Shown: positions 1 to 64,000 of the stretch, one piece after another | Position numbering within the stretch: position 1 is the first letter of the stretch | Layout of the letters: each line of letters opens with the position of its first letter | NCBI GenBank assembly: GCA_964017235.1 | Contig: OZ024930.1 | Coordinates: 157,852,221 to 157,916,220, forward strand | Length of the DNA stretch: 64,000 bases | Direction of reading: 5' to 3' | From: Sabellastarte sp. h YS-2021 | Taxonomy: Eukaryota; Annelida; Polychaeta; Sabellida; Sabellidae | Made by a program: the position numbers and the translations under genes | Notes under the pieces: model-generated | Seen by the model: the letters and a program-made list of their open reading frames with translations, nothing else | What the model was told of the DNA's origin: nothing | Databases searched by the model: none

Positions 1-1289
1 ATATATCTTTGGTTGATTTATTTTATGTTTACTTTTTCAGTTTTAGCAAAACTTTTAATATGCGAAATAAGCTAAAGGTTGCAACATGACCTATTCAAAC
101 AAAACTGTGAAAATGTAAATCTTGACAGAAGTCACTGGTCTTGTACGTAAATTTTCAGTGAATCCCGTGAAACCTTTTACCATAAATGACTTTGTAACCA
201 AATAAGATAGATCCAATTTCCTATTCATTATTCAGATGATGTTTAAAGTTGGTAAATTCCCTTTTTAATTTGTTCACAGTTGCATGAGTGAAGCTGTTTT
301 TCATATTTTTCATATTTTCATTACCCAGCCTTAATTTGGAATATGTTATAATATGTTTAACCTGTACAACCTATCATAAAAGTATCTCATGAATTTTGTA
401 ATGTTTCAAAACTCAGGCTGCAGCACAACACACACTTCGCTAAGCCATAAATGTGTAAAACCTATTTTATTCTTGTATCCACAAACCTGAAGGTTATTAG
501 ACACCTCAGGAATTAAAAGGGGGAATCACACTTCTCCGTTTCAGTGGACACATAGAGTGTATAAAATTAAAACCTAACCCCCTGTCTGAGACTGGTAACT
601 ATTATCCCCGACCTGTATCTTCTAAAGTTACAGTTCTAGATGTCCTGTTACATAAGAAAACTTTTCATGTATATATTTACATATAATTGCCATATTGACA
701 AGATTTTTACTTATTCACATTCCTGGCTTTATAGTACAGAGTAGAATAGAAACATTTATGTAGTGCAAAACTGATGCTGTGTCCCAAAATTGAGCAGAGG
801 TCCAACCAATTTATTCTTTTTATTTAATTTTGTCTTTAGCACTTACAACTTGGTCAAATTTGACTCTCAATTATAGTGATTTAAGCTACCTAGAAATACG
901 GGCTGGAAACTTTTGCTATGGACCTGTGACATTTTTAGTAGCATTATTTGTATTGATAAGTTGTGCTTTCTCAGTGGTAACCAAGTTTATCATAGTGACA
1001 TAAAGTGTCTATGTCCACATAATTAAGGAATAAAAAGGCAGTGATACAGCTCTAAATGCACCAGAAAAGTGATAAAACAATAGAGTATACTGCACTCTGT
1101 CAGTTTGTATCACAATAGTTCTGCTCTTGGCAAAAATATTTACTTTGAATATACAGAACAAGGTTAAATTCACATTGCTTCAAAAAGGCCTTCCCAGCTT
1201 AGCATATACTTTATCCGGCATCTTTGTGGTATTGGACTTGGCAAAGGCTATGGGGTGATATTTTTTTTAATTGGATTCTGGTGTTGTGC
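1..1289. other. non-coding, nothing recognised
   Basis: AT-rich sequence with no open frame of note and no convincing exon or transposon end. It may be intergenic or 5' intron of the cadherin-like gene further right; the sequence does not decide. Confidence 0.5.
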
Positions 1290-1340
1290 CTTTGAGTCAC
1301 CCTGGGAGAGATTAAGTGCTATAAAAGTATAGAATAGAAT
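1290..1340 (+). repeat. LINE/SINE 3'-tail fragment
   Basis: The segment reads as a retroposon 3' end: a stretch around TTGAGTCACCCTGGGAG, then a GTGCTATAAAAGTATAGAATAGAAT-type ending with a short AGAAT repeat. Similar endings occur near 4.1 kb and 59.9 kb in this window. The fragment is too short to assign to a family. Confidence 0.4.
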
Positions 1341-1914
1341 CCAAATTTACAATGGTTTTGGACATTGTGCTAAATTTAGGAACAAACTAACAAGGACATT
1401 TTTTAGTTGCCCACCCACCTGTTTCTTTTTTTCCAGTTTAACCTGCTGATTGCTCCATGGACTAAATTCTTGCACAGTTCCTCACCAGATTTTAAGCACT
1501 TGTTTATTTCTTCAGGAACTGGAGATGATTAGGTTTTAGCTATATCTTCCAACAACAAGTTCAATGGCAACACTGTAATTTTTCATGTTAAAATTCGCAC
1601 CTATGGTCTGGCTAACTTTAATGTGTGAATTTCTGTAATGGTGGTAGAATGGAAATATGTGAAGACCACCAAAGTGAAGAAGTGGTTGGAAGGTCCACAG
1701 CCTTATTGTTTATCGATGCATTTGTCGTCATAAAGTTTGTTGCTACCCACTGGGGGAGTTGATGCTTATTCATTTCTCTGATAGACCTGGATCACGAACA
1801 TCTAAAGTTTGTAATCCCTAGCAATCAATAACCTCGCGATTGTGATAACAATTAAACTGGTAAATTACATGTTGAATGCAGTAACAACGGTAATTTTGGA
1901 GTTTCTTTTTAAAT

Positions 1915-1995
1915 TTGTGGTGGAGAACAGTGGTATGGGTGCGTAACAACTTGGCATCACACATCTGTGGATGTGGGTTTGAGTCTTTAAGCACT
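1915..1995 (+). repeat. tRNA-derived SINE head (degraded)
   Basis: A box-A-like TGGTATGGGTGC near 1931 is followed about 40 bases later by a box-B-like GGGTTTGAGTCTT near 1975. This is the spacing of an RNA polymerase III internal promoter in tRNA-derived SINEs. It cannot be folded into a functional tRNA by eye. Confidence 0.4.
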
Positions 1996-2340
1996 AAATT
2001 TACGTTAGAGTTAATCTTGTCTGATCACTTAACCAACTAGTATGCACGACTAATCAAAAACCTTAGCCCCTTTTTGTATGTTATTTATTATTTCCACTAA
2101 GGAGGTATTATTTTGATGACAGTTTTTGTATATCTCTTTGTTTGTTTCTTTGTTAGCAGGATTATGCAAATACTACTGGTTGAATCTTCCTGATAAAAAA
2201 ATCAGAAGATGGGTCTTGGTCCAACTTAGATACCTTTAAGTTTTGAGAGTGATCTGGATCATCTCCTGGATACAAAATATGATCTGGATTTTCCCATTTA
2301 CTTATTATTACTTGCCTTGGCAGTGGTATGCGCTATCTGA

Positions 2341-2771
2341 GTGTTTATTTGTGAAATAAATAAAAAAAAGTTACAGTTAAACACAGTATTATACATACAC
2401 AAGGTTACCATTTGTACTGCTGGTAATATATATCCTAAAATATCATATATATCATTCTTTATTGGATTATAACTTTTTTCTATAAGTTTGATGAAATCTG
2501 TTTATATGCCACTTCTTCTCATAAGTATATTTTTAGTATAAAGATCTGATAACCTTTTAATTACAGACTGGGGGAACACACGGTAGTTTATGTTGCATTT
2601 GTTTATCCTTTTTCTGTGCATCAATGAATTTAACAGATTAAATACATTGCCTATATTTGGCTTTTCATTCTGCAGCATCCTTTTTGGAATGTACAATGAA
2701 TTTAATTTCAGCTTTATTTATTTAGTGTTTTATGTTGTGCCTATAGTACCTTATTGTTTGTATAGTGACGT
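2341..2771. other. non-coding, nothing recognised
   Basis: Very AT-rich sequence. Short open frames exist on both strands but overlap each other antiparallel, lack splice context and have low-complexity composition, so none is called a gene. Confidence 0.5.
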
Positions 2772-2936
2772 GTAGTTGGAAGGGCAAAGGAATCCAGCAA
2801 ACAAAGTTGGTCAAGGTTCTGTACTATCAACTACTAACCTACAGCAAGCATCTACAAACTTTCCCACTTGATGTCCCGCCAGGATTCGAATTCTGATTTT
2901 GGTGGTGGGAGGCGAGTTGAACTGTTGAACAAAATA
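2772..2936 (-). repeat. tRNA-derived SINE, minus orientation
   Basis: Read on the minus strand, the segment has a box-B-like ATTCGAATCCTGGC followed by a body ending TTTGCCCTTCCAACTAC. The same CCCTTCCAACTACC body motif occurs in the copy at 51.1 kb, and related sequence occurs at 63.9 kb. A full-length copy would contain a tRNA head, this body and a GACGTTAAACCCC tail. Confidence 0.6.
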
Positions 2937-4079
2937 AAACCCCAAATTTGACTTTGACCTTAATGAAACCATCTGTTTTATAGGGAGCTCATTTTCACTT
3001 TGATGGCCATCTTGGGTGTTTTGATGGTTCTGTCATTTTGTTGGACTCAACATCAAAAGCTGTGAAAGTTTTTAACTTTGATGACCATTCGTGAATTTTA
3101 TGACCTTTTTCTAAAATCAAAATTATCTCGGAGACAGTATTAAAATGATTTGAAATTGGTTCTTTTCCAAAAAGGGTAGTCTGGAGTAGTCTGCGATTTA
3201 ATATGAAATTGCTTAAAACTTTTAGTTTTGGGGTGCTTTCTCGAATTTATACTATTGTGAGCTCTTTTTGACCCAAATGGGTGCTGGAGAGTTCTATAAA
3301 TTTTTGTCATTTAGATTTTCTTTGGGTAAAAAACATGAAACACAGTAATTTTAATCCAGACAAACAGAATTTTTTAAAGAAATGATCTTCCTCACAGTCT
3401 GTGGTGAATGAACATTTTTTTGTAAAAATTAAAGTTAAAAGTCAGTTTTGAGATTTTTAGTGAATTTTATTCATATTTACTGATTATCTTAATTAATCAG
3501 CATGGTTTCCTTTTCACTGGAATATGAGAAAAGTGCAACTTGTAAATAGACTTTAAGAGAATAGTTTAAATGCAAATTCATCAATCTCATTGTCCTAAAT
3601 AAGCACACAACCAATCAGCATAACCAAATAATCTGCACAGCAAAACCTTTATTGTTGTACCAGTGATATTGATTGGTTCAAAAGTACACTTGTTATCTAT
3701 TGGCTGATTGCACTAAAATGCCATGAATTTAACCTGAGGTAAAAATTCACAGGGTTACAGTATTGGAAATCAATGTTTAAGGCAGCAGTCCAGAACAAAA
3801 CAACTCCTCATACATAAAAGAGATCATCATTTTTCAAATACTGCTTGGCCAGGACAAACATGGATCACTCATAAACATGTTGAAATGCTGAGTCGGAAGT
3901 CAGTGACAAGCTAGTTTTGCTGAGATAGATATATATAATGGTTGGAGACCAATGCCCGCTCAATAAACTGGATAAGATAGAATTCACAGTATTAGTTTTC
4001 TTCCCTCCTGGTCACACCCACAATCCTGGATTACTGACCTCGAGCGCCCCTCAACTCTCCCTATGATAATGATTTTGTT
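2937..4079. other. non-coding, nothing recognised
   Basis: No exon, RNA gene or transposon border could be supported here. The region is AT-rich with only short stop-littered frames. Confidence 0.45.
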
Positions 4080-4165
4080 TAATTAGCGCACCGATCGAGT
4101 TCCCCTTTGTGGGGAAGATATTGCGCTTGCAAAGCAGTAGATTAGATTAGATTAGAATTATTGCA
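4080..4165 (+). repeat. LINE-like 3' end with ATTAG tail
   Basis: The segment contains GATATTGCGCTTGCAAAGC followed by a short GATTA/ATTAG simple repeat. This resembles the 3' ends of L2/RTE/CR1-like retroposons and parallels the GCGCTATATAAATCC plus ATT repeat at 59.87 kb. No coding part is attached. Confidence 0.4.
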
Positions 4166-4235
4166 TGTTGAAGTTGTGGCCAGTTGTCCAGCCAAGCACT
4201 GTCCCTCTGTTGTTAACTTTTACCCCCCCCCCCCC

Positions 4236-4595
4236 AGAGAGGTTATGTTATTGGGGTGTGTTTGTTTGTTTGTGTTTATGATTACTCCAAAACTAATGAA
4301 TGGATCTGTATGAAATTGTTTGGGGGATCAGTAGGGTCTGACCAATGGAAGGTGTGATTAAATCTTTAGAAACATCCGAATCATATTCTGGATACAAAAA
4401 AAAAATCTCAAATTTCCAACATTCCCATTTTCAATGATTTTGGGGGATTTGTGATTGAGATTACTCAAAAAAAATATTGAATAGATCTTTTGAAAATTTT
4501 TATGTGTGTTTGACCTGACCAAAGGAAAAAGTGAGGAAGATCTGGATCGATCATATACATAAAAATCTGGAATGTACAAAAGTCCAATTTTCATT
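4236..4595 (+). repeat. dispersed repeat family C, copy 1
   Basis: It begins with AGGTTATGTTATTGGGGTG and contains degenerate sub-repeats of about 145 bp (ATTACTCCAAAACTAATGAA..., then a bent AT-rich stretch). The same sequence starts at 55.83 kb in the same orientation, and an inverted copy lies at 12.39-12.70 kb. A C13 run lies just upstream at 4223-4235. No protein is encoded. Confidence 0.55.
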
Positions 4596-4707
4596 GAATT
4601 TTCAATACTCTTGCCTTAAGTGTTCAAATTACTCTTTATACTCTTCATGGTCATGCTATCCGACTATGAGGGTAAATATAAAAATCAGAGATGCACCTAC
4701 CCCACAG

Positions 4708-4773
4708 CCTCAAGAAATATTACTAGAACAGATGAAGAAGTACAAAGATAAGGAGTTTTTCAGAACAGACACT
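4708..4773 (+). CDS. candidate exon, unassigned
   Basis: A 66-base open segment lies between a plausible acceptor (CACCTACCCCACAG) and a strong donor (GTGAGT at 4774). It encodes 22 charged residues beginning PQEILLEQMKKYK. It would be phase 0 at both ends if this frame is used. Nothing links it to the EGF/cadherin gene except orientation, and the peptide matches no domain I recognise. It may be a chance match. Confidence 0.2.
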
Positions 4774-4974
4774 GTGAGTTATGTAAAATTGTAGGAAATA
4801 TCACTTAAGAAAGAGACATTGTATGTTAAAAGATGAAGCATATCAAAACAAGACAATTTTATAGCAAACTGACATAATTAATTAGTAAACTGAAAGGTAT
4901 GAAGTTGTAAAATTTATGAATTCATCTATTTATTAATTGAAGTATAAGTGTCAATGGAAATAGCACCAATAGGT

Positions 4975-5370
4975 TGAATGTAGGAATAAATACTGAATGT
5001 GAGGGCACTTCTTCTGCTATTTATGCCTGGCAAAAATTCAAATAATGCACAAGTCCCGACATAAATAGCGAAACAAATGTCCAAGCATAAGGTATTTATT
5101 ACTATTATAAAGACGGTCCTACCTGATTGAAAGAAAAAAAAACCTTTATTTTTATGAGGTGACACATACAAGTGAGCCGCCATATTGTTTTGAATGCATG
5201 ATCCCTCTCGTAAAAGCAGATGAATTTCCAAATGAGAAATTCAAAAGAGCACTTCCGGTTGAGAGCAGGCATTTGTACTCCTATTTTTGCCCGCTGATTA
5301 TGTGCACACAGAAGCATTTTAATTTACTGTGCACTTCCAGTCTTTATGATAATATTCTATCTCATTATAC
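4975..5370 (+). repeat. dispersed repeat family F, copy 1
   Basis: The segment shares long blocks with 45583-46000, in the same order: GTAGGAATAAATAC near the start, GGCAAAAATTCAAATAATGC, a TTTTTATNAGGTGACA block, and the final TTGAATGC...CTCTCTCGTAAA block. It is an interspersed element of unknown class. No terminal repeats were found. Confidence 0.5.
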
Positions 5371-5709
5371 TCTGGCCCAGAGGGATCCCAGAAGATAGGA
5401 TTGGCTGAGTGGCTGGCACTTTTGGCTTGGCTTTTGTGCAGTGCGCATGTGTTCTCCTCTGCACCCCCCCACCCCCACCCCTCGACCAAACAAACTCACA
5501 ATAGAATCTTTTCGGCTGATCGATAAATGTACCATAAAGTCAGAGAAAATGAGAACGCAGGGCCAGCATCAAAACCACAAGCACACTACCAAGACTGGAC
5601 CACCTCCTCCATCTGTACACAAGCTGAACTGTCCAGCCGAGACATATCAGTGCATGTCTCTATTCTCTTGTCATTTATGAATATACTTTCAAATGTTGCA
5701 AAGCAGCTT

Positions 5710-6371
5710 TACCCAGTAAACATTACAAACATTTGTAAACGTTTATAAACCTAACTATGAACGGTTTATTTAAGGTTTAAAATGATGGGCTCCTAAACTT
5801 TCGCCTATAAACGTTTATCAACGTTTAAACATAAACGTTTATAAATGCTAATACATAAACATTTAAAAATGTTTGTACACTGTTTAAAAACATTAAAAAA
5901 CGTTTTCTACATCAACCACAGTTCACTACTCTTTATAGGTTCAAGTATCCAGCATGATTCAAGGGAGAATGTAAACAAACTTCATTTTATGAATAATTTC
6001 CCTGTTTACATCAATTGAACCTTGTATAGTGCATTCTAAGATATAATGTACTTTTATATCTCCACTTATAATTTAGTGATGGCTTCAAACAAGAGTGGTA
6101 CAGCAAGATATACTAACAGAAATATTTCTCCAGTTTCTCTCAAAATGGCTGTGCTGACATCATCCAAAATGAAAGTGAGGTTAAGATACTCTTCACTCTT
6201 TGTAAAACGTTTAAAAACGTTTATTAAACGTTTATATACCAAACTAATATTGCTGAAACGTTTATTAACCCATAATATTGAATAATTGTCAATATTTAGG
6301 TTTATATTTGGTTTTTAAAATGTTTATACATTTACTAAACATTTATAAATGTTTGCGATGTTTACCGGGTA
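5710..6371. mobile_element. MITE-like element rich in AACGTTT
   Basis: The left end TACCCAGTAAACATTACAAA and the right end, whose reverse complement is TACCCGGTAAACATCGCAAA, form terminal inverted repeats that continue as CATTTNTAAA. The interior carries many copies of AAACGTTTA in both subterminal zones. No transposase frame is present. The superfamily is unclear, and no obvious target duplication was seen. Confidence 0.65.
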
Positions 6372-6965
6372 GCCTCCAAGAAAGCAGGAACTTCAAGGCA
6401 ATATGTGATAGATCTACTTAGCAAATAACACATAAACAAATCTTAAAGTATTAGTGCATAATAAATTCACACTTTTCTTCTTGCTTAAAATAATTACTAA
6501 CTAGAGGATCGCTCGCAAAAAAAAGATAATGTTTTTGCTATGCAAAAACAAAGCGTCCCAAAAAGGATATAAAGGTGAGGGCTAAAGTATTAAGAAAATG
6601 CTTCGTTTCTAGCCTTATACTGTTGTGGCAACCAAAGTCAGTGCAGTCTGTTCTATCTAGCACGGTTTTCAAGATATAAGCATTTTTGTGTTTTGCAAAG
6701 CATTCGAAAATTCAAAATGTCCGCTATATTTGGCGAGACAATAATATTTTGAAAATTGGCATGGAGTTCGCTCCATCTAGCATGGTTTTCGAGATATAAG
6801 CATTTTTGTGTTTTGCAAAAACTTTGAAAATTCAAAATGGGCACCATTTTTGGGGAGACAAAAAATTTTTGACAAGACCACTGCCGCGGTGTGTATCTCC
6901 CGCCGAGCATTAAAGGAGAAGAAATAGCTTTTCCGAGATATTCACAATTTTTCATTTTTGTGTGT

Positions 6966-7500
6966 GAAAGCTCTTCCAAAAGTAGGTGAATGAGTTATTT
7001 GAGAAAAATTGGCTATCTGCAATACTATTAAGAGATAATTCACATTTACTCCTTTTGAGTAGGTGAGTAATTACCTACGGGTCTGAAACTTCACCAAGTG
7101 AAAGTTCTCCCAAAAGTAGAATGAGTTATTTGATAAAAATTGGGTATCCACAATACTTTTAGAGATAATTCGCATTTACTCATTTTGAGTAGGTGAATAA
7201 TTAGCTATGGGTCTGAAACTTCACCAAGTGAAAGCTCTCCCAAAAGTAGGTGAATGAGTTATTTGAGAAAAATTGGCTATCTGCAATAGTTTTAGAGATA
7301 ATTAGCATTTACTCATTTTGAGTAGGTGAATAATTAGCTATGGGTCTGAAACTTCACAGAGTGAAAGCTCTCCCAAAAGTAGGTGAATGAGTTATTTGAG
7401 AAAAATTGGCTATCTGCAATACTTTTAGAGATAATTCGCATTTACTCATTTTGAGTAGGTGAGTAATTAGCTACGGGTCTGAAACTTCACCGAGTGAAAG
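6966..7500 (+). repeat. tandem array, about 132-bp monomer
   Basis: Roughly four copies of a monomer containing AAAGCTCTCCCAAAAGTAGG, GAGAAAAATTGGCTATC and ACTCATTTTGAGTAGGTGA. Copies start near 6966, 7098, 7228 and 7362, with a remnant near 7494. The array interrupts the 167-bp array of element A. Confidence 0.7.
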
Positions 7501-7539
7501 CTCTTTGGGATAGCTGCTCTGCAGAGATACCCTGAAGAT

Positions 7540-8440
7540 AAAAAATTTCGTCAAAATCGTTCTATGTAGCACGGTTTTCGAGATATTAGCATTTTTGTGT
7601 TTTGCAATTTTTGCGCAAAAATTCGAAAATTCAAAATGGCCGCCATTTTTGACAAGAGAACATTTTTTTGAAAATTGGCATGGCTACTCTGCAGAGATAC
7701 CCTGTGGATCAAAAATTTCATCGAAATCGCTCTATCTAGCACGGCTTTTGAGATATAAGCATTTTTATGTTTTGCAATTTTTCGAAAAATTCAGAAATTC
7801 AAAATGGCCGCCATTTTTGGCGAGAAATTATTTTTTTGAAAATTGGCATGGCTACTCTCCAGAGATACCCTGTGGGTCAAAAATTTCGTCAAAATCGCTC
7901 TATCTAGCAGGGTTTTCGAGATATAAGCATTTTTATGTTTTGCAATTTTTGCGAAAAATTCGAAAATTCAAAATGGCCACCATTTTTGGCGAGACAAAAT
8001 TTTTTTGAAAATTAGCATGGCTACTCTACAGAGATACCCTGTGGGTCAAAAATTTTGTCGAAATCGCTCTATCTAGCACGGTTTTCGAGATATAAGCATT
8101 TTTCTGTTTTGCAATTTTTGCAAAAAATTCGAAAATTCAAAATGGCCGCCATTTTTGGCGAGACAAAATTTTTTTGAAAATTGGCATGGCTACCCTGCAG
8201 AGATACCCTGTAGGTCAAAAATTTCATTAAAATCCCTCTATCTAGCAGGGTTTTCGAGATATAAGCATTTTTATGTTTTGCAATTTTTGCGAAAAATTCG
8301 AAAATTCAAAATGGCCGCCATTTTTGGCGAGACAAAAATTTTTTTCAAAATTGGGATAACTACTCTCCAGAGATACCCTGCGGGTCAAAAATTTCGTCGA
8401 AATCGCTCTATCTAGCACGGTTTTCGAGATATAAGCATTT
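7540..8440 (+). repeat. tandem array, about 167-bp core satellite (orientation 1)
   Basis: About five monomers, plus diverged copies at 6655-6890. Each contains CTATCTAGCACGGTTTTCGA, an AAAATGGCCGCCATTTTT core and GATACCCTGTGGGTCAAAAA. The reverse complement of this monomer is the unit of the arrays at 15.6-17.1 kb and 59.2-61.7 kb. Open frames through it are by-products of the repetition. Confidence 0.8.
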
Positions 8441-8836
8441 TTGTGTTTTCCTTATTTGGAAAATTCATAATGATTAATTAATCATTAATTACTCAGCCAT
8501 TTCTTAACCAATCAATGCCAAAATCTAATAATTTCCAGATTTTAATAGAATGAATGTATTTGCCAAGTTTCAGGTGAATGGATAAAATTCCTTTCAAGTT
8601 ATCATCCGGACAAGCTTCCCCATCGAAAAAAGACATTTTTGGTCATGTGACCTCTCTGATTGGTTGAAATGTCACTGCAGCATATTCAAAAAAATTCCCC
8701 AAGGCTACTGCCTAAATCTGCCACATTTGAAAAGAATCCGCCTAACGGTTACAGAGTTATAAGGAAAACAAAATGCGGAGCCGGCGGAGCCTGAAGGTCT
8801 CCCATACACAAACAAGCGTCCCGCAAGGGACGCTTA

Positions 8837-9333
8837 ATGACAAAATGTCTAAAATATTTTTGGGGGTATCAAAAGAAAGCAATTAAAACTTACTAGCAAT
8901 TTACATGGCTTACATGGCAGTATTTATAACAAATATTTATGCACAATTCTCTTCATATTTACATAGACTTAGTTTTATTCAATAATTGTCTTTGTTTGCA
9001 TAATAAAAAAATTTATGATGTTTATATCTGGGAGGCACGTTTTCTTAAACATAGACACAAAAAGGCCAATTGACAGTCTATTTTAACCCTATGCTAAAGC
9101 AAACTTGCTTTTGGTCCTATGTTTATTCTAACGATTAAATTTGTTCTTTTTAGGATATAGGACAAGTTACCATTATTTTTCTTTTTTATTCAAAAGCCTC
9201 TTTCAATATTTGTCTGCTAAATTTAATAAAATATGCTTTATTGGCATCAGAGCAACTCTTCTCTGTAAAGAAGAAGGTGGTTTTACACAACTGATGCCTG
9301 ACTTTCTGATCACTAATCATATCTTTTTTTAAG
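8837..9333. other. non-coding, nothing recognised
   Basis: AT-rich spacer between element A and the candidate exon at 9.33 kb. Overlapping short frames on opposite strands at 9.14-9.38 kb are not convincing. Confidence 0.5.
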
Positions 9334-9395
9334 ATTTTATATACCCAGATGAAAGTCAGGGGACATACAAGATTCATGTCCGTTGTGTCCCTGCT
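9334..9395 (+). CDS. candidate exon, unassigned
   Basis: A good acceptor (ATCTTTTTTTAAG) is followed by a frame reading DFIYPDESQGTYKIHVRC, then VPA, before a possible donor GTAAAA at 9396. Confirmed exons of this gene ending at 11721 and 57986 use the same donor. The peptide has the alternating polar/hydrophobic look of an extracellular beta strand and a cysteine. It would start in phase 1 and end in phase 0. Another exon would be needed to reach the phase of the EGF exon at 11164, so the link is unproven. Confidence 0.3.
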
Positions 9396-10637
9396 GTAAA
9401 ATCCTCATATTAAAGAGGTTTATGGCTGCCTTAAGGTTCAATAAAGGATTTAACCCCCACTTAACTTAAGATTTTTACTTTTTTTCACTTAAACTGGGTA
9501 CATATATTAAGATCTGGCAAAGGAATAGGCTGACTTTCTGGTGACCTAAAACTCCAATTTTTTTTAAGTGATGGCCTTACAGTCATAATATAGCATTTTG
9601 GAAAATATGCATATTGTAGGTAGAAATACTTGAGTTCTCAGACCAGTGAGTGCTTATTGGAATCCAGGACTAAGATTCTACACATTTTAACACCAATAGA
9701 GAAAAGCCCTACACCATTCAATTTTCTGTGGGGTTGGGGTGTGAACGTAGTTCAAAATATTATTTCAAGATTATGTTTATCACATTTGTTGTTTTTTATG
9801 TTTAAATATTGTAAATACATAACCACACATGACAAGTTAATGAGGTTTTTTTAGCTATGTTATATATCTGGACTGCGTATACATACAATGGAAGAAAGCT
9901 GCTTATGATTGTAAGGCAATGCCCTGTCTGTTTATTATATGACAAAGTTATTGTTTATCAGTATATTGGATTTTGTAACTATTTAAACTGTTAAAAATTT
10001 TGAAAGGGTAAAAATTGTATATAATTTTGAATTAGTACATTTGTACTTTTTGCCATCTAAAAATCTAGTTTAGGGCTTTTCTTCATGGTCTAAAAAAATG
10101 TTGAAGGGTTTTTCTCCAGAGGCACTGAAAAGTTGTAGGGCTTTTATCTGTTGGACTTTTCTCCATTCTCAGTTACTTGATGTGTGTTTCATATTATCTT
10201 TAGCATAAAGTAATAGGGTCCAAAGGAAAATACCAAATCAATTATTCTGGTATGAAAGATTGCCTATCAGTGGATATGCTGTCACCATGTTGACCCAATC
10301 TAGTTTTATTTAAAGTGTTTCTTTTTGTACTTATATTATTTATTTTGGTGATGAATACATTAAAAGTACTTTATTGAACAGCATGACATCAGACACAACA
10401 AATCAGAAAACTTGAGTATGTTCCACCTTATGTTTAAGTCTAGTCACTATTATTTAAACAATTTTAAATAAAAACATATTATCAGCATTGGCTTTTAGAG
10501 AAACAGTTCAAATCATATGAATATTCATGGCTAGCTGGCACAAGCAGTTTGACTCTGAGGGGAGTGGTTTCAGAATACACATGCATAATAAATGATAAAA
10601 TGGACATATATTTGTTTGTTTCAAAATTATTATCATT
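9396..10637. other. non-coding, nothing recognised
   Basis: AT-rich, probably intronic if the 9.33-kb exon is real. No repeats with recognisable ends or further exon candidates were found. Confidence 0.4.
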
Positions 10638-10945
10638 TATCGGCCACTGTGATCTAGTGGGTAAACCACATCCCTTGGAACACAGAAGATGTCGCTTCGA
10701 ACCCAGGTACTAGCAGATATATAGTGGCTCTGATTATCTCTTAAAATGGCGGTACTCTATCATTGGGTCCTGTCCCTAGTGACAGGCTATAGAACCTTAA
10801 GGACATTGATAAAAGGTCATCCTTGAACCTCTGTCCTTCAATAAGGAGAGTTTCAGTCCCCAGACACCTGTGCAGATGGATCAATAGCACCACGAGTTCT
10901 ATGAAGTACAAGGAGATATTACGCCGAGTATAAATATACTACATA
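10638..10945 (+). repeat. tRNA-derived SINE, near full length
   Basis: A box-A-like stretch GTGATCTAGTGGGTAAACC and a box-B-like GCTTCGAACCCAGG form a tRNA-like head. An internal body follows, and the element ends in ATTACGCCGAGTATAAATATA, a typical SINE tail. The total is about 305 bp. The head is too mismatched to be a tRNA gene. Confidence 0.6.
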
Positions 10946-10954
10946 ATTTGTTTG

Positions 10955-11065
10955 GCAGCAGACAGTGTGGTATTGAGAAATACAGTCACTTGCCTGCAAC
11001 CTTTAAGATCATGGGTTCATTTTCTGGCCCCAAACATACTTGGGAAATGATTGTTTTCCGATACC
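10955..11065 (+). repeat. tRNA-derived SINE fragment
   Basis: Box-A-like TGGTATTGAGAAATACAG and box-B-like ATGGGTTCATTTTCTGGCCC are spaced as in a tRNA head, followed by a GAAATGATTGTTTTCC body. An open frame crosses this segment (10948-11196) but is explained by the SINE and the adjoining exon in another frame. Confidence 0.4.
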
Positions 11066-11163
11066 AGTTTACAGTAGATGATATTAACAATGATATGACT
11101 AGTATGGTATGTTCAAAGCAAGGTAAAACCAAAGTGAGTCAAGCAATTTCCTTTCTGTTTCAG

Positions 11164-11224
11164 TGGCACAAGAGATCACCCACTGCCGTGACTTGAAATG
11201 CCAGGAGGACACAGAGTGCATAGG
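11164..11224 (+). CDS. EGF-like module, first exon (cadherin/DUF11-like gene)
   Basis: First well-supported exon of the gene. The acceptor CTTTCTGTTTCAG and donor GTGAGC flank it. Reading in phase 2 gives AQEITHCRDLKCQEDTECIG, with three cysteines. The last two bases join the next exon to complete a glycine codon, and the joined peptide has the cysteine spacing of a compact EGF-like module. Such modules are extracellular and disulphide-bonded. The upstream exon, and so the residue at the left junction, is not identified. The assignment to EGF rests on cysteine pattern and context. Confidence 0.75.
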
Positions 11225-11635
11225 GTGAGCGGCTTTATAAAAAATTCATGTTGTAATTACTAGGTAGTTTTGTTATTTAGACACAAAGGTGTACATAATG
11301 TTTACTTTAATGCTTGTCTTCCTGTGAATTTGATTGGTAAATCATATTTTTACTGAAATTTAGAGAAAGATCATAATTTGTAGCATCATAAGTCTCTACG
11401 ACATTAATTTTGGTGGTCGTTGGGACTTGAATCTGAGATGATGGATAACACCATATTTAACCAGAAGTATAGACAGTTGTGATTGAAAAATAAATGTTAA
11501 ACATTACTTTGTTGTACTTTTATTATTTTGTTTTATTACCAATATCCCACTGTGCCTGAAATCAGCTTATATCAGGACCTCTCAAACTCCAGGCCTGTGC
11601 TTATTCTTTAATCCTGTATTATTACACATCTCTAG

Positions 11636-11721
11636 GATCCCCTGTGTACATGGAAAATGTGATGAGTCTGGACAATGTTTGTGTGAGGGATGTTGGGTTG
11701 GGGTCAGCTGCGATACACCAG
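11636..11721 (+). CDS. EGF-like module, second exon
   Basis: The acceptor is CATCTCTAG and the donor GTAAAA. It continues the frame from 11224 and encodes IPCVHGKCDESGQCLCEG, then CWVGVSCDTPG. This has the CxxGxC...CxC...C arrangement and terminal G-V-S-C of an EGF-like repeat (C-V-H-G-K-C, C-L-C, then W-V-G-V-S-C). It ends with one base of a glycine codon that is completed by GT at 14067. The open frame across both junctions supports the splice model. The module sits immediately N-terminal to the cadherin domain. Confidence 0.8.
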
Positions 11722-12384
11722 GTAAAAAAAGATTTAAATATTTTTTTTTATGAAAATAAAGCATATACGTTTATCAAATTAAAATGGTTTAATCACATTT
11801 AAATAAAATATCTCAATATATATACAGCTTGTTTTTTGTTACAAGTAGCCAAGGCTGGCGCAGGGGAATTAAATCCCATGACAATCTCAAATTGGTTAAT
11901 TTAAAAGAAAGAAACTTGTTATTCAAAATTTAGTCTTTCCTTTTTGACAAATTTCAGATGTTGTGGCACAGTCAACATTTTTTTAATTAATATGTTTAAT
12001 CAAATCGTAACTAATCTACTGAAGAAGCTATCTATTGAAGCCACAGTCAACCTTCCCCACAATTTGGAACTCAGCACACTATAAGTGATAAAGTAGAGAT
12101 TTTATTATTCTACCTAATTTTATTTTTTTATTTTTCAATATTCAGTTGTATGAAACCATGTCTACTCTCCCAAATTTGTAGCAATTTATTGTTTATACTA
12201 ACATGTCTCTTCTGTTTTATGAACCTTTTATTATCCATCGGAAAATCTCACTTTTTCAACCTGTTCAGATAATAGAGGTTCTGTTCTGTCTGACATTTTC
12301 ACTAGAAATCTTCAGGTGTCAAATCTGTACTGCTTCAAGCCATACATTCTCACACCTTGGTTACAAAATTCTTATTGGTGTCTG
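11722..12384. other. intron, nothing recognised
   Basis: AT-rich start of the 2.3-kb intron between the EGF and cadherin exons. Nothing beyond low-complexity T-rich tracts. Confidence 0.6.
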
Positions 12385-12700
12385 TTTTATGATAACTAGA
12401 AAGCACTGGTAGATTGCAGACCTCCGCCAGGGGAGTTTTCAGAATTTCAGGAATTTTTGTTTCCAAAATGCAATCGGTTCTTCATTTGGTCAGGCCCTAT
12501 CCGCATAAAAAAATTGTATTATAATCTGGTTATTACTTTTGGAGTAATGTCACCCAGAAAGCCAGTGTCATTGAAAAAACCTTGGAAATGGGACATTTGG
12601 AAATTTCTTGTAGATTTTTGTATCCAAAATATGATCTGTATCCCTCCCAAAATTTGATCACTTCTTCCTTTAAAAAAATTCAGAAAAAGATCTAAAAAGA
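12385..12700 (-). repeat. dispersed repeat family C, inverted copy
   Basis: The left end ATGATAACTAGAAAGC...CCTCCGCCAGGG is the reverse complement of the right end of the copy ending at 56190. The interior carries the family's GATCTG/CAAAATATGATC sub-repeats. An open frame on the minus strand through this area (12519-13001) has no protein-like features. Confidence 0.5.
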
Positions 12701-13130
12701 TTTTGGGATTATTGCCAACATAAACCAACATACAGATAAATGCAGCTAAAACATAAGCTCCTGGTGGATGTAAAATCATAATGGTGGGCAAATATGTTAA
12801 TAAGGAATAAATGAAAAAAAAATTAAAATGCAACAGCAGCAGTTTGTAGATAGATTCCAATTGAATATTTTGAAATAATGTCATTACACAAAATAGGTTG
12901 AGATTTTCTTTTATGGTGGATAAAAATGTTTGCCACTGACACACAAGACAATGCACTGGCAAGACATAATCTGTTTGGATTTGTGCATCAGTTGTACACA
13001 CAGAATCTATAACTTTATTTAACTTTTGGATTTATGTGTCAGTCATACACATAATCAGTGGGGATAGATAATAAGCTTTGATATACAAGACAATACACTT
13101 TATTTTATAATACCCGGTAATTATGTCTAA

Positions 13131-13650
13131 TACCCCATTCACACAACAGGCAGTATCTCTGGTGGTTATAGGCGAAACGTCCGCATCCTTCACCTACCTT
13201 GTGACACATTGGCAAAATGTCCAATACCTTGCACATCTCTTGGAAGTTTTAAAATGTTTGAATTTTCCGGGTGTGAATTTGTTACCTTGGGCATGTACAG
13301 ATGAATCTGAGCATGCACCGATGAATTTCTTGCTAAAGTATCTGAAGTTCTCGTCCACAGTGTGTATAAGGTTGTGACTCGGTCATGTTTCGGTGTAACA
13401 TGGCAACATAAGGTGAGTGGAGGTTATGGATGTCTCGTCACTGTGTCACAAGCTCGCATGCAAACCTCAGATGGTAGTTGAAGGACACGGATGTTTCACC
13501 CAACACCTACAACTGTGAATTATACCACTCCACCTGTAGTGTGATGAAAACACCAAATCTCAGAAAGTATGAGACATCCTTTTAGGCAGTTCTGCAGCCG
13601 AGTAAAACCTATAACCACGAGGCAGACCGTCTGTAGTGTGAATGGGACAT
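13131..13650. mobile_element. PIF/Harbinger-like MITE with TAA target duplication
   Basis: Inverted repeats of about 50 bp: the left end has CCCATTCACACAACAGGCAG and TGGTTATAGGCGAAAC; the right end, reverse-complemented, has TCCCATTCACACTACAGACG and TGGTTATAGGTTTTAC. TAA occurs directly at both borders (13128-13130 and 13651-13653), as expected for PIF/Harbinger insertion. There is no transposase, so it is non-autonomous. It lies in the intron before the cadherin exon. Confidence 0.7.
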
Positions 13651-14066
13651 TAACAATCCATTGTTTTTTGTGAGAATGGGGGAGTAACACACATTAAATG
13701 CCAACACACCCCAGTTTTAAGACCTGAGATAACCTGAATAATATCTCACTTGAAGGTCTGAAGTAAAGTCCCTCAATAATAAACGAAAAGGGGTTCTAAG
13801 TACTAGATGGTTTGTGTATTGCATACATTAGAAAAGTTAATGTAAAATTAAAAATCAGTATCATGTATATTTTCATTTCTGTGTTGCATTTCTGTTTCTG
13901 TTGAAGTGTGAAAGCTGACTTACAGTTTTAAACCATTTTCAATTAATTTCCCATTTCTGTGACTGTGTGAAACAGCCTTTAGGATAGATGCTTTTTTTAA
14001 AAATAACATTTCTCTTGTAAACTGTACTGTTGTTTAACTTTAATCCAACCGATCTATTCACATCAG

Positions 14067-14328
14067 GTAACCCCCACACCCCTTATTTTGTGAACACATT
14101 TTACGATGTCTCCGTGAAAGCTGACCATCCATTCCAAACCCCACTGTTGACTGTAGAGGCTATAGATGAAGATAAGAAGACATGCTTACAGGAAGAAGAC
14201 TGTGAATGTGCAAAGATTAAATACACCATCCTTGAAGGCAATGAACTGGGTCAGTTTTCCATAGATACACACACTGGTGAAATCTTTGCTGATGCTCTGG
14301 TGGACTTAGCAAATGGGGTTTCAAAAAG
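14067..14328 (+). CDS. cadherin domain, first exon
   Basis: The acceptor is ATTCACATCAG and the donor GTATGA. It encodes the N-terminal three quarters of a cadherin (CA) repeat: HTPYF near the start (the PxF of strand A), LLTVEAIDEDKK (the A-x-D-x-D calcium-binding motif), IKYTILEGNELGQFSIDTHT followed by GEIFADAL (the I-x-Y...G-x-F-x-I-D-x-x-T-G-x-I signature). Cadherin domains are calcium-stiffened extracellular adhesion modules. The usual LDRE-type motif after GEI is replaced by VDLANGV, so one calcium site may be altered. An extra Cys pair (TCLQEEDCEC) is unusual for a CA repeat. The exon ends in phase 2. Confidence 0.9.
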
Positions 14329-15165
14329 GTATGACATTGAAACTGATTTTACTCTACACCTTACACTATTCAAACTTCTCTGTTTGAAATAATCATTTTA
14401 ATGAACTTATTTCACATTTTACCTCCTTTTGTTTTGCACTTAATTGCCTCTGCCATTATATGAATCTTCTCTTCATTAAGCATCACAACTTTACTCTGTA
14501 AATATGTTTTAAGGGTCTGTTCCAGTATTTTATTACCACTGTTTATGTATTTAGTGCCTTTTCATTGGTGACCTAAAATTTTATAGTCCTGTAAAATTCA
14601 TAAATTTATTGGATTAAGTTTGTAGAATTCTAACTAGAATGGTTCAGCTAATGAAAGAAAAGCATGCATTCTTTCCATCACAGAAAGGTAATGAACTATG
14701 CGCAACAATAAATCAAAATAACAACATAAACCACAGAAATTGCTCCCAGTGATGTAAGCCCATAAGTCTGAAAGAGATAACTCAATTTTATGCACAATTG
14801 GGTGAATGTGTAGTGTCGTAAGATAGCTTTTGCAGTCAGAATGCACACCTCTTGCCTAAAGGTTACGCACTGAAAAGTCGCAAAAGACCCAACCTTGTGT
14901 AAAAATATCACCTTGATACAATGGATAATTTTTGAGCCATGCACATGGACAGACAAACAAACAGACTGAATTACAATACCCTCAACCCTGACCTTAAGGT
15001 AGCACGGGTACATATATAAATATTATAAAAATGTAAATATTGAAGCATTGTCATGGCTTGATATTTGTGCAATTGATTCTTTCACACAAACTACCAAAGT
15101 AATCTTGTTTGCACATATTTTACTTTTGAATATTGCTTCTCTTGTTTCTTTTAATACAGAAATAT
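14329..15165. other. intron, nothing recognised
   Basis: Start of the cadherin-domain intron. A minus-strand stretch around 14.7-15.0 kb gives two overlapping frames but shows no protein signature. Confidence 0.55.
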
Positions 15166-17365
15166 CATTATGTCCACCCCACTGGGGGGTGGACATATTA
15201 TTTTTGCTTTTTCCGGCGTCCGGTGTCCGGCGTCCGGCGTCCCACATGGTTTCCAGACATTTTAGACAACAGTTCTTATCCTATCTTTACCAAATTTGGC
15301 ATGCAGGTTTATTGGGGTTAATAGCTTGTATGGGATTGCTCTTGGTGATGATAGCTCTATAGCTAACTGAGTAATAGCTACTTTGCTACTTTTGAGTGTC
15401 TCTTTGGTTTTCAGGCATTTTAAGGAATGCTATTAAGCCTAGCTTTCTGAAATTTGGTATGGAGGTTCATTGGGTTAATAGGTTGTATGGGATTGCTTTT
15501 GGGGGGAATTGCTTCATAGATGAGTGAGTAATTAATTAAATAAATGAGTAATTGGCTATTTTGAATACTGAAAAAGGCAAATGTGCTCATATCTCCTAAA
15601 CCGTGCGAGATAGAGTGATTTCGTCGAAATTTTCGACCCACAGGGTATCTAAGGAATGTACTCTTTGCAATTTTCAAAAAATTTTCCTCTCCCCAAAAAT
15701 GGCGGCCATTTTGAATTTTCGAATTTTTGCCAAAAATGGCAAAACACAAATTTGCTTCTATCTCCTTAACCGTGCGAGATAGAGCGATTTCGTCGAAATT
15801 TTCGACCCACAGGGTATCTAAGGAATGTAATCTTTCCAATTTTCAAAAAAATTTCCCCTCCCCAAAAATGGCGGCCATTTTGAATTTTCGAACTTTTGCC
15901 AAAAATGGCAAAACACAAATTTGCTTCTATCTCCTTAACCGTGCGAGATAGAGCGATTTCGTCGAAATTTTCTACCCACAGGGTATCTAAGGAATATACT
16001 CTTTGCAATTTTTCAAAAAATTTTCCCCTCCCCAAAAATGGCGGCCATTTTGAATTTTCGAAATTTTGCTAAAAATGGCAAAACACAAATTTGCTTCTAT
16101 CTCCTTAACTGTGCGAGATAGAGCGAAATTTTCGACCCATAGGTTATGTGAGGAATGTAATCTTTGCAATTTTCAAAAAATTTTCCCCTCCCCAAAAATG
16201 GCGGCCATTTTGAATTTTCGAATTTTTGCCAAAAATGGCAAAACACATATTTGCTTCTATCTCCTTAACCGTGCCAGATAGAACGATTTCGTCGAAATTT
16301 TCGACCCACAGGGTATCTAAGTAATGTACTCTTTGCAATTTTCAAAAATATTTTCCCCATCCCAAAATTGGCGGCCATTTTGAATTTTCGAATTTTTGCC
16401 AAAAATGGCAAAACACAAAATTGATTCTATCTCCTTAACCGTGCGAGATAGAGTGATTTCGTCGAAATTTTCGACCCACAGGGTATCTCAGAAATGCACT
16501 CTTAGCAATTTTCAAAAAAATTTCCCCTCCCCAAAAATGGCGACCATTTTGAATTTTCGAATTAATGCCAAAAATGGCAAGACACAAATTTGCTTCTATC
16601 TCCTTAACCGTGCGAGACAGAGCGATTTCGTCGAAATTATCAAGCAACAGGGTATCTGACCAATGTACTCTTGGCAATTTTCAAAAAATTTTCCCCTCCC
16701 CAAAAATGGCGGTCATTTTGAATTTTTCCCCAAAATGGCAAAACACAAAATTGCTTCTATCTCCTTAACCGTGCGAGATAAAGCGATTTCGTCGAAATTT
16801 TCGACCCACGGGGTATCTAAGAAATGTACTCTTGGCAATTTTCAAAAAATTTTCCCCTCCCCACATATGGCAGCCATTTTGAATTTTCGAATTTTTGCCC
16901 AAAATGGAAAAACACAAATTGGCCTTAACTGTGCAAAATGGAGTTATTTCGTTAAAATTTTCGACCCATAGGGTATCTAAGAAATGTACTCTTGGCAATT
17001 TTCAAAAAATTTTCCTTTTCCCAAAAATGGCGGCCATTTTGAATTTTCAAATTTTTGCCAAAAATAGAAAAACAGAAATTTGCTTCTATCTTCTTAACCA
17101 TGCAAGATAGAGTGATTTCGTCAAAATTTTCAACCCAACCAATGCAAAAAGGCATGAAGCTGAAATAATTTACATGTACACTAATAAATATTTAAGCATC
17201 ATTGATATATTTTACAAATGAAACAGGGTCTTGTAACACTACTGTACAATTTTGCCAAAAGGTTCATGGGGTGGACATTACACATGATAATGTGTGGTCT
17301 TCTATGCTATCCTCTTTCTATTCATATGTCGCAGCTACTATCAACAGGGCGTCCTATTTCTAGTT
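15166..17365 (-). mobile_element. Helentron/HINE (pearl)-like element B, copy 1
   Basis: The left end is a perfect 11-bp hairpin at 15170-15196 (arms ATGTCCACCCC/GGGGTGGACAT, loop ACTGG). The arm GGGGTGGACAT recurs at 17268-17278 near the other end. Right next to the hairpin is a GGCGTCC heptamer repeat (15212-15242). The interior has two copies of a 158-bp unit and then about nine copies of the 169-bp satellite. The right border (TATTTCTAGTT) is defined by loss of identity with the copy at 58.8-61.9 kb. With the hairpin taken as the 3' end, the element lies on the minus strand. No transposition gene is present. Confidence 0.6.
15590..17135. repeat. 169-bp satellite array (orientation 2)
   Basis: Nine or so monomers containing ATCTCCTTAACCGTGCGAGA, GATTTCGTCGAAATTTTCGA, CCACAGGGTATCT, TTTTCCCCTCCCCAAAAATG and GCGGCCATTTTGAATTTTCG. 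Monomers differ by a few per cent and small indels. Because 169 is not a multiple of three, repeated peptide-like frames appear on both strands; they are not genes. Confidence 0.9.
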
Positions 17366-19283
17366 TAAATCCCTTTGGGCGTATCAGTGTAGTGGAGGTA
17401 GCACTTCAGTTCCTTTATAAATGTCATTTTAAAATTTCACCAACATACACAATTACACACAGACATTGCATAATATGGGTAAAATTTGTTTATTTTATTT
17501 ATTTATTTTCATTTATGTTATTGCTCAATGAGTAGAAGCGCCATTGATGGACAAAAGTAGTCACAGTCATCTTCACTGTGAATCTTAGACATATTGTGGC
17601 TAGTAGACCACAGCTAAATTGCTTGTGTACCTTCATTATATATCTCTAGATTGCAACTGAAAAATAACTTCATCTTGTACTTATGAAATAAACAAGGCCT
17701 TTTTGGTTTAGACATCATAGAGTAAATGCAGAAGTGCAAAATAGAAATCTTTTCAGCATATGGTCTTGCTCAACAGCTGCATTTTAAAGCTAAAAATTAG
17801 CCTTTCCTGCAACTTGCATTATAGTAATTCTGTTCTAAATCTATGGCCATATGGGAACATTGAATTCTCACAAAGCAGGAAGTAACATAACCTAATGGCC
17901 AAAGACATCAAATACTTTGTCTGAAGTGCAGGATTCATTTACTGGAACTTTAAGGTCACTTTCAAAATGTTGGTAAAGCTGATCTACTTTTTGAGTTATC
18001 ATAAGATCAAGCTGGTTTTAAACTGGGGAGACTGCTGAAATTGATTCTTTTGAAACAGTGTAGGACAACCGACAAATCAAGTGAACAGATAGTTGTATGG
18101 ATAAAAAGATCAGCCTGCTCCTGGGGTCATATTCATGTAAGTTTAGCCAAATCTAAGCCTTAAAATAGCAAAAATTATTTTACAAAATGTTAAGCCTAAG
18201 ACTTGGCTTAGACCTTTTGTCAATGCCCCCCCCCCCCCCCCCCGATTGTCCTACATCATAAAAATAACTAGTAACAAAAAGCCCCATTAACTGGGGACTC
18301 ATATGACCAATCTTCTGATGGGACAACATCACTTGTCTTGTCACAAATTTTCACAGAAGAGTGAACAAGATTAGTGGTAACACTATAAAGATGAGTCAAG
18401 ATTAAAAAAACTGTAAAGATTTTTTTTAAGATTGTTGAATATTTGACATTGACCATGTGCCCTAATTGAGCTCCTGACCTTCAAAAAATAAAATAAAAGT
18501 CCTCAGACCCCAACAGTTTTGATGGGTTTGGTATGAACTTGTGAATGTAAAATGGGATATCACATTTTGGTACATAATCTATATTCAATATAAATTTACT
18601 GACAAATTTTTGAAGTAAGTAGTTGTATGCAAAAACAAGTATTAATATTGATTTACAAAATTAATTTTGGGGTGAATAGAGTGTAAACTCATGGTTAATG
18701 TAAGCTTATCAGAAACACAAGATGACCAATAATGTTTATCCAATATAACAGCACCTATGATAGATAAATTGTTCTACATTTTAATGCATTGTCAATTGAT
18801 TGTAACCTTTTTATGGAACAACTGATCACAAGAGCTTATAGTTTTTAAAGAAATATTCTTTTGAAATTCAGCCAGTTTACTTTTGTAATGAAGCAATACT
18901 TCTCTCCATGAATAGCTAACTGTTTGAACATATTGAAAATCATGTAGAAAATACTAGAAAACATTTCATGTCCCTGATATTGTATTGGTGGACTTTGACT
19001 TTAAACCAAAGTCCAGCTTAATGTTATTAGGGCAGCACTTTAAACTCATTGTGTCTTTCTATACATCTTGTCTATCATATTCTTACTGCAGACTCCTTAA
19101 AGTACTTGTACTTAAGTACACTTAAGTATCCCAATTGTACTTAAGTACACTTAAGTATCCCAATTGACACTGGGTTCTTTTCTATTAAACTGTGTATCAT
19201 CTGTGTCTTCATTTCAGCTTTTGTTTGCATCATGTGGTGTATATCTTCCCCATCTGATTTTACTGTATTTTATTCTATTCCAG
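17366..19283. other. intron with C18 run and a 30-bp duplication
   Basis: Second half of the cadherin intron. It contains an 18-base C run at 18226-18243 and, at 19104-19165, two tandem copies of a 30-bp unit built on the palindrome GTACTTAAGTAC and ending TATCCCAATTG. No exon or transposon was recognised. Confidence 0.6.
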
Positions 19284-19491
19284 GTTGAAACTGACAGTAG
19301 GGGCTAAAAATGAGGGATTCAAGAAGTTTGGCCTCACCGGTACTAAAGCCACTGTCGTTATCAACATAGGTGGGGGACCAGAGATAGAGTCAAATGGCTT
19401 GAAAGCCAGTTACTTGGAGGATAGTTTAAGTGAAAGCTTCTCAGACATTGACATGAATGGAGATATGGACAGAGCATCTAGAACGAAAAGG
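19284..19491 (+). CDS. cadherin domain end and furin-type site exon
   Basis: The acceptor TATTCTATTCCAG supplies the base completing the Arg codon from 14328, giving SKRLKLTVGAKNEG, then GLTGTKATVVINI: strands F and G of the same cadherin domain (L-x-V-x-A-x-N and A-x-V-x-I-x-I). No DxNDN linker follows, so this is the last cadherin repeat. An acidic, Ser-rich linker (LEDSLSESFSDIDMNGDMD) follows, and the exon ends exactly with RASRTKR before donor GTAATT. RTKR fits the furin consensus R-x-K/R-R. Phase 0 at the right end matches the next confirmed exon at 28242. Confidence 0.85.
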
Positions 19492-19589
19492 GTAATTTAA
19501 TCAATGTGATAGTGCCCCATCTATGTAATAGCATATTTTATAAAACTATAGATTTAGAGCATTCAGGATTGATAAAGTATTCTAATCAG

Positions 19590-21380
19590 TTTTTTTACCT
19601 CACAGCCCTTAAGGGCTGTCATGATATTGTTTTCACCCATGGTGTCAGGATGGGCGGGTGGGTGGTCTTCAGGAAAAAGTTTGTCTGGGCTGTGTCTCAG
19701 AAATCGTAAGGTTTAGGAAGTTGATACTTGGTAGGGACATTGGTTAGGTGGTGTAAGTATGCAATGTCATGGTGTGACCTTTCAATGTCATGGTGTAACC
19801 TTGATTTCACCTTTGATCTGGCCATAGTGACTTTGAGTTTGAAAATCTTGTCCGGGCTATATCTCAGAACCTGTAAGGTGTAGGAAGTTGATACTTGGTA
19901 GGGACATTGGTTGAGTGTTTTGGCTGTGCAACATCATGATCTGACCTTGATTTGACCTTTTACCTTGCTGTAGTGACATTGACCTATAAAATCTTGTCTG
20001 GGCTATATCTCGGAAACCGTAAGGTGTAGAAGCTTGATACTTGGTAGGGACATTGGTTAGGGGATGTAGGTGTGCAGCGTCATAGTGTGACCTCGATTTG
20101 ACCTTTGACCTTGCCATAGTGACCTTGACCTATAAAATCTTGTCCATGCTAATTTTTGGAAACTGTAAGGTGTAGGAAGTTTACACTTGGTAGGGACATT
20201 TGTTGGGGGTGAAGGTGTGCAACGCCATGGTGTTACCTTGATTTGACCTTTAACCTTGTTGTAGTGACCTTGACTTATAAAATCTTGTCCTGGCTATATC
20301 TCGGAAACTGTAAGATGTAGGATGTTGATACTTGGTAGGGACATTGGTTAGGGGGTGTAGGTGTGCAGCGTCATGGTGTGACCTTGATTTGAACTTTGAC
20401 CTTGCCATAATGACCTTGACCTATAAAATCTTGTCCGGGCTATATCTCAGATACGGTATGGTGTAGGAAGTTAATACTTGGTAGGGACATTGGTTAGGGG
20501 GTGTAGGTGTGCAACGCCATGGTGTTACCTTGATTTGACCTTGCTGTAGTGACCTTGAGTTTGAAAATCATGTCCAGGCTTTATCTTGGAAACTGTAAGG
20601 TGTAGGAAGTTGATACTTGGTACGGACATTGGTGGGGGTTGTAGGTGTGGAATGTCATGATGTGACCTTAATTTGACTTTTGATCTTACTGTAGTGACCT
20701 TAATCTTTAAAATTTTGTCTGGGCAAAATCTCTGAAACCATTAAGTGTTAGAGGTTGATGCTTGGTAGGAACATTACTTAGAGGTTGTAGGTGTGACACA
20801 TCATGCTGCAATCTTGATTTGAGCTTTGACCTTGTCATTGTGACTTTGAGTTTTAAAATCTTGTCCAGGCTATTTCTTGGATTCCGTAAGATGTAGAACA
20901 TTGACACTTGGTAGAGACATTGGTTAAGGGGTGTAGGTATGCATCATGGTGTGACCTTTAACTTTGGCTCTGCCAAAGTATGTTCACCTGCCATATTTGT
21001 GACATGTTTCTCTTATGAAAAAGACATATGGATAGCTGTAACTGATTATTATATGAACTTAATTTTTCATAATTGTGCTTTTTCCATTGACAGCTGTTCC
21101 TGAGTTAATAAAATTTTACAGCTTCATAATTTTTAGTGTAGTGATTAACGCTATCATCTTGCTGTTGAATTGTCTTGTTTTAATACTTTATCTTTACATA
21201 CATTTTCTTTCTCTTAGAAGTTGTTTTATCTACTTAAACATTATTTGGAGCTTTATATAAGTGACACTGAGCTGAAAGTATCCCAGTCTTTGTACTGTTT
21301 CGCTACTTCTATATATCATGGTGTTGAAAACTATTTCCCCAGGCTGTGGGGTACTTGCATCTCTGATGCTATTTTTAGAG
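19590..21380 (-). mobile_element. Helentron/HINE-like element D, copy 1
   Basis: The left end holds the perfect palindrome ACAGCCCTTAAGGGCTGT (19602-19619) preceded by TTACCTC. The right end holds GGCTGTGGGGTA (21342-21353), the inverse of TACCCCACAGCC seen at the left of other copies. The interior has about eight monomers of roughly 150 bp (19.67-20.96 kb), then a unique 400-bp tail ending GCATCTCTGATGCTATTTTTA. Related copies lie at 28.7, 29.4, 48.2 and 56.8 kb. No coding capacity. Confidence 0.6.
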
Positions 21381-22094
21381 GTTGTTTTAAAATTATGTCA
21401 GTGTATCACTAAAGGAAGTGAAACTTTTTTCAAAACATGCAATAATTGTTGGATTCTGAGGAAAATGCTGGATGTGTAATCTATGTAACTGATTTTGCAA
21501 GTAGGTATTGCCATGTTTTAAGAGCCAATCCTGAGTAGATATAATGGTCCATTTGAAGTGTGCTCTGTTTCCCAGGCTAACAGTGGAACACCTAATTGTG
21601 GGATGTATAAATTACTAATTGCAATCACTTGTTTTAGTAAGATTTTTTGTTTGCTGAAGTCCACAGTAGGTACTTGAAAGACTTCTCATTCCTGTTGACA
21701 ATAATGAAAGGTTTTAATCTATGTTTCAAGACCCATTCCTGAGCAGGTATTTAACTTACATTAAAGGGATTCTAAAGAGAGAGTTTGACCATAAGACGCC
21801 ATCTAAATCAGATCATTAAATGTATCTGCTGTTCAGTTCAATAAGCAATATATCGATACTTATACTTAGCATTGAAACACTTTCACATCCAGATTATAAA
21901 CATGTTTTGAAGTTCCATTAAATGTTATATATTTATAATATAATACATCACTGTATATTTCATGTAACAAGGTTTCTATAACTTGCATTAAATAAAACAC
22001 AACAATAAAAATAGTCAAAAACATCTTCTGAGAAACACAATTTCAGTGAAATGTTTATAAATAGTGATAAATTGAACAAAAACAACAGTTAGCC
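21381..22094. other. intron, nothing recognised
   Basis: AT-rich intron with low-complexity TTAAATG/TATAATA stretches and no recognisable borders. Confidence 0.5.
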
Positions 22095-22258
22095 AATGTA
22101 ATAGAAAATAATAGAAAAAGTAATAGATTTTTTCTGTTACTTTGCAATCTATTACTAGTACTATTACATTTTCAAAATTTCAATCTATATCTATTATTAT
22201 TACTATTGCATTTAAATTTCAGCAAATCTATTACTTTTCTATTACTTCTATTACATCA
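22095..22258. repeat. short TAATAGAA inverted-repeat element
   Basis: The ends are inverted: left ATGTAATAGAAAATAATAGA continuing to AAAGTAATAGATT; right, reverse-complemented, GATGTAATAGAAGTAATAGA continuing to AAAGTAATAGATT. The total is about 164 bp. It can fold into a long hairpin and may be a MITE, or simply an AT-rich palindrome. Confidence 0.45.
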
Positions 22259-22700
22259 GTCCCATCCCTGGACCTTAACATGGAAAGATGTGACCTATAA
22301 GTAAGATATTCTATCCAGGTGTTCCACTAGAGCCAACCCTGTGACTCTAGAATTGGTTGCGAAAGTCATAGGGTCGTGTGAAAAAGGGAGTGAAAATGCT
22401 GAGTCGGTTATGAAATCCCCGACAGGTCAGTATAGTTACAGACAGGATGTGATGAACATCCCGACAAGTCATAGGGTCAGGGACGTTTTTTGCACAGCCA
22501 GTCGTAGAAGTACTATGACAAGCCGGATCACAAAAAGACATGCTGTAAAGACAAACAGACAAACCGGGAGCATGTTCCCGACTCTTCCCGACAGGACTGA
22601 TTGTTTTTGTGGGCCAGTATCTATAGTTGGGATCCAGAATCGGGATCCACATCACACTATAACATCCTCACTCCCCTGTGATGTGCCACACACTTCAAAG

Positions 22701-23890
22701 ATGACAGGAACACATCAAGAGCAACTGCTTGATCACTTGAGGGTCCTTTTGTTTTTTATTGAGTTGAATATGTTCTTGTATATCATGATTTCAAGACACA
22801 GAAGACAGCAGAACCCAGCACCTGCCCAGCCAGCATCACCACCACCCAGAAGGAGAAGGAAGCCAAAGAATCCATGGGTCATGCCCTGGATACTATAGAG
22901 GGAAGAGAGAGGTTGCTACAGAACACTCTTGGACAAACTAATCACAACTGACATATCAGGCTACAGAAATGTCACCAGGATGGAACCAGCATTTTTTGAT
23001 TTGATTGTGATTAGTTACCCCCCATCTCAGGAAGTCAAGCACCAACTTCAGGAAGCCACTGGAAGTCCGGTTGAAACTGGCAGTTACACTTATCTACAGG
23101 GGAAAGCTAAACTTCACTGCAATACCACTGGAGGGTTGGAAGAATGACCATCTGCAAATTTGTCCCCCAGGTCTGCAAAGCCATTTTGAAAGAATTTCAA
23201 CATGAGTGCTTGATGTGTCCAACTGATCCTGAAGACTGGAAGAAAATTGAAGAAAGATTTAGAAACAGATGGAATGTTCCCCATGCAGTCGGTGTACTAG
23301 ATGGTAAACACACTGCTATGAAGAAGCCCAAGAAGTCTGGCAGTGAATATTTCAACCACAAGGGCTACTTCTGCCTGGTACTTTTGGCTTTAGTCGATGC
23401 AGATTACAAATTCCTGTGGGTCAATATGGGGGCCAGTGGGTCATCATCTGATGCACAGATTTTCAACCGCAGCAAACTGCAAAGAAGAATTGAAAACGGA
23501 AGGTTGGGACTACCACCACCTGAACCACTTGGACCTGGGGGGGGGGGGGGGGGGGCAAATCTACCCTACTTCCTGCTGGGGGATGATGCTTTTGCCCTTA
23601 GGCCTTGGCTGGTCAAGCCATACAGTAGACGACAACTGACCAGAGAAGAGAGAATAGCCAACTACAGAATACAGGAGGGTGGTTGAGAACTCATTTGGTA
23701 TACTTGTCAAGAGATTCAGGGTGCTGTTGACCACCATGGAGCAGAGGCAAAAAGCTGTGAGAGACATTGTGTTAACATTGTGTTAACATGTGTGATACTA
23801 CATAGCCTGCTGAGAAGCCGTCAGGGGGAAGCAGACAGACCACCCACTCCAGCCGACGACATACAACCACCACAGGCAGACCAGGTGAAA
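22701..23890 (+). pseudogene. Harbinger DDE transposase (frameshifted)
   Basis: The N-terminal part (22701-22898) is a basic, proline-rich leader ending in NPWVMPW, typical of Harbinger transposases. Then come YRNVTRMEPAFFDLI, a frame change near 23040 into TNFRKPLEVRLKLAVTL, a second change near 23140, and the catalytic core 23144-23686. Visible there are the first Asp in GVLDGKH, NHKGYF, LVDADYKFLWVN, GSSSDAQIFN, and the second Asp in LLGDDAFAL. A third shift near 23675 precedes the catalytic Glu in [12 protein letters not shown] 19-base G run (23537-23555) replaces the normal loop before the second Asp, and an 11-bp duplication interrupts the C-terminus. Several frameshifts make it non-functional as read. 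Confidence 0.9.
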
Positions 23891-24053
23891 TAGAGACCTA
23901 ATGAGAACTTTAGAAACCCATCAAGGGAGGCCAAACATCAATGAGACCTACTGAAAGACTACTTCAATCATGTGTGGGCGCTGGCTGGGCAGGAGGACAG
24001 AGTTTAAGAAGACTTGAGGGCAGAAGACTGAGGGGAGAAGATGCTGTCATAAA

Positions 24054-24069
24054 TCAGTCCTTTTCAGGA
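24054..24069. terminator. hairpin at end of transposase gene
   Basis: AGTCCTTTTCAGGACT, 6-bp arms, lies just after the transposase remnant. The same sequence lies at 52678 directly after the transposase N-terminal fragment of the second Harbinger-like element, so it is a conserved element feature. Whether it acts in 3'-end formation is inference. Confidence 0.35.
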
Positions 24070-24812
24070 CTACCCAAATAATCCAAGAACTTTTATTCAA
24101 CTTTTATTCAAGCGAACCCAATTTTTCTAACAATTTAATGCAAATTTAATTTCATCCAAAATAATCTCCATCACAAACACAAGTCCCTCAAAAACTCAGT
24201 TCACAAAATTAAATATCAGCACATACAGATTTAAACCCAGGTCCTCAATTTACATCCCAAACCAACATGACCTGGGTTTATTTAAAAAAAATTACCTGTC
24301 AAATAGTAAAAAAAATTATCCCCTTTTTCACACAAAAGGTGGTCCCCAAATAACACAAATAGAAACAATTTTGATGAAAGATTTTGTCCCAAAATTAAAA
24401 AAAAAATTAATTAAAATTTGCAAAACAAAAATATACAAGGTGACAATCCCAGTTTAACCAGTTTTTTAGTCAGTCAGTCAGTCTGTTTGTCACTCCATTG
24501 TCACTCATATGTTTGAATGTTCTGTAAGGTCTCACGTCTGTTTGTCAGTCCCTCCACACATAGAAAACAACTTACTGGTGTTGAGGTTGAGGTTTATTTC
24601 AATTTTGAATTTGGGTGGGAGGGACGTGGATTTGTGTCTGGATCTTTGTTATTTGTTTTAGGGGTGGGGGAAGTTTAGTTTCAAAATTATTTTGTTTTGG
24701 GTAGGGGCGGTTTTACCTGGAATTCCAATTTTTTTAAAGTTTTTAAAAAAATTTTTTTTCTCTGTTTTGTGGTGGAACTTAATTAATATTTGTTCAACAT
24801 TCACTCATTCAT

Positions 24813-26291
24813 TCACACAATTTTTTTGTGTATTTGGGAGAAGTGTAAGTGTTGGATGGTGTGGTTTTTTGTTTTTGGGCAACAAGAGCTGAATAATTGT
24901 TTTTGGAAGATATGGGTGACCCTTAGAATGGCCAGTTGGTGCGACTTGTGTAGGCTAATCTGCTGATTTGTGCTGACTCTGCTGGCTGGACTGGCTGGGA
25001 GGTCTTGACTATTCATGATGAGTGGACGAGGGCACTGGTGACGGTACTGGTTGAAGTTTAGAGGGTGAAAATGGTTGTGGTGTGTCAATCTGCTGGTACT
25101 GTAGTACACTGGGAATAGCTCCAAAGAGAGATTGGATAATCCAGAAGTGTTGTGTTGAGTTTTCTCCTGTTGTGAAGTTGCAACTGAAGGTGGGTTGAAA
25201 ATCAGCTGTCTGTAAGTCCCAGGCTGTTGGTCATCCACAACTACATAAGATATTGGCTGTGCTGATGCTGATGAAGGCCTTGATGGTTGCTGTACTTTGG
25301 TAATCACTGTAGCAGGTTCTGTTGTGGCTGTCTGTGTAGGCTGCACAACTGGAATGGAGACTGGTTGAGTTTCCGGTATGGTGAGTATGTATTCACGTCC
25401 TGCTGTTGCCTGTGTTGCTTCTGGAAGTTGAAATATGGTGACCTGTTGACTTGTGACCTGTCTGTTTCTTCAGCCTTGTACTGTATTTTACTGAGAAACT
25501 TCACTGTGTCATTCCTGAAGGTCAAAAAGTCTCGCCCCTCTCAGAGTGGAGATAATTGCAGAATGACTGTCTTGGACTTGGAGTGGGTCCTGACATGCAG
25601 AAATGTAGAAATTAAAGACCTCATCTGCTGGAACTGATCTGGAAGTATCAGGAACTGAAGCTGTGGCTGCGTCTGTCTCTGTGGTGACTTGAACGTGGAA
25701 GACTTAAAAACTCCCTTCTGATGTGACCTCGTAGAAAACTGAAACTGTCCTTCAGCCAGGTCTGTTGTTCTGTGCTCTTCTCAGCTGCTTGTCCTGACTT
25801 CGTCTGAGTGAGCTTGCCATATCTGTACGTTGAGTCTCAAACCACTTCTTCACAGTCTTGACAGGTAAGTTCCTGGTAGCTGCAAGCGACTCCCAAAGTC
25901 TTTCTTTCTTCTGCTTGTCTTTGAAACTGTCGTTGGTCTTGTCCAAATGTTCCTCGTGCTGTTTAACGAACTCCACGATGGCTTCTTCATCTGAATCACT
26001 CAGAAAAATGGACTTCATCTGTCCCTTTTTCTGTCTGGATTGAGTGGATTCTACATCAGTATCTGTGTTTGTTCGCGCTCTCTTTTCTCCCCTTTCCTGG
26101 CTCTCTTCCCTCCCCTCTCTCTCTATCCTCTCTCTGTCCCTCTCCAGACCTCTTGTTCTGTCCTCTCTCTCTCATCCCTCTCCCCTCTCTCCCTCTTTCT
26201 CCTCTCTATATCCTCAGCTGTATCTCCTAACTCAAACTGTGGTTGAGAGTCAGTTGGTACTTCAACCTTTCTCCTTCTGCCCCTTGGCATG
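24813..26291 (-). pseudogene. Harbinger accessory MADF-like DNA-binding protein (broken)
   Basis: The likely start is MPRGRRRKVEVP at 26291 on the minus strand, followed by a long Glu/Arg-rich segment encoded by the CTCTCTCC tract. The frame then breaks and continues at 26018 with SDSDEEAIVEFVKQHEEHLD and a W...L...VKKWFETQR pattern, a MADF/Myb-like helix-rich DNA-binding module. Further fragments (25525-25304 with FRNDTVKFLSKI, and 25346-24813, rich in Gln, Thr, Pro and Ser) look like the C-terminal part in shifted frames. PIF/Harbinger elements normally encode such a partner for the transposase. Whether all fragments were one protein is inferred. Confidence 0.65.
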
Positions 26292-26792
26292 CTGATCAAT
26301 GAATTGAAAGCTTGTTCTAAAAAACTAAACTTAAAATAAAAGCTGCACACCACCGACAGGCTGTAAGAAGCAAAAATATTGCCGGCTTGTCGGTTACAGT
26401 TCCCGGCTTCTCTGTTAGTGTTACAGGCCTGTCGGTTGTTGTTTACGGCTTGACTGTTTCAGTTTACGGCCTGTAGGTTATAAATTTTCCCAACTCTAGG
26501 ACCCAGTCGGTAAAAATTACCGACTGGCCTTGAAAGTTTACAGGCTGTCAGGAATAGTTACAGACAGGCTGGCTAAAGTTACCAACTGCACTGTAACACT
26601 TCCCGCACAGTCTGTTTGTCATCACATACAGCCAGGAAGTCCATATTTGGGACAGGCCGGATACTTGGTACAGACAAGCCTGTTTCATTAACCGATAAGC
26701 CGGGAAGTGTAACTGACAGGCCATTAAGTTAACTGACAGGCCTGTTGCTAGGTGGATGAAATTAAGGTCTGTTACAAGGGTCGGTAACGGTC

Positions 26793-26823
26793 GTAGAAAT
26801 TTTAAACATGTTTGAAATTTTAC
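26793..26823. repeat. imperfect palindrome near right Harbinger end
   Basis: A palindrome centred on AAACATGTTT with AAATTT-type arms. It corresponds in position and centre to the perfect 34-bp palindrome in the second Harbinger-like element (54270-54303). Confidence 0.6.
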
Positions 26824-26936
26824 CGACTCTCCCGGACAGGCTGGGAAACTACAACCAACCCTAACCGACCTTGTAAACATTGGTCCCGACTCTCAAAAAA
26901 TACAGTTACTGATAGGCCGGCCCCAGTGAAACACCT

Positions 26937-28241
26937 GCATCACATTGATGGCGTCTGTTTGGGTATGTACCCACATCCACTGAGACCAGCTGTGTATCTT
27001 TTACCAGTGGACAAAATCACCGGTTGGCTCCCTCAACATAGAAATGACTGGACCTAAACTAAATTAAGTCCCAAGGGTCCAGTATATCTCTGTTAGTATC
27101 ATTCGGCTATGTTTCCAACATATCCAAGATAATTGAGCATAGGTCATTACAGTCCCCAACTCCAACAGACAAACACAGAGGATTAAAAATTTTTATTTTA
27201 CACATTCATCAATTCTGTATCTGCAATAATAATCTAACTAATAAGTATATACAACTCTGAAATACACATAACATACATGGTTGTAGACAAGAAGTAATAA
27301 TCTTAAAATTCATTACATTAACATAGAAATTTACTGACTAGAATATTTTTTTATAAAACACTGAATAGTGACCTCAAAGGTCATAGCTTGACCTGTAGAG
27401 GCCAGATGAAAGTATTTGAACTGGTGCATGCTCCCTGGTCAGAGGTCATGCATGTGACCTTGTGGTCAAATGAAATATATTTACAACTTAATCTTGACCT
27501 TGAGAGGTTATATGACTGCTTGACCTTGAAAGGTCATCTACTTGTCCTTGAAAGGTCACCTACTACTGTAAAATTCATGTTTCCTAATCGGCAAGTTATA
27601 ATTACAGTTACTGTTGAAATGTGTATATCTAAAATATTATGATGTAGCATATAAAAATTCATCCCAATTTTAATGCCAAAAGTGATCAAATGTGCACCAA
27701 GTGTATGTAAAAGTAAAATAAACATTAAAATTTTATAGTATAACCTGGAGGCCAGTGGAGAGCAACCTGGAGCCTAACAAGGAGCACAAACCTGTGAACA
27801 CCATTGTTGACCAGCCTTGGCGCATGCTGCTGTGCTCCACCCCCACCCTGCGCCAAAGGGGTGTTAAGTTAGAGAACCAGACCACCCTCCAGAGAACACT
27901 CCAGGCTAAAAGAGGGACAAGGGTGGGTGGGAGCAAAAAGTGCTTCTAGAGTCTTCAGATTCCAATTCAATAATGATGTGTTCCCCGAATTTTTGGTGGG
28001 AAATACAAAGAAACAAACCCTTCAGCCAATCAGTTTGAAAGTCTCCCTGTTTTAGAATAGTAAAGCCCTTGGTGACCTAAAATTTAGATTATGTAATTAG
28101 ACTGGTACCCCCAAAATTTGAAATAGTTGGAGGAGGAATGACTGGGCCAATGCCTTGAAACTGCCCCCGAGAAAATATGCTGCAACTGGAAGCAAACTGC
28201 TCATCTAAATAAACCCCTGATTTGTGTTTTAACTTTGACAG
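26937..28241. other. intron with AGGTCA half-site cluster
   Basis: No exon or transposon was recognised. At 27366-27560 there are at least seven AGGTCA/TGACCT-like half sites, including the everted pair TGACCTTGAAAGGTCA. A short polypyrimidine tract leads into the acceptor at 28241. Confidence 0.5.
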
Positions 28242-28391
28242 GACATATCTGCAGCTAGTCTGGGTGTCAGCAATGTCACCTTTCACTTATCCAAGACTGG
28301 GAACTACTCAGATGTGACAACTCTACGAGTCGGCAGTAAAGTGCACTTTCAGCTTGCTATACAGTTTCCTCAGGATACCACTGATATACTG
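28242..28391 (+). CDS. DUF11-like repeat 1, exon 1
   Basis: The acceptor is AACTTTGACAG and the donor GTAAGA; phase 0 at both ends. It encodes 50 residues starting DISAASLGVSNVTFHLSK, with YSDVTTLRVGSKVHFQLAIQ: the V-G-x-x-V-x-F-x-L pattern that opens each of the four repeats in this gene and resembles the VGDxVxYxI strand of bacterial DUF11/isopeptide-type repeats. Two N-glycosylation sequons (NVT, NYS). It follows the RTKR exon directly in frame. The donor region is tandemly duplicated downstream. Confidence 0.85.
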
Positions 28392-28615
28392 GTAAGACAG
28401 TTAAAGATACCACTGATATTCTGGTAAGAAATCACTAATATATGGCAAGACACTACTGATATACTGATAAGACAGCACTTATATACTGGTAAAGAACTAC
28501 TGATATACTGGTACAACACCAATGATATACTTATAAGATACTGTTACAATGATAAACGTCGGAAACCCTACTCATCTGCTGGTAAAACATCACTTATATA
28601 CCGGTAAGATTCCAC
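28374..28615 (+). repeat. minisatellite made from the exon 3' end and its 5' splice site
   Basis: About seven to nine degenerate copies of a roughly 22-35-bp unit, ACTGATATACTGGTAAGACA. The first copy spans the true exon border (donor at 28392). Later copies retain donor-like GT at 28424 (GTAAGA), 28489 (GTAAAG), 28511 (GTACAA), 28582 (GTAAAA) and 28604 (GTAAGA). Read-through from the exon meets a stop codon within 12 codons, so the duplicates are probably intronic decoys. Confidence 0.75.
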
Positions 28616-28734
28616 AGATTTATTAGTAAAATAATATTGGTATAGAAGTTACAAATCACTGAAATCATATGATAAACAACTAACTGATGAAGTCTTGCTT
28701 ATTTTCCTCCAAATAAACATGGTAATATTTTTAC

Positions 28735-29325
28735 AGCAATTGTTTTTACAGCACAGCCCTTAAAAGCTGTGCAGGTATTGTTTTCATCCATGGCATCCAA
28801 CTGGGTAGGTGGATAGGTGGGCTGGCAGACGGGTATTACTAAGTGGGTGCAAGGAAAATTAATCTCCATGCTGTGCCGCAGCAACCATAAAGGTGTTGGC
28901 AATTGATACTTGGTAGAGAGATTTGTTGGGGGTGTTGGTATGCAACATCATGGTGTGACCTTGATTTGACCTTTGACCTTATCATACTGACCTAGACCTT
29001 AGAAATTTCATCTAGGCTATATCTCAGAAATTGTAAGGTGTAGAAAGCTGATACTTGATTGGGAGATTGGTTGGGGTGCAGGTGTGCAATGTCTGTAGGT
29101 GTGTGATGTTTCACTTTTACTTTGCCACAATGTTTTCTGCTGCTATAGTTGAGACATATTTCTATCACTAAGATATATGGATTGTTGCAACTAATTATTA
29201 TTTGTGCTTACCTAGTTGACAGTTATATTTCAATTAAGAAATTTTGCAGCTTCATAATTTAGTTTACTGCATATTTGCTCTTACAGTTGATTTGCTCCTG
29301 CACCTTTACAAAACTTACACTGTGT
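28735..29325 (-). mobile_element. Helentron/HINE-like element D, copy 2 (short)
   Basis: The left end has a degenerate form of the family palindrome (CACAGCCCTTAAAAGCTGTG). It contains roughly two monomers with TGACCTTGATTTGACC and AAATTGTAAGGTGTAG-type blocks, then a diverged tail (GAGACATATTTCTAT...TTTTGCAGCTTCATAA). It is truncated before the normal right end and directly followed by another copy. Confidence 0.55.
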
Positions 29326-29359
29326 ATTCTGAAAGCCTCCTGACTTTTATACTGTTTTA

Positions 29360-30662
29360 AGTTTTTACCCCACAGCCCTTAAGGGCTGTTTGGGTGTTGT
29401 TTTCACCCATGGTGTCCGGATGGGTAGGCGGGCGGGAGGGTGGCGAGAAAAAGTTTGTCCAGGCTGTATCTCAGAAACTGTAAGGTGTAGGAAGTTGATA
29501 CTTGGTAGGGACATTGGTTAGGAGGTGTAGGTGTGCAACGTCATGGTGTGACCTTGATTTGACCTTTGACCTTGCTGTGATGACCTTGACCTATAAAATC
29601 TTGTCCGGGCTATATCTCAGAAACTGTAAGGTGTAGGAAGTTGATACTTGGTAGGGACATTGGCTAGGGGGTGTAGGTGTGCAATGTTATGGTGTGACCT
29701 TGATTTGACCTTTGACCTTTCCGTAGTGACCTTGACCTATAAAATTTTGTCTGGGCAATATCTCGGAAACTGTAAGGTGTAGAAAGTTGATACTTGGTAG
29801 GGACATTGGTTAGGAGGAGTAGGTGTGCAATATTATGGTCTGACCAGGATTTGACCTTTGACCTTGCCATAGTGACCTTGACCTATAAAATCTTGTCCGG
29901 GCTATATCTCAGAAACCGTGAGGTGCAGGAAGTTGATACTTACTATGGACATTGGTTAGGGGGTGTAGGTGTGCAACGTCATGGTCTGACCTTGGTTTTA
30001 CCTTTGACCTTGCTGTAGTGACCTTGACCTATAAAATCTTGTCCGGGCTATATCTCGGAAACCGTAAGGTGTAGGAAGTTGATGCTTGGTAGGGACATTG
30101 GTTAGGGGTTGTAGGTGTGGAGCATCATAGTGTTACCTTGATTTGACCTTTGACCTTGTAGTGACCTCGACCTTTAAAATCTTGTTGCGCCTTTGGATCT
30201 GTCTTTTGATGCAGATTAAGCACTGTTAACTCATATTAGAAATCTTGTTGCACCTTTGGGTCTGTCTTTTGATACAGATTAAGCACTGTTAGAGTCATAT
30301 TAGAATTCATTAAGAATTTTACTTCACAACTTCCCATTGTAACAGATGGTATTTCATCAAGTGAGCCACAGATTTTGCTCCAACACCACACTCAAGCATT
30401 CATTGAATGTATTATCACTTCTGTATGCATGGTAATATTCAAAACATCTAAACCATAATTCGGCCATGCCAGATGTAGATAAAGTACATGCATTATCTTT
30501 CTCTTAGACATTATTTTCTCTATTTAAACATTGTTTGGGCCTTTATTTTACTGACAGTGCTCTGAAACTATCCTGAACTTTGTACTGATACAGTACTTCT
30601 ATATCTCATGGTGTTAAAAATATTTCCCTAGGCTGTGGGGTACGGGCATCTCTGATGCTATT
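29360..30662 (-). mobile_element. Helentron/HINE-like element D, copy 3
   Basis: Left TACCCC then the perfect palindrome ACAGCCCTTAAGGGCTGT (29372-29389); right GGCTGTGGGGTA (30631-30642). About five monomers (29.44-30.18 kb) each carry CTATATCTCAGAAACCGTAA, GTTGATACTTGGTAGGGACA and a TGACCTTTGACCTTG block. Exact DR1-type TGACCTTTGACCT occurs at 29560, 29706, 29852 and 30144. The tail is shorter than in copy 1. Confidence 0.65.
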
Positions 30663-31065
30663 GTTAACTCTTTTATATCTCATTGTGTTCAATGCTATTT
30701 CTCTGATCTGTGGGGTCCGTGCATCGCAGATGCTATTTTTGTGTAACTATTTAGTGCAGAAACATTGAAAACTAGATAATGGAATATTCTATGTTCTTTA
30801 AATTGAAATAATTCATAATGTTGTTCATCTACCTTACCATGTGTTATTCTTTTGTTATAGCTATTATAAACCTTCAGCTGCAGAGATGCTTTGTTTTTGC
30901 TTTGCAAAAAAATTTTTAAAAATGTTTTCGACTCCCAAGAGAGTGTCATAATGTAATGACAAGATAAACATACATTAAAATACTTTCTGATCTGCATTAG
31001 CTTCAACAAATGTCAATTTTACTGTGTGGAAAAGTGCTAAAGTGTACAGTACATGTTTTATCTAG

Positions 31066-31221
31066 GTGGAGCTGTTTACTCCAGACAATGAGACGACTAT
31101 TATGGCTCTTTGTAATGTGGAAATTATTAGTATTGGAAGCGCAATTAAAATCAATGAGGAGTCAGTGGCACCTGCAGATGTCAAGGCTGTGATGGAGGCC
31201 AAAACTGAGGACAGTTATGAT
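31066..31221 (+). CDS. DUF11-like repeat 1, exon 2
   Basis: The acceptor is TTTTATCTAG and the donor GTGAGT; phase 0 at both ends. It encodes VELFTPDNETTIMALCNVEI and a further 32 residues ending EDSYD. It contains the repeat's second signature: hydrophobic-E-hydrophobic-(A/T)-P followed about 15 residues later by the conserved L-C-N-V-E-I cysteine motif, aligning with SICNAMI, KLCDVRI and RICRAEV in repeats 2-4. The second cysteine present in the other repeats is missing here. One sequon (NET). Confidence 0.85.
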
Positions 31222-31304
31222 GTGAGTCTTAGCAGCTGGTACTCCATGTTATTATATCTGTAGGGTTTACTTATACGTATTTTATGAGGTTTAAGGTGCC
31301 AGGT

Positions 31305-31708
31305 GGGCCTGTAACAACTTATTTTGTATCAACGACTTATTTTGTATCACCTGACTTATTTCATATCAATTTTTGACTTATTTCGTATTACCGACTTATT
31401 TTGTAGTAAAATTGTCTTATTTTGTATAACTTGGCCAACTTATTTTGTACCAACAGTTGACTTAATATGTTACAAAACGGTGCGCAGAATTTTGACAAAA
31501 TTTCAGGGTGATACAAAATAAGTCGATAATACAAAATAAGCTGCTCTATAGACAACTTGTTTTGTATCACTGACTTGTTTTGTAGTAATTTCAAATCACC
31601 TTTTGACTACAAAATAAGTCGGTAATACAAAATAAGTCAAAAATTGATACAAAAGAAGTCAGATAATACAAAATAAGTCGTTGATACAAAATAAGTTGTT
31701 ACAGGGCC
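31305..31708. mobile_element. fold-back element with about 105-bp inverted arms
   Basis: The left arm starts GGGCCTGTAACAACTTATTT and the right arm ends with the inverse, GTTGTTACAGGGCC. Both arms consist of repeats of GACTTATTTTGTA(T/G). The whole element can form one long hairpin. There is no coding frame and no clear target duplication. It lies in the intron inside DUF11-like repeat 1. Confidence 0.7.
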
Positions 31709-33032
31709 AGTTAAAATTTTAAAAATTTTATCCTGTGACTAATACATGTATATATATAACTAATATGTAAAATAAATTTCGCAAACCTTTGTTTCACTGT
31801 GTCAGAGACAATTAATTGTAAATAGTCATGGTTATACACTGACTTTTCACCTCTACTGGCCTGCATTTGACCTGCCTAGGTCACTGGAGTAATAGCTTGC
31901 CTCTCTCCTGATCTGTTGGGATTACACACTCTGGCTGGGACTATAGTAGCTATCACTGAATTGGTTAGTAAATCTTTACCTTAACTGATTGATATTTGAC
32001 CTTGAGTATGAACACCAGGTCACATCTTTGACCATGCATAATGCTTAACAGCTGTGGCATATTGGGTCAAGGTCAAGGTCCTAGTGTGGCAACTGCTAAA
32101 ATTTTAGTCCATCCAAATGAGGGAAGCTCTGTTCAAATACATTTTCAGTGACGTATGTTTCATATGTTTGGGTAAAGTGGTCCTAAACTTTGCAAAATGA
32201 GCTGAATGTCATACCCTCATACTCCAGTCACAAACATTTAGAACTCTTAATCTGAAAGCTGTTTTTTATGCTGAAAACTGTAAGTTGACCTCTATATTGA
32301 CTGTTGTTAAAATGTTACTGTATTTTTTGCTTTCAATCTCCACTCCTTTTTATTTCATAATAATTACAATAATTGTTTCACAGTAATATTTGCTAACATA
32401 GTATAGTTTGTAATGTTATAACAATTCCTTTCAATAAATTATAAAGTGACTTTTCAAATTAAAATTTAAAAGAAAATTATCATCTTCTATTTGAGATTAT
32501 AAATTTATATATACAAAAGAGAAAACTGATTATCCAATCTTTTATATTAATATATGTATGTATATTTATATATTTGTCCATGCACAAGTCTCTTAACACC
32601 GGAGCAATTTCCAAGATGGATCAGTTACGTTTTGATTGGGAAGTTAAGAAAATATTAAATATTGATCCATTATGAACAGAGAAAGTGGTTTGAAGTGTGT
32701 ATTTTTAATCAAATTTCACCAACCTGTAGCCTGATGTTACAGATTTCCTCTTAATATCTCTTAGAAAATGAATATGAAATTCACTAGTCTAGTAAGACTA
32801 TGTGAAATTTGCTGGTGAGGAAACTCCTCCCATTTCCTTGACATGCAGGAAATTCTTTACACATTTTCTGATTTTTCTGACTATGTTAAGCCTCAGATCT
32901 CCATTAATATAAAAAATTGCATAAATTTTGATTATTTTGCCCAATGACAGATTCTACATTTCTTAGCCGGAAAAAGTTTGAATTTTGTAACTCTAGACTG
33001 ATGATGTGCACTGATATTTCTTTCCTCTGTAG
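31709..33032. other. intron, nothing recognised
   Basis: AT-rich intron. It holds an everted AGGTCA pair (TGACCTGCCTAGGTCA near 31868) and no recognisable repeat borders. Confidence 0.55.
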
Positions 33033-33251
33033 TATGACAGAGCAATCTATGCCATCGGTAATGTAACCAATGATGGCACTGCATTGGCAGCTGTGGATGA
33101 GATGATTGTCATTGAGTGGGATGTGGTGATGATTGACAGTAACAGTGTAGAAAACGGAAGTTCATACTGGGTCAGCGCAGGTGCAGAATATGATAATGAG
33201 CAAAATGTGTGGGTGGGACAGGCGTCGTTTATGACAATCGTCGAAACTTTT
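33033..33251 (+). CDS. DUF11-like repeat 1, exon 3
   Basis: The acceptor is TTTCCTCTGTAG and the donor GTAAGT; phase 0 at both ends, 73 residues. It encodes AIYAIGNVTNDG and DEMIVIEWDVVMID, the 'G-x-V-x-N-x-G ... D-x-I-x-hydrophobic' strand pair typical of DUF11-like repeats. Then YWVSAGAEYDNEQNVWVGQA is shared almost residue for residue with the exon at 63590 (SWVSAGVSYTKESIYIGQMA). Sequons: NVT, NGS. In repeats 3 and 4 the same stretch is split over two exons, so intron positions have changed since duplication. Confidence 0.9.
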
Positions 33252-33973
33252 GTAAGTGATCAGTGTGTTTATTTCTTTGCTTTCATTGTGTCCTTTTTAA
33301 CATTGTGCATGTTCATAATCATAGGTTCAAATATCTGAAGCTGATCTTGGGAGCCATTACTGCTCAGCTACCCAAGTTCGTCGCCTACCCAAGTTCGTCA
33401 CTCGCATTTTTGGACAACATTAAAACCTCTTCACAATAATCTTTTTCTTGCAGACTTGTACTTCATCATTACGAGTAGTTGTCCATTTTGTTTCAGTATC
33501 AATATCGCTTGTCATTAACAGTTTTTGTAGCAGGTGACTAACATGGGTAGGTGACAAACATGGGTAGTTGACCAGTATAGGGTTATTTCAAATTGCACGG
33601 GCACATATAATAAGGCAGGAAGGTGGACGAAATTGAGTGAACTTGTCCACAGTTTTCTCATTTTGAATTTGTTCTCTCACATTGAAAACAAGGGTCAACA
33701 CTCAACATAGTTCTATTGTGACAGAATTCATCATTTGTATCACAAACATCAATCAAATGTGTAGATACCATGAGTAATAAATCCTAAGAAACAACAAAAG
33801 TCTGTAATATCATCTGTACAGACCCCAAAACAGGGGTTACTAATCTGATGGGATGAACAGTTTAAAATATTTGGGGTGACCTATGAACTATAGCTCTGAA
33901 AGTATGTCGATCATACAATATGACAAAATGTCAGACTGTAAAATTCTGTTTGAAATTGTGTTACACAAGGGTA

Positions 33974-34198
33974 GAGTAAGAAATCTAAAATTCGCCACAT
34001 ATCTGAAATTCGCCATATGTGAAAATACTAATAAAATAAATGAATTGTGGTGACATTTGTTGAATGTATAGTAAATTAAGGCCTTTTGAACTGAAAAATA
34101 CCAATTGTGAGACAAAAACATCATTTTCTTCATAAAATTAACTAAGATTTTAGAGGTGGCGAATTTTAGATTCCTGGCGAATTTTAGATTTCTTACTC
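33974..34198. mobile_element. 225-bp MITE with TA borders, copy 1
   Basis: Terminal inverted repeats GAGTAAGAAATCTAAAATTC / GAATTTTAGATTTCTTACTC, flanked on both sides by TA, as in Tc1/mariner-type insertions. An internal GGCGAATTTTAGATTCC block repeats the right end. A second copy lies at 55598-55820. No transposase. Confidence 0.75.
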
Positions 34199-35535
34199 TA
34201 CCTTATTGAAATAGGGTGAATGAGGTATAAGATGGATTAGTCTCAAGGTGATGGGGAGCTCATGGTGTGGTTTAGTTTACTACCTGTTTGAATATAGGCT
34301 GCTCAAAACCAAACTTATTAAAATGGAAAGTAACATCTCTACTGCTTATCTTTCAACGAATCCAAAGTACATTATTCTACTGTTTGCTAAATTATTGTTG
34401 GTTCTTGCCTACAGTTTATTTTTAAGAAGGTATTTATAATTACCATAGTACTAGGGACACAAGATGTTCTGATACATTCTGATATTTTTTACTGTACTTT
34501 GGATAACAAGCCTATTTCTAAATATTGTAAGCCAAGAAAAAATAATTATTCAACTTTTGAAATAAACATCTGCCTTGTGGAAGTATACATCATTTTTAAA
34601 ATTTTTCCAAAGCTACACTCAAGTCTCATTGGAATAAAACAACCTTCTCCTCAAACCTTTGAAGTTATGGGTTTGAATCTCAGCCACTGGGAAAGCTGGT
34701 TGTTCATGCTAAAAACCCTAAGAAGATGGAATGCGTCAATGTCTCTAAACCCTATAAAACAAAAGGTGTATTCATTTGTTAGAATGATCAGCCATCGTGC
34801 ATTACTGATTCTTATTGGGTGAAAAAACATCACCATATTTTTATAAGCAAAAATGATCTGGGAGGCTTTTTCTTAAGAAAAAAATGAAGTATTTGAAATA
34901 TTAATTTTAGGATTTATACTTATACTTTTTTGTCATTTTGCTGGTACTTTCACTGATACACTCAATTTAATCCAAATAACATTAACAATAATAATAAATA
35001 TTTTGTCAGTTGCAAATAAAATAATGTGTACTTGTGACAGTGTTCCACTTATTAAAATGGAATAATTTGTACTTGTGACAGTGTTCCACTTAGAAAGAGT
35101 TAAAATATTAATGTGAAGGTTGTTTATCCCATATGAAGATTCTGTATAACATTATGTGCTGCCACTGTTATTTGCATCCTGCAGGCTGGTGATTTGTCTT
35201 TTTGCTTGCTATGTGCCAGCAGGAATAATCAAAGAACCAAACTGATGTTTGGTAAAATATATATGTGTTGAATTGAATGTGGATATGTTGTGGGGTTCTT
35301 CTATGAAGTCTATTCAACCACAATCCAATTTTGGCAATAATCTGAATGTGAAAACCAGATGGATTTGCGATGATTAATTATCAAAAACAGAATTGATGAA
35401 GGTTACATTCACTAACCATTTATGGCCTTGGTCCTAAAGGTTAATTTTGGTACAGTAGTTATTCCAGAATATGCTAGTACAGGGATGAAATAGTATAAGG
35501 GTCAAGTGTATTTCGAGCTTATTTTATTTTCACAG
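34199..35535. other. intron with SINE remnant and small duplication
   Basis: A degraded tRNA-like head with box-B-like ATGGGTTTGAATCTCAGCC lies near 34.67 kb. At 35025-35095 a 24-bp block GTACTTGTGACAGTGTTCCA is duplicated about 45 bp apart. The rest is unremarkable AT-rich intron ending in the acceptor TTTTATTTTCACAG. Confidence 0.5.
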
Positions 35536-35836
35536 GATGTTGATGATAATCCAATCTTCAACTATACTGGACCTGAGGAGGTTGCCATGGGATCAACTTC
35601 TGTTTTCCAAGTTGACATGTATATCCCGTATCCCGCTATTGACCTAACATTTGATATCTTTGCACCAATTAATGACACAGGGGTGATGTCCATATGTAAT
35701 GCTATGATTGTGGAAACTGGGGAGCATTACTCATGTATCCCTAAAGACAAGATTGAAACAACACTATACAAGGCTTCAGACAATGAAAACAGAAACAGCC
35801 GGGCAAGGGTGAACATTGGATATGTCGTTAATGCAG
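35536..35836 (+). CDS. DUF11-like repeat 2, exon 1
   Basis: The acceptor is TTATTTTCACAG and the donor GTTTGT; starts phase 0 and ends phase 1. It encodes about 100 residues: DNPIFNYTGPEEVAMGSTSV with FQVDMYIP (strand pattern M-G-S-T-x-V-F-x-V), then LTFDIFAPINDTG, SICNAMIVETGEHYSCI (both conserved cysteines), and RARVNIGYVVNAG. This single exon covers what takes two exons in repeat 1. Sequons: NYT, NDT. The donor is weak (GTTTGT), but the phase fits the next exon exactly. Confidence 0.9.
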
Positions 35837-37288
35837 GTTTGTAATATCCAGGGACCAGATTCACCAGAAGTCTCAAATTGTAGTAACACAGATTAGATTT
35901 GTTTCTGAGTTTGAGATTGTTTTCTTTGGTGAGTTGATGTTAAAGTAGAGGTTCACAAAAGCCATCTTAGTTAAGGCTGCAAAAAAAAAATCAATCAAAA
36001 TCTTGCAATTTTGCCATTTAGCCGCTGTGACAGAATGACAAAATTATTAAGTCTCACTCTTAGCAGTCTTATAATCAAGGTTTAAACTTACCCAGAATTC
36101 ACTCTGTGATTTTTTTGTGAATGCCTACTGACAAAAATCTAATCTTAGACAATAGGCTGGATATAGTTGAGTTTTTCTTCTGTCTGTATCAATAATGGAC
36201 AATAATCAAATCACATACATTCAAAGTATGTTACTAAATTATTGTGTACTATACATTTTAAAAAATTGTTATGCAAGGTTTACATTTTGCTGGCCTGTCA
36301 TTTCTGATGTTAGACATTATATAACAAGGAAGAAGAGGATGAGGAATGGTAGTTTGCAAAAAAATCAGTGTCATACATGAATGAGTGCATTGCAATAGTC
36401 TTTCTACTTTTATCAAAATGAAAACAGAGTTTATGGAAGTTCTAACATATTGAAATTTATCACCAGTATAGATCAGACATTGACAATTTAGTGGTAATGT
36501 ATCCCTAGACTACTAAAAAAACTATAAGGTGTGATGCTGACTCCCCCAACACCCCCTGCCTCTCCTCTCCTAACTAAAGCCAAGAAAAAATAAACTGTTG
36601 TGTTTCCACCTGATGCCACTGACAAGAGGTTTTGATATGTTAAAACAGGTCCCATAGGTCACACCTTTTTTAAGGATGTGGTACAATCTCAGACTTTAAA
36701 AACACACTTTGAAATGTCCTATTGCAAGACATTGTGAATATTTTCGGGTTTCATGTTGCATGTTATAAGTAGAACTTGCCAAATAAAAATTTGATTTACT
36801 AAATTGCTAAATAAAAAAGTTACAATCACAGGGGCTCTGAAGTTAAAACAAAGATAATCCAGACAATGTGAGTTGGCATACAGGTGAACATTAACATACT
36901 GAGCAAGTGGAAGTTTCACTGAACATGAGTATTTAGTCATTTCAGCTGATGAGTTTAGATAGTAAAATTAAGTGCCATTCTTGTATACTTACGTCTGCAA
37001 CTGCCATTGGTTTAGTGGTAAAAATAAAAGGATTAAAATTTTGCCTTAAAGTCAGCAATTCCAGCAGTTGTACACGACTGTTGATCAGAATCATCCTATT
37101 ATAATGTTTCTTTACATAATAGTGTCATAAATTCCTGTACATTAACTTGATAGCACAGCCCACTGTTTCTGATTCCCGTTAGAGAAACACGGGATAATTA
37201 TGAAGAATTAGAATTATAAAAATAATAATCTATAATTGATGAAACTGATGCAAGATATAGTTAGCCAGTAATGGACTGTTACCACAGT
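35837..37288. other. intron, nothing recognised
   Basis: AT-rich intron left of the DIRS element. No repeats with borders and no exon candidate were found. Confidence 0.55.
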
Positions 37289-37312
37289 GAAATTTTTATT
37301 GTGTTAATACAT

Positions 37313-37476
37313 CCTAGCCAATGGACAATTTCTTTACCGGTCAGCGCTACCAGTCCCGCCACAATCCAGAAAAAGGCATCCTGTATATACTACCGGCAGG
37401 ACCGGTCACAGAGTGTGCATTTGCTAGGTGGCGCATTGTACTTCCTTCCTGTCTAGATAGTGTGACCTCATAGCAT
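37313..37476 (+). repeat. DIRS left inverted terminal repeat
   Basis: It pairs with 42866-43032 in inverse orientation. Shared blocks are CCAATGGACAATT, CCTGTATATACTACCGGCAG, AGAGTGTGCATT, CCTGTCTAGA and CATAGCATC. The two repeats differ by scattered substitutions and short indels, indicating an old insertion. Confidence 0.88.
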
Positions 37477-37645
37477 CTTTTGGCACGTGGAGTGTGTATA
37501 CATGTTTTTAGAGAGAAACAAATTTTGAAGTTTTCAACGAAGTTATATATTTTACTGAACCTTATTTTATTTGAACTTCATTTTACCGTCTTCCTGAAGT
37601 ACTATGTCATCACCAGGACAAAAGTGAGGCACTTGTGGCCATGTT

Positions 37646-38110
37646 ATGGCTATGCTTGATGGCTACCTGAAGTGTGCACATTGCAGAGACAAGGGGGTGG
37701 GAGACGACCCTGGCATTCAGAAGAAAGACTGTCCAATCTGCAAGGCTTTCACTGCAGAGCAAATACAGCAATTAGCCACCCCCACCTATAGAACCAGGAA
37801 AGGAAAAGAGCAGAAGAAGATGGTTGATGCCTCCCCTGTGACGTCTACCCCCACCTTGTTGCACCCTACAGAAGTTAAGCTGTTAGGGTGGGTAGAAGGA
37901 GGTCGGGTTAATGAAGAAACCTCTGCTGGGAAGAAAATGAGGTCTGATGAGTCCCCAAAGCACAGTAAGAAGAAATCCAGCAGGAAACCTACATCTGAAG
38001 ATCTCAAGAGCCTTGATGACAAGTGGGCCCAGAGGTTTGCACGACTTGAAGCCATGCTTCTAGCCAAGTCATTTACAGTACCAGTGGAACCAGTGCAGAA
38101 ATCTGCTTAA
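37646..38110 (+). CDS. DIRS gag-like ORF, N-terminal part
   Basis: 154 codons. The start carries two CxxC-type pairs (CAHCRDKG ... DCPICKAF), a zinc-binding knuckle. A Lys/Glu/Ser-rich middle follows, then a segment DLKSLDDKWAQRFARLEAML that looks like a short coiled coil. This fits the first ORF of DIRS elements, a putative Gag. The frame closes at 38110, and the following 350 bp contains repeated TQPVEAP-coding units in a shifted frame, so the original ORF has probably been split. Confidence 0.6.
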   Translation: MAMLDGYLKCAHCRDKGVGDDPGIQKKDCPICKAFTAEQIQQLATPTYRTRKGKEQKKMVDASPVTSTPTLLHPTEVKLLGWVEGGRVNEETSAGKKMRSDESPKHSKKKSSRKPTSEDLKSLDDKWAQRFARLEAMLLAKSFTVPVEPVQKSA

Positions 38111-38476
38111 GTGGTGATCAGTGAGAAGCCCTTCTTCAAACCAGAAGCTGGTACTAGCAAGATGTCTACTGGTGCGGTCAACCAGCCTGCTGAATTTTTT
38201 CCAGTGCCAGTCCCGTTCAGGCCACTGGATGTTGCTACCCAGAATGTTGATGTTCAGGTACGATGATGGGAAATGCTGCCAGCATGACAGCTACCCGGCC
38301 TGTTGAGACTCCTGGTTTGAGAAGATTGGCCACCCAGCCTGTTGAGGCTCCCAGTGCAAGGACGGCCACCCAGCCTGTTGAGGCTCCCGGTGACAGATCT
38401 TAAGTTCACTCTCAGCCCACTGGTACTGGTTGTATATATGTGAGTGCTGTAAACCGGTCCCTCAACAGTAAGAGAT

Positions 38477-39661
38477 TTGTTGCTGCTGCTAATACTAGTG
38501 TGTCTGACTCTGATGATGAACTACATAGTGAACCGGGCTCCCCTGCTGGTGGTAGTGACCAGGCGAGTTATCAGACAGGGACCACCTAAAGATGAAGGAA
38601 TTGACAAGGAACTGTCTGAGGAGGCTAATTACAGAGACACCATCAGAGTGGTCAGGTCCTTTATGGGATGGCAACAGATACCAGACTTTGTCAGCTCATC
38701 TTCTTCCCTGGATGATAACCCTTTTGTCGGTGCTAGAGCCCAACCTGCTGAGAAGGTATCCATCAAGTTACTGACCGATGAATGGCTTTGCAGAAAGCTG
38801 GAGAAATTGAACCTCACCATGGCTGATGGGTACCCATACAGGATATCTGAAACTGCTGGACTGCTGAGAGACCAATTCATCAAGATGCCTAGAAGTTCCA
38901 AATGTTACGATATGTACACTGAGAAGAAGGATTCTAAAGTATTGTCTTGGTCACCGGACCCAGCCAAACCTAACAGCAGTTTTAGCAGGGTTGCCAGACA
39001 CAGCTTGCCTTGTGCCGCATTCTCCAGGTCCATCAATCAAGACACCTTGAGAAGATGGGAGAGATCAGCCAGAAAACAGACATTTATGTGTAACCAGACT
39101 GCTGGACTGAGTCATTGCCTCACTAGGGTTCAAGACTCCATGGTTGGACAACTGAAAACACTTCACCATGAGAAGGGCAAAGGCAAGTCGTCAGAGAGGT
39201 CCCAACATGCTGCTCATGAGTTAGATTACTTGGTTACTTTCAACAGAAGTATCACCCAGGATATGGCTCACCCTATGCAAGACCTGTCTGAAGGAATCTT
39301 CATAAATATGGCCAACCTCAAACTAGCTTGTTGTGACAGCTACCTAGACTATTTGAGAGCCGAGGTGAAGCAAGATACCCTTACCTCTTTATGTACGGCC
39401 CCACTTCACATGAACCCATTCTTCCTGAACCAGTCTCTGGCAAAGGCTGAAGAGGAAATCTCTAGAAATGAAGAAAGACATTCCTCTAGTACATCACAAA
39501 AGAAGCCTGGTCGCTACCACCCCAGTTGCTTCTTCAACTGCCAAGGCTTCTCACCAACCGGACCGGAAGTCCGTTTTGCCCACTTGGAAGCAAATCAGGG
39601 ACAGGCAACAGGGCAAGAAAGGGCGTGGCAAGGCTTCAACCTACCAGCAGAAGCCGGCTAA
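38477..39661 (+). CDS. DIRS gag-like ORF, main part
   Basis: 394 codons, the longest intact frame in the window. It is polar, with few cysteines, and contains DEWLCRKLEKLNLTMADGYP, FSRSINQDTLRRWERSARKQ and SITQDMAHPMQDLSEGIFIN. The C-terminus is Gln/Gly/Arg-rich. It corresponds in position to the Gag-like ORF of DIRS retrotransposons; I recognise no enzymatic motif. The reading frame probably continued from the upstream zinc-knuckle ORF before small indels separated them. Confidence 0.6.
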   Translation: MLLLLILVCLTLMMNYIVNRAPLLVVVTRRVIRQGPPKDEGIDKELSEEANYRDTIRVVRSFMGWQQIPDFVSSSSSLDDNPFVGARAQPAEKVSIKLLTDEWLCRKLEKLNLTMADGYPYRISETAGLLRDQFIKMPRSSKCYDMYTEKKDSKVLSWSPDPAKPNSSFSRVARHSLPCAAFSRSINQDTLRRWERSARKQTFMCNQTAGLSHCLTRVQDSMVGQLKTLHHEKGKGKSSERSQHAAHELDYLVTFNRSITQDMAHPMQDLSEGIFINMANLKLACCDSYLDYLRAEVKQDTLTSLCTAPLHMNPFFLNQSLAKAEEEISRNEERHSSSTSQKKPGRYHPSCFFNCQGFSPTGPEVRFAHLEANQGQATGQERAWQGFNLPAEAG

Positions 39662-40012
39662 CGGTTCAAAACAGCATAAATGACAATTACTGTGTAAATT
39701 GTGTCACCGGACAGGACTTTGTGTATGTGTCCAACAAGGTAGACAATTTGAACCCTCCACCACTGATAGCCGGAGAGAAGGACTTGTCTGTAGCCAGCAA
39801 GAGAGAGAGTATAAATTTACATGTAAACTCTTGTGTTGTCAATCCTGTTCATTTTGCCAAAGGGTATCTGCAAAAGAAAGGTGTAAATCCCGTCAATTGT
39901 CATGTAACAGAAATAAAATATGTGAAAGATATTTCTTGTGTAGGTCATTGAGTTCTGTAAATCCTGTCACCAATGTCCCACTGTTGCTCCAAATCTACCT
40001 GTAGGGGCCAGA

Positions 40013-41133
40013 TTGCACCAGTTTGGGGAAAAATGGGCAGTCCTAAGGGCTAGCCCCAAAGTTGTAACAGTACTCAGGGAAGGCTACACCCTCCCCTTTC
40101 AGTTCCGACCCAACTTGACAAGGTCACCAACTCTCATAAGCTGTTATGTAAATCCCCACAAGAACCTTTACTTGTTGGAGGCATTGCATCAGCTTCTGAA
40201 CAAAAATGCAGTGGAACCGGCAGCAACTCAGAAATCTTTAGGGTTCTACAACAGACTATTTCTAGTATTCAAACCCAACCACCGGTACTAAGAGACTCAT
40301 CTTAGCACTGAGCACCTTGAACGCCTTCATAAACACAGAGTAATTCAAAATGGAGACACCAGGGACAATAAGAACCTCACAACACACATAGGAGTCGGTT
40401 ACCTCCATAGATTTCAAAGACACATACTTCCATATACTAATTCACAGTCACTCCAGGAAGTACATAGCGTTTTCACATCCAGGGTCGGTCTTACCAGTTC
40501 AAAGAACTACCCTTTGACCTGTCCACAGCACCCATGGAGTTCACAGTGGTAGCCAAAGAGGTCACATTGATAGCTTTACAGAGAGGTATAAGGATCCATC
40601 AGTACCCACCAAACCTGTCTCCAGCATACACAGATCTTGGTAGCTCTCTGTCAAGAGGCAGGCTGGCTGGTGAACAGGGAGAAATCAGAACTGGATCCAA
40701 AACAAGTTTTCAACTTAGTAGGTTACCAATTCGACCTGAAAGAGGGCAAGGTCAAACCCACACCAGAATGTTAGCAGGCCTTAACAATCAAGATTCAACC
40801 AATATTGTCCGGTTCGGTGTGCCCGGTCTGGCAATTCATGTCCTTCATAGGTTCACTCACTGCAACAGAGAAACAAGTCCACCTAGGTTGGCTCCATATA
40901 AGGCCCATACAGTGGGACTTGAAGAACAGCTGGAGGGTACCAGAGTCACTAAAAAAAGTGATCCCCATACCCAGATCGCTTTACCCTCATCTGAAATGGT
41001 GGCTGGAGGAAAGCAATGTGCTTCAAAGTCAACCATTACACCCACTAAAATATGCTCTGCAGATCTTTACAGATGCATAAAAAGGGTGGGGCGCTCACTT
41101 ATTATAAATGAATGCACTGCAAGTGGAACCTGA
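40013..41133 (+). pseudogene. DIRS reverse transcriptase (inactivated)
   Basis: Frame 1 (to 40291) has HQFGEKWAVLRASPKVVTVL and GYTLPFQF, the opening of the DIRS RT, and GFYNRLFLVFKPN. After a stop, SIDFKDTYFHILIHSHSRKY appears near 40400, then a frame change into LPFDLSTAPMEFT near 40505, where the family normally has Gly at the Asp position. The catalytic YxDD site is replaced by YPPN (40603-40614). Fragments continue to the connection region near 41.1 kb. The enzyme cannot be active in this copy. Confidence 0.85.
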
Positions 41134-41149
41134 TCCCTTCCAGAAGGCA

Positions 41150-41290
41150 AGGCACACATCAATTACCTGGAACTAAAGGTGGTCTTTCTGGCCCTAAAAG
41201 AGTTTCTTGACCTCTGTTTGAACAACATAGTTCTCATGGCCACAGACAACACCACAGTGGTTGCCTACATAACTGAGGGGGGGGGATGAA
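41150..41290 (+). pseudogene. DIRS RNase H fragment
   Basis: The translation INYLELKVVFLALKEFLDL, followed about 15 residues later by ATDNTTVVAYITE, matches the RNase H core (the E of YLEL and the D of TDNT) that follows RT in DIRS elements. It is cut off by a G9 run at 41277-41285 where the conserved GG follows, after which the frame is lost. An N-terminal frame interruption separates it from the RT. Confidence 0.75.
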
Positions 41291-41484
41291 GTCGGGCCCT
41301 CTGTGTGCCCCTTTGTGGAGGTTTCTGACCTGATGCACCAACCACTACGGTTGGTGTCACCAGTTCCAGACGACCAGGCCTGGGCAGTGGACACACTCAG
41401 TCTGTCCTGGGAAAATCTGGACCCATATGCCTTCCCACCAGCAGCCATCTTGGGCAAAGTGGTGGAGAAGTTGCAGGACCACCT

Positions 41485-42359
41485 GTGCAACAGGATCATG
41501 CTGACCAGCAGCCAGGCACCATTGATGGCTATAGATCAGCCATTGCTGACAAGTTGGGAAAATCCTCCATTAATGTCAGCAAAGATGAGAATCTCACTCG
41601 TCTCCTGGATAGCTTCCACAGAAACAGACCCAAGGGTCTGAGTGGCATCCACTCTTGGAATTTTTCCCTGGTACTGCACTGGATGACAAAGGCTCCCTTT
41701 GAACCTCTGAAAGAGGCCTCCCTGAAGCGCTTGACCTTCAAGACTGTCTTCTGGTTGGCCCTAGGTTCAGGTAAATGCAGGAGTGAGGTCCATGCTTGGT
41801 TTCAAAAGAACATCGACACCAGTCAGATTGGTCCAAGGTGTCCTTGTTTCTCTCACCCAGCTTTCTTTCCAAGAACCAGCTGGCGAAAGAAGGTCCAGAC
41901 AGTGTGGCCCCGGTGGTAATTCCAGCCCTGGCCCCCACTCTAGATAAGTCACTTAAGGGTGACAGGTCCTTATGTTCAGTCACAGCCCTGCGTTATTACT
42001 TTGACAGGACCTCAGATCTCAGGCAGACCAACAAGATGGTTTTTGTCTCCTTCAAGAAAGGTTTCGACAAAGATATCTCCCCTGCCACTGTCTCCTCATT
42101 GATCAAGCAGACTATGATCCTATGTTATGAGCTCTCTGATCAGCAAGCCCTCATCTTACATCAGGTCAAAGCCCATGATGTTAGGTCCTTTGCTGCCTCT
42201 AAGGCCTTCCAGTCGGGAGTCTCCTTAGGCCAAATCTTATCAGCCTGTCACTGGAAATCTCACAACACATTCACACAATTCTATTTGAAGGATGTTGCTT
42301 GGGCTGAATCAGAGCTCTTCCATTTGGGCCCAGTGGTGGCTGCTCAGCAGGTCAATTAA
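41485..42359 (+). pseudogene. DIRS tyrosine recombinase (one frameshift)
   Basis: The first frame (to about 41800) carries ATIDGYRSAIADKLG, LTRLLDSFHRNRPK and FWLALGSGKCRSEVHAW, the last being the box-I arginine region. A frameshift near 41795 moves to the frame 41796-42359, which has HDVRSFAASKAFQSG (H-x-x-R), LSACHWKSHNTF and the presumed catalytic Tyr in FTQFYLKDVAW. The C-terminal catalytic part is intact for 187 codons. Recombinases of this type integrate the circular DIRS intermediate. The one break and the normal motifs suggest decay later than in the RT. Confidence 0.85.
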
Positions 42360-42705
42360 CAAGCCCGGAAATGAGGAGATGTGTACATATACACATAACG
42401 TATATACCTTGTATATAGATTTTAAGTACATAATAAAAAAAGACAAAAAAAACAACAAAACTGTGACATGCTTCCCTTGGGAGGTTTATTTTCTTTTATG
42501 GGACTGAACTCATCCCTGTCTTCCCCTATCTCAGAGCAGGTTTGTAAAAATTGGGGGGCAACGTTGGTATATCCCCGGGTAACCAAATATTGGCCTCACA
42601 GGGTCTTCTGACCTTAGGTCAACCCAGGGCCTATGATTTTGTTGTTTTGTTCATGAGTTCACCTTAGTCTCTAGTAACTTACCCGCCCACTGAGTGGTAG
42701 TTATT

Positions 42706-42795
42706 TAGCAAATGTCCATTGGATAGGATGTATTAACGCAATAAAATTAAATAATTAAATTGAATTTTGATAAGTTAATACCCTATCCAAGGGAC
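42706..42795 (+). repeat. DIRS internal complementary region
   Basis: Bases 42706-42748 (AATGTCCATTGGATAGGATG...TTAACGCAATAAAA) are the inverse of the outer edge of the left terminal repeat (37289-37332). Bases 42770-42790 (GATAAGTTAATACCCTATCC) are the inverse of the outer edge beyond the right repeat (43017-43050). This two-part complementarity is the hallmark used in DIRS circle formation. Confidence 0.85.
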
Positions 42796-42865
42796 AGGCA
42801 AGGTCCTCCCAACCGGCCCTGCTATCAGCTTACTAGGGGTCGTAATAGGACTAGACAACAAAAAA

Positions 42866-43032
42866 GATGCTATGACATCATGATGTCTAGACAGGAAAAA
42901 GTATGATGCACCACCTGGTGAATGCACACTCTGTGACCGGTCCTGCCGGTAGTATATACAGGACATCTTTTTTTGGCGTTTGGCGGGACCGGTCACATCG
43001 TCCAGTGAAGCAATTGTCCATTGGATAGCTTA
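42866..43032 (-). repeat. DIRS right inverted terminal repeat
   Basis: Inverse copy of 37313-37476; contains CTGTGACCGGTCCTGCCGGT. It shows a GACATCATGATGTC palindrome near its inner end (42873-42888) that is altered in the left copy. Confidence 0.88.
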
Positions 43033-43287
43033 TTAACTTATAAAAATTTAACTCACTTATTAAATTTTCAAGTTTATCTCTTTTTATATGTTTATCTCTT
43101 CCGCAGAAACTAACCATTAGTGTAAAATCACTTCCAGTGGATTTCTTAAAATTGGAAAATTAATACAATTTTCTTTTAGCTAAAATCTGCACATTTGTGA
43201 ATGGTAATTCAAAATTAGAGAGGTCTCTTGTGGGTATATTGAATGCATTTTGTAAAGATTTATTCACAAATACCTATATTTCATTAG

Positions 43288-43484
43288 GAATTCATGAGGC
43301 CCCTTTCAACAGCAGCAAGGAACTGAACAAAATTTCTGTGGCATTTGCTGTTCAAATCTTCAACTCGACAGAATACATCAACAACATGTATTGGTTAGGT
43401 GTTGCTGTAGAAATTGGCCCTGACCTTATTTGGGCTGCCCAGCTCGGAGTAACAGTTGTGGAGAGTGATACTCTTCTGGGAATG
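43288..43484 (+). CDS. DUF11-like repeat 2, exon 2
   Basis: The acceptor is TATTTCATTAG and the donor GTGAGT. Two bases complete a Gly codon with 35836, then IHEAPFNSSKELNKISVAFA, VQIFNSTEYINNMYWLGVAV and WAAQLGVTVVE. It matches the C-terminal half of repeat 1 (D-x-I-x-hydrophobic strand, then W/L-x-V-x-V and W-x-A/G-Q) with lower identity. Two sequons (NSS, NST). It ends in phase 0. Its separation from 35836 by 7.4 kb is due mainly to the DIRS insertion. Confidence 0.85.
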
Positions 43485-44784
43485 GTGAGTCAGTTCAAGG
43501 TCAAAGCTTTGGTCAAAACGACAGGTCATGGCCAAAATTCATTTCAATTTTCAATAAACTGTGGCTACTTCTGAAGCCAGTTACTTGTCAAAAAGGTCAA
43601 AATTGTCTCTTTTAAAGTGTCTTATAAAGTGTTGTACCTGAGTGCATAGATTAATAAAAATAGTCTGTTTATAAGGACCCACACAGGAACAGTACCAAAA
43701 GTTATGATACAATAGGATCTTTATCATCTGAAATCTTATTGAACAGATATTTAATTTTAAGAACTCATTTTCACTCTGACACTCCCAAATTAGCACTTCC
43801 CCAACTGGTCATTGCTATCTTCTGTTGCCCAGACAAGGCCTTCCAACAGGCTCTGATAATAAATGGCTTTATAGAATGAGGTTTTATAGAGATTTTTCTC
43901 CAGAGTAACTGAGCTGATAAGTATATTTGGAAACCTTAGGCAACAATTGTTGCCATGGCAAACACTTTTGCAATTGTTTTTCTTTTTTTTTTGACTTAGT
44001 GGGCATTTGTACTTTCAGGGCATTCAATATTTGACCAAATCGGTTAATGGATTGGAGGAGAGATCCAGTGTTATATATTTTGTACCAACGTCCAAGCATA
44101 TTGATAATGAAGAGAGTTTGCTATGTTCAGAGACTGATTAACACATATAGCATTTTCAAAACAGGGTTATATTTAATATTTCTCCAACAGAGAAGGGGAA
44201 AGCACTCTACTTCATGTTTCATCTAAAATTTTGAATTTCACTGCACTAAGGTAGCAGCCATTTTTAAAGTAGTTGCGAGCCAAATATCAATTTTGGGTAA
44301 TTTGTATTCTACTTATTTTTTATGATTTTCAGAGGTAATTTTTATGTTATGGTTGAATTATCTGTGTAACAGAAGCACCGGGTGATTAGATAACCATTCT
44401 CAAATGCACGCACAGCTTAAACTGATCTTATCTCTAAATAAATGGTAGCTTATGTAGAAGTTTTAATTAAATAATGACTTATCAATTTATGCATTTATTT
44501 AGAGCTTTTATTAAAGCAAGAAAGGTAAGATTTGTCACAGTATGTGAGAAATTTGAGACTGAGGAAGCCCCCTTGTGTTATCACCTTTACTTGTGGGAAA
44601 TTCTAGTATTGTTATGACTACCTTAGGCATCAACTCTGAAAATTGTCCTGTTGTTTTACACAACTCTTTTATTTCACACAACTACTTTCATCAGAATCAA
44701 AATCTAACTATTTCACCATGTCCAAACAATGTAGAGGATATAATTAGCTCTGAGGGTGTAATGTAATGTAATCTTTTTACAAAG
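43485..44784. other. intron, nothing recognised
   Basis: AT-rich intron between repeats 2 and 3. No transposon borders or exon candidates; the acceptor ATCTTTTTACAAAG ends it. Confidence 0.55.
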
Positions 44785-45000
44785 CTGACAGATCCTTCTC
44801 TGAAGCTCACCTCCAAAACAGAAGCAGATGTGATGGTTGGCCAGACAGTTTTATATGAGTTGAATATGACATTACCACAAAACAGTGAGGGCATGTTTGA
44901 GCTGGAAGTTCTGGCTCCATATAATGACAGTGCACGCATGAAACTTTGTGATGTCAGGATAGCTGCACAAGGTCTGAACGTACCCTGCTTTGAAGAAACA
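44785..45000 (+). CDS. DUF11-like repeat 3, exon 1
   Basis: The acceptor is CTTTTTACAAAG and the donor GTAAGT; phase 0 at both ends, 72 residues. DPSLKLTSKTEADVMVGQTV followed by LYELNMTLP is the clearest match in the window to the bacterial DUF11 opening (L-x-L-x-K-x...V-G-x-x-V-x-Y-x-L-x-x-T-L-P). Then FELEVLAPYNDSARMKLCDV and RIAAQGLNVPCF carry both cysteines. Sequons: NMT, NDS. Confidence 0.9.
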
Positions 45001-47489
45001 GTAAGTATCAAGTATTTGTTTATTGCCATACAATTTCGTGAAAAGAAGCTCTCGAGTGACGTTAGTGTCAAGTACAGTCATATTACTGCCATCTTGGAGA
45101 CACAAACTATGCAGACACAGTAGTACAAGAAGATGAAATATTTGTTTTAGTGTGTCCCCATTTGTATGAAACTCAATGTAAAAATGTTCACTTAAGTTTT
45201 TCACAAAGCAAGCTTTATATTTCATCACAGCAGAACAGGATATTCTGCTGGGTTTTTAAATGTTATTTTCTCCACAAAATGATGGGTTTTAAAATTGCTA
45301 AATATACACAGTTATATGTTTCATTCAAAATGAAAAGGAAAATAAAGCACTTATTGTTTCACTTACCTTTAATGTCTATTTTTACAATTTGCCATTTGAA
45401 ATCATTTATAAACCTGAGGGACAACAAACCTCAGTGACTGAGGGACCACAAACCCTTGCTGGGGATCCAGATATTCATGAAAGTTCTGAAAAAATATTGC
45501 AGAGCTACAATGCAGATCCAAATAATCTTTGAGCTAAGCTAAAGAGACCCTTGTAAGAAATTGAAACCTCAATGTAGTGTAGGAATAAATACCGAGTGTA
45601 AGGGCATTTAATATGTTATTTAGTCCTGGCAAAAATTCAAATAATGCACGAGCGTTGTTATAAGGCACAAGGGCATTATGAAAGAATCTTTGCCTGGCAT
45701 AAATAGCGTAACAAATGCTTGCGCATGAGGTATTTAAAGACCGGTCTACCTGGTTTAAAGAAATACTCCTGTATTTTTATAAGGTGACATAAACAAGGAA
45801 GCCGCAATATTCTTTTGAATGCCTGATCTCTCTCGTAAAGGCAGACAATTTTACTGCCAACATACAATCGTGCAATTCGAAGCATCACTTCCAGTTTTTG
45901 TGGCCGTTTGTCCTTCTATTATTAGTCCAGCTGATTATATGCTCACAGAAGCGTTTTTATTTGCTGCGCACTTCTGGTCTCTTTATAATAAGATTTGAAC
46001 ATATATTTTCGAAAAATCGGGAAAAAAATGGCAGAGTTTTGATCAAGGTACAGACCATCTTTGAGGACCTTTTGTGAAATAATTCCTGATCACTTGTATA
46101 GTTATGGACGAAGAAACAGACAAGCAAAATGAAGCAATTACAATATCTTTGCTCCTCCCCTTTGGAGGCTATGGTAATTAAATCTGTCTTCCCAGGGTGA
46201 GAAATGAACCATAAAACAAAATGTCACATGAGGCCAAAATACATGTTGCAGGGTCTAAGTTATTGCAGTATAAACCAGCCACTAGGGGTCTGCCTCTGGG
46301 GTTGTTTTTTTTTTAACTCAAGAGATTAATGAAAAATCAGTAGAAAATAGCTTAACTAAATCCAAAAATCATATAAGGACAAAGGTTGTAGTCACAGAAA
46401 AGTTGAGTGGCTTTTTGGTCAAGGCTTTCTCTAAATTTTGATCTACCCATCTTAATGTATTAAATTTTGGATTAATCCACTTAATCCATAAAAAAAATCA
46501 GCTTAACCTTTTGAACACCTATTTGCAACCAAAGAGTTATTTTCTGTAAACTTTATTCTGATTTTAGCCCAGCTTGACTCTTCTTTCTGTATACAATCCC
46601 ATAACTTCAGCCCCCCCAAAACACAACAAAGTCTTAAATAGATTTACATAAGTTTTGTGACTTTGAAACTCTGTATTCTTTTCACAGTATTCTCCAGTCA
46701 AACCCCTAAGTTACAGCAGAACTGTGTTAAGCAAAATCTACATTCATGTAGAAGTAAATATTGGATCATAAGAGGGCCTAGTTTCAATTAAAATTTGAAA
46801 GCGTATTTTGCTTTGACTTTGAATTGTTACATAGAGTAAGGAATAATTGATATTTAACTTAATAAGTTCCAAAATTGTATTTAGAGAAGCTGCTTTTCTT
46901 TGTATCAAAGAAAGTTCATAACAACTTTACAGCAGTTTTTTTTACATCAGTACCCAATTTTTTTTCAGATAATAAAAAAATTTTGTAAGATACAAAGCAA
47001 TTTAGGGTAAAATATTAGGGACGCTAGGTACAATAAAACCTCAATTTGCTGAATTTCTATTAATATATTCTATTGCATAAACTCATTTCAAATATCTCAT
47101 TTTCTAAATATCTGTTTTGCCATCATGATAGTTTTTTTTCACTTAAAGTATCTTCTTCCATTTTACAGACTTTCTATTTTCCAACCGTTAAGGCTTATTT
47201 CAGCATGTTCAGAAGATGTACTGTACTTGTGTATATGTATAATTAGTGATCTCTCAAAGCAGGAATACTCAGTGAAACTGCCTTTAGAGTTGATTTAGAC
47301 TCTCAATGAACCTTTTTCCATTAAACTTTACTTGCCAGAATCGATCATTTCAATAAAATATAATATTCTAATGTCCCTTGATGAAAAATAAACAGAGTCC
47401 AAACTGTATTTCTGACTTGTTTAAAATACTAGGTGTGAAGTAAAACATCAAATATACAAATTCTGACATGTTTTAACAATATATTACAG
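45001..47489. other. intron containing repeat family F copy 2
   Basis: The 2.5-kb intron is AT-rich. Bases 45583-46000 are a second copy of family F (see 4975-5370). The rest, 46.0-47.5 kb, shows nothing recognisable apart from poly-T and poly-A tracts. Confidence 0.55.
45583..46000 (+). repeat. dispersed repeat family F, copy 2
   Basis: Collinear with 4975-5370: GTAGGAATAAATACCGAGTG, GGCAAAAATTCAAATAATGC, GGCATAAATAGCG, TTTTTATAAGGTGACATA, then CTCTCTCGTAAAGGCAGA. It carries an extra about 40-bp insertion near 45.66 kb. Unknown class. Confidence 0.5.
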
Positions 47490-47654
47490 TTTCCAGTGTA
47501 TTCTTCACGAGATAGTTCTAACATCTCAGACCGGATTGTCTGGCCCCTGGGAAGAATCCGGAATACAGGACAGAGAGAAGTGTCCCTGGATCCATATGCA
47601 GATGTGATCACTTTTATAATTGCAGCCCAGGTTTTAAACCACAGTCTGAATGAA
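47490..47654 (+). CDS. DUF11-like repeat 3, exon 2
   Basis: The acceptor is ATATATTACAG and the donor GTGAGT; phase 0 at both ends, 55 residues. FPVYSSRDSSNISDRIVWPL is followed by GRIRNTGQREVSLDPYADVI and TFIIAAQVLNHSLNE. The order 'L-G-x-I-x-N-T-G ... D-x-I-T-F-x-hydrophobic-x-A-x-V-L-N' closely resembles the DUF11/isopeptide repeat's LGxVTNT...DxITxxxxAxVxD block. Sequons: NIS, NHS. Confidence 0.88.
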
Positions 47655-48205
47655 GTGAGTTTATTGTGGGGCTACTGTGAACGGTGATGCATTTTATATG
47701 CTTGAGTACACTTTAACTGTTATTTTATTATAAAGCAATATTCTTTGATGATAATTGTTGATAAAAGTGAATCATTTTTTAGAAGTAGTACAAATGGACT
47801 ACAATCCTACACCCGAAGTTTGAAGTGTGTGAAGTATGATTTATTTGATTTGAATAATTTATGTGAGCATTTTCATAGGCACTGATTGAACCGAGGTTGT
47901 TGTGTTTTAATTGTTGTTTGCCCCAGTCAGTTAAGGCTGGGGTCACAGTCGTCCCCTGTGCCGTCTGGGCGGTGGGCATAAATTTAACAAAATTTTTAGG
48001 ATATGTTCAGCCTAAAAGGATCTAGAGCTGCTTAGCTGTTACCATGGCAATACTTTTAAAATTGGAGGTTATAAGCTTTATAAGTATTCCAAGATCTAAA
48101 CCAGTGTATGGATTTTTCACCAAATTTTCAGGGTATGTTTACCCAAGGAGGATCTAGATCTGATTAAGTTTTAGGACATATATAGCAATGGCTGTAGCCA
48201 ATTAT
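47655..48205. other. intron with another hairpin-ended repeat
   Basis: At 47921-47942 a CCCCAG...CTGGGG hairpin (CCCCAGTCAGTTAAGGCTGG then GG) precedes CCGTCTGGGCGGTGGGC. This layout resembles the hairpin ends of the Helentron-like families. What follows to 48.2 kb contains two copies of GGATCTAGA-type sub-repeats. It directly abuts the family D array. Confidence 0.45.
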
Positions 48206-49985
48206 TAGTAACACTGGGCAGGCGGGTGGCGGGAAAAAGTTTGTCTGGGCTGTATCTGAGAAATCGTAAGGTGTAGAAAGTTTATACTTTGGACATTGGC
48301 TAGGGTGTGTAGGTATACAACGTCCTGGTGTAACCTTGATTTGACCTTTGACCTTGCCGCAGTAACCTTGAGTTTGAAAACCTTATCCGGAAGTTATCTT
48401 GACAACTGTAAGGTGTAGGAAATTGTTACTTGGTAGGGACATTAGTTAGGGGATGTAGGTGTGCAACGTCATAGTGTGACCTTGATTTGACCTTTGACCT
48501 TGCCATAGTGACCTTGACCTATAAAATCTTGTGCGGGCTATATCTCAGAACCGTAAGGTATAGGATGTTGATACCTGGTAGCGACATTGGTTACGGGATG
48601 TAGGTGTGCAACATCGTGGTTTGACCTTAATTTGACCTTTGACCTTGCCATAGTAACCTTGATCTGTATAATCTTGTCCGGGCTATATCTCAGAAACCGT
48701 AAGGTGTAGGAAGTTGATACTTGTAGGGTCATTAATTAGGGGGTGTAGGTGTGCAGCGTCATGGTGTGACCTAGATTTGACCTTTGACCTTGCTGTAGTG
48801 ACCTTGACCTGTAAAATCTTGTGGGAGCTATATCTCAGAAACCGTAATGTGTAGGAAGTTGAAACCTCGTAGGACCATTGGTTAGAGGATGTAGGTGTGC
48901 AACATCATGATGTGACCTTGATTTGACCTTTGATCTTGCCGTACTGACCTATAAAATTTTGTCCGGGCTATATCTCAGAAACCGTAAGGTGTAGGAAGTT
49001 GATACCTGATAGGGACATTGGTTAGGTGGTGTAGATGTGCAGCGTCATAGTGTGACCTTCATTTGACCTTTGACCTTGTGGGAATGACCTTGACCTTTAA
49101 ATTCTTGTGCGGGCTATATCTCAAAAACCATAAGGTGTAGGAAGTTGATACCTGGTAGGGACATTGGTTAAGAGGTGTAGGTGTGCAATGTCAAGGTGTG
49201 ATCTTGATTTGGTCTTTGAGCTTGCGGTAATGACCCCTTGACCTATAAAATCTTGTACTGGCTATATCTCAGAAACCATAAGGTGTAGGAAGTTTATACC
49301 TGTTGGGGACATTGGTTTGGGGGCTAGGTGTGCACTATCATGGTGTGACCTTGATTTGACCTTGCCTTAGTGACCTTGACCTATAAAATCTTGTGCGGGC
49401 TATATTTCAGAAACCTAAGGTGTAGGAAGTTGATACCTGGTAGGGACATTTGTTGGGGGGATGTAGGTGTGCAATGTTATGGTGTGACCTTTAACTTTAT
49501 CTCTGCTAAAGTGTGTTCACCTGCCATATTTGAGATATCTTTCTCTTATGACAAAGATATATAGATTGCTGCAACTGATTATTATATGCACGTTACATAA
49601 TTGTGCTTTTTCCATTGACAGCTATTCTCTAATCAATAAATTTTACAGCTTCATAATTTTTAGTTTACTGATTAATGCTGTCATCTTACTATTGAATTTT
49701 CTTGTTTTAATACTTTATCTTTACATACCTTTTTTAATTTCTCTTAGATGTTATTTTCACTACTTAAACATTATATTATATCTCATGGTGTTGAAAACTA
49801 TTTCCCCTTAAACATTATATCTCATGGTGTTGAAAACTATTTCCCCAGGCTGTGGTTAGGTTTAGGATGTTGATACTTAGTAGCAATATTGATTTAGAGG
49901 TGTAGATATGCAACATCATGGTGTAACCTTGATTTGACCTTTGACCTTGCTGTAGTGGCCATAACCTTTAATATCTTTACAGGGC
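48206..49985 (-). mobile_element. Helentron/HINE-like element D, copy 4 (left-truncated)
   Basis: The hairpin end is missing; the match begins at GGGCAGGCGGGTGGCGGGAA. About eight monomers (48.23-49.48 kb) are followed by the family tail. The right end GGCTGTGG (49850) runs into a further partial monomer (to about 49985), and a short CTTAAACATTATATCTCATG duplication lies at 49.77-49.83 kb. This suggests recombination between copies. Confidence 0.6.
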
Positions 49986-50267
49986 TATATTTTAGAAACT
50001 GGTCTGTATTACCCCCATTTCATGAAAATACAGCCTTTAGCAAATAATAAAATAGTTTCTTTATAAATAAAACATCCCAAAGTCTACAAGATTAGGTTCT
50101 ACTTAGCTAACTTCTACTTTTACCTTTGCAGATATTGGATTTTCTGATGTTTGGCCCTCCAGAATGGTTCCACTTATATCTATATATTCAATGTGCAATG
50201 ATATTTCTGTTTACAGAGTCCATTGTGTATGTCCTCACTTTGTTTACTATTTCAAATTGTAATTCAG

Positions 50268-50363
50268 GTTGGAAAACTGGTTTCCATGACTGCAGGAATG
50301 CAAATAGATAGTAACAAACTTTGGGTTGGAACGACAAGCAAAGTTATTGCTGCAGTCAATGAG
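50268..50363 (+). CDS. DUF11-like repeat 3, exon 3
   Basis: The acceptor is TTGTAATTCAG and the donor GTAAGT; phase 0 at both ends, 32 residues: VGKLVSMTAGMQIDSNKLWV then GTTSKVIAAVNE. It matches the SAGxxY...xxWVGQxxF end of repeats 1 and 4, with GTT in place of GQ. It closes repeat 3, and the next repeat begins in phase 0 at 54528. Confidence 0.85.
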
Positions 50364-51087
50364 GTAAGTTTATCTGAGTAACTCTTTTCACTCTTATGCA
50401 TTCTGACAATGCAAATGCTACCACATAATATACTATGGAGATTTTTTTCTGTATGTAAAATACTAACCTAAAACAGAGGAAAAACAGAGGAAAATGCAAC
50501 TTTATGTTGAATGAAATAGGTGAGTACTAAATTAACCTGTGATAAAATAGCTGAGGCCCAGATATCATTGTTTATCAGTGTCCTAGATGTTGTTTAGCCT
50601 GCCACGGGGTGGGGGGTAAGACCCACCAAGAAGAGGAGCACCGAGGGGGGGGGGGGGGGGGGCGGCATTTTCACAAACGGTCTCAGAGTTAGCCCAGTTT
50701 TAGACTGAGCCACTGGCTCAAACCTGATCATTGTGGCTCAGGTTTTGTCACAAACAGTTTTCACAGAAGGGGTCTTAGTTAAGACCAAGATTGTCAAGTA
50801 ACCACAGTGGTTTCCTGTGTCATGTGACCATTTATTTGTAGCTAAGATATTCTACTGATGCATAGTACATGTGTACATTTCACACATTTCATCTCTGGTA
50901 AAATACTTTTGCACAATGGGATACCTTGTAAACAGATAAAACATCCAAAGACTACTTCAGGGGTTGTTTCATATCAATGTACCTTATTTTCAGCCATTTC
51001 ATATTTTAAGTGGAGAAAGAATTATAGCAGCCATATTTTAGCTTCTACAGTGTATATACAAAGCCTAAGTCTCCAATCTACCTGGCG
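50364..51087. other. intron with G18 run
   Basis: An 18-base G run at 50645-50662 lies in a GC-richer patch with repeats of CTCAG/GTCTTAG around it (50.67-50.80 kb and again 51.25-51.39 kb), probably an undefined interspersed element. No coding potential. Confidence 0.45.
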
Positions 51088-51236
51088 CTGGTAGTTGCTT
51101 GCCGTTGGTCGGCAGTTTACAGTACACAACCCTAGCAAACTCTATGTACTGGTTTCCTCTGCCCTTCCAACTACCCGTCGTGATATGACCTCTAGAGTGT
51201 TGAAAGCGACGTTAAACCCCAAATAAACAAACCAAT
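51088..51236 (+). repeat. SINE 3' part with GACGTTAAACCCC tail
   Basis: GTTGCTTGCCGTTGGTCGGC, a GTACTGGTTTCCTCTGCCCT block, CTTCCAACTACC and then GTTGAAAGCGACGTTAAACC followed by AAATAAACAAACC. The body is shared with the inverted copy at 2.8 kb and the copy at the right window edge. The tRNA head is missing here. Confidence 0.55.
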
Positions 51237-52019
51237 CTACCTGTCTCAGCATCTGAGCCAGTGTTTCAGCCAAAGTTGGCTGACACTGAGACGACTGGTG
51301 AAATGCATAAAGTCTGAACCCCTTTGGCCCAACTAAAATGTTTCAAAAATTTGAGACAAAAGTCTTGATTGTGAGCCTGAGACCAGGCTAAGCCCTTGGT
51401 GTGCAATATACCATACACATTCATACATGTGGATTTTAAATGAGGTCAACATGACTAGGGCAACATGACTGCAAATTTACACCCATTTTGCCTCAAATGT
51501 GTTTTTCAAAATCTTTGGTCAAATGTCAGAGTTCATTCAGAATGGTAAGTACTATGCATAAAACAACATATTCACAGTATTTTTGGAATAAACACTTTTG
51601 ACTAAATAAGACAACAAATGTATTTTGCTTAGTTATCCTCATATCACATGACATTTGAGACCTCCAACTTTCACACAATACATTAAAAATCCACCAAGAA
51701 AGGTGGTGACATACAAAGCTTGCCAATGAAGTAAACCTATCAATCAAAATAAATTAATTACTTCTTGTGTATTGTTTTCGTAAAAAAACAGGTAACACGA
51801 TAGACACCATCTACATTTTTCATCCCACATTTTGAGAAGAATTGAAACAAAAGATCTGTTTTAAAATTTTACAGGCTGCCTTTATTCCAGTTGTTTACTT
51901 ATGTTGGTATATTATATATTGTTGTCAATGCAGGGAACATAAAATTAGAGCACCTTTAAAATATGAAAATACACCTCTAAAATAAGCATCTGTCATTTGA
52001 AGTGTGTATTTTATGCCGC
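51237..52019. other. intron, nothing recognised
   Basis: AT-rich intron between the SINE and the second Harbinger-like element. No open frame or transposon border of note was found. Confidence 0.5.
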
Positions 52020-52481
52020 TGTTCCACCAAAGTACTAAGCCCCGATCCTGTCTGCGACCCTTAATTGTGGTCAGTCGGTGAAGAAAATGGTAAAATGGGC
52101 AGGAATACTGAATCGGTATCAAAGCCTGAGATTAAGTTCAGATCAGCCTCAGGAAGCCTGAGGAGGCCCCAGGAGGCCCCACACAGTCCCCGACTGTTCT
52201 GTGACTAAGAACCGATTAAGCCATTTTTCTGGTTGGTTTGAACCACGACCTTGTCGTACACATACCGACTAGGTCCCAGGATGCCTCAGGCTTCCTGGGA
52301 AGGGATTAAGCCCCGACTAACCCCCGATTAAGTCCCGGCTTCCTCAGGTGTCCTGAGGCCTCCTCAGTGTTCCCCAGAACAAGATGGCCGATTCTTGTTT
52401 TGCAAGAAAACTGCATTCTCTGAGTATATATATGTAAATTCCAGGATGTAATTATCATTACTTGTCCAGGAACAAAGCAGG

Positions 52482-52673
52482 ATGCCACCTTTCAATGGAA
52501 GACAGCTTCAGCAACAAATTAGGGGTTTTTTCGTTTTTATTCAGTTACATATACTGATGTATTTGCTATTTCTACGTCGACCACAGCAACCACCACAAGC
52601 AGCACCTCCACCAACACCACCAGCAGCCATACAGAGACCTAGAAGAAGGCATAACATGTGGGTCAGGCAATAA
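52482..52673 (+). pseudogene. Harbinger transposase N-terminal fragment
   Basis: 63 codons: a hydrophobic stretch (FFVFIQLHILMYLLFLRR) then a Pro/Ala-rich region ending in RPRRRHNMWVRQ. This parallels the 22701-22898 leader of the other element (LLFFIELNMFLYIMISR ... NPWVMPW), which shows common origin. The frame stops right after WVRQ, where the remainder of the transposase has been deleted. It may still be transcribed, but it lacks any DDE residues. Confidence 0.65.
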
Positions 52674-53009
52674 CCAGTCCTTTTCAGGACTACCAAATAT
52701 TCCAAAAACAATTAATCAGCTGTGCTTGTTCCAAATAACCCAACCAGTATCAAACATAAGTCACCCAACCAACAAACAGACAAACACAATGCCCAACATA
52801 ATTCCCACAAATAACAGACAAACCCAATGCCCAACATAACTTGCTAAATGGAATAAATATTGCATATATTTTGAAAGCTACACCCTAATTTCACTTACAT
52901 TTGGTTTTTATTCTGGAAAAATAACTGAAACTGAAATTTTTTCCTTCATTGCAATTCTTAAAATTAAATTTTTTTATTCCACTTCAAGAAAATTAAGAAA
53001 ATATAACCA

Positions 53010-53210
53010 CCCAAATGGTTCTGTTTACAGTAGGGTTTATCTGTCTGTTGGTTGTGGGGAGTTATGTTTGCAAATTCGTTTGTCAGTTCGTTCGTTGGAG
53101 ATTATGTTTGCTATTGGGTTTGTCAGTTTGTTGGTTGGGGGGTTATGTGTGGTATTGGGTTTGTCTGTTTGTTGGTTGGTGGCTGTGTGATAACATAATA
53201 TCTTTTAACT
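53010..53210 (+). repeat. degenerate tandem repeat TTTGTCNGTTNGTTGG
   Basis: Four or so copies of a roughly 48-bp unit built from TTTGTCAGTTTGTTGGTTGG and GGTTATGTNTGNTATTGGG. A shorter relative occurs in the 22.3-kb element near 24.47-24.55 kb. The Val/Gly/Cys-rich open frame across it is a by-product. Confidence 0.6.
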
Positions 53211-54269
53211 CTAGGGATGGTGTCAGTGTTGGACTTTTTTATTACAGATTTAAAGCAATCCCACGGATTTAAAAGTACAAATGGGCAGATTATTGGCCAT
53301 ATTGAGAGTTTATTTATCTATTTTTTTTTCTATGTGGCCTTCTGTTGTTATGTGTATTACCATGGGTAATTTGTTTCATGTTTGGGGTGGTGTGCATGTT
53401 TTGTCTTGTTTTGTTTTGTTTTGTGATAAGTATTTGTACTGAACTGTTACACTTTGGGAGGGGAATTTGAACAACTTGCAGCTAAATAATTGTTTTTGGA
53501 AGATTTGAGCGGCCCTGAAAAGGGCCTGAGGGGTCAGAGACCCAACCGGACTGGCTGGCTACTGAGGAGGCTACTGCTGTTGAGACAGTGCTGTGACCTT
53601 CTATCCTCTATCCTCTCTTCCCTCTCTTCTGTACCCTCCTCTGTCCTTTCCTCTGTCCTCTCCTCCAACTCTCCACCTTCCTTCTCCCTCTCCTCTTGCC
53701 TATCCTCCATCTTCTTCTGAAAACTGAAAACCTCTAAGCAGTAAGTGACACACGTCTCTCAGTAGCCAACCAGTCTAAACACAGAAAGCGTGTCCGCGGT
53801 CGCTTATATAGTCCCAGACCCCCGAATTGCCTCTTTTGGGTTTCAGATGCACGGAAAATAGTCGGTTCTTAATCGGTACTTAGTCCCAGGCCTCCTGGGG
53901 CGTCCTCAAACCATCGCAGACTAAGTTTCAGTGGTCCCAGGCGGCCTGAGGAGGCCGGTTTGGATTGGTTTGGATCGGCTTCTCTTAGTCGGGGCCCAGA
54001 TTTCTTAGTCCCAGGACACCTGAGACGGTCTGTCAGGCTTCCCGGGACTAATGAAACCGATTCCTTCACATGCATGAAACTTCAAAGGTCTGTTATGAGT
54101 CGGGGACTGACAAACAGGCTTCCTGGGACTATGCTAGGGACGCCTGGGACTAAGGGTAACAGGAGGCCTAAGACAACATAGGACTGTGTAAATTTGGGTC
54201 TGAGGAGGCCTGAGGAAGCCTGGGACTGGACATTTTGTTGACGGCGGGAAATGAGAATCGGTTTGGATT

Positions 54270-54303
54270 GTGAGAAATATCAAACATGTTTGATATTTCT
54301 CAC
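54270..54303. repeat. perfect 34-bp palindrome
   Basis: Two 17-base arms meet with no spacer at AAACATGTTT; the left arm is GTGAGAAATATCAAACA. It lies about 110 bp inside the right end of the deleted Harbinger-like element. An imperfect version lies at the equivalent place in the other element (26793-26823). Confidence 0.9.
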
Positions 54304-54527
54304 GGCCCCAACCGACAACTACCGATACATACCGAATGGCTGGGACTAAGCAAATATTTGAAACCGACTATAAAAAACCCTTAATCAGGAAGCTTAGTCA
54401 TGTGGTGGAATAGTGATTTCATTTGACTGTAAACTTAATAACTTTCCTAATGCCAAAACTCTTTAAAAAAGTATGACCTTGATTTTGTTATGAAATGTTT
54501 TAACCTCTTATATCTCCTTTATTTCAG

Positions 54528-54787
54528 ACTGTGACTGCGCCCACTTTTAACATGGAATATGGTTTTGGTACTGACCAGGTGGAGACCGGAGGTGCTGCTG
54601 TAGTAGAATTTGAAATCATCACAAAACCTGAATCTCTGTATGACCCAATGTCTGTAGAGTTTATCATGCCATATGAAAACAATTCTGCAGTGATGAGAAT
54701 TTGCAGGGCTGAAGTCATCTCCAAGGGTTTGAACCTGCCATGTTTTGACCGAGTGGCCATCAATAGCTCCATCACATATTCATCAAA
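54528..54787 (+). CDS. DUF11-like repeat 4, exon 1
   Basis: The acceptor is CCTTTATTTCAG and the donor GTTAGT; starts phase 0, ends phase 2. TVTAPTFNMEYGFGTDQVET, then GGAAVVEFEI, MSVEFIMPYENNSAVMRICR and AEVISKGLNLPCFDRVAI. The last two blocks align closely with repeat 3 (VLAPYNDSARMKLCDVRIAA, QGLNVPCF), including both cysteines. It continues past the cysteine into NSSITYSS, as in repeat 2. Sequons: NNS, NSS. Confidence 0.9.
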
Positions 54788-55597
54788 GTTAGTTTAAAAG
54801 AAACAATTATGGCTTCTGATTAGAGATTGTTTTAATAAAGGTTAAAAAGTGTATTTTTGTGTGTGATCCGAATTTACTGGGATCAGGCCCTGATAGAGAA
54901 TAGACAATATAATGGATACTTACACCAGTACAGGTCCAACATGAAAATGGTTTTTCATTTCCTAATTGTAGGATACTACCTTTCGACCACATATGTACAA
55001 AGCAATAGTCTGTGATCTTAAGTACCACTCTCAAAAAGAAGGGTAGGTGTAACTTTCGTACACTAAAGGTAATGTCAGAGCAGTTTTCAATGTTCAAAAC
55101 TGATTCCCATATGTGAGATAGTTAACTTGGGTCTGAGAAAAAGGCTTATGACACTATATTATAATATATATAATATTGTTTGATTTATCACTGAACTTAA
55201 GCTCCACCATATAGGTGTCAGAGCATTAAGAAATCAGTATAGAGGTTAAAGGAAACAGCATCTTGCAGACATGTACTTTTTAATTTTAAGATAACACTAT
55301 TTGTTAACTGTGAGGAAGAAAATTCTGCTGTTTGGCTCGATAAGTTAGCACATGTCTCAACTTGGCACAACTATAAAGCACACAATTCAACATCTAGCAA
55401 ATCAGATCATAGACTCAAAAATGTAGATTTCTAAACTGTATCTGGATTGGTCATGTGACAGTTATGGGATCTGATTTAAATTATATTATCACTCATACAA
55501 ATCACATGAAAAGGAAATGAATTGGTTATTTCTTTACCGAAATTTATTTTTACCTTGTTTTTATTTCATATTTTAATTTTGCAAATACATATTATTA
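54788..55597. other. intron, nothing recognised
   Basis: AT-rich start of the intron after the first exon of repeat 4; no recognisable features. Confidence 0.55.
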
Positions 55598-55820
55598 GAG
55601 TGAGAAATCTAAAATTTGCCACATATCTGAAATTTGCCACATGTTGAAATACCAATAAAATAAATGAATTGAGGTGAGATTTGTTGAATGTACGGTAAAT
55701 TAAGGTTTTTGAACTGAAAAATACCAATTTTAAGACAAAACATCATTTTGTTCATAAAATTAACTAAGGTTTTAGAGGTGGCGAATTTTAGATTCCTGGC
55801 GAATTTTAGATTTCTTACTC
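55598..55820. mobile_element. 225-bp MITE with TA borders, copy 2
   Basis: Same element as 33974-34198, with ends GAGTGAGAAATCTAAAATTT and GAATTTTAGATTTCTTACTC, flanked by TA. The two copies are similar along their whole length, with scattered substitutions. Confidence 0.75.
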
Positions 55821-55828
55821 TACCTCCA

Positions 55829-56190
55829 TTGGTAGGTTATGTTATGGGGGTGCATTTGTGCGTCTTCACTCTAAAAGGAATGACCAAATCTTTCTGAAAA
55901 TTTTTATGTGAGTAGGGCCTGAGCAAAGGGCGAAGTGATTGAATTTTAGGAAAGATCTGCATCATATTTTGGATAGATGAAAAACCCTCAAATTTTGAAA
56001 GGTACAATTTTCAATGTATTTTTAATGACTTTGGCTTTCTGGTTGATGTAACTCCAAAATTAATGAGTGGATTTTCCTGAAATTTTTGATGTAGGTTCAG
56101 CTGGATCAAATTCTGGATACAAAAAAACACCTGAATTTGGGAAATGTACCCTGGTGGAGATCTGTAATATTAGGGCTTTCTAGTTATCAT
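55829..56190 (+). repeat. dispersed repeat family C, copy 3
   Basis: It starts AGGTTATGTTATGGGGGTGC and ends CCCTGGTGGAGATCTGTAAT ... TTTCTAGTTATC. It contains two degenerate sub-repeats with CTCCAAAATTAATGAGTGGA. Compare the copies at 4236-4595 and, inverted, 12385-12700. Confidence 0.55.
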
Positions 56191-56655
56191 AAAACAAAAA
56201 CAAATAAGGATCTTGTGTCCAAGTTGTAAGAATTTACTCCTTGGACCAGTATACAGTCTCAACACCTATTTTAATGAAAATATTAGACACAGCAGAACCT
56301 GTATTATCTGAATAGATTGGGGAAGTGAGATTTTGCTATGGAAAATAGAAGGTTTATAAATTAGAAGAAGCAATTCAGTAAATGAAATAGGAAACTACAA
56401 ATTGGTTAAGAGTGGACGTGGTTACATAAAATTAAATATTTGAAAAATAAAATAATGTTGAATGATAAAAGTTCTACTTTATATAATAGGAAAACTTTCC
56501 ACATAAGATATACAGAAAAAAATATATCATGAATGAAGGTGACAATACTATATAAGTGAGTAGCACACAAAATATTATCGCTGTATTCTTAAATCTAGAT
56601 ACCTTAAACAAACACATAAAACAGTTCATCCCCGGCTCTCAATTGCAAAAGCTAA
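56191..56655. other. intron, nothing recognised
   Basis: AT-rich intron with no recognisable borders. Confidence 0.5.
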
Positions 56656-57690
56656 AACTTATGAGTCTGCGCAACCTACAGGCTGTATAGGTATTGTTTT
56701 CAGTCATGGCCCCCAGCTGGGCTGGCGGGCAGTAAGAAAAATCTTGTTTTTAGTACCAACTTAAACCTTAATATGGATTGTCATAAAACAGAAGGATACA
56801 AGTCTGTTTTTTACCCCACAGCCCTTATGACTGTCGGGGTATTGTTTTCACCCATGGTGTCCGGATGGGCGGGCGGGCAGGTGGCAGGAAGAAGTTTGTA
56901 AGGAAGGAAGGATACTTGGTAGAGACATTGGTTAGGAGATGTAGGTGTGCAACGTCATGGTCTGACCTTGATTTGACCTTTAACCTCACAGTAGTGACCT
57001 TGACCTATAAAATCTTGTCCAGGCTATATCTTGGAAACAGTAAGGTGTAGCAAGTTGATACTTGGTAGGGACATTGGTTAGGTGGTGTAGATGTGCATTG
57101 TCATGGTGGGACCTTGATTTGACCTTTGACCTTGTCATAGTGACCTTGACCTTTAAAATCTTGTCTGGACAATTTCTTGGATTCCATAAGGTGTAGAAAG
57201 TTGACTTGGTAGGGATATTGGTTAGGGGGTGTGTTTAAATGTATGTGTGCATCATGGTGTGACCTTTTTGCTCTCCCAAAGTGTGTTCAGCTGCCATATT
57301 TGAGACATCTTTCTCGTATGACAAATATATATTGATTGCTGCAACTGATTATTATATGCACTTTTACATAATTATGCTATTTCCATTGACAGCTATTCTC
57401 CAATTAATAAATTTTACAGCTTTATATTTTTTATTTTATTTTTTTTTAGTTTATTTATTAATGCTGTCACCTTGCTATTAAATTGTCTTGTTTTAATACT
57501 TTATCTTTACATACATTTTCTTTCTCTTAGATGTTATTTTCTCTACTTAAACATCATTTGGACCTTTATATAAGTGACACTGTGCTGAAAGTATTCCGGT
57601 CTTTGTACTGCTTCACTACTTCTATATGTCATGCTGTTGAAAACTATTTCCCCAGGCTGTGTGGTATGGGCATCTCTGATGCTATTTTTA
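56656..57690 (-). mobile_element. Helentron/HINE-like element D, copy 5 (short array)
   Basis: A remnant end at 56671 (CAACCTACAGGCTGTATAGG) is followed by a second, better end at 56812 (TACCCCACAGCCCTTATGAC, a damaged hairpin). It has about two to three monomers (56.91-57.26 kb), the full family tail, and right arm GGCTGTGTGGTA at 57655. The double left end looks like one copy inserted into or recombined with another. Confidence 0.6.
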
Positions 57691-57840
57691 TAATTCTTGG
57701 TACGGGTTCGCTGTGTGTTAAAGGTAACTGCTGAATATAAAATTAACCTCCATGGCTTGGAGGCAATGTTTCATTTGTTAAAACACAGCACCAGTTTTTA
57801 TAAATAGGTTCAATTTAAAAGAGGTTGTTGTATTTTTAAG

Positions 57841-57986
57841 GAATAACGATGACATCCATGACATGGCTGTGGTATCTCTGGGAACAGTTTGTAACACTAA
57901 AGCATCAGATGACAATGATACAACTGAAGACAAGATCGTACTGAGTGTGGTAACGCAGTTACAGGACCATGTAAACTTAGAAAATG
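57841..57986 (+). CDS. DUF11-like repeat 4, exon 2
   Basis: The acceptor is TTGTATTTTTAAG and the donor GTAAAA. It completes the Lys codon from 54787 and ends in phase 1, matching the exon at 63590. It encodes NNDDIHDMAVVSLGTVCNTK and TTEDKIVLSVVTQLQDHVNL. The blocks align with repeat 1 (RAIYAIGNVTNDG ... DEMIVIEWDVVMID). It has an extra cysteine (VCNTK) not found in the other repeats. Sequon: NDT. Confidence 0.87.
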
Positions 57987-58460
57987 GTAAAATAGCATGT
58001 AATGCTTCAGTTTGTGATTGCAAAAAAACAGAACTAAGTAAACACAGAATATTTGTTTGTGATTGCAAAGAGACAGAACTAAGTAAACACAGAAAATTCT
58101 GTTTGTGATTGTTGAAAACAGGACTAATTAAACATAGAAAATGGAAAGATTGCATGTAAATCCCAGGTCACACAGTTTATGATAATATAGTCACATGACC
58201 ATTGAAACACTTGATAATAGTAAGATCACATCTGAAAGCCCGTCACACAATTTTGTTTGTAATATCACAGTTATAGGACCATTGAAACACAGAAAATGGT
58301 ACGATTGAATGTCCAGCCCTGGTCACACAGTTCTGTTTAATTTAGCACACATACAAGATCACATAAAGGCAGATAAGTGTAAGAATGCATGTAAATCTCG
58401 TTTCACTCAGTTCAGACAGCAGATATTTCATTTCATACATGATAGTTATTTTTCCTACAG
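57943..58460 (+). repeat. duplicated exon/intron junction units
   Basis: Downstream of the donor at 57987 the sequence repeats pieces of the exon end. CAGTTACAGGACCATGTAAA with AGAAAATGGTAAAAT (exon end plus donor) recurs as CAGTTATAGGACCATTGAAA with AGAAAATGGTACGAT near 58.27 kb, and in weaker forms at 58.13, 58.20 and 58.36 kb. A nested about 50-bp unit (TTTGTGATTGCAAA...ACAGAACTAAGTAAACACAG) repeats two to three times at 58.00-58.12 kb. Another relic (TTACAGGACCATATACATAA) lies at 62.92 kb. Confidence 0.65.
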
Positions 58461-58780
58461 CTTACAAAATTATTTGGTATGTGTGTATATATCAGCAATG
58501 AATATCAGCTATTTCTAAGTGATGTTGTCACTCAATCTGAAAGTTCAGTGGTGACATTGAGGTAAATTGTTTTCATATGTTGACCCAATTCTCACATACT
58601 GTAGCCCTGATAATGTTTTGGTTAATGTGTGTAATGAATATATGTATATATGTCTCCTCCATAAGCCTGCAAAAATCTGACCTTGAATCTCTTCTTTGAA
58701 TGTCATGACACATTGGAAAACTCCACCATCAAGACACTTTTTAGCCATCTAATGGCATATTTTAGCTTGTAGTTGTGGTA
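58461..58780. other. intron, nothing recognised
   Basis: Short AT-rich stretch between the duplicated junction units and element B copy 2. Confidence 0.5.
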
Positions 58781-59159
58781 ATTATGTCCACCCCACTGGG
58801 TGGGGCGTCCGGCGTCCCACTTGGTTTCCAGACATTTTAGGCAACAGTTTTTATCCTATCTTTACCAAATTTGGCATGCAGGTTTATTGGGTTAATAGCT
58901 TGTATGGGATTGCTTTTGGTGATGATAGCTCTATAGCTAACTGAGTAATAGCTACTTTGCTACTTTTGAGTAGCTCTTTGGTTTCCAGACATTTTAAGGA
59001 ATGCTATTAAGCCTAGCTTTCTGAAATTTGGTATGGAGGTTCATTGGGTTAATAGCTTGTATGGGATTGCTTTTGGGGGGAATTGCTTCATAGATGAGTG
59101 AGTAATTAATTAAATAAATGAGTAATTGGCTATTTTGAATACTGAAAAAGGCAAATGTG

Positions 59160-61670
59160 CTCATATCTCCTAAACCGTACGAGATAGAGCGATTTTGTCG
59201 AAATTTTCGACCCACAGGGTATCTAAGGATTGTACTCTTTGCAATTTTCCAAAATTTTCCCCTCCCCAAAAATGGCGGCCATTTTGAATTTTTCGAATTT
59301 TTGCCAAAAATGGCAAAACACAAATTTCCTTCTATCTCCTTAACCGTGCGAGATAGAGCGATTTCGTCGAAATTTTCGACCCACAGGGTATCTGAGCATT
59401 GTACTCTTGGCAATTTAAAAAAAAAATTTCCCCTCCCCTAAAATGGCAGCCATTTTGAATTTTTGCCAAAAATGGCCCCAATTCAACATAGCATCCTGTT
59501 TAAGTATAATCTTTTGGTATTCAAGGCTATTTCACAGACCCCGTATCTCTCAGCTTTAATAAGATCGAGCAGTCTCACTCGCGGCAACAGGCTATCTATC
59601 TCCTCAACCCACCCTAAGAAGCACATAGGTAGGCGTGGCTTTGCAGTAGCTGCACCAGCTGAATGGAACAAGCTGCCACAGACTGTCAGATCTCAGCAAA
59701 CAATAGATGGTTTCAGAAGCCAGCTAAAGACCTACTTGTTTAGGCTGGCATACCCCACACCTTAGTCATACCCTGGCGGGCGCTTTTTAAATGTCGACCG
59801 ATGCCTGTCCCTGGACTCTCCCTTCTTGGTCTCAAGCGCATTAGAGGATTTGTATCAATTTTGCGCTATATAAATCCTACTATTATTATTAAAATTTTGA
59901 ATTTTCGAATTTTTGCCCAAAATGGCAAAACACAAATGTGCTTCTATCTCCTTAACCGTGCGAGATAGAGCGATTTCGTCAAAATTTTCAATCCACAGGG
60001 TATCTAAGGAATGTAATCTTTGCAATTTTCAAAAAATTTTCCCCTCCCCAAAAATGGCGGTTATTTTGAATTTTCGAATTTTTGCCAAAAATGGCAAAAC
60101 ACAAATTTGCTTCTATCTCCTTAACCATGCGAGATAGAGCGATTTTGTCGAAATTTTCGACCCACAGGGTATCTAAGGAATGTAATCTTTGCAATTTTCA
60201 AAAAATTTTCCCCTCCCCAAAAATGGCGGTTATTTTGAATTTTCGAATTTTTGCCAAAAATGGCAAAACACAAATTTGCTTCTATCTCCTTAACCATGCG
60301 AGATAGAGCGATTTTGTCGAAATTTTCGACCCACAGGGTATCTAAGGAATGTAATCTTTGCAATTTTCAAAAAATTTTCCCCTCCCCAAAAATGGCGGCC
60401 ATTTTGAATTTTCAAATTTTTGCCAAAAAAACACAGATTTCCTTCTATCTCCTTAACCGTGCGAGATAGAGCGATTTCGTCGAAATTTTCGACCCACAGG
60501 GTATCTGACCAATGTACTCTTGGCAATTTAAAAAAAATTTTCCCCTCCCCTAAAATGACAGCCATTTTGAATTTTCGAATTTTTGCCCAAAATGGCAAAA
60601 CACGAGTTTGCTTCTATCTCCTTAACCGTGCGAGATAGAGCGATTTCGTCGAAATTTTCAACCCACAGGGTATCTAAGGAATGTAATCTTTTCAATTTTC
60701 AAACAATTTTCCCCTCCCCAAAAATGGCGGCCATTTTGAATTTTCGAATTTTTGCCAAAAATGGCAAAACACAAATTTCCTTCTATCTCCTTAACCGTGC
60801 AAGATAGAGCGATTTCGTCAAAAATTTTCAACCCACAGGGTATATAAGGAATGTACTCTTTACAATTTTCAAAAAATTTTCCCCTCCCCAAAAATGGCGG
60901 CCATTTTGATTTTTCGAATTTTTGCCAAAAATGGCAAAACACAAAATTGCTTCTATCTCCTTAACCGTGCGAGATAGAGCGATTTCGTCGAAAGTTTCAA
61001 CCCACAGGGTATCTAAGGAATGTACTCTTTGCAATTTTCAAAAATTTTCCCCTCCCCAAAAATGGCGGCCATTTTGATTTTTCGAATTTTTGCCAAAAAT
61101 GGCAAAACACAAAATTGCTTCTATCTCCTTAACCGTGCGAGATAGAGCAATTTCGTCGAAATTTTCAACCCACAGGGTATCTAAGGAATGTAATCTTTGC
61201 AATTTTCAAACAATTTTCCCCTCCCCAAAAATGGCGGCCATTTTGATTTTTCGAATTTTTGCCAAAAATGGCAAAACACAAAATTGCTTCTATCTCCTTA
61301 ACCGTGCGAGATAGAGCAATTTCGTCGAAATTTTCGACCCAGAGGGTATCTAAGAAATGTACTCTTTGCAATTTTCAAAAAATTTTCCCCTCCCCACATA
61401 TGGCGGCCATTTTGAATTTTAAAATTTTTGCCCAAAATGGAAAAACACAAATTGACCTTAACCGTGCAAAATGGAGTTATTTCGTTGAAATTTTCGACCC
61501 ATAGGGTATCTAAGAAATGTACTCTTGGAATTTTCAAAAAATTTTCCTTTTCCCAAAAATGGCGGCCATTTTGAATTTTCAAATTTTTGCCAAAAATAGA
61601 AAAACAGGAATTTGCTTCTATCTTCTTAACCGTGCAAGATAGAGTGATTTCGTCAAAATTTTCGACCCAA
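59160..61670. repeat. 169-bp satellite array (orientation 2), copy 2
   Basis: Monomers are as in 15.59-17.14 kb. The units starting near 59913, 60082 and 60251 are spaced exactly 169 bp; the second and third share the variants GGCGGTTATTTTGAA and AACCATGCGAGAT. Units at 60.9-61.3 kb share a GGCCATTTTGATTTTTCG variant. This points to recent local duplication of blocks of monomers. Confidence 0.9.
59475..59890 (+). mobile_element. non-LTR retrotransposon 3' end
   Basis: It encodes the C-terminus of a LINE reverse-transcriptase protein: RGFAVAAPAEWNKLPQTVRS then GFRSQLKTYLFRLAYPTP, the conserved 'AAPxxWNxLPxxIRS...FKxxLKTYLF' tail of several LINE clades. The stop at 59763 is followed by a 3' UTR ending GCGCTATATAAATCC and (ATT)n. 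It is 5'-truncated, as usual for LINE insertions, and placed inside a satellite monomer. Confidence 0.85.
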
Positions 61671-62035
61671 CCAATGCAAAAAGGCATGAAGCTGAAATAA
61701 TTTACATCTACACTAATAAATATTTAAGCATCATTGATATATTTTACAAATGAAACAGGGTCTTGTAAGACTACTGTACAATTTTGGCAAAAGGTTCATG
61801 GGGTGGACATTACACATGATAATGTGTGTTCTTCTTTGCTATCCTGTTTCTATTCGCACCTACTATCAACAGGGCGTCCTATTTCTAGTTATAACACACA
61901 GTAATGCCATTCAAAGCTTAATAAAACCATGAAGTATTGATATCAAATACCTTATCAATAAGCGCCTTTGTTCATCCATCTTTTAAACCCTAATTTAAGG
62001 TTAAATGAAATTGAATTACCAAACATGCTTTAAAA

Positions 62036-62424
62036 TAGGGCTGCGAACGGGTACTCGAGCCTCGATAGATGAGACAATCTTTGCTAGTACTCGAGTCCAT
62101 TTTAAATACTCAGTTACTCGCGAGGTATTGTATTATTGCCCACATAATCAAACGCTTGTGTAAAATATGCTACATTTCTGCATTTCTGTCACATAATATC
62201 AATTAACTTGTTATTTTTGCTTGAAAACATATAATTTACTCCATATTCCATAATATCTGGTCAAATAGAAGACGTTTTTCTTCAAAAGTTTCCTTTCCGG
62301 AACCGACTATTTGTTTACAGAAGACTTCTTATGGTAGGTACTAAATCTTGCGGTCACTCAAATTCGGGCCGGTTGTCAGAGGGCGAGTACTTGGTGCTGT
62401 TTTTTAGCACCCATCCCAGCCCTA
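62036..62424. mobile_element. hAT-like MITE with intact 8-bp target duplication
   Basis: It begins TAGGGCTGCGAACGGGT and ends ACCCATCCCAGCCCTA, a typical hAT terminal repeat. The 8-bp duplication CTTTAAAA lies on both sides (62028-62035 and 62425-62432). The 389-bp interior contains repeated TACTCGAG and GGGCGAGTAC motifs and no transposase. Confidence 0.85.
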
Positions 62425-62432
62425 CTTTAAAA

Positions 62433-63589
62433 TCACTGTTATTACTGATCACAGGGTTGAGAATGTGAAATCCACCAATAGGAAAGAATGGGCTGTGAAT
62501 TCTTTTGAAAGGTTCAGATTTAACCCTTTAACAAGGTCAAATGCCTTGTTTCTCATTTGTGATTAATATCCAAAAAAACTCGTAATATAAAACAACTTAT
62601 AGAAAATGCTTATAGGCTGTGAACCTTTGTCAGTGTCAGACTTGACCTGTCATGTCTTCTTCCAGGTAATATAAAGTTCTTGAATCTCATTTGAGGGAAT
62701 TATATGTGCACTGCATGAAATTTGTGCAGTTCAGAATTTGTTATTCATCCAGACATTATGTCTACCTTTCAAAGCCTAAACATTGTCAAGTTCAAAATTT
62801 CTTATCCTACTTAGAAATTTTGTGAATTTTTTCAATTATTTTGGGGGGATTTTGTTAGAATATTCTAATTAGAAAAATGTTAATGACTATACATCCTGGC
62901 CTCACGTAAAGAAAACCTACATTACAGGACCATATACATAAATACGGCGGGTGATGATGTGACGTTCAACCCTAGTCACACAGTGTTGGCAATTATTGTT
63001 ATATTCTTACTCAACAGCAAATTTTAGGTGTAGAAATCCTTTTAAAATTTCATAAAAATATTATCACAAAAACAAGGCTGGCGGAAATTAATTTACAGAA
63101 TATCAGTGAAAAAACATTACACAAAGTGAAGGTGATCATGTTGATCTCAACCTCAATGTTCATCTGAATCCAGAAGGACTACATAACTTGGGCTTCATTT
63201 AGACAAGATTAAATTATAACAATTGTGTTTGTAAATTTCTTGAATATACCATAGCTTTCAAACAGCAGCCATTCCTAAAAAACAAGGAAATTCTGTATGA
63301 CCCACTTAAATGTAATTACAGTCTTACAAGGGATCCTTAAGCAATACTGAGCTTATTAATATCTTCAATAAAGCTTATATTTTTGAGAGTGTGTTGTGCT
63401 AAATTTGATGTACATGTAAATACTTTATATAGTTGTGTTTGTCAATATTAACTGTGTTTTATCTGTTTTATACTGTCCACAAGTGATAATACTGAGGAGA
63501 TGTCCCAATACAACCCCGACTGTTGAACTTTAACACAATACTGTTAAAACTAAGTAAATAAATGTTCAAATGTGATTTTTACTCCTCAG
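62433..63589. other. intron, nothing recognised
   Basis: AT-rich end of the 5.6-kb intron in repeat 4. It includes the relic of the duplicated junction near 62925-63000 (TTACAGGACCAT ... CCTAGTCACACAGTGTTGGC). Confidence 0.55.
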
Positions 63590-63690
63590 GTGACAAGTCC
63601 TGGGTTAGTGCTGGGGTGTCTTACACAAAGGAAAGCATTTACATAGGACAAATGGCAATGTTTACAGTGAAGGATATGAAAGCCAGCTAT
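63590..63690 (+). CDS. DUF11-like repeat 4, exon 3
   Basis: The acceptor is TTTTTACTCCTCAG and the donor GTAAGT. Two bases complete the Gly codon from 57986, then DKSWVSAGVSYTKESIYIGQ and MAMFTVKDMKASY. It is nearly collinear with repeat 1 (SYWVSAGAEYDNEQNVWVGQ, ASFMTI), which confirms the tandem-repeat model. It ends in phase 0, so further exons, probably another repeat, should follow beyond the window. Confidence 0.9.
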
Positions 63691-63869
63691 GTAAGTGTCC
63701 TGTTGTTAGCAAGAATGTGACTCAATCATTTAGTTAATTTGATTTTGGAGAAAAGTACTGTGTCCATGGAGTCACCACTTCAGATAATTACTAATTGGGC
63801 AGACTAGAGACTCTAGTTTGTTAGATTTACTCAAAACATACAGAATTTAAAAATAATAGTTACACTTTC

Positions 63870-64000
63870 ATCCGACATGCTTGCCTCCCTACTCTGAGGT
63901 CGCATTTCTGATTACTAGCTCAGCTAAAACAGTGGGTAGTTGCTTGCCAATGTCCAATCAATAGTTTGCCGTGTAAAATCTTGATCAACTCATATAATGG
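63870..64000 (+). repeat. tRNA-derived SINE (runs off the window)
   Basis: CGACATGCTTGCCTCCCTAC followed by box-B-like GAGGTCGCATTTCTGATTAC, then GTGGGTAGTTGCTTGCCAAT. This is the same body as the copies at 2.8 and 51.1 kb. The right end is outside the window. Confidence 0.55.

Follow-up and report, generated by a model that had tools for sequence, protein, structure and literature searches.

A probable annelid gene joining a cadherin domain, tandem units probably related at a distance to bacterial isopeptide-type repeats, and a discoidin domain

The exon chain described here crosses a window of 64,000 nucleotides (the whole stretch of DNA analysed) from the annelid Sabellastarte sp. h YS-2021, and we consider it likely to be one animal gene for a secreted cadherin-discoidin protein, in which a row of non-crosslinking units related to bacterial isopeptide domains would serve as a stalk. 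The evidence that carries this reading is an in-phase exon chain, cadherin and F5/8 type C domains above their Pfam cut-offs, a profile relation between the units and bacterial repeats that is found in both search directions, and the loss from every unit of the residues that form the bacterial crosslink.

Exon chain, extent of the gene and flanking domains

All 15 exons of the preliminary description are present on the forward strand between positions 11164 and 63690; they are bounded by AG and GT, their frame is open, and phase is kept at all 14 junctions. The random-phase chance for 14 junctions would be (1/3)^14 = 2e-7, but the true surprise is smaller because a phase-fitting site was taken among alternatives; splice sites were scored in bits with a generic splice matrix. 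Exon 1 (11164..11224; acceptor 7.6, donor 4.2 bits) holds the Cys-rich start of the mature protein (AQEITHC...). It joins in phase to a likely signal peptide exon on the same strand outside the window (-9710..-9659), about 21 kb upstream, which reads MSRACVLFILSGFVVISVA before the presumed cleavage and QE after it; some 0.2-0.6 signal-peptide-like exons would be expected upstream by chance, judging from one reverse and three forward in 264 kb. Exon 2 (11636..11721) encodes the segment previously called EGF-like, a claim that its Cys spacing fits by eye and that Pfam leaves below threshold (best match EGF_DL_JAG, 13.9 bits, cut-off 27). The first part of the cadherin domain lies in exon 3 (14067..14328), and its last part in exon 4 (19284..19491), together with an acidic linker ending in RTKR. 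The single cadherin domain that had been proposed is borne out by Pfam (PF00028, 4.7e-8, 33.8 bits, cut-off 28.8), and the match (fragment residues 61-163) bridges the junction between the two exons. Among the Pfam-scanned pieces no second EC repeat was found, and the gene ends may be missing from these.

The remaining window exons encode four repeat units. Unit 1 is divided among exons 5 (28242..28391), 6 (31066..31221) and 7 (33033..33251, with the WVSAG...WVGQ end), unit 2 between exons 8 (35536..35836) and 9 (43288..43484), unit 3 among exons 10 (44785..45000), 11 (47490..47654) and 12 (50268..50363), and unit 4 among exons 13 (54528..54787, with a weak donor of 0.6), 14 (57841..57986) and 15 (63590..63690). 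The profile of units recognizes exons 5 to 15. For exons 9 and 12, the acceptors 43288 (3.1) and 50268 (4.2) were preferred to 43180 (4.2) and 50217 (6.5), respectively, because they match the other units. The next exon lies outside the window at 64119-64425 on the same strand. The gene extends downstream, as clear homology shows, and probably upstream as well. As assembled, the chain comprises 32 exons, in phase and stop-free over 1,849 residues, in which neither a membrane span nor the stop codon or 3' end of the gene was found. The gene spans at least 99 kb, of which the window is the middle portion, and is single-copy in the genome at the sensitivity used. Exons that lie outside the window and after the repeat row encode an F5/8 type C (discoidin) domain (PF00754, 50.2 bits, cut-off 28.2). 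The assembled protein ends in a propeller-blade-like stretch. Further candidate exons within 40 kb upstream were set aside, many being transposon-like by eye. The long introns contain transposon and satellite sequence.

Such introns, including the 8.7 kb between the cadherin domain and unit 1, are what one might expect if two or more neighbouring genes, one with the cadherin and EGF-like parts and another with the repeats, had been wrongly joined through fitting phases, and the exon chain is known from genomic DNA alone. This is nevertheless improbable, since every exon lies on one strand and the joins are in phase and free of stops. Within the repeat row, an HMM built from bacteria alone aligns over exons 10, 11 and 12. 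The reading of the window as part of a spliced and probably secreted protein of an animal, in which tandem repeats follow a cadherin domain, is upheld.

Repeat units and their relation to bacterial isopeptide repeats

The lengths previously given for units 1 to 3 (175, 166 and 159 residues) were reproduced, as was that of unit 4, which is 169 residues with acceptor 57841 and 180 with the alternative 57808; the former omits 11 residues that the other units lack. What had been described as an array of four is longer: the four units of the window stand, yet the row continues past it to a total of seven units, perhaps eight, of about 165 residues each, and the discoidin domain follows. The units are 18-27% identical to a reference unit (unit 3 in one comparison, unit 1 in another), and the family must therefore be old. 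One intron, at an identical alignment column and phase, is common to units 2, 5 and 7, and another to units 4 and 6. A recount of N-glycosylation sequons in units 1-4 returned the 16 claimed; units 1-7 have 31, against a mean of 13.6 and a maximum of 25 among 2000 shuffles. Five of seven units (units 2 to 6) share a Cys pair, which probably stabilises them by a disulfide. Against DUF4049, unit 2 scores below the Pfam threshold (17.2 bits, cut-off 25; E 0.0028).

The preliminary description had proposed a relation of the units to DUF11 and isopeptide-type repeats, and a search with curated profile HMMs as its check. None of the curated models in Pfam and NCBIfam picks up the units: DUF11 (PF01345, gathering score 24.6) does not match them, and TIGR04226 (cut-off 30 bits) matches none of seven at E up to 10. 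The only PF01345 match genome-wide, on C8 (20.8 bits, below cut-off), was set aside, as it has an internal stop and no unit motif nearby by eye. Profiles built from the units themselves gave a different result. A seven-unit HMM, from which unit 8 (too divergent) and the 11-residue stretch of unit 4 were excluded, was run against 870 bacterial ORFs, a set enriched by design in DUF11-type proteins, with a best E of 1.3e-5 and further values of 4.2e-4, 5.5e-4 and 6.1e-4 in three other genomes. Among 40 profiles with shuffled columns, a control for composition, none did better than 0.012; the reversed profile reached 1.6 and the cadherin profile, the sole other beta-sandwich profile tried, 0.12. 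Leaving out one unit at a time gave best E values from 2.8e-6 to 1.2e-4. In the reciprocal search with a bacterial HMM, the spliced gene came top among 11,642 sequences (E 1.1e-4), with unit exons at ranks 2-5; among 11,641 unspliced ORFs, exons 10, 11 and 7 ranked first, second and third (E 0.062, 0.29 and 1.1). Alignment of the units with 14 bacterial repeats by hhalign yielded 91.5% probability and E 8.5e-7 over 128 columns, equalled by none of 60 shuffles.

The stronger figures rest on bacterial sets selected by eye: the 14-row set is what remained of 24 repeats after 10 were removed by hand, and an 8-row set was grown from two seeds chosen by eye. When TIGR04226 matches were chosen by length alone (7 and 18 of 30 loci), hhalign gave E 1.2e-3 and 0.011, respectively, and with sets of 300 sequences each, either generic DUF11 or mixed isopeptide, 0.008-0.019 at 2-5% probability. 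Loci are not equivalent to genomes in these counts, as sequence is identical at L100/L138, L098/L113, L076/L117 and part of L037/L130. Tested singly against the bacterial set, unit 3 alone is clear (4.1e-5), unit 1 reaches 0.011 and the others 0.09 or worse, while units 5-7 without the rest give E 0.23, with 3 of 60 shuffles as good; the bacterial-repeat signal is carried by units 1-4, and by unit 3 above all. When the unit profile was run against 194 genomes from a single phylum, nothing appeared at E 0.01, although the tool gave no positive control. Searches of IMG/VR and of plasmids were unproductive, both with unit 4 and with a typed consensus and one of the bacterial repeats, and a PDB chain search with the units alone gave no match. 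A mixed profile of five units and seven bacterial repeats matched structures 8WXD (0.0035), 9UVR (0.0039) and, behind these, the DUF11/CLIPPER (PF01345) crystal structure 9IFR (E 0.006), although the last match may come from the bacterial rows, which reach 9IFR at 0.033 by themselves.

The columns of the bacterial crosslink tell the two groups apart. Lys, Asp and Asn occupy them in 6/9, 9/9 and 9/9 bacterial repeats (nine hand-picked from the 24) and in 0/7 units each, whereas a Gly column is shared by 9/9 repeats and 7/7 units and a Pro column by 8/9 and 7/7. From the bacterial family the units retain G-x-I-x-N as well as the glycine and proline positions. Searches in both directions and their shuffle controls support the relation, against which stand the silence of the curated models and a triad changed in all seven units. 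Judged by their sequences, the units are probably distant animal relatives of bacterial TIGR04226/DUF11-type repeats without the isopeptide crosslink. A beta-sandwich fold (E-set/CnaA-like) would be expected; the AlphaFold model of one bacterial relative was poor (pLDDT 51.6).

Two other origins need to be weighed. The units might be an animal-grown Ig/E-set-type beta sandwich, akin for example to integrin-alpha, resembling bacterial repeats by convergence or very deep fold ancestry and not because they descend from a stalk domain of bacteria. We regard this as rather unlikely. In its favour, single-unit similarity to bacterial repeats is weak, the units diverge widely from the reference unit, animal E-set families were compared through Pfam only, and DUF11 itself belongs to the large E-set clan in the part of the literature consulted (PMC12617251). 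Pfam, however, whose filters remove most weak matches, assigned none of the units to an animal E-set family at any E up to 10, the cadherin profile gives no comparable bacterial match, and the match of the units is collinear over its 128 columns, outlasts shuffling and includes conserved non-crosslink positions. Bacterial contamination, or recent transfer from a bacterium, is scarcely credible. The relatives found are bacterial, and eukaryotic isopeptide matches have been ascribed to likely false positives or contamination (available text of PMC12617251), but introns interrupt the units, in some cases at identical column and phase, and the units carry dense sequons, are no closer than 18-27% to the reference and sit within a 182 Mb contig. 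Contamination was rejected on the introns and the chromosome-sized contig.

Proposed architecture and known systems

We propose a secreted, heavily glycosylated modular protein that opens with a signal peptide and a Cys-rich, EGF-like segment and continues with one cadherin domain, an RTKR linker, seven (perhaps eight) units, an F5/8 type C domain and a propeller-blade-like end. The crosslink triad of the bacterial domains is gone from the units, with a Cys-pair disulfide probably stabilising them instead. Most likely the repeat row would form a rigid spacer, comparable to that of fibrillar adhesins in bacteria, which keeps the cadherin/EGF end apart from the discoidin end, either in the extracellular matrix or from one cell to another.

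Two of the closest parallels are bacterial. TIGR04226 (RrgB_K2N_iso_D2, isopeptide-forming domain-containing fimbrial protein) describes long repeats in large bacterial surface proteins, which share with the units a length of about 150, motif order and tandem arrangement, as well as V-G-x-x-V-x-F/Y, a P after the second strand, L/I-G-x-V/I-x-N, a D-x-I-x-I strand and a G before the last strands. The units differ in their missing triad, Cys pair, dense sequons and introns, and the curated model does not match them. DUF11/CLIPPER domains serve as the stalk in fibrillar adhesins, and in 9IFR the triad is Lys715, Asp748 and Asn806 (both from the accessible part of PMC12617251); these residues are without counterpart in the units, on which the Pfam DUF11 model is silent. 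DRE and DxNDNxP are cadherin motifs. With the cadherin superfamily the gene shares one domain above the Pfam cut-off, yet it departs from that family in having a single domain, no DRE or DxNDNxP seen by eye and no membrane span in the assembled part. Among animal proteins, TMEM132 is membrane-bound, and the cohesin domain is bacterial. Compared by description, TMEM132 resembles our gene as an animal adhesion-type protein with a bacterial-type domain, although the domains differ: that family is described as cohesin plus Ig (PMC6030884, in the portion available).

Implications

As far as its available text goes, a survey from 2025 based on the AlphaFold database (PMC12617251) places isopeptide-type domains among archaea and bacteria; eukaryotic ones it judges likely false positives, perhaps from contamination. 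In our literature searches, which covered most of the DUF11 papers found by title and the start of the abstract, no DUF11 or isopeptide domain from an animal came up. Domains of this kind are familiar chiefly from microbes, and one would therefore not expect them in an animal. As a tentative scenario, which we hold to be possible and well short of probable, an animal lineage long ago took up a bacterial fibrillar-adhesin stalk domain, replaced its crosslink by hydrophobic packing and a disulfide, and duplicated it as modules starting after phase-0 introns to form the stalk in an adhesion protein of cadherin-discoidin type; this would be the first metazoan family of the CLIPPER/isopeptide superfamily. 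With the units comes a domain family that Pfam does not model and that can be defined and tested. It becomes testable whether the animal branch never had the crosslink or lost it once the domain had been transferred to an animal, and an intron-cut animal array without the crosslink would show which parts of the fold eukaryotes kept.

Gene structure within and beyond the window

Scoring by a generic splice matrix, together with a scan for ORFs, recovered all of the exons (15/15) that the preliminary description had joined in frame between 11164 and 63690, and their in-phase join leaves the frame open. Exons 3 and 4 together carry a cadherin domain above the Pfam cut-off; the EGF-like stretch described with it matches below the cut-off. 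The four repeat units proposed earlier were found as well, but the row continues downstream on the same strand. The flanks examined were 40 kb on the upstream side of the window and 160 kb on the downstream side. In the downstream flank, profiles of unit halves detected more copies, out to a window coordinate of roughly 80 kb, all on the forward strand. Unit 5 occupies exons 64119-64425 and 65053-65249, unit 6 exons 65786-65869, 72648-72835, 75587-75692 and 76392-76553, and unit 7 exons 77583-77762, 79187-79319 and 80050-80293; a possible, divergent unit 8 lies at 81388-81565 and 82753-82975. F5/8 type C exons (85161-85280, 86291-86475, 87916-88086; +; Pfam 50.2 bits) are followed by the last exons found (88834-89142, 89910-89994; +), whose SSDSGETW stretch has a propeller-blade-like look. 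This stretch has no match in Pfam and a weak one in the PDB (E 3.6e-4) to Ika8, a designed propeller.

Upstream, a candidate exon at -9710..-9659 (+) encodes MSRACVLFILSGFVVIS in a phase that fits exon 1, and together they give a good predicted signal peptide with likely cleavage between ISVA and QE. There are two such candidates in the 51 kb upstream, and three forward and one reverse in the whole 264 kb. Joining all exons gives a stop-free model of 1,849 residues in 32 exons; its five most hydrophobic 19-residue windows all fall inside the signal peptide. Since the splice scores of some exons are modest, single borders may be off, and the 3' end of the gene was not found within the 160 kb read downstream.

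Four tandem arrays in the window have a period of 146 and resemble one another in consensus (19783-20958, 29455-30185, 48247-49491 and 56911-57232); others have a period of 169 (7505-8449, 15578-17137 and 59894-61669). The intron ahead of unit 1 contains a transposase fragment (23111-23683, +; Pfam DDE_Tnp_4, 67.4 bits, cut-off 24.8), of PIF/Harbinger type. Within the unit 2 intron, several long ORFs at 38453-42356 (+) are perhaps a DIRS-like retroelement remnant; one of them weakly matches the tyrosine recombinases (PF00589, 18.7 bits, under the cut-off of 27.1).

Profile relation of the units to bacterial repeats

Comparison of the units with family models, proposed in the preliminary description, reached no Pfam cut-off and gave only chance-level NCBIfam matches (best E 0.029), and a PDB sequence search with the units returned no match. 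Two units resemble other Pfam families below threshold: unit 2 (35536-43484) scores 17.2 bits with DUF4049 (cut-off 25, E 0.0028), and unit 7 matches DUF5683 at E 0.056.

The likeness to bacterial DUF11/isopeptide repeats suspected earlier is borne out by profile searches in both directions. Our bacterial set comprised 110 loci, 80 of DUF11 and 30 of the isopeptide-forming family TIGR04226, the latter drawn from the 33 of 40 searched genomes that had a match. These loci contain 870 ORFs of 100 residues or more, and among them an HMM of the seven animal units ranked long isopeptide-type repeats highest, with best E values by genome of 1.3e-5 (Verrucomicrobiales), 4.2e-4 (a planctomycete), 5.5e-4 (Chitinophagales) and 6.1e-4 (Kuenenia). 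The controls were worse: none of 40 column-shuffled profiles reached a best E below 0.012, and the reversed and cadherin profiles gave 1.6 and 0.12. Four of the bacterial repeats used score as TIGR04226 in NCBIfam (33.1 to 45.2 bits, cut-off 30). Aligned to 14 bacterial repeats by hhalign, the units gave E 8.5e-7 (probability 91.5%, 128 columns), equalled by 0/60 shuffles. Reciprocally, an HMM built from bacterial repeats alone was run on the spliced gene together with 11,641 regional ORFs and placed the gene first (E 1.1e-4, via unit 3, model positions 10-136 of 148), followed by four unit exons (E 0.062, 0.29, 1.1 and 2.7); the fifth after the gene (5.6) is no unit exon and the sixth (7.3) is one.

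The animal units are nevertheless remote, since each of the bacterial repeats withheld one at a time (4 of the 14) scores far above them when compared with the remaining repeats (E 1.3e-16 to 2.7e-36). Less hand-picked bacterial sets weaken the hhalign figures, to E 1.2e-3 for TIGR04226 matches of at least 360 bases (7 sequences) and 0.011 for those of at least 300 bases (18 sequences), with 0/60 shuffles equal in each; two runs each against 300 generic DUF11 and 300 mixed isopeptide sequences gave 0.013 and 0.019, and 0.0097 and 0.008, with 0/100 shuffles equal in either second run. Among single units, unit 3 is the sole convincing one (E 4.1e-5). Units 5-7 alone reach E 0.23, equalled by 3/60 shuffles, and their membership therefore rests on common introns and on likeness to units 1-4, whose profiles match the exons of unit 6 at E 4.3e-14 and 6.2e-5, of unit 7 at 0.0013 and 0.38, and of unit 5 at 0.023. 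In 194 genomes of one phylum, searched without positive control, no match to the unit profile came up at E 0.01.

Crosslink columns, cysteines and introns of the units

The DUF11 crystal structure 9IFR has a Lys-Asp-Asn triad, according to PMC12617251, and in a joint alignment of the seven units with nine bacterial repeats three columns would correspond to it. The Asp and Asn columns hold these residues in 9/9 bacterial repeats each, and L,I,V,F,V,F,V and V,L,M,V,G,F,V, respectively, in units 1 to 7. The Lys column, which sits in the least certain stretch of the alignment, has Lys in 6/9 bacterial repeats and N,N,D,A,E,V,N in the units. Kept in bacteria and units alike are a Gly (9/9 and 7/7), a Pro (8/9 and 7/7), a second Gly (8/9 and 6/7) and the Asn of G-x-I-x-N (7/9 and 6/7). 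The predicted structure of a bacterial relative (L100), modelled along with two more alignment rows, consists of strands, save two short helices, at low pLDDT (51.6; pTM 0.54).

Units 2 to 6 have a Cys pair spaced 13 residues apart. A long isopeptide-type repeat at residue 496 of the + frame of a bacterial locus (L112, Anaerolineae) also has two Cys, close to where the animal pair lies.

A phase-0 intron precedes every unit from 1 to 7. A phase 1 intron sits at a single alignment column in units 2, 5 and 7, and a different intron, in phase 2, is shared by units 4 and 6. Going by these starts and shared introns, the units probably multiplied long ago, inside an intron-bearing genome.

Copy number and proposed role

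When 1,397 residues of the protein were used to search the whole 1.79 Gb animal genome, 32 matches came up. Of these, 24 lie at the gene's own locus, seven are on contig C1 to the cadherin part, and one is on C4, the contig that carries the window (157852221-157916220), on the opposite strand and about 61 kb from the window on its upstream side (E 0.159); the gene is thus single-copy at that sensitivity. The DUF11 model PF01345 has one match in this genome, under the cut-off and with a stop inside. Cadherin-domain candidates number 489, of which 150 were scored, the majority of these on C1; matches among them are plentiful on C1, C4, C5 and C271 (L001-L008), in long open frames resembling protocadherin clusters.

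Searches of the open-licence literature turned up no publication describing such a family in animals. The survey that named CLIPPER domains deems eukaryotic isopeptide matches likely false positives, and describes CLIPPER/DUF11 domains as building adhesin stalks in bacteria (PMC12617251).

Most likely the gene encodes a secreted glycoprotein of adhesion or matrix type, whose putative row of CLIPPER-like beta sandwiches would act as a spacer with the cadherin/EGF end on one side and the discoidin end on the other. An RTKR motif at 19480-19491, directly ahead of unit 1, is a possible furin-type cleavage site, and could allow such a protease to split the cadherin part from the repeat row.
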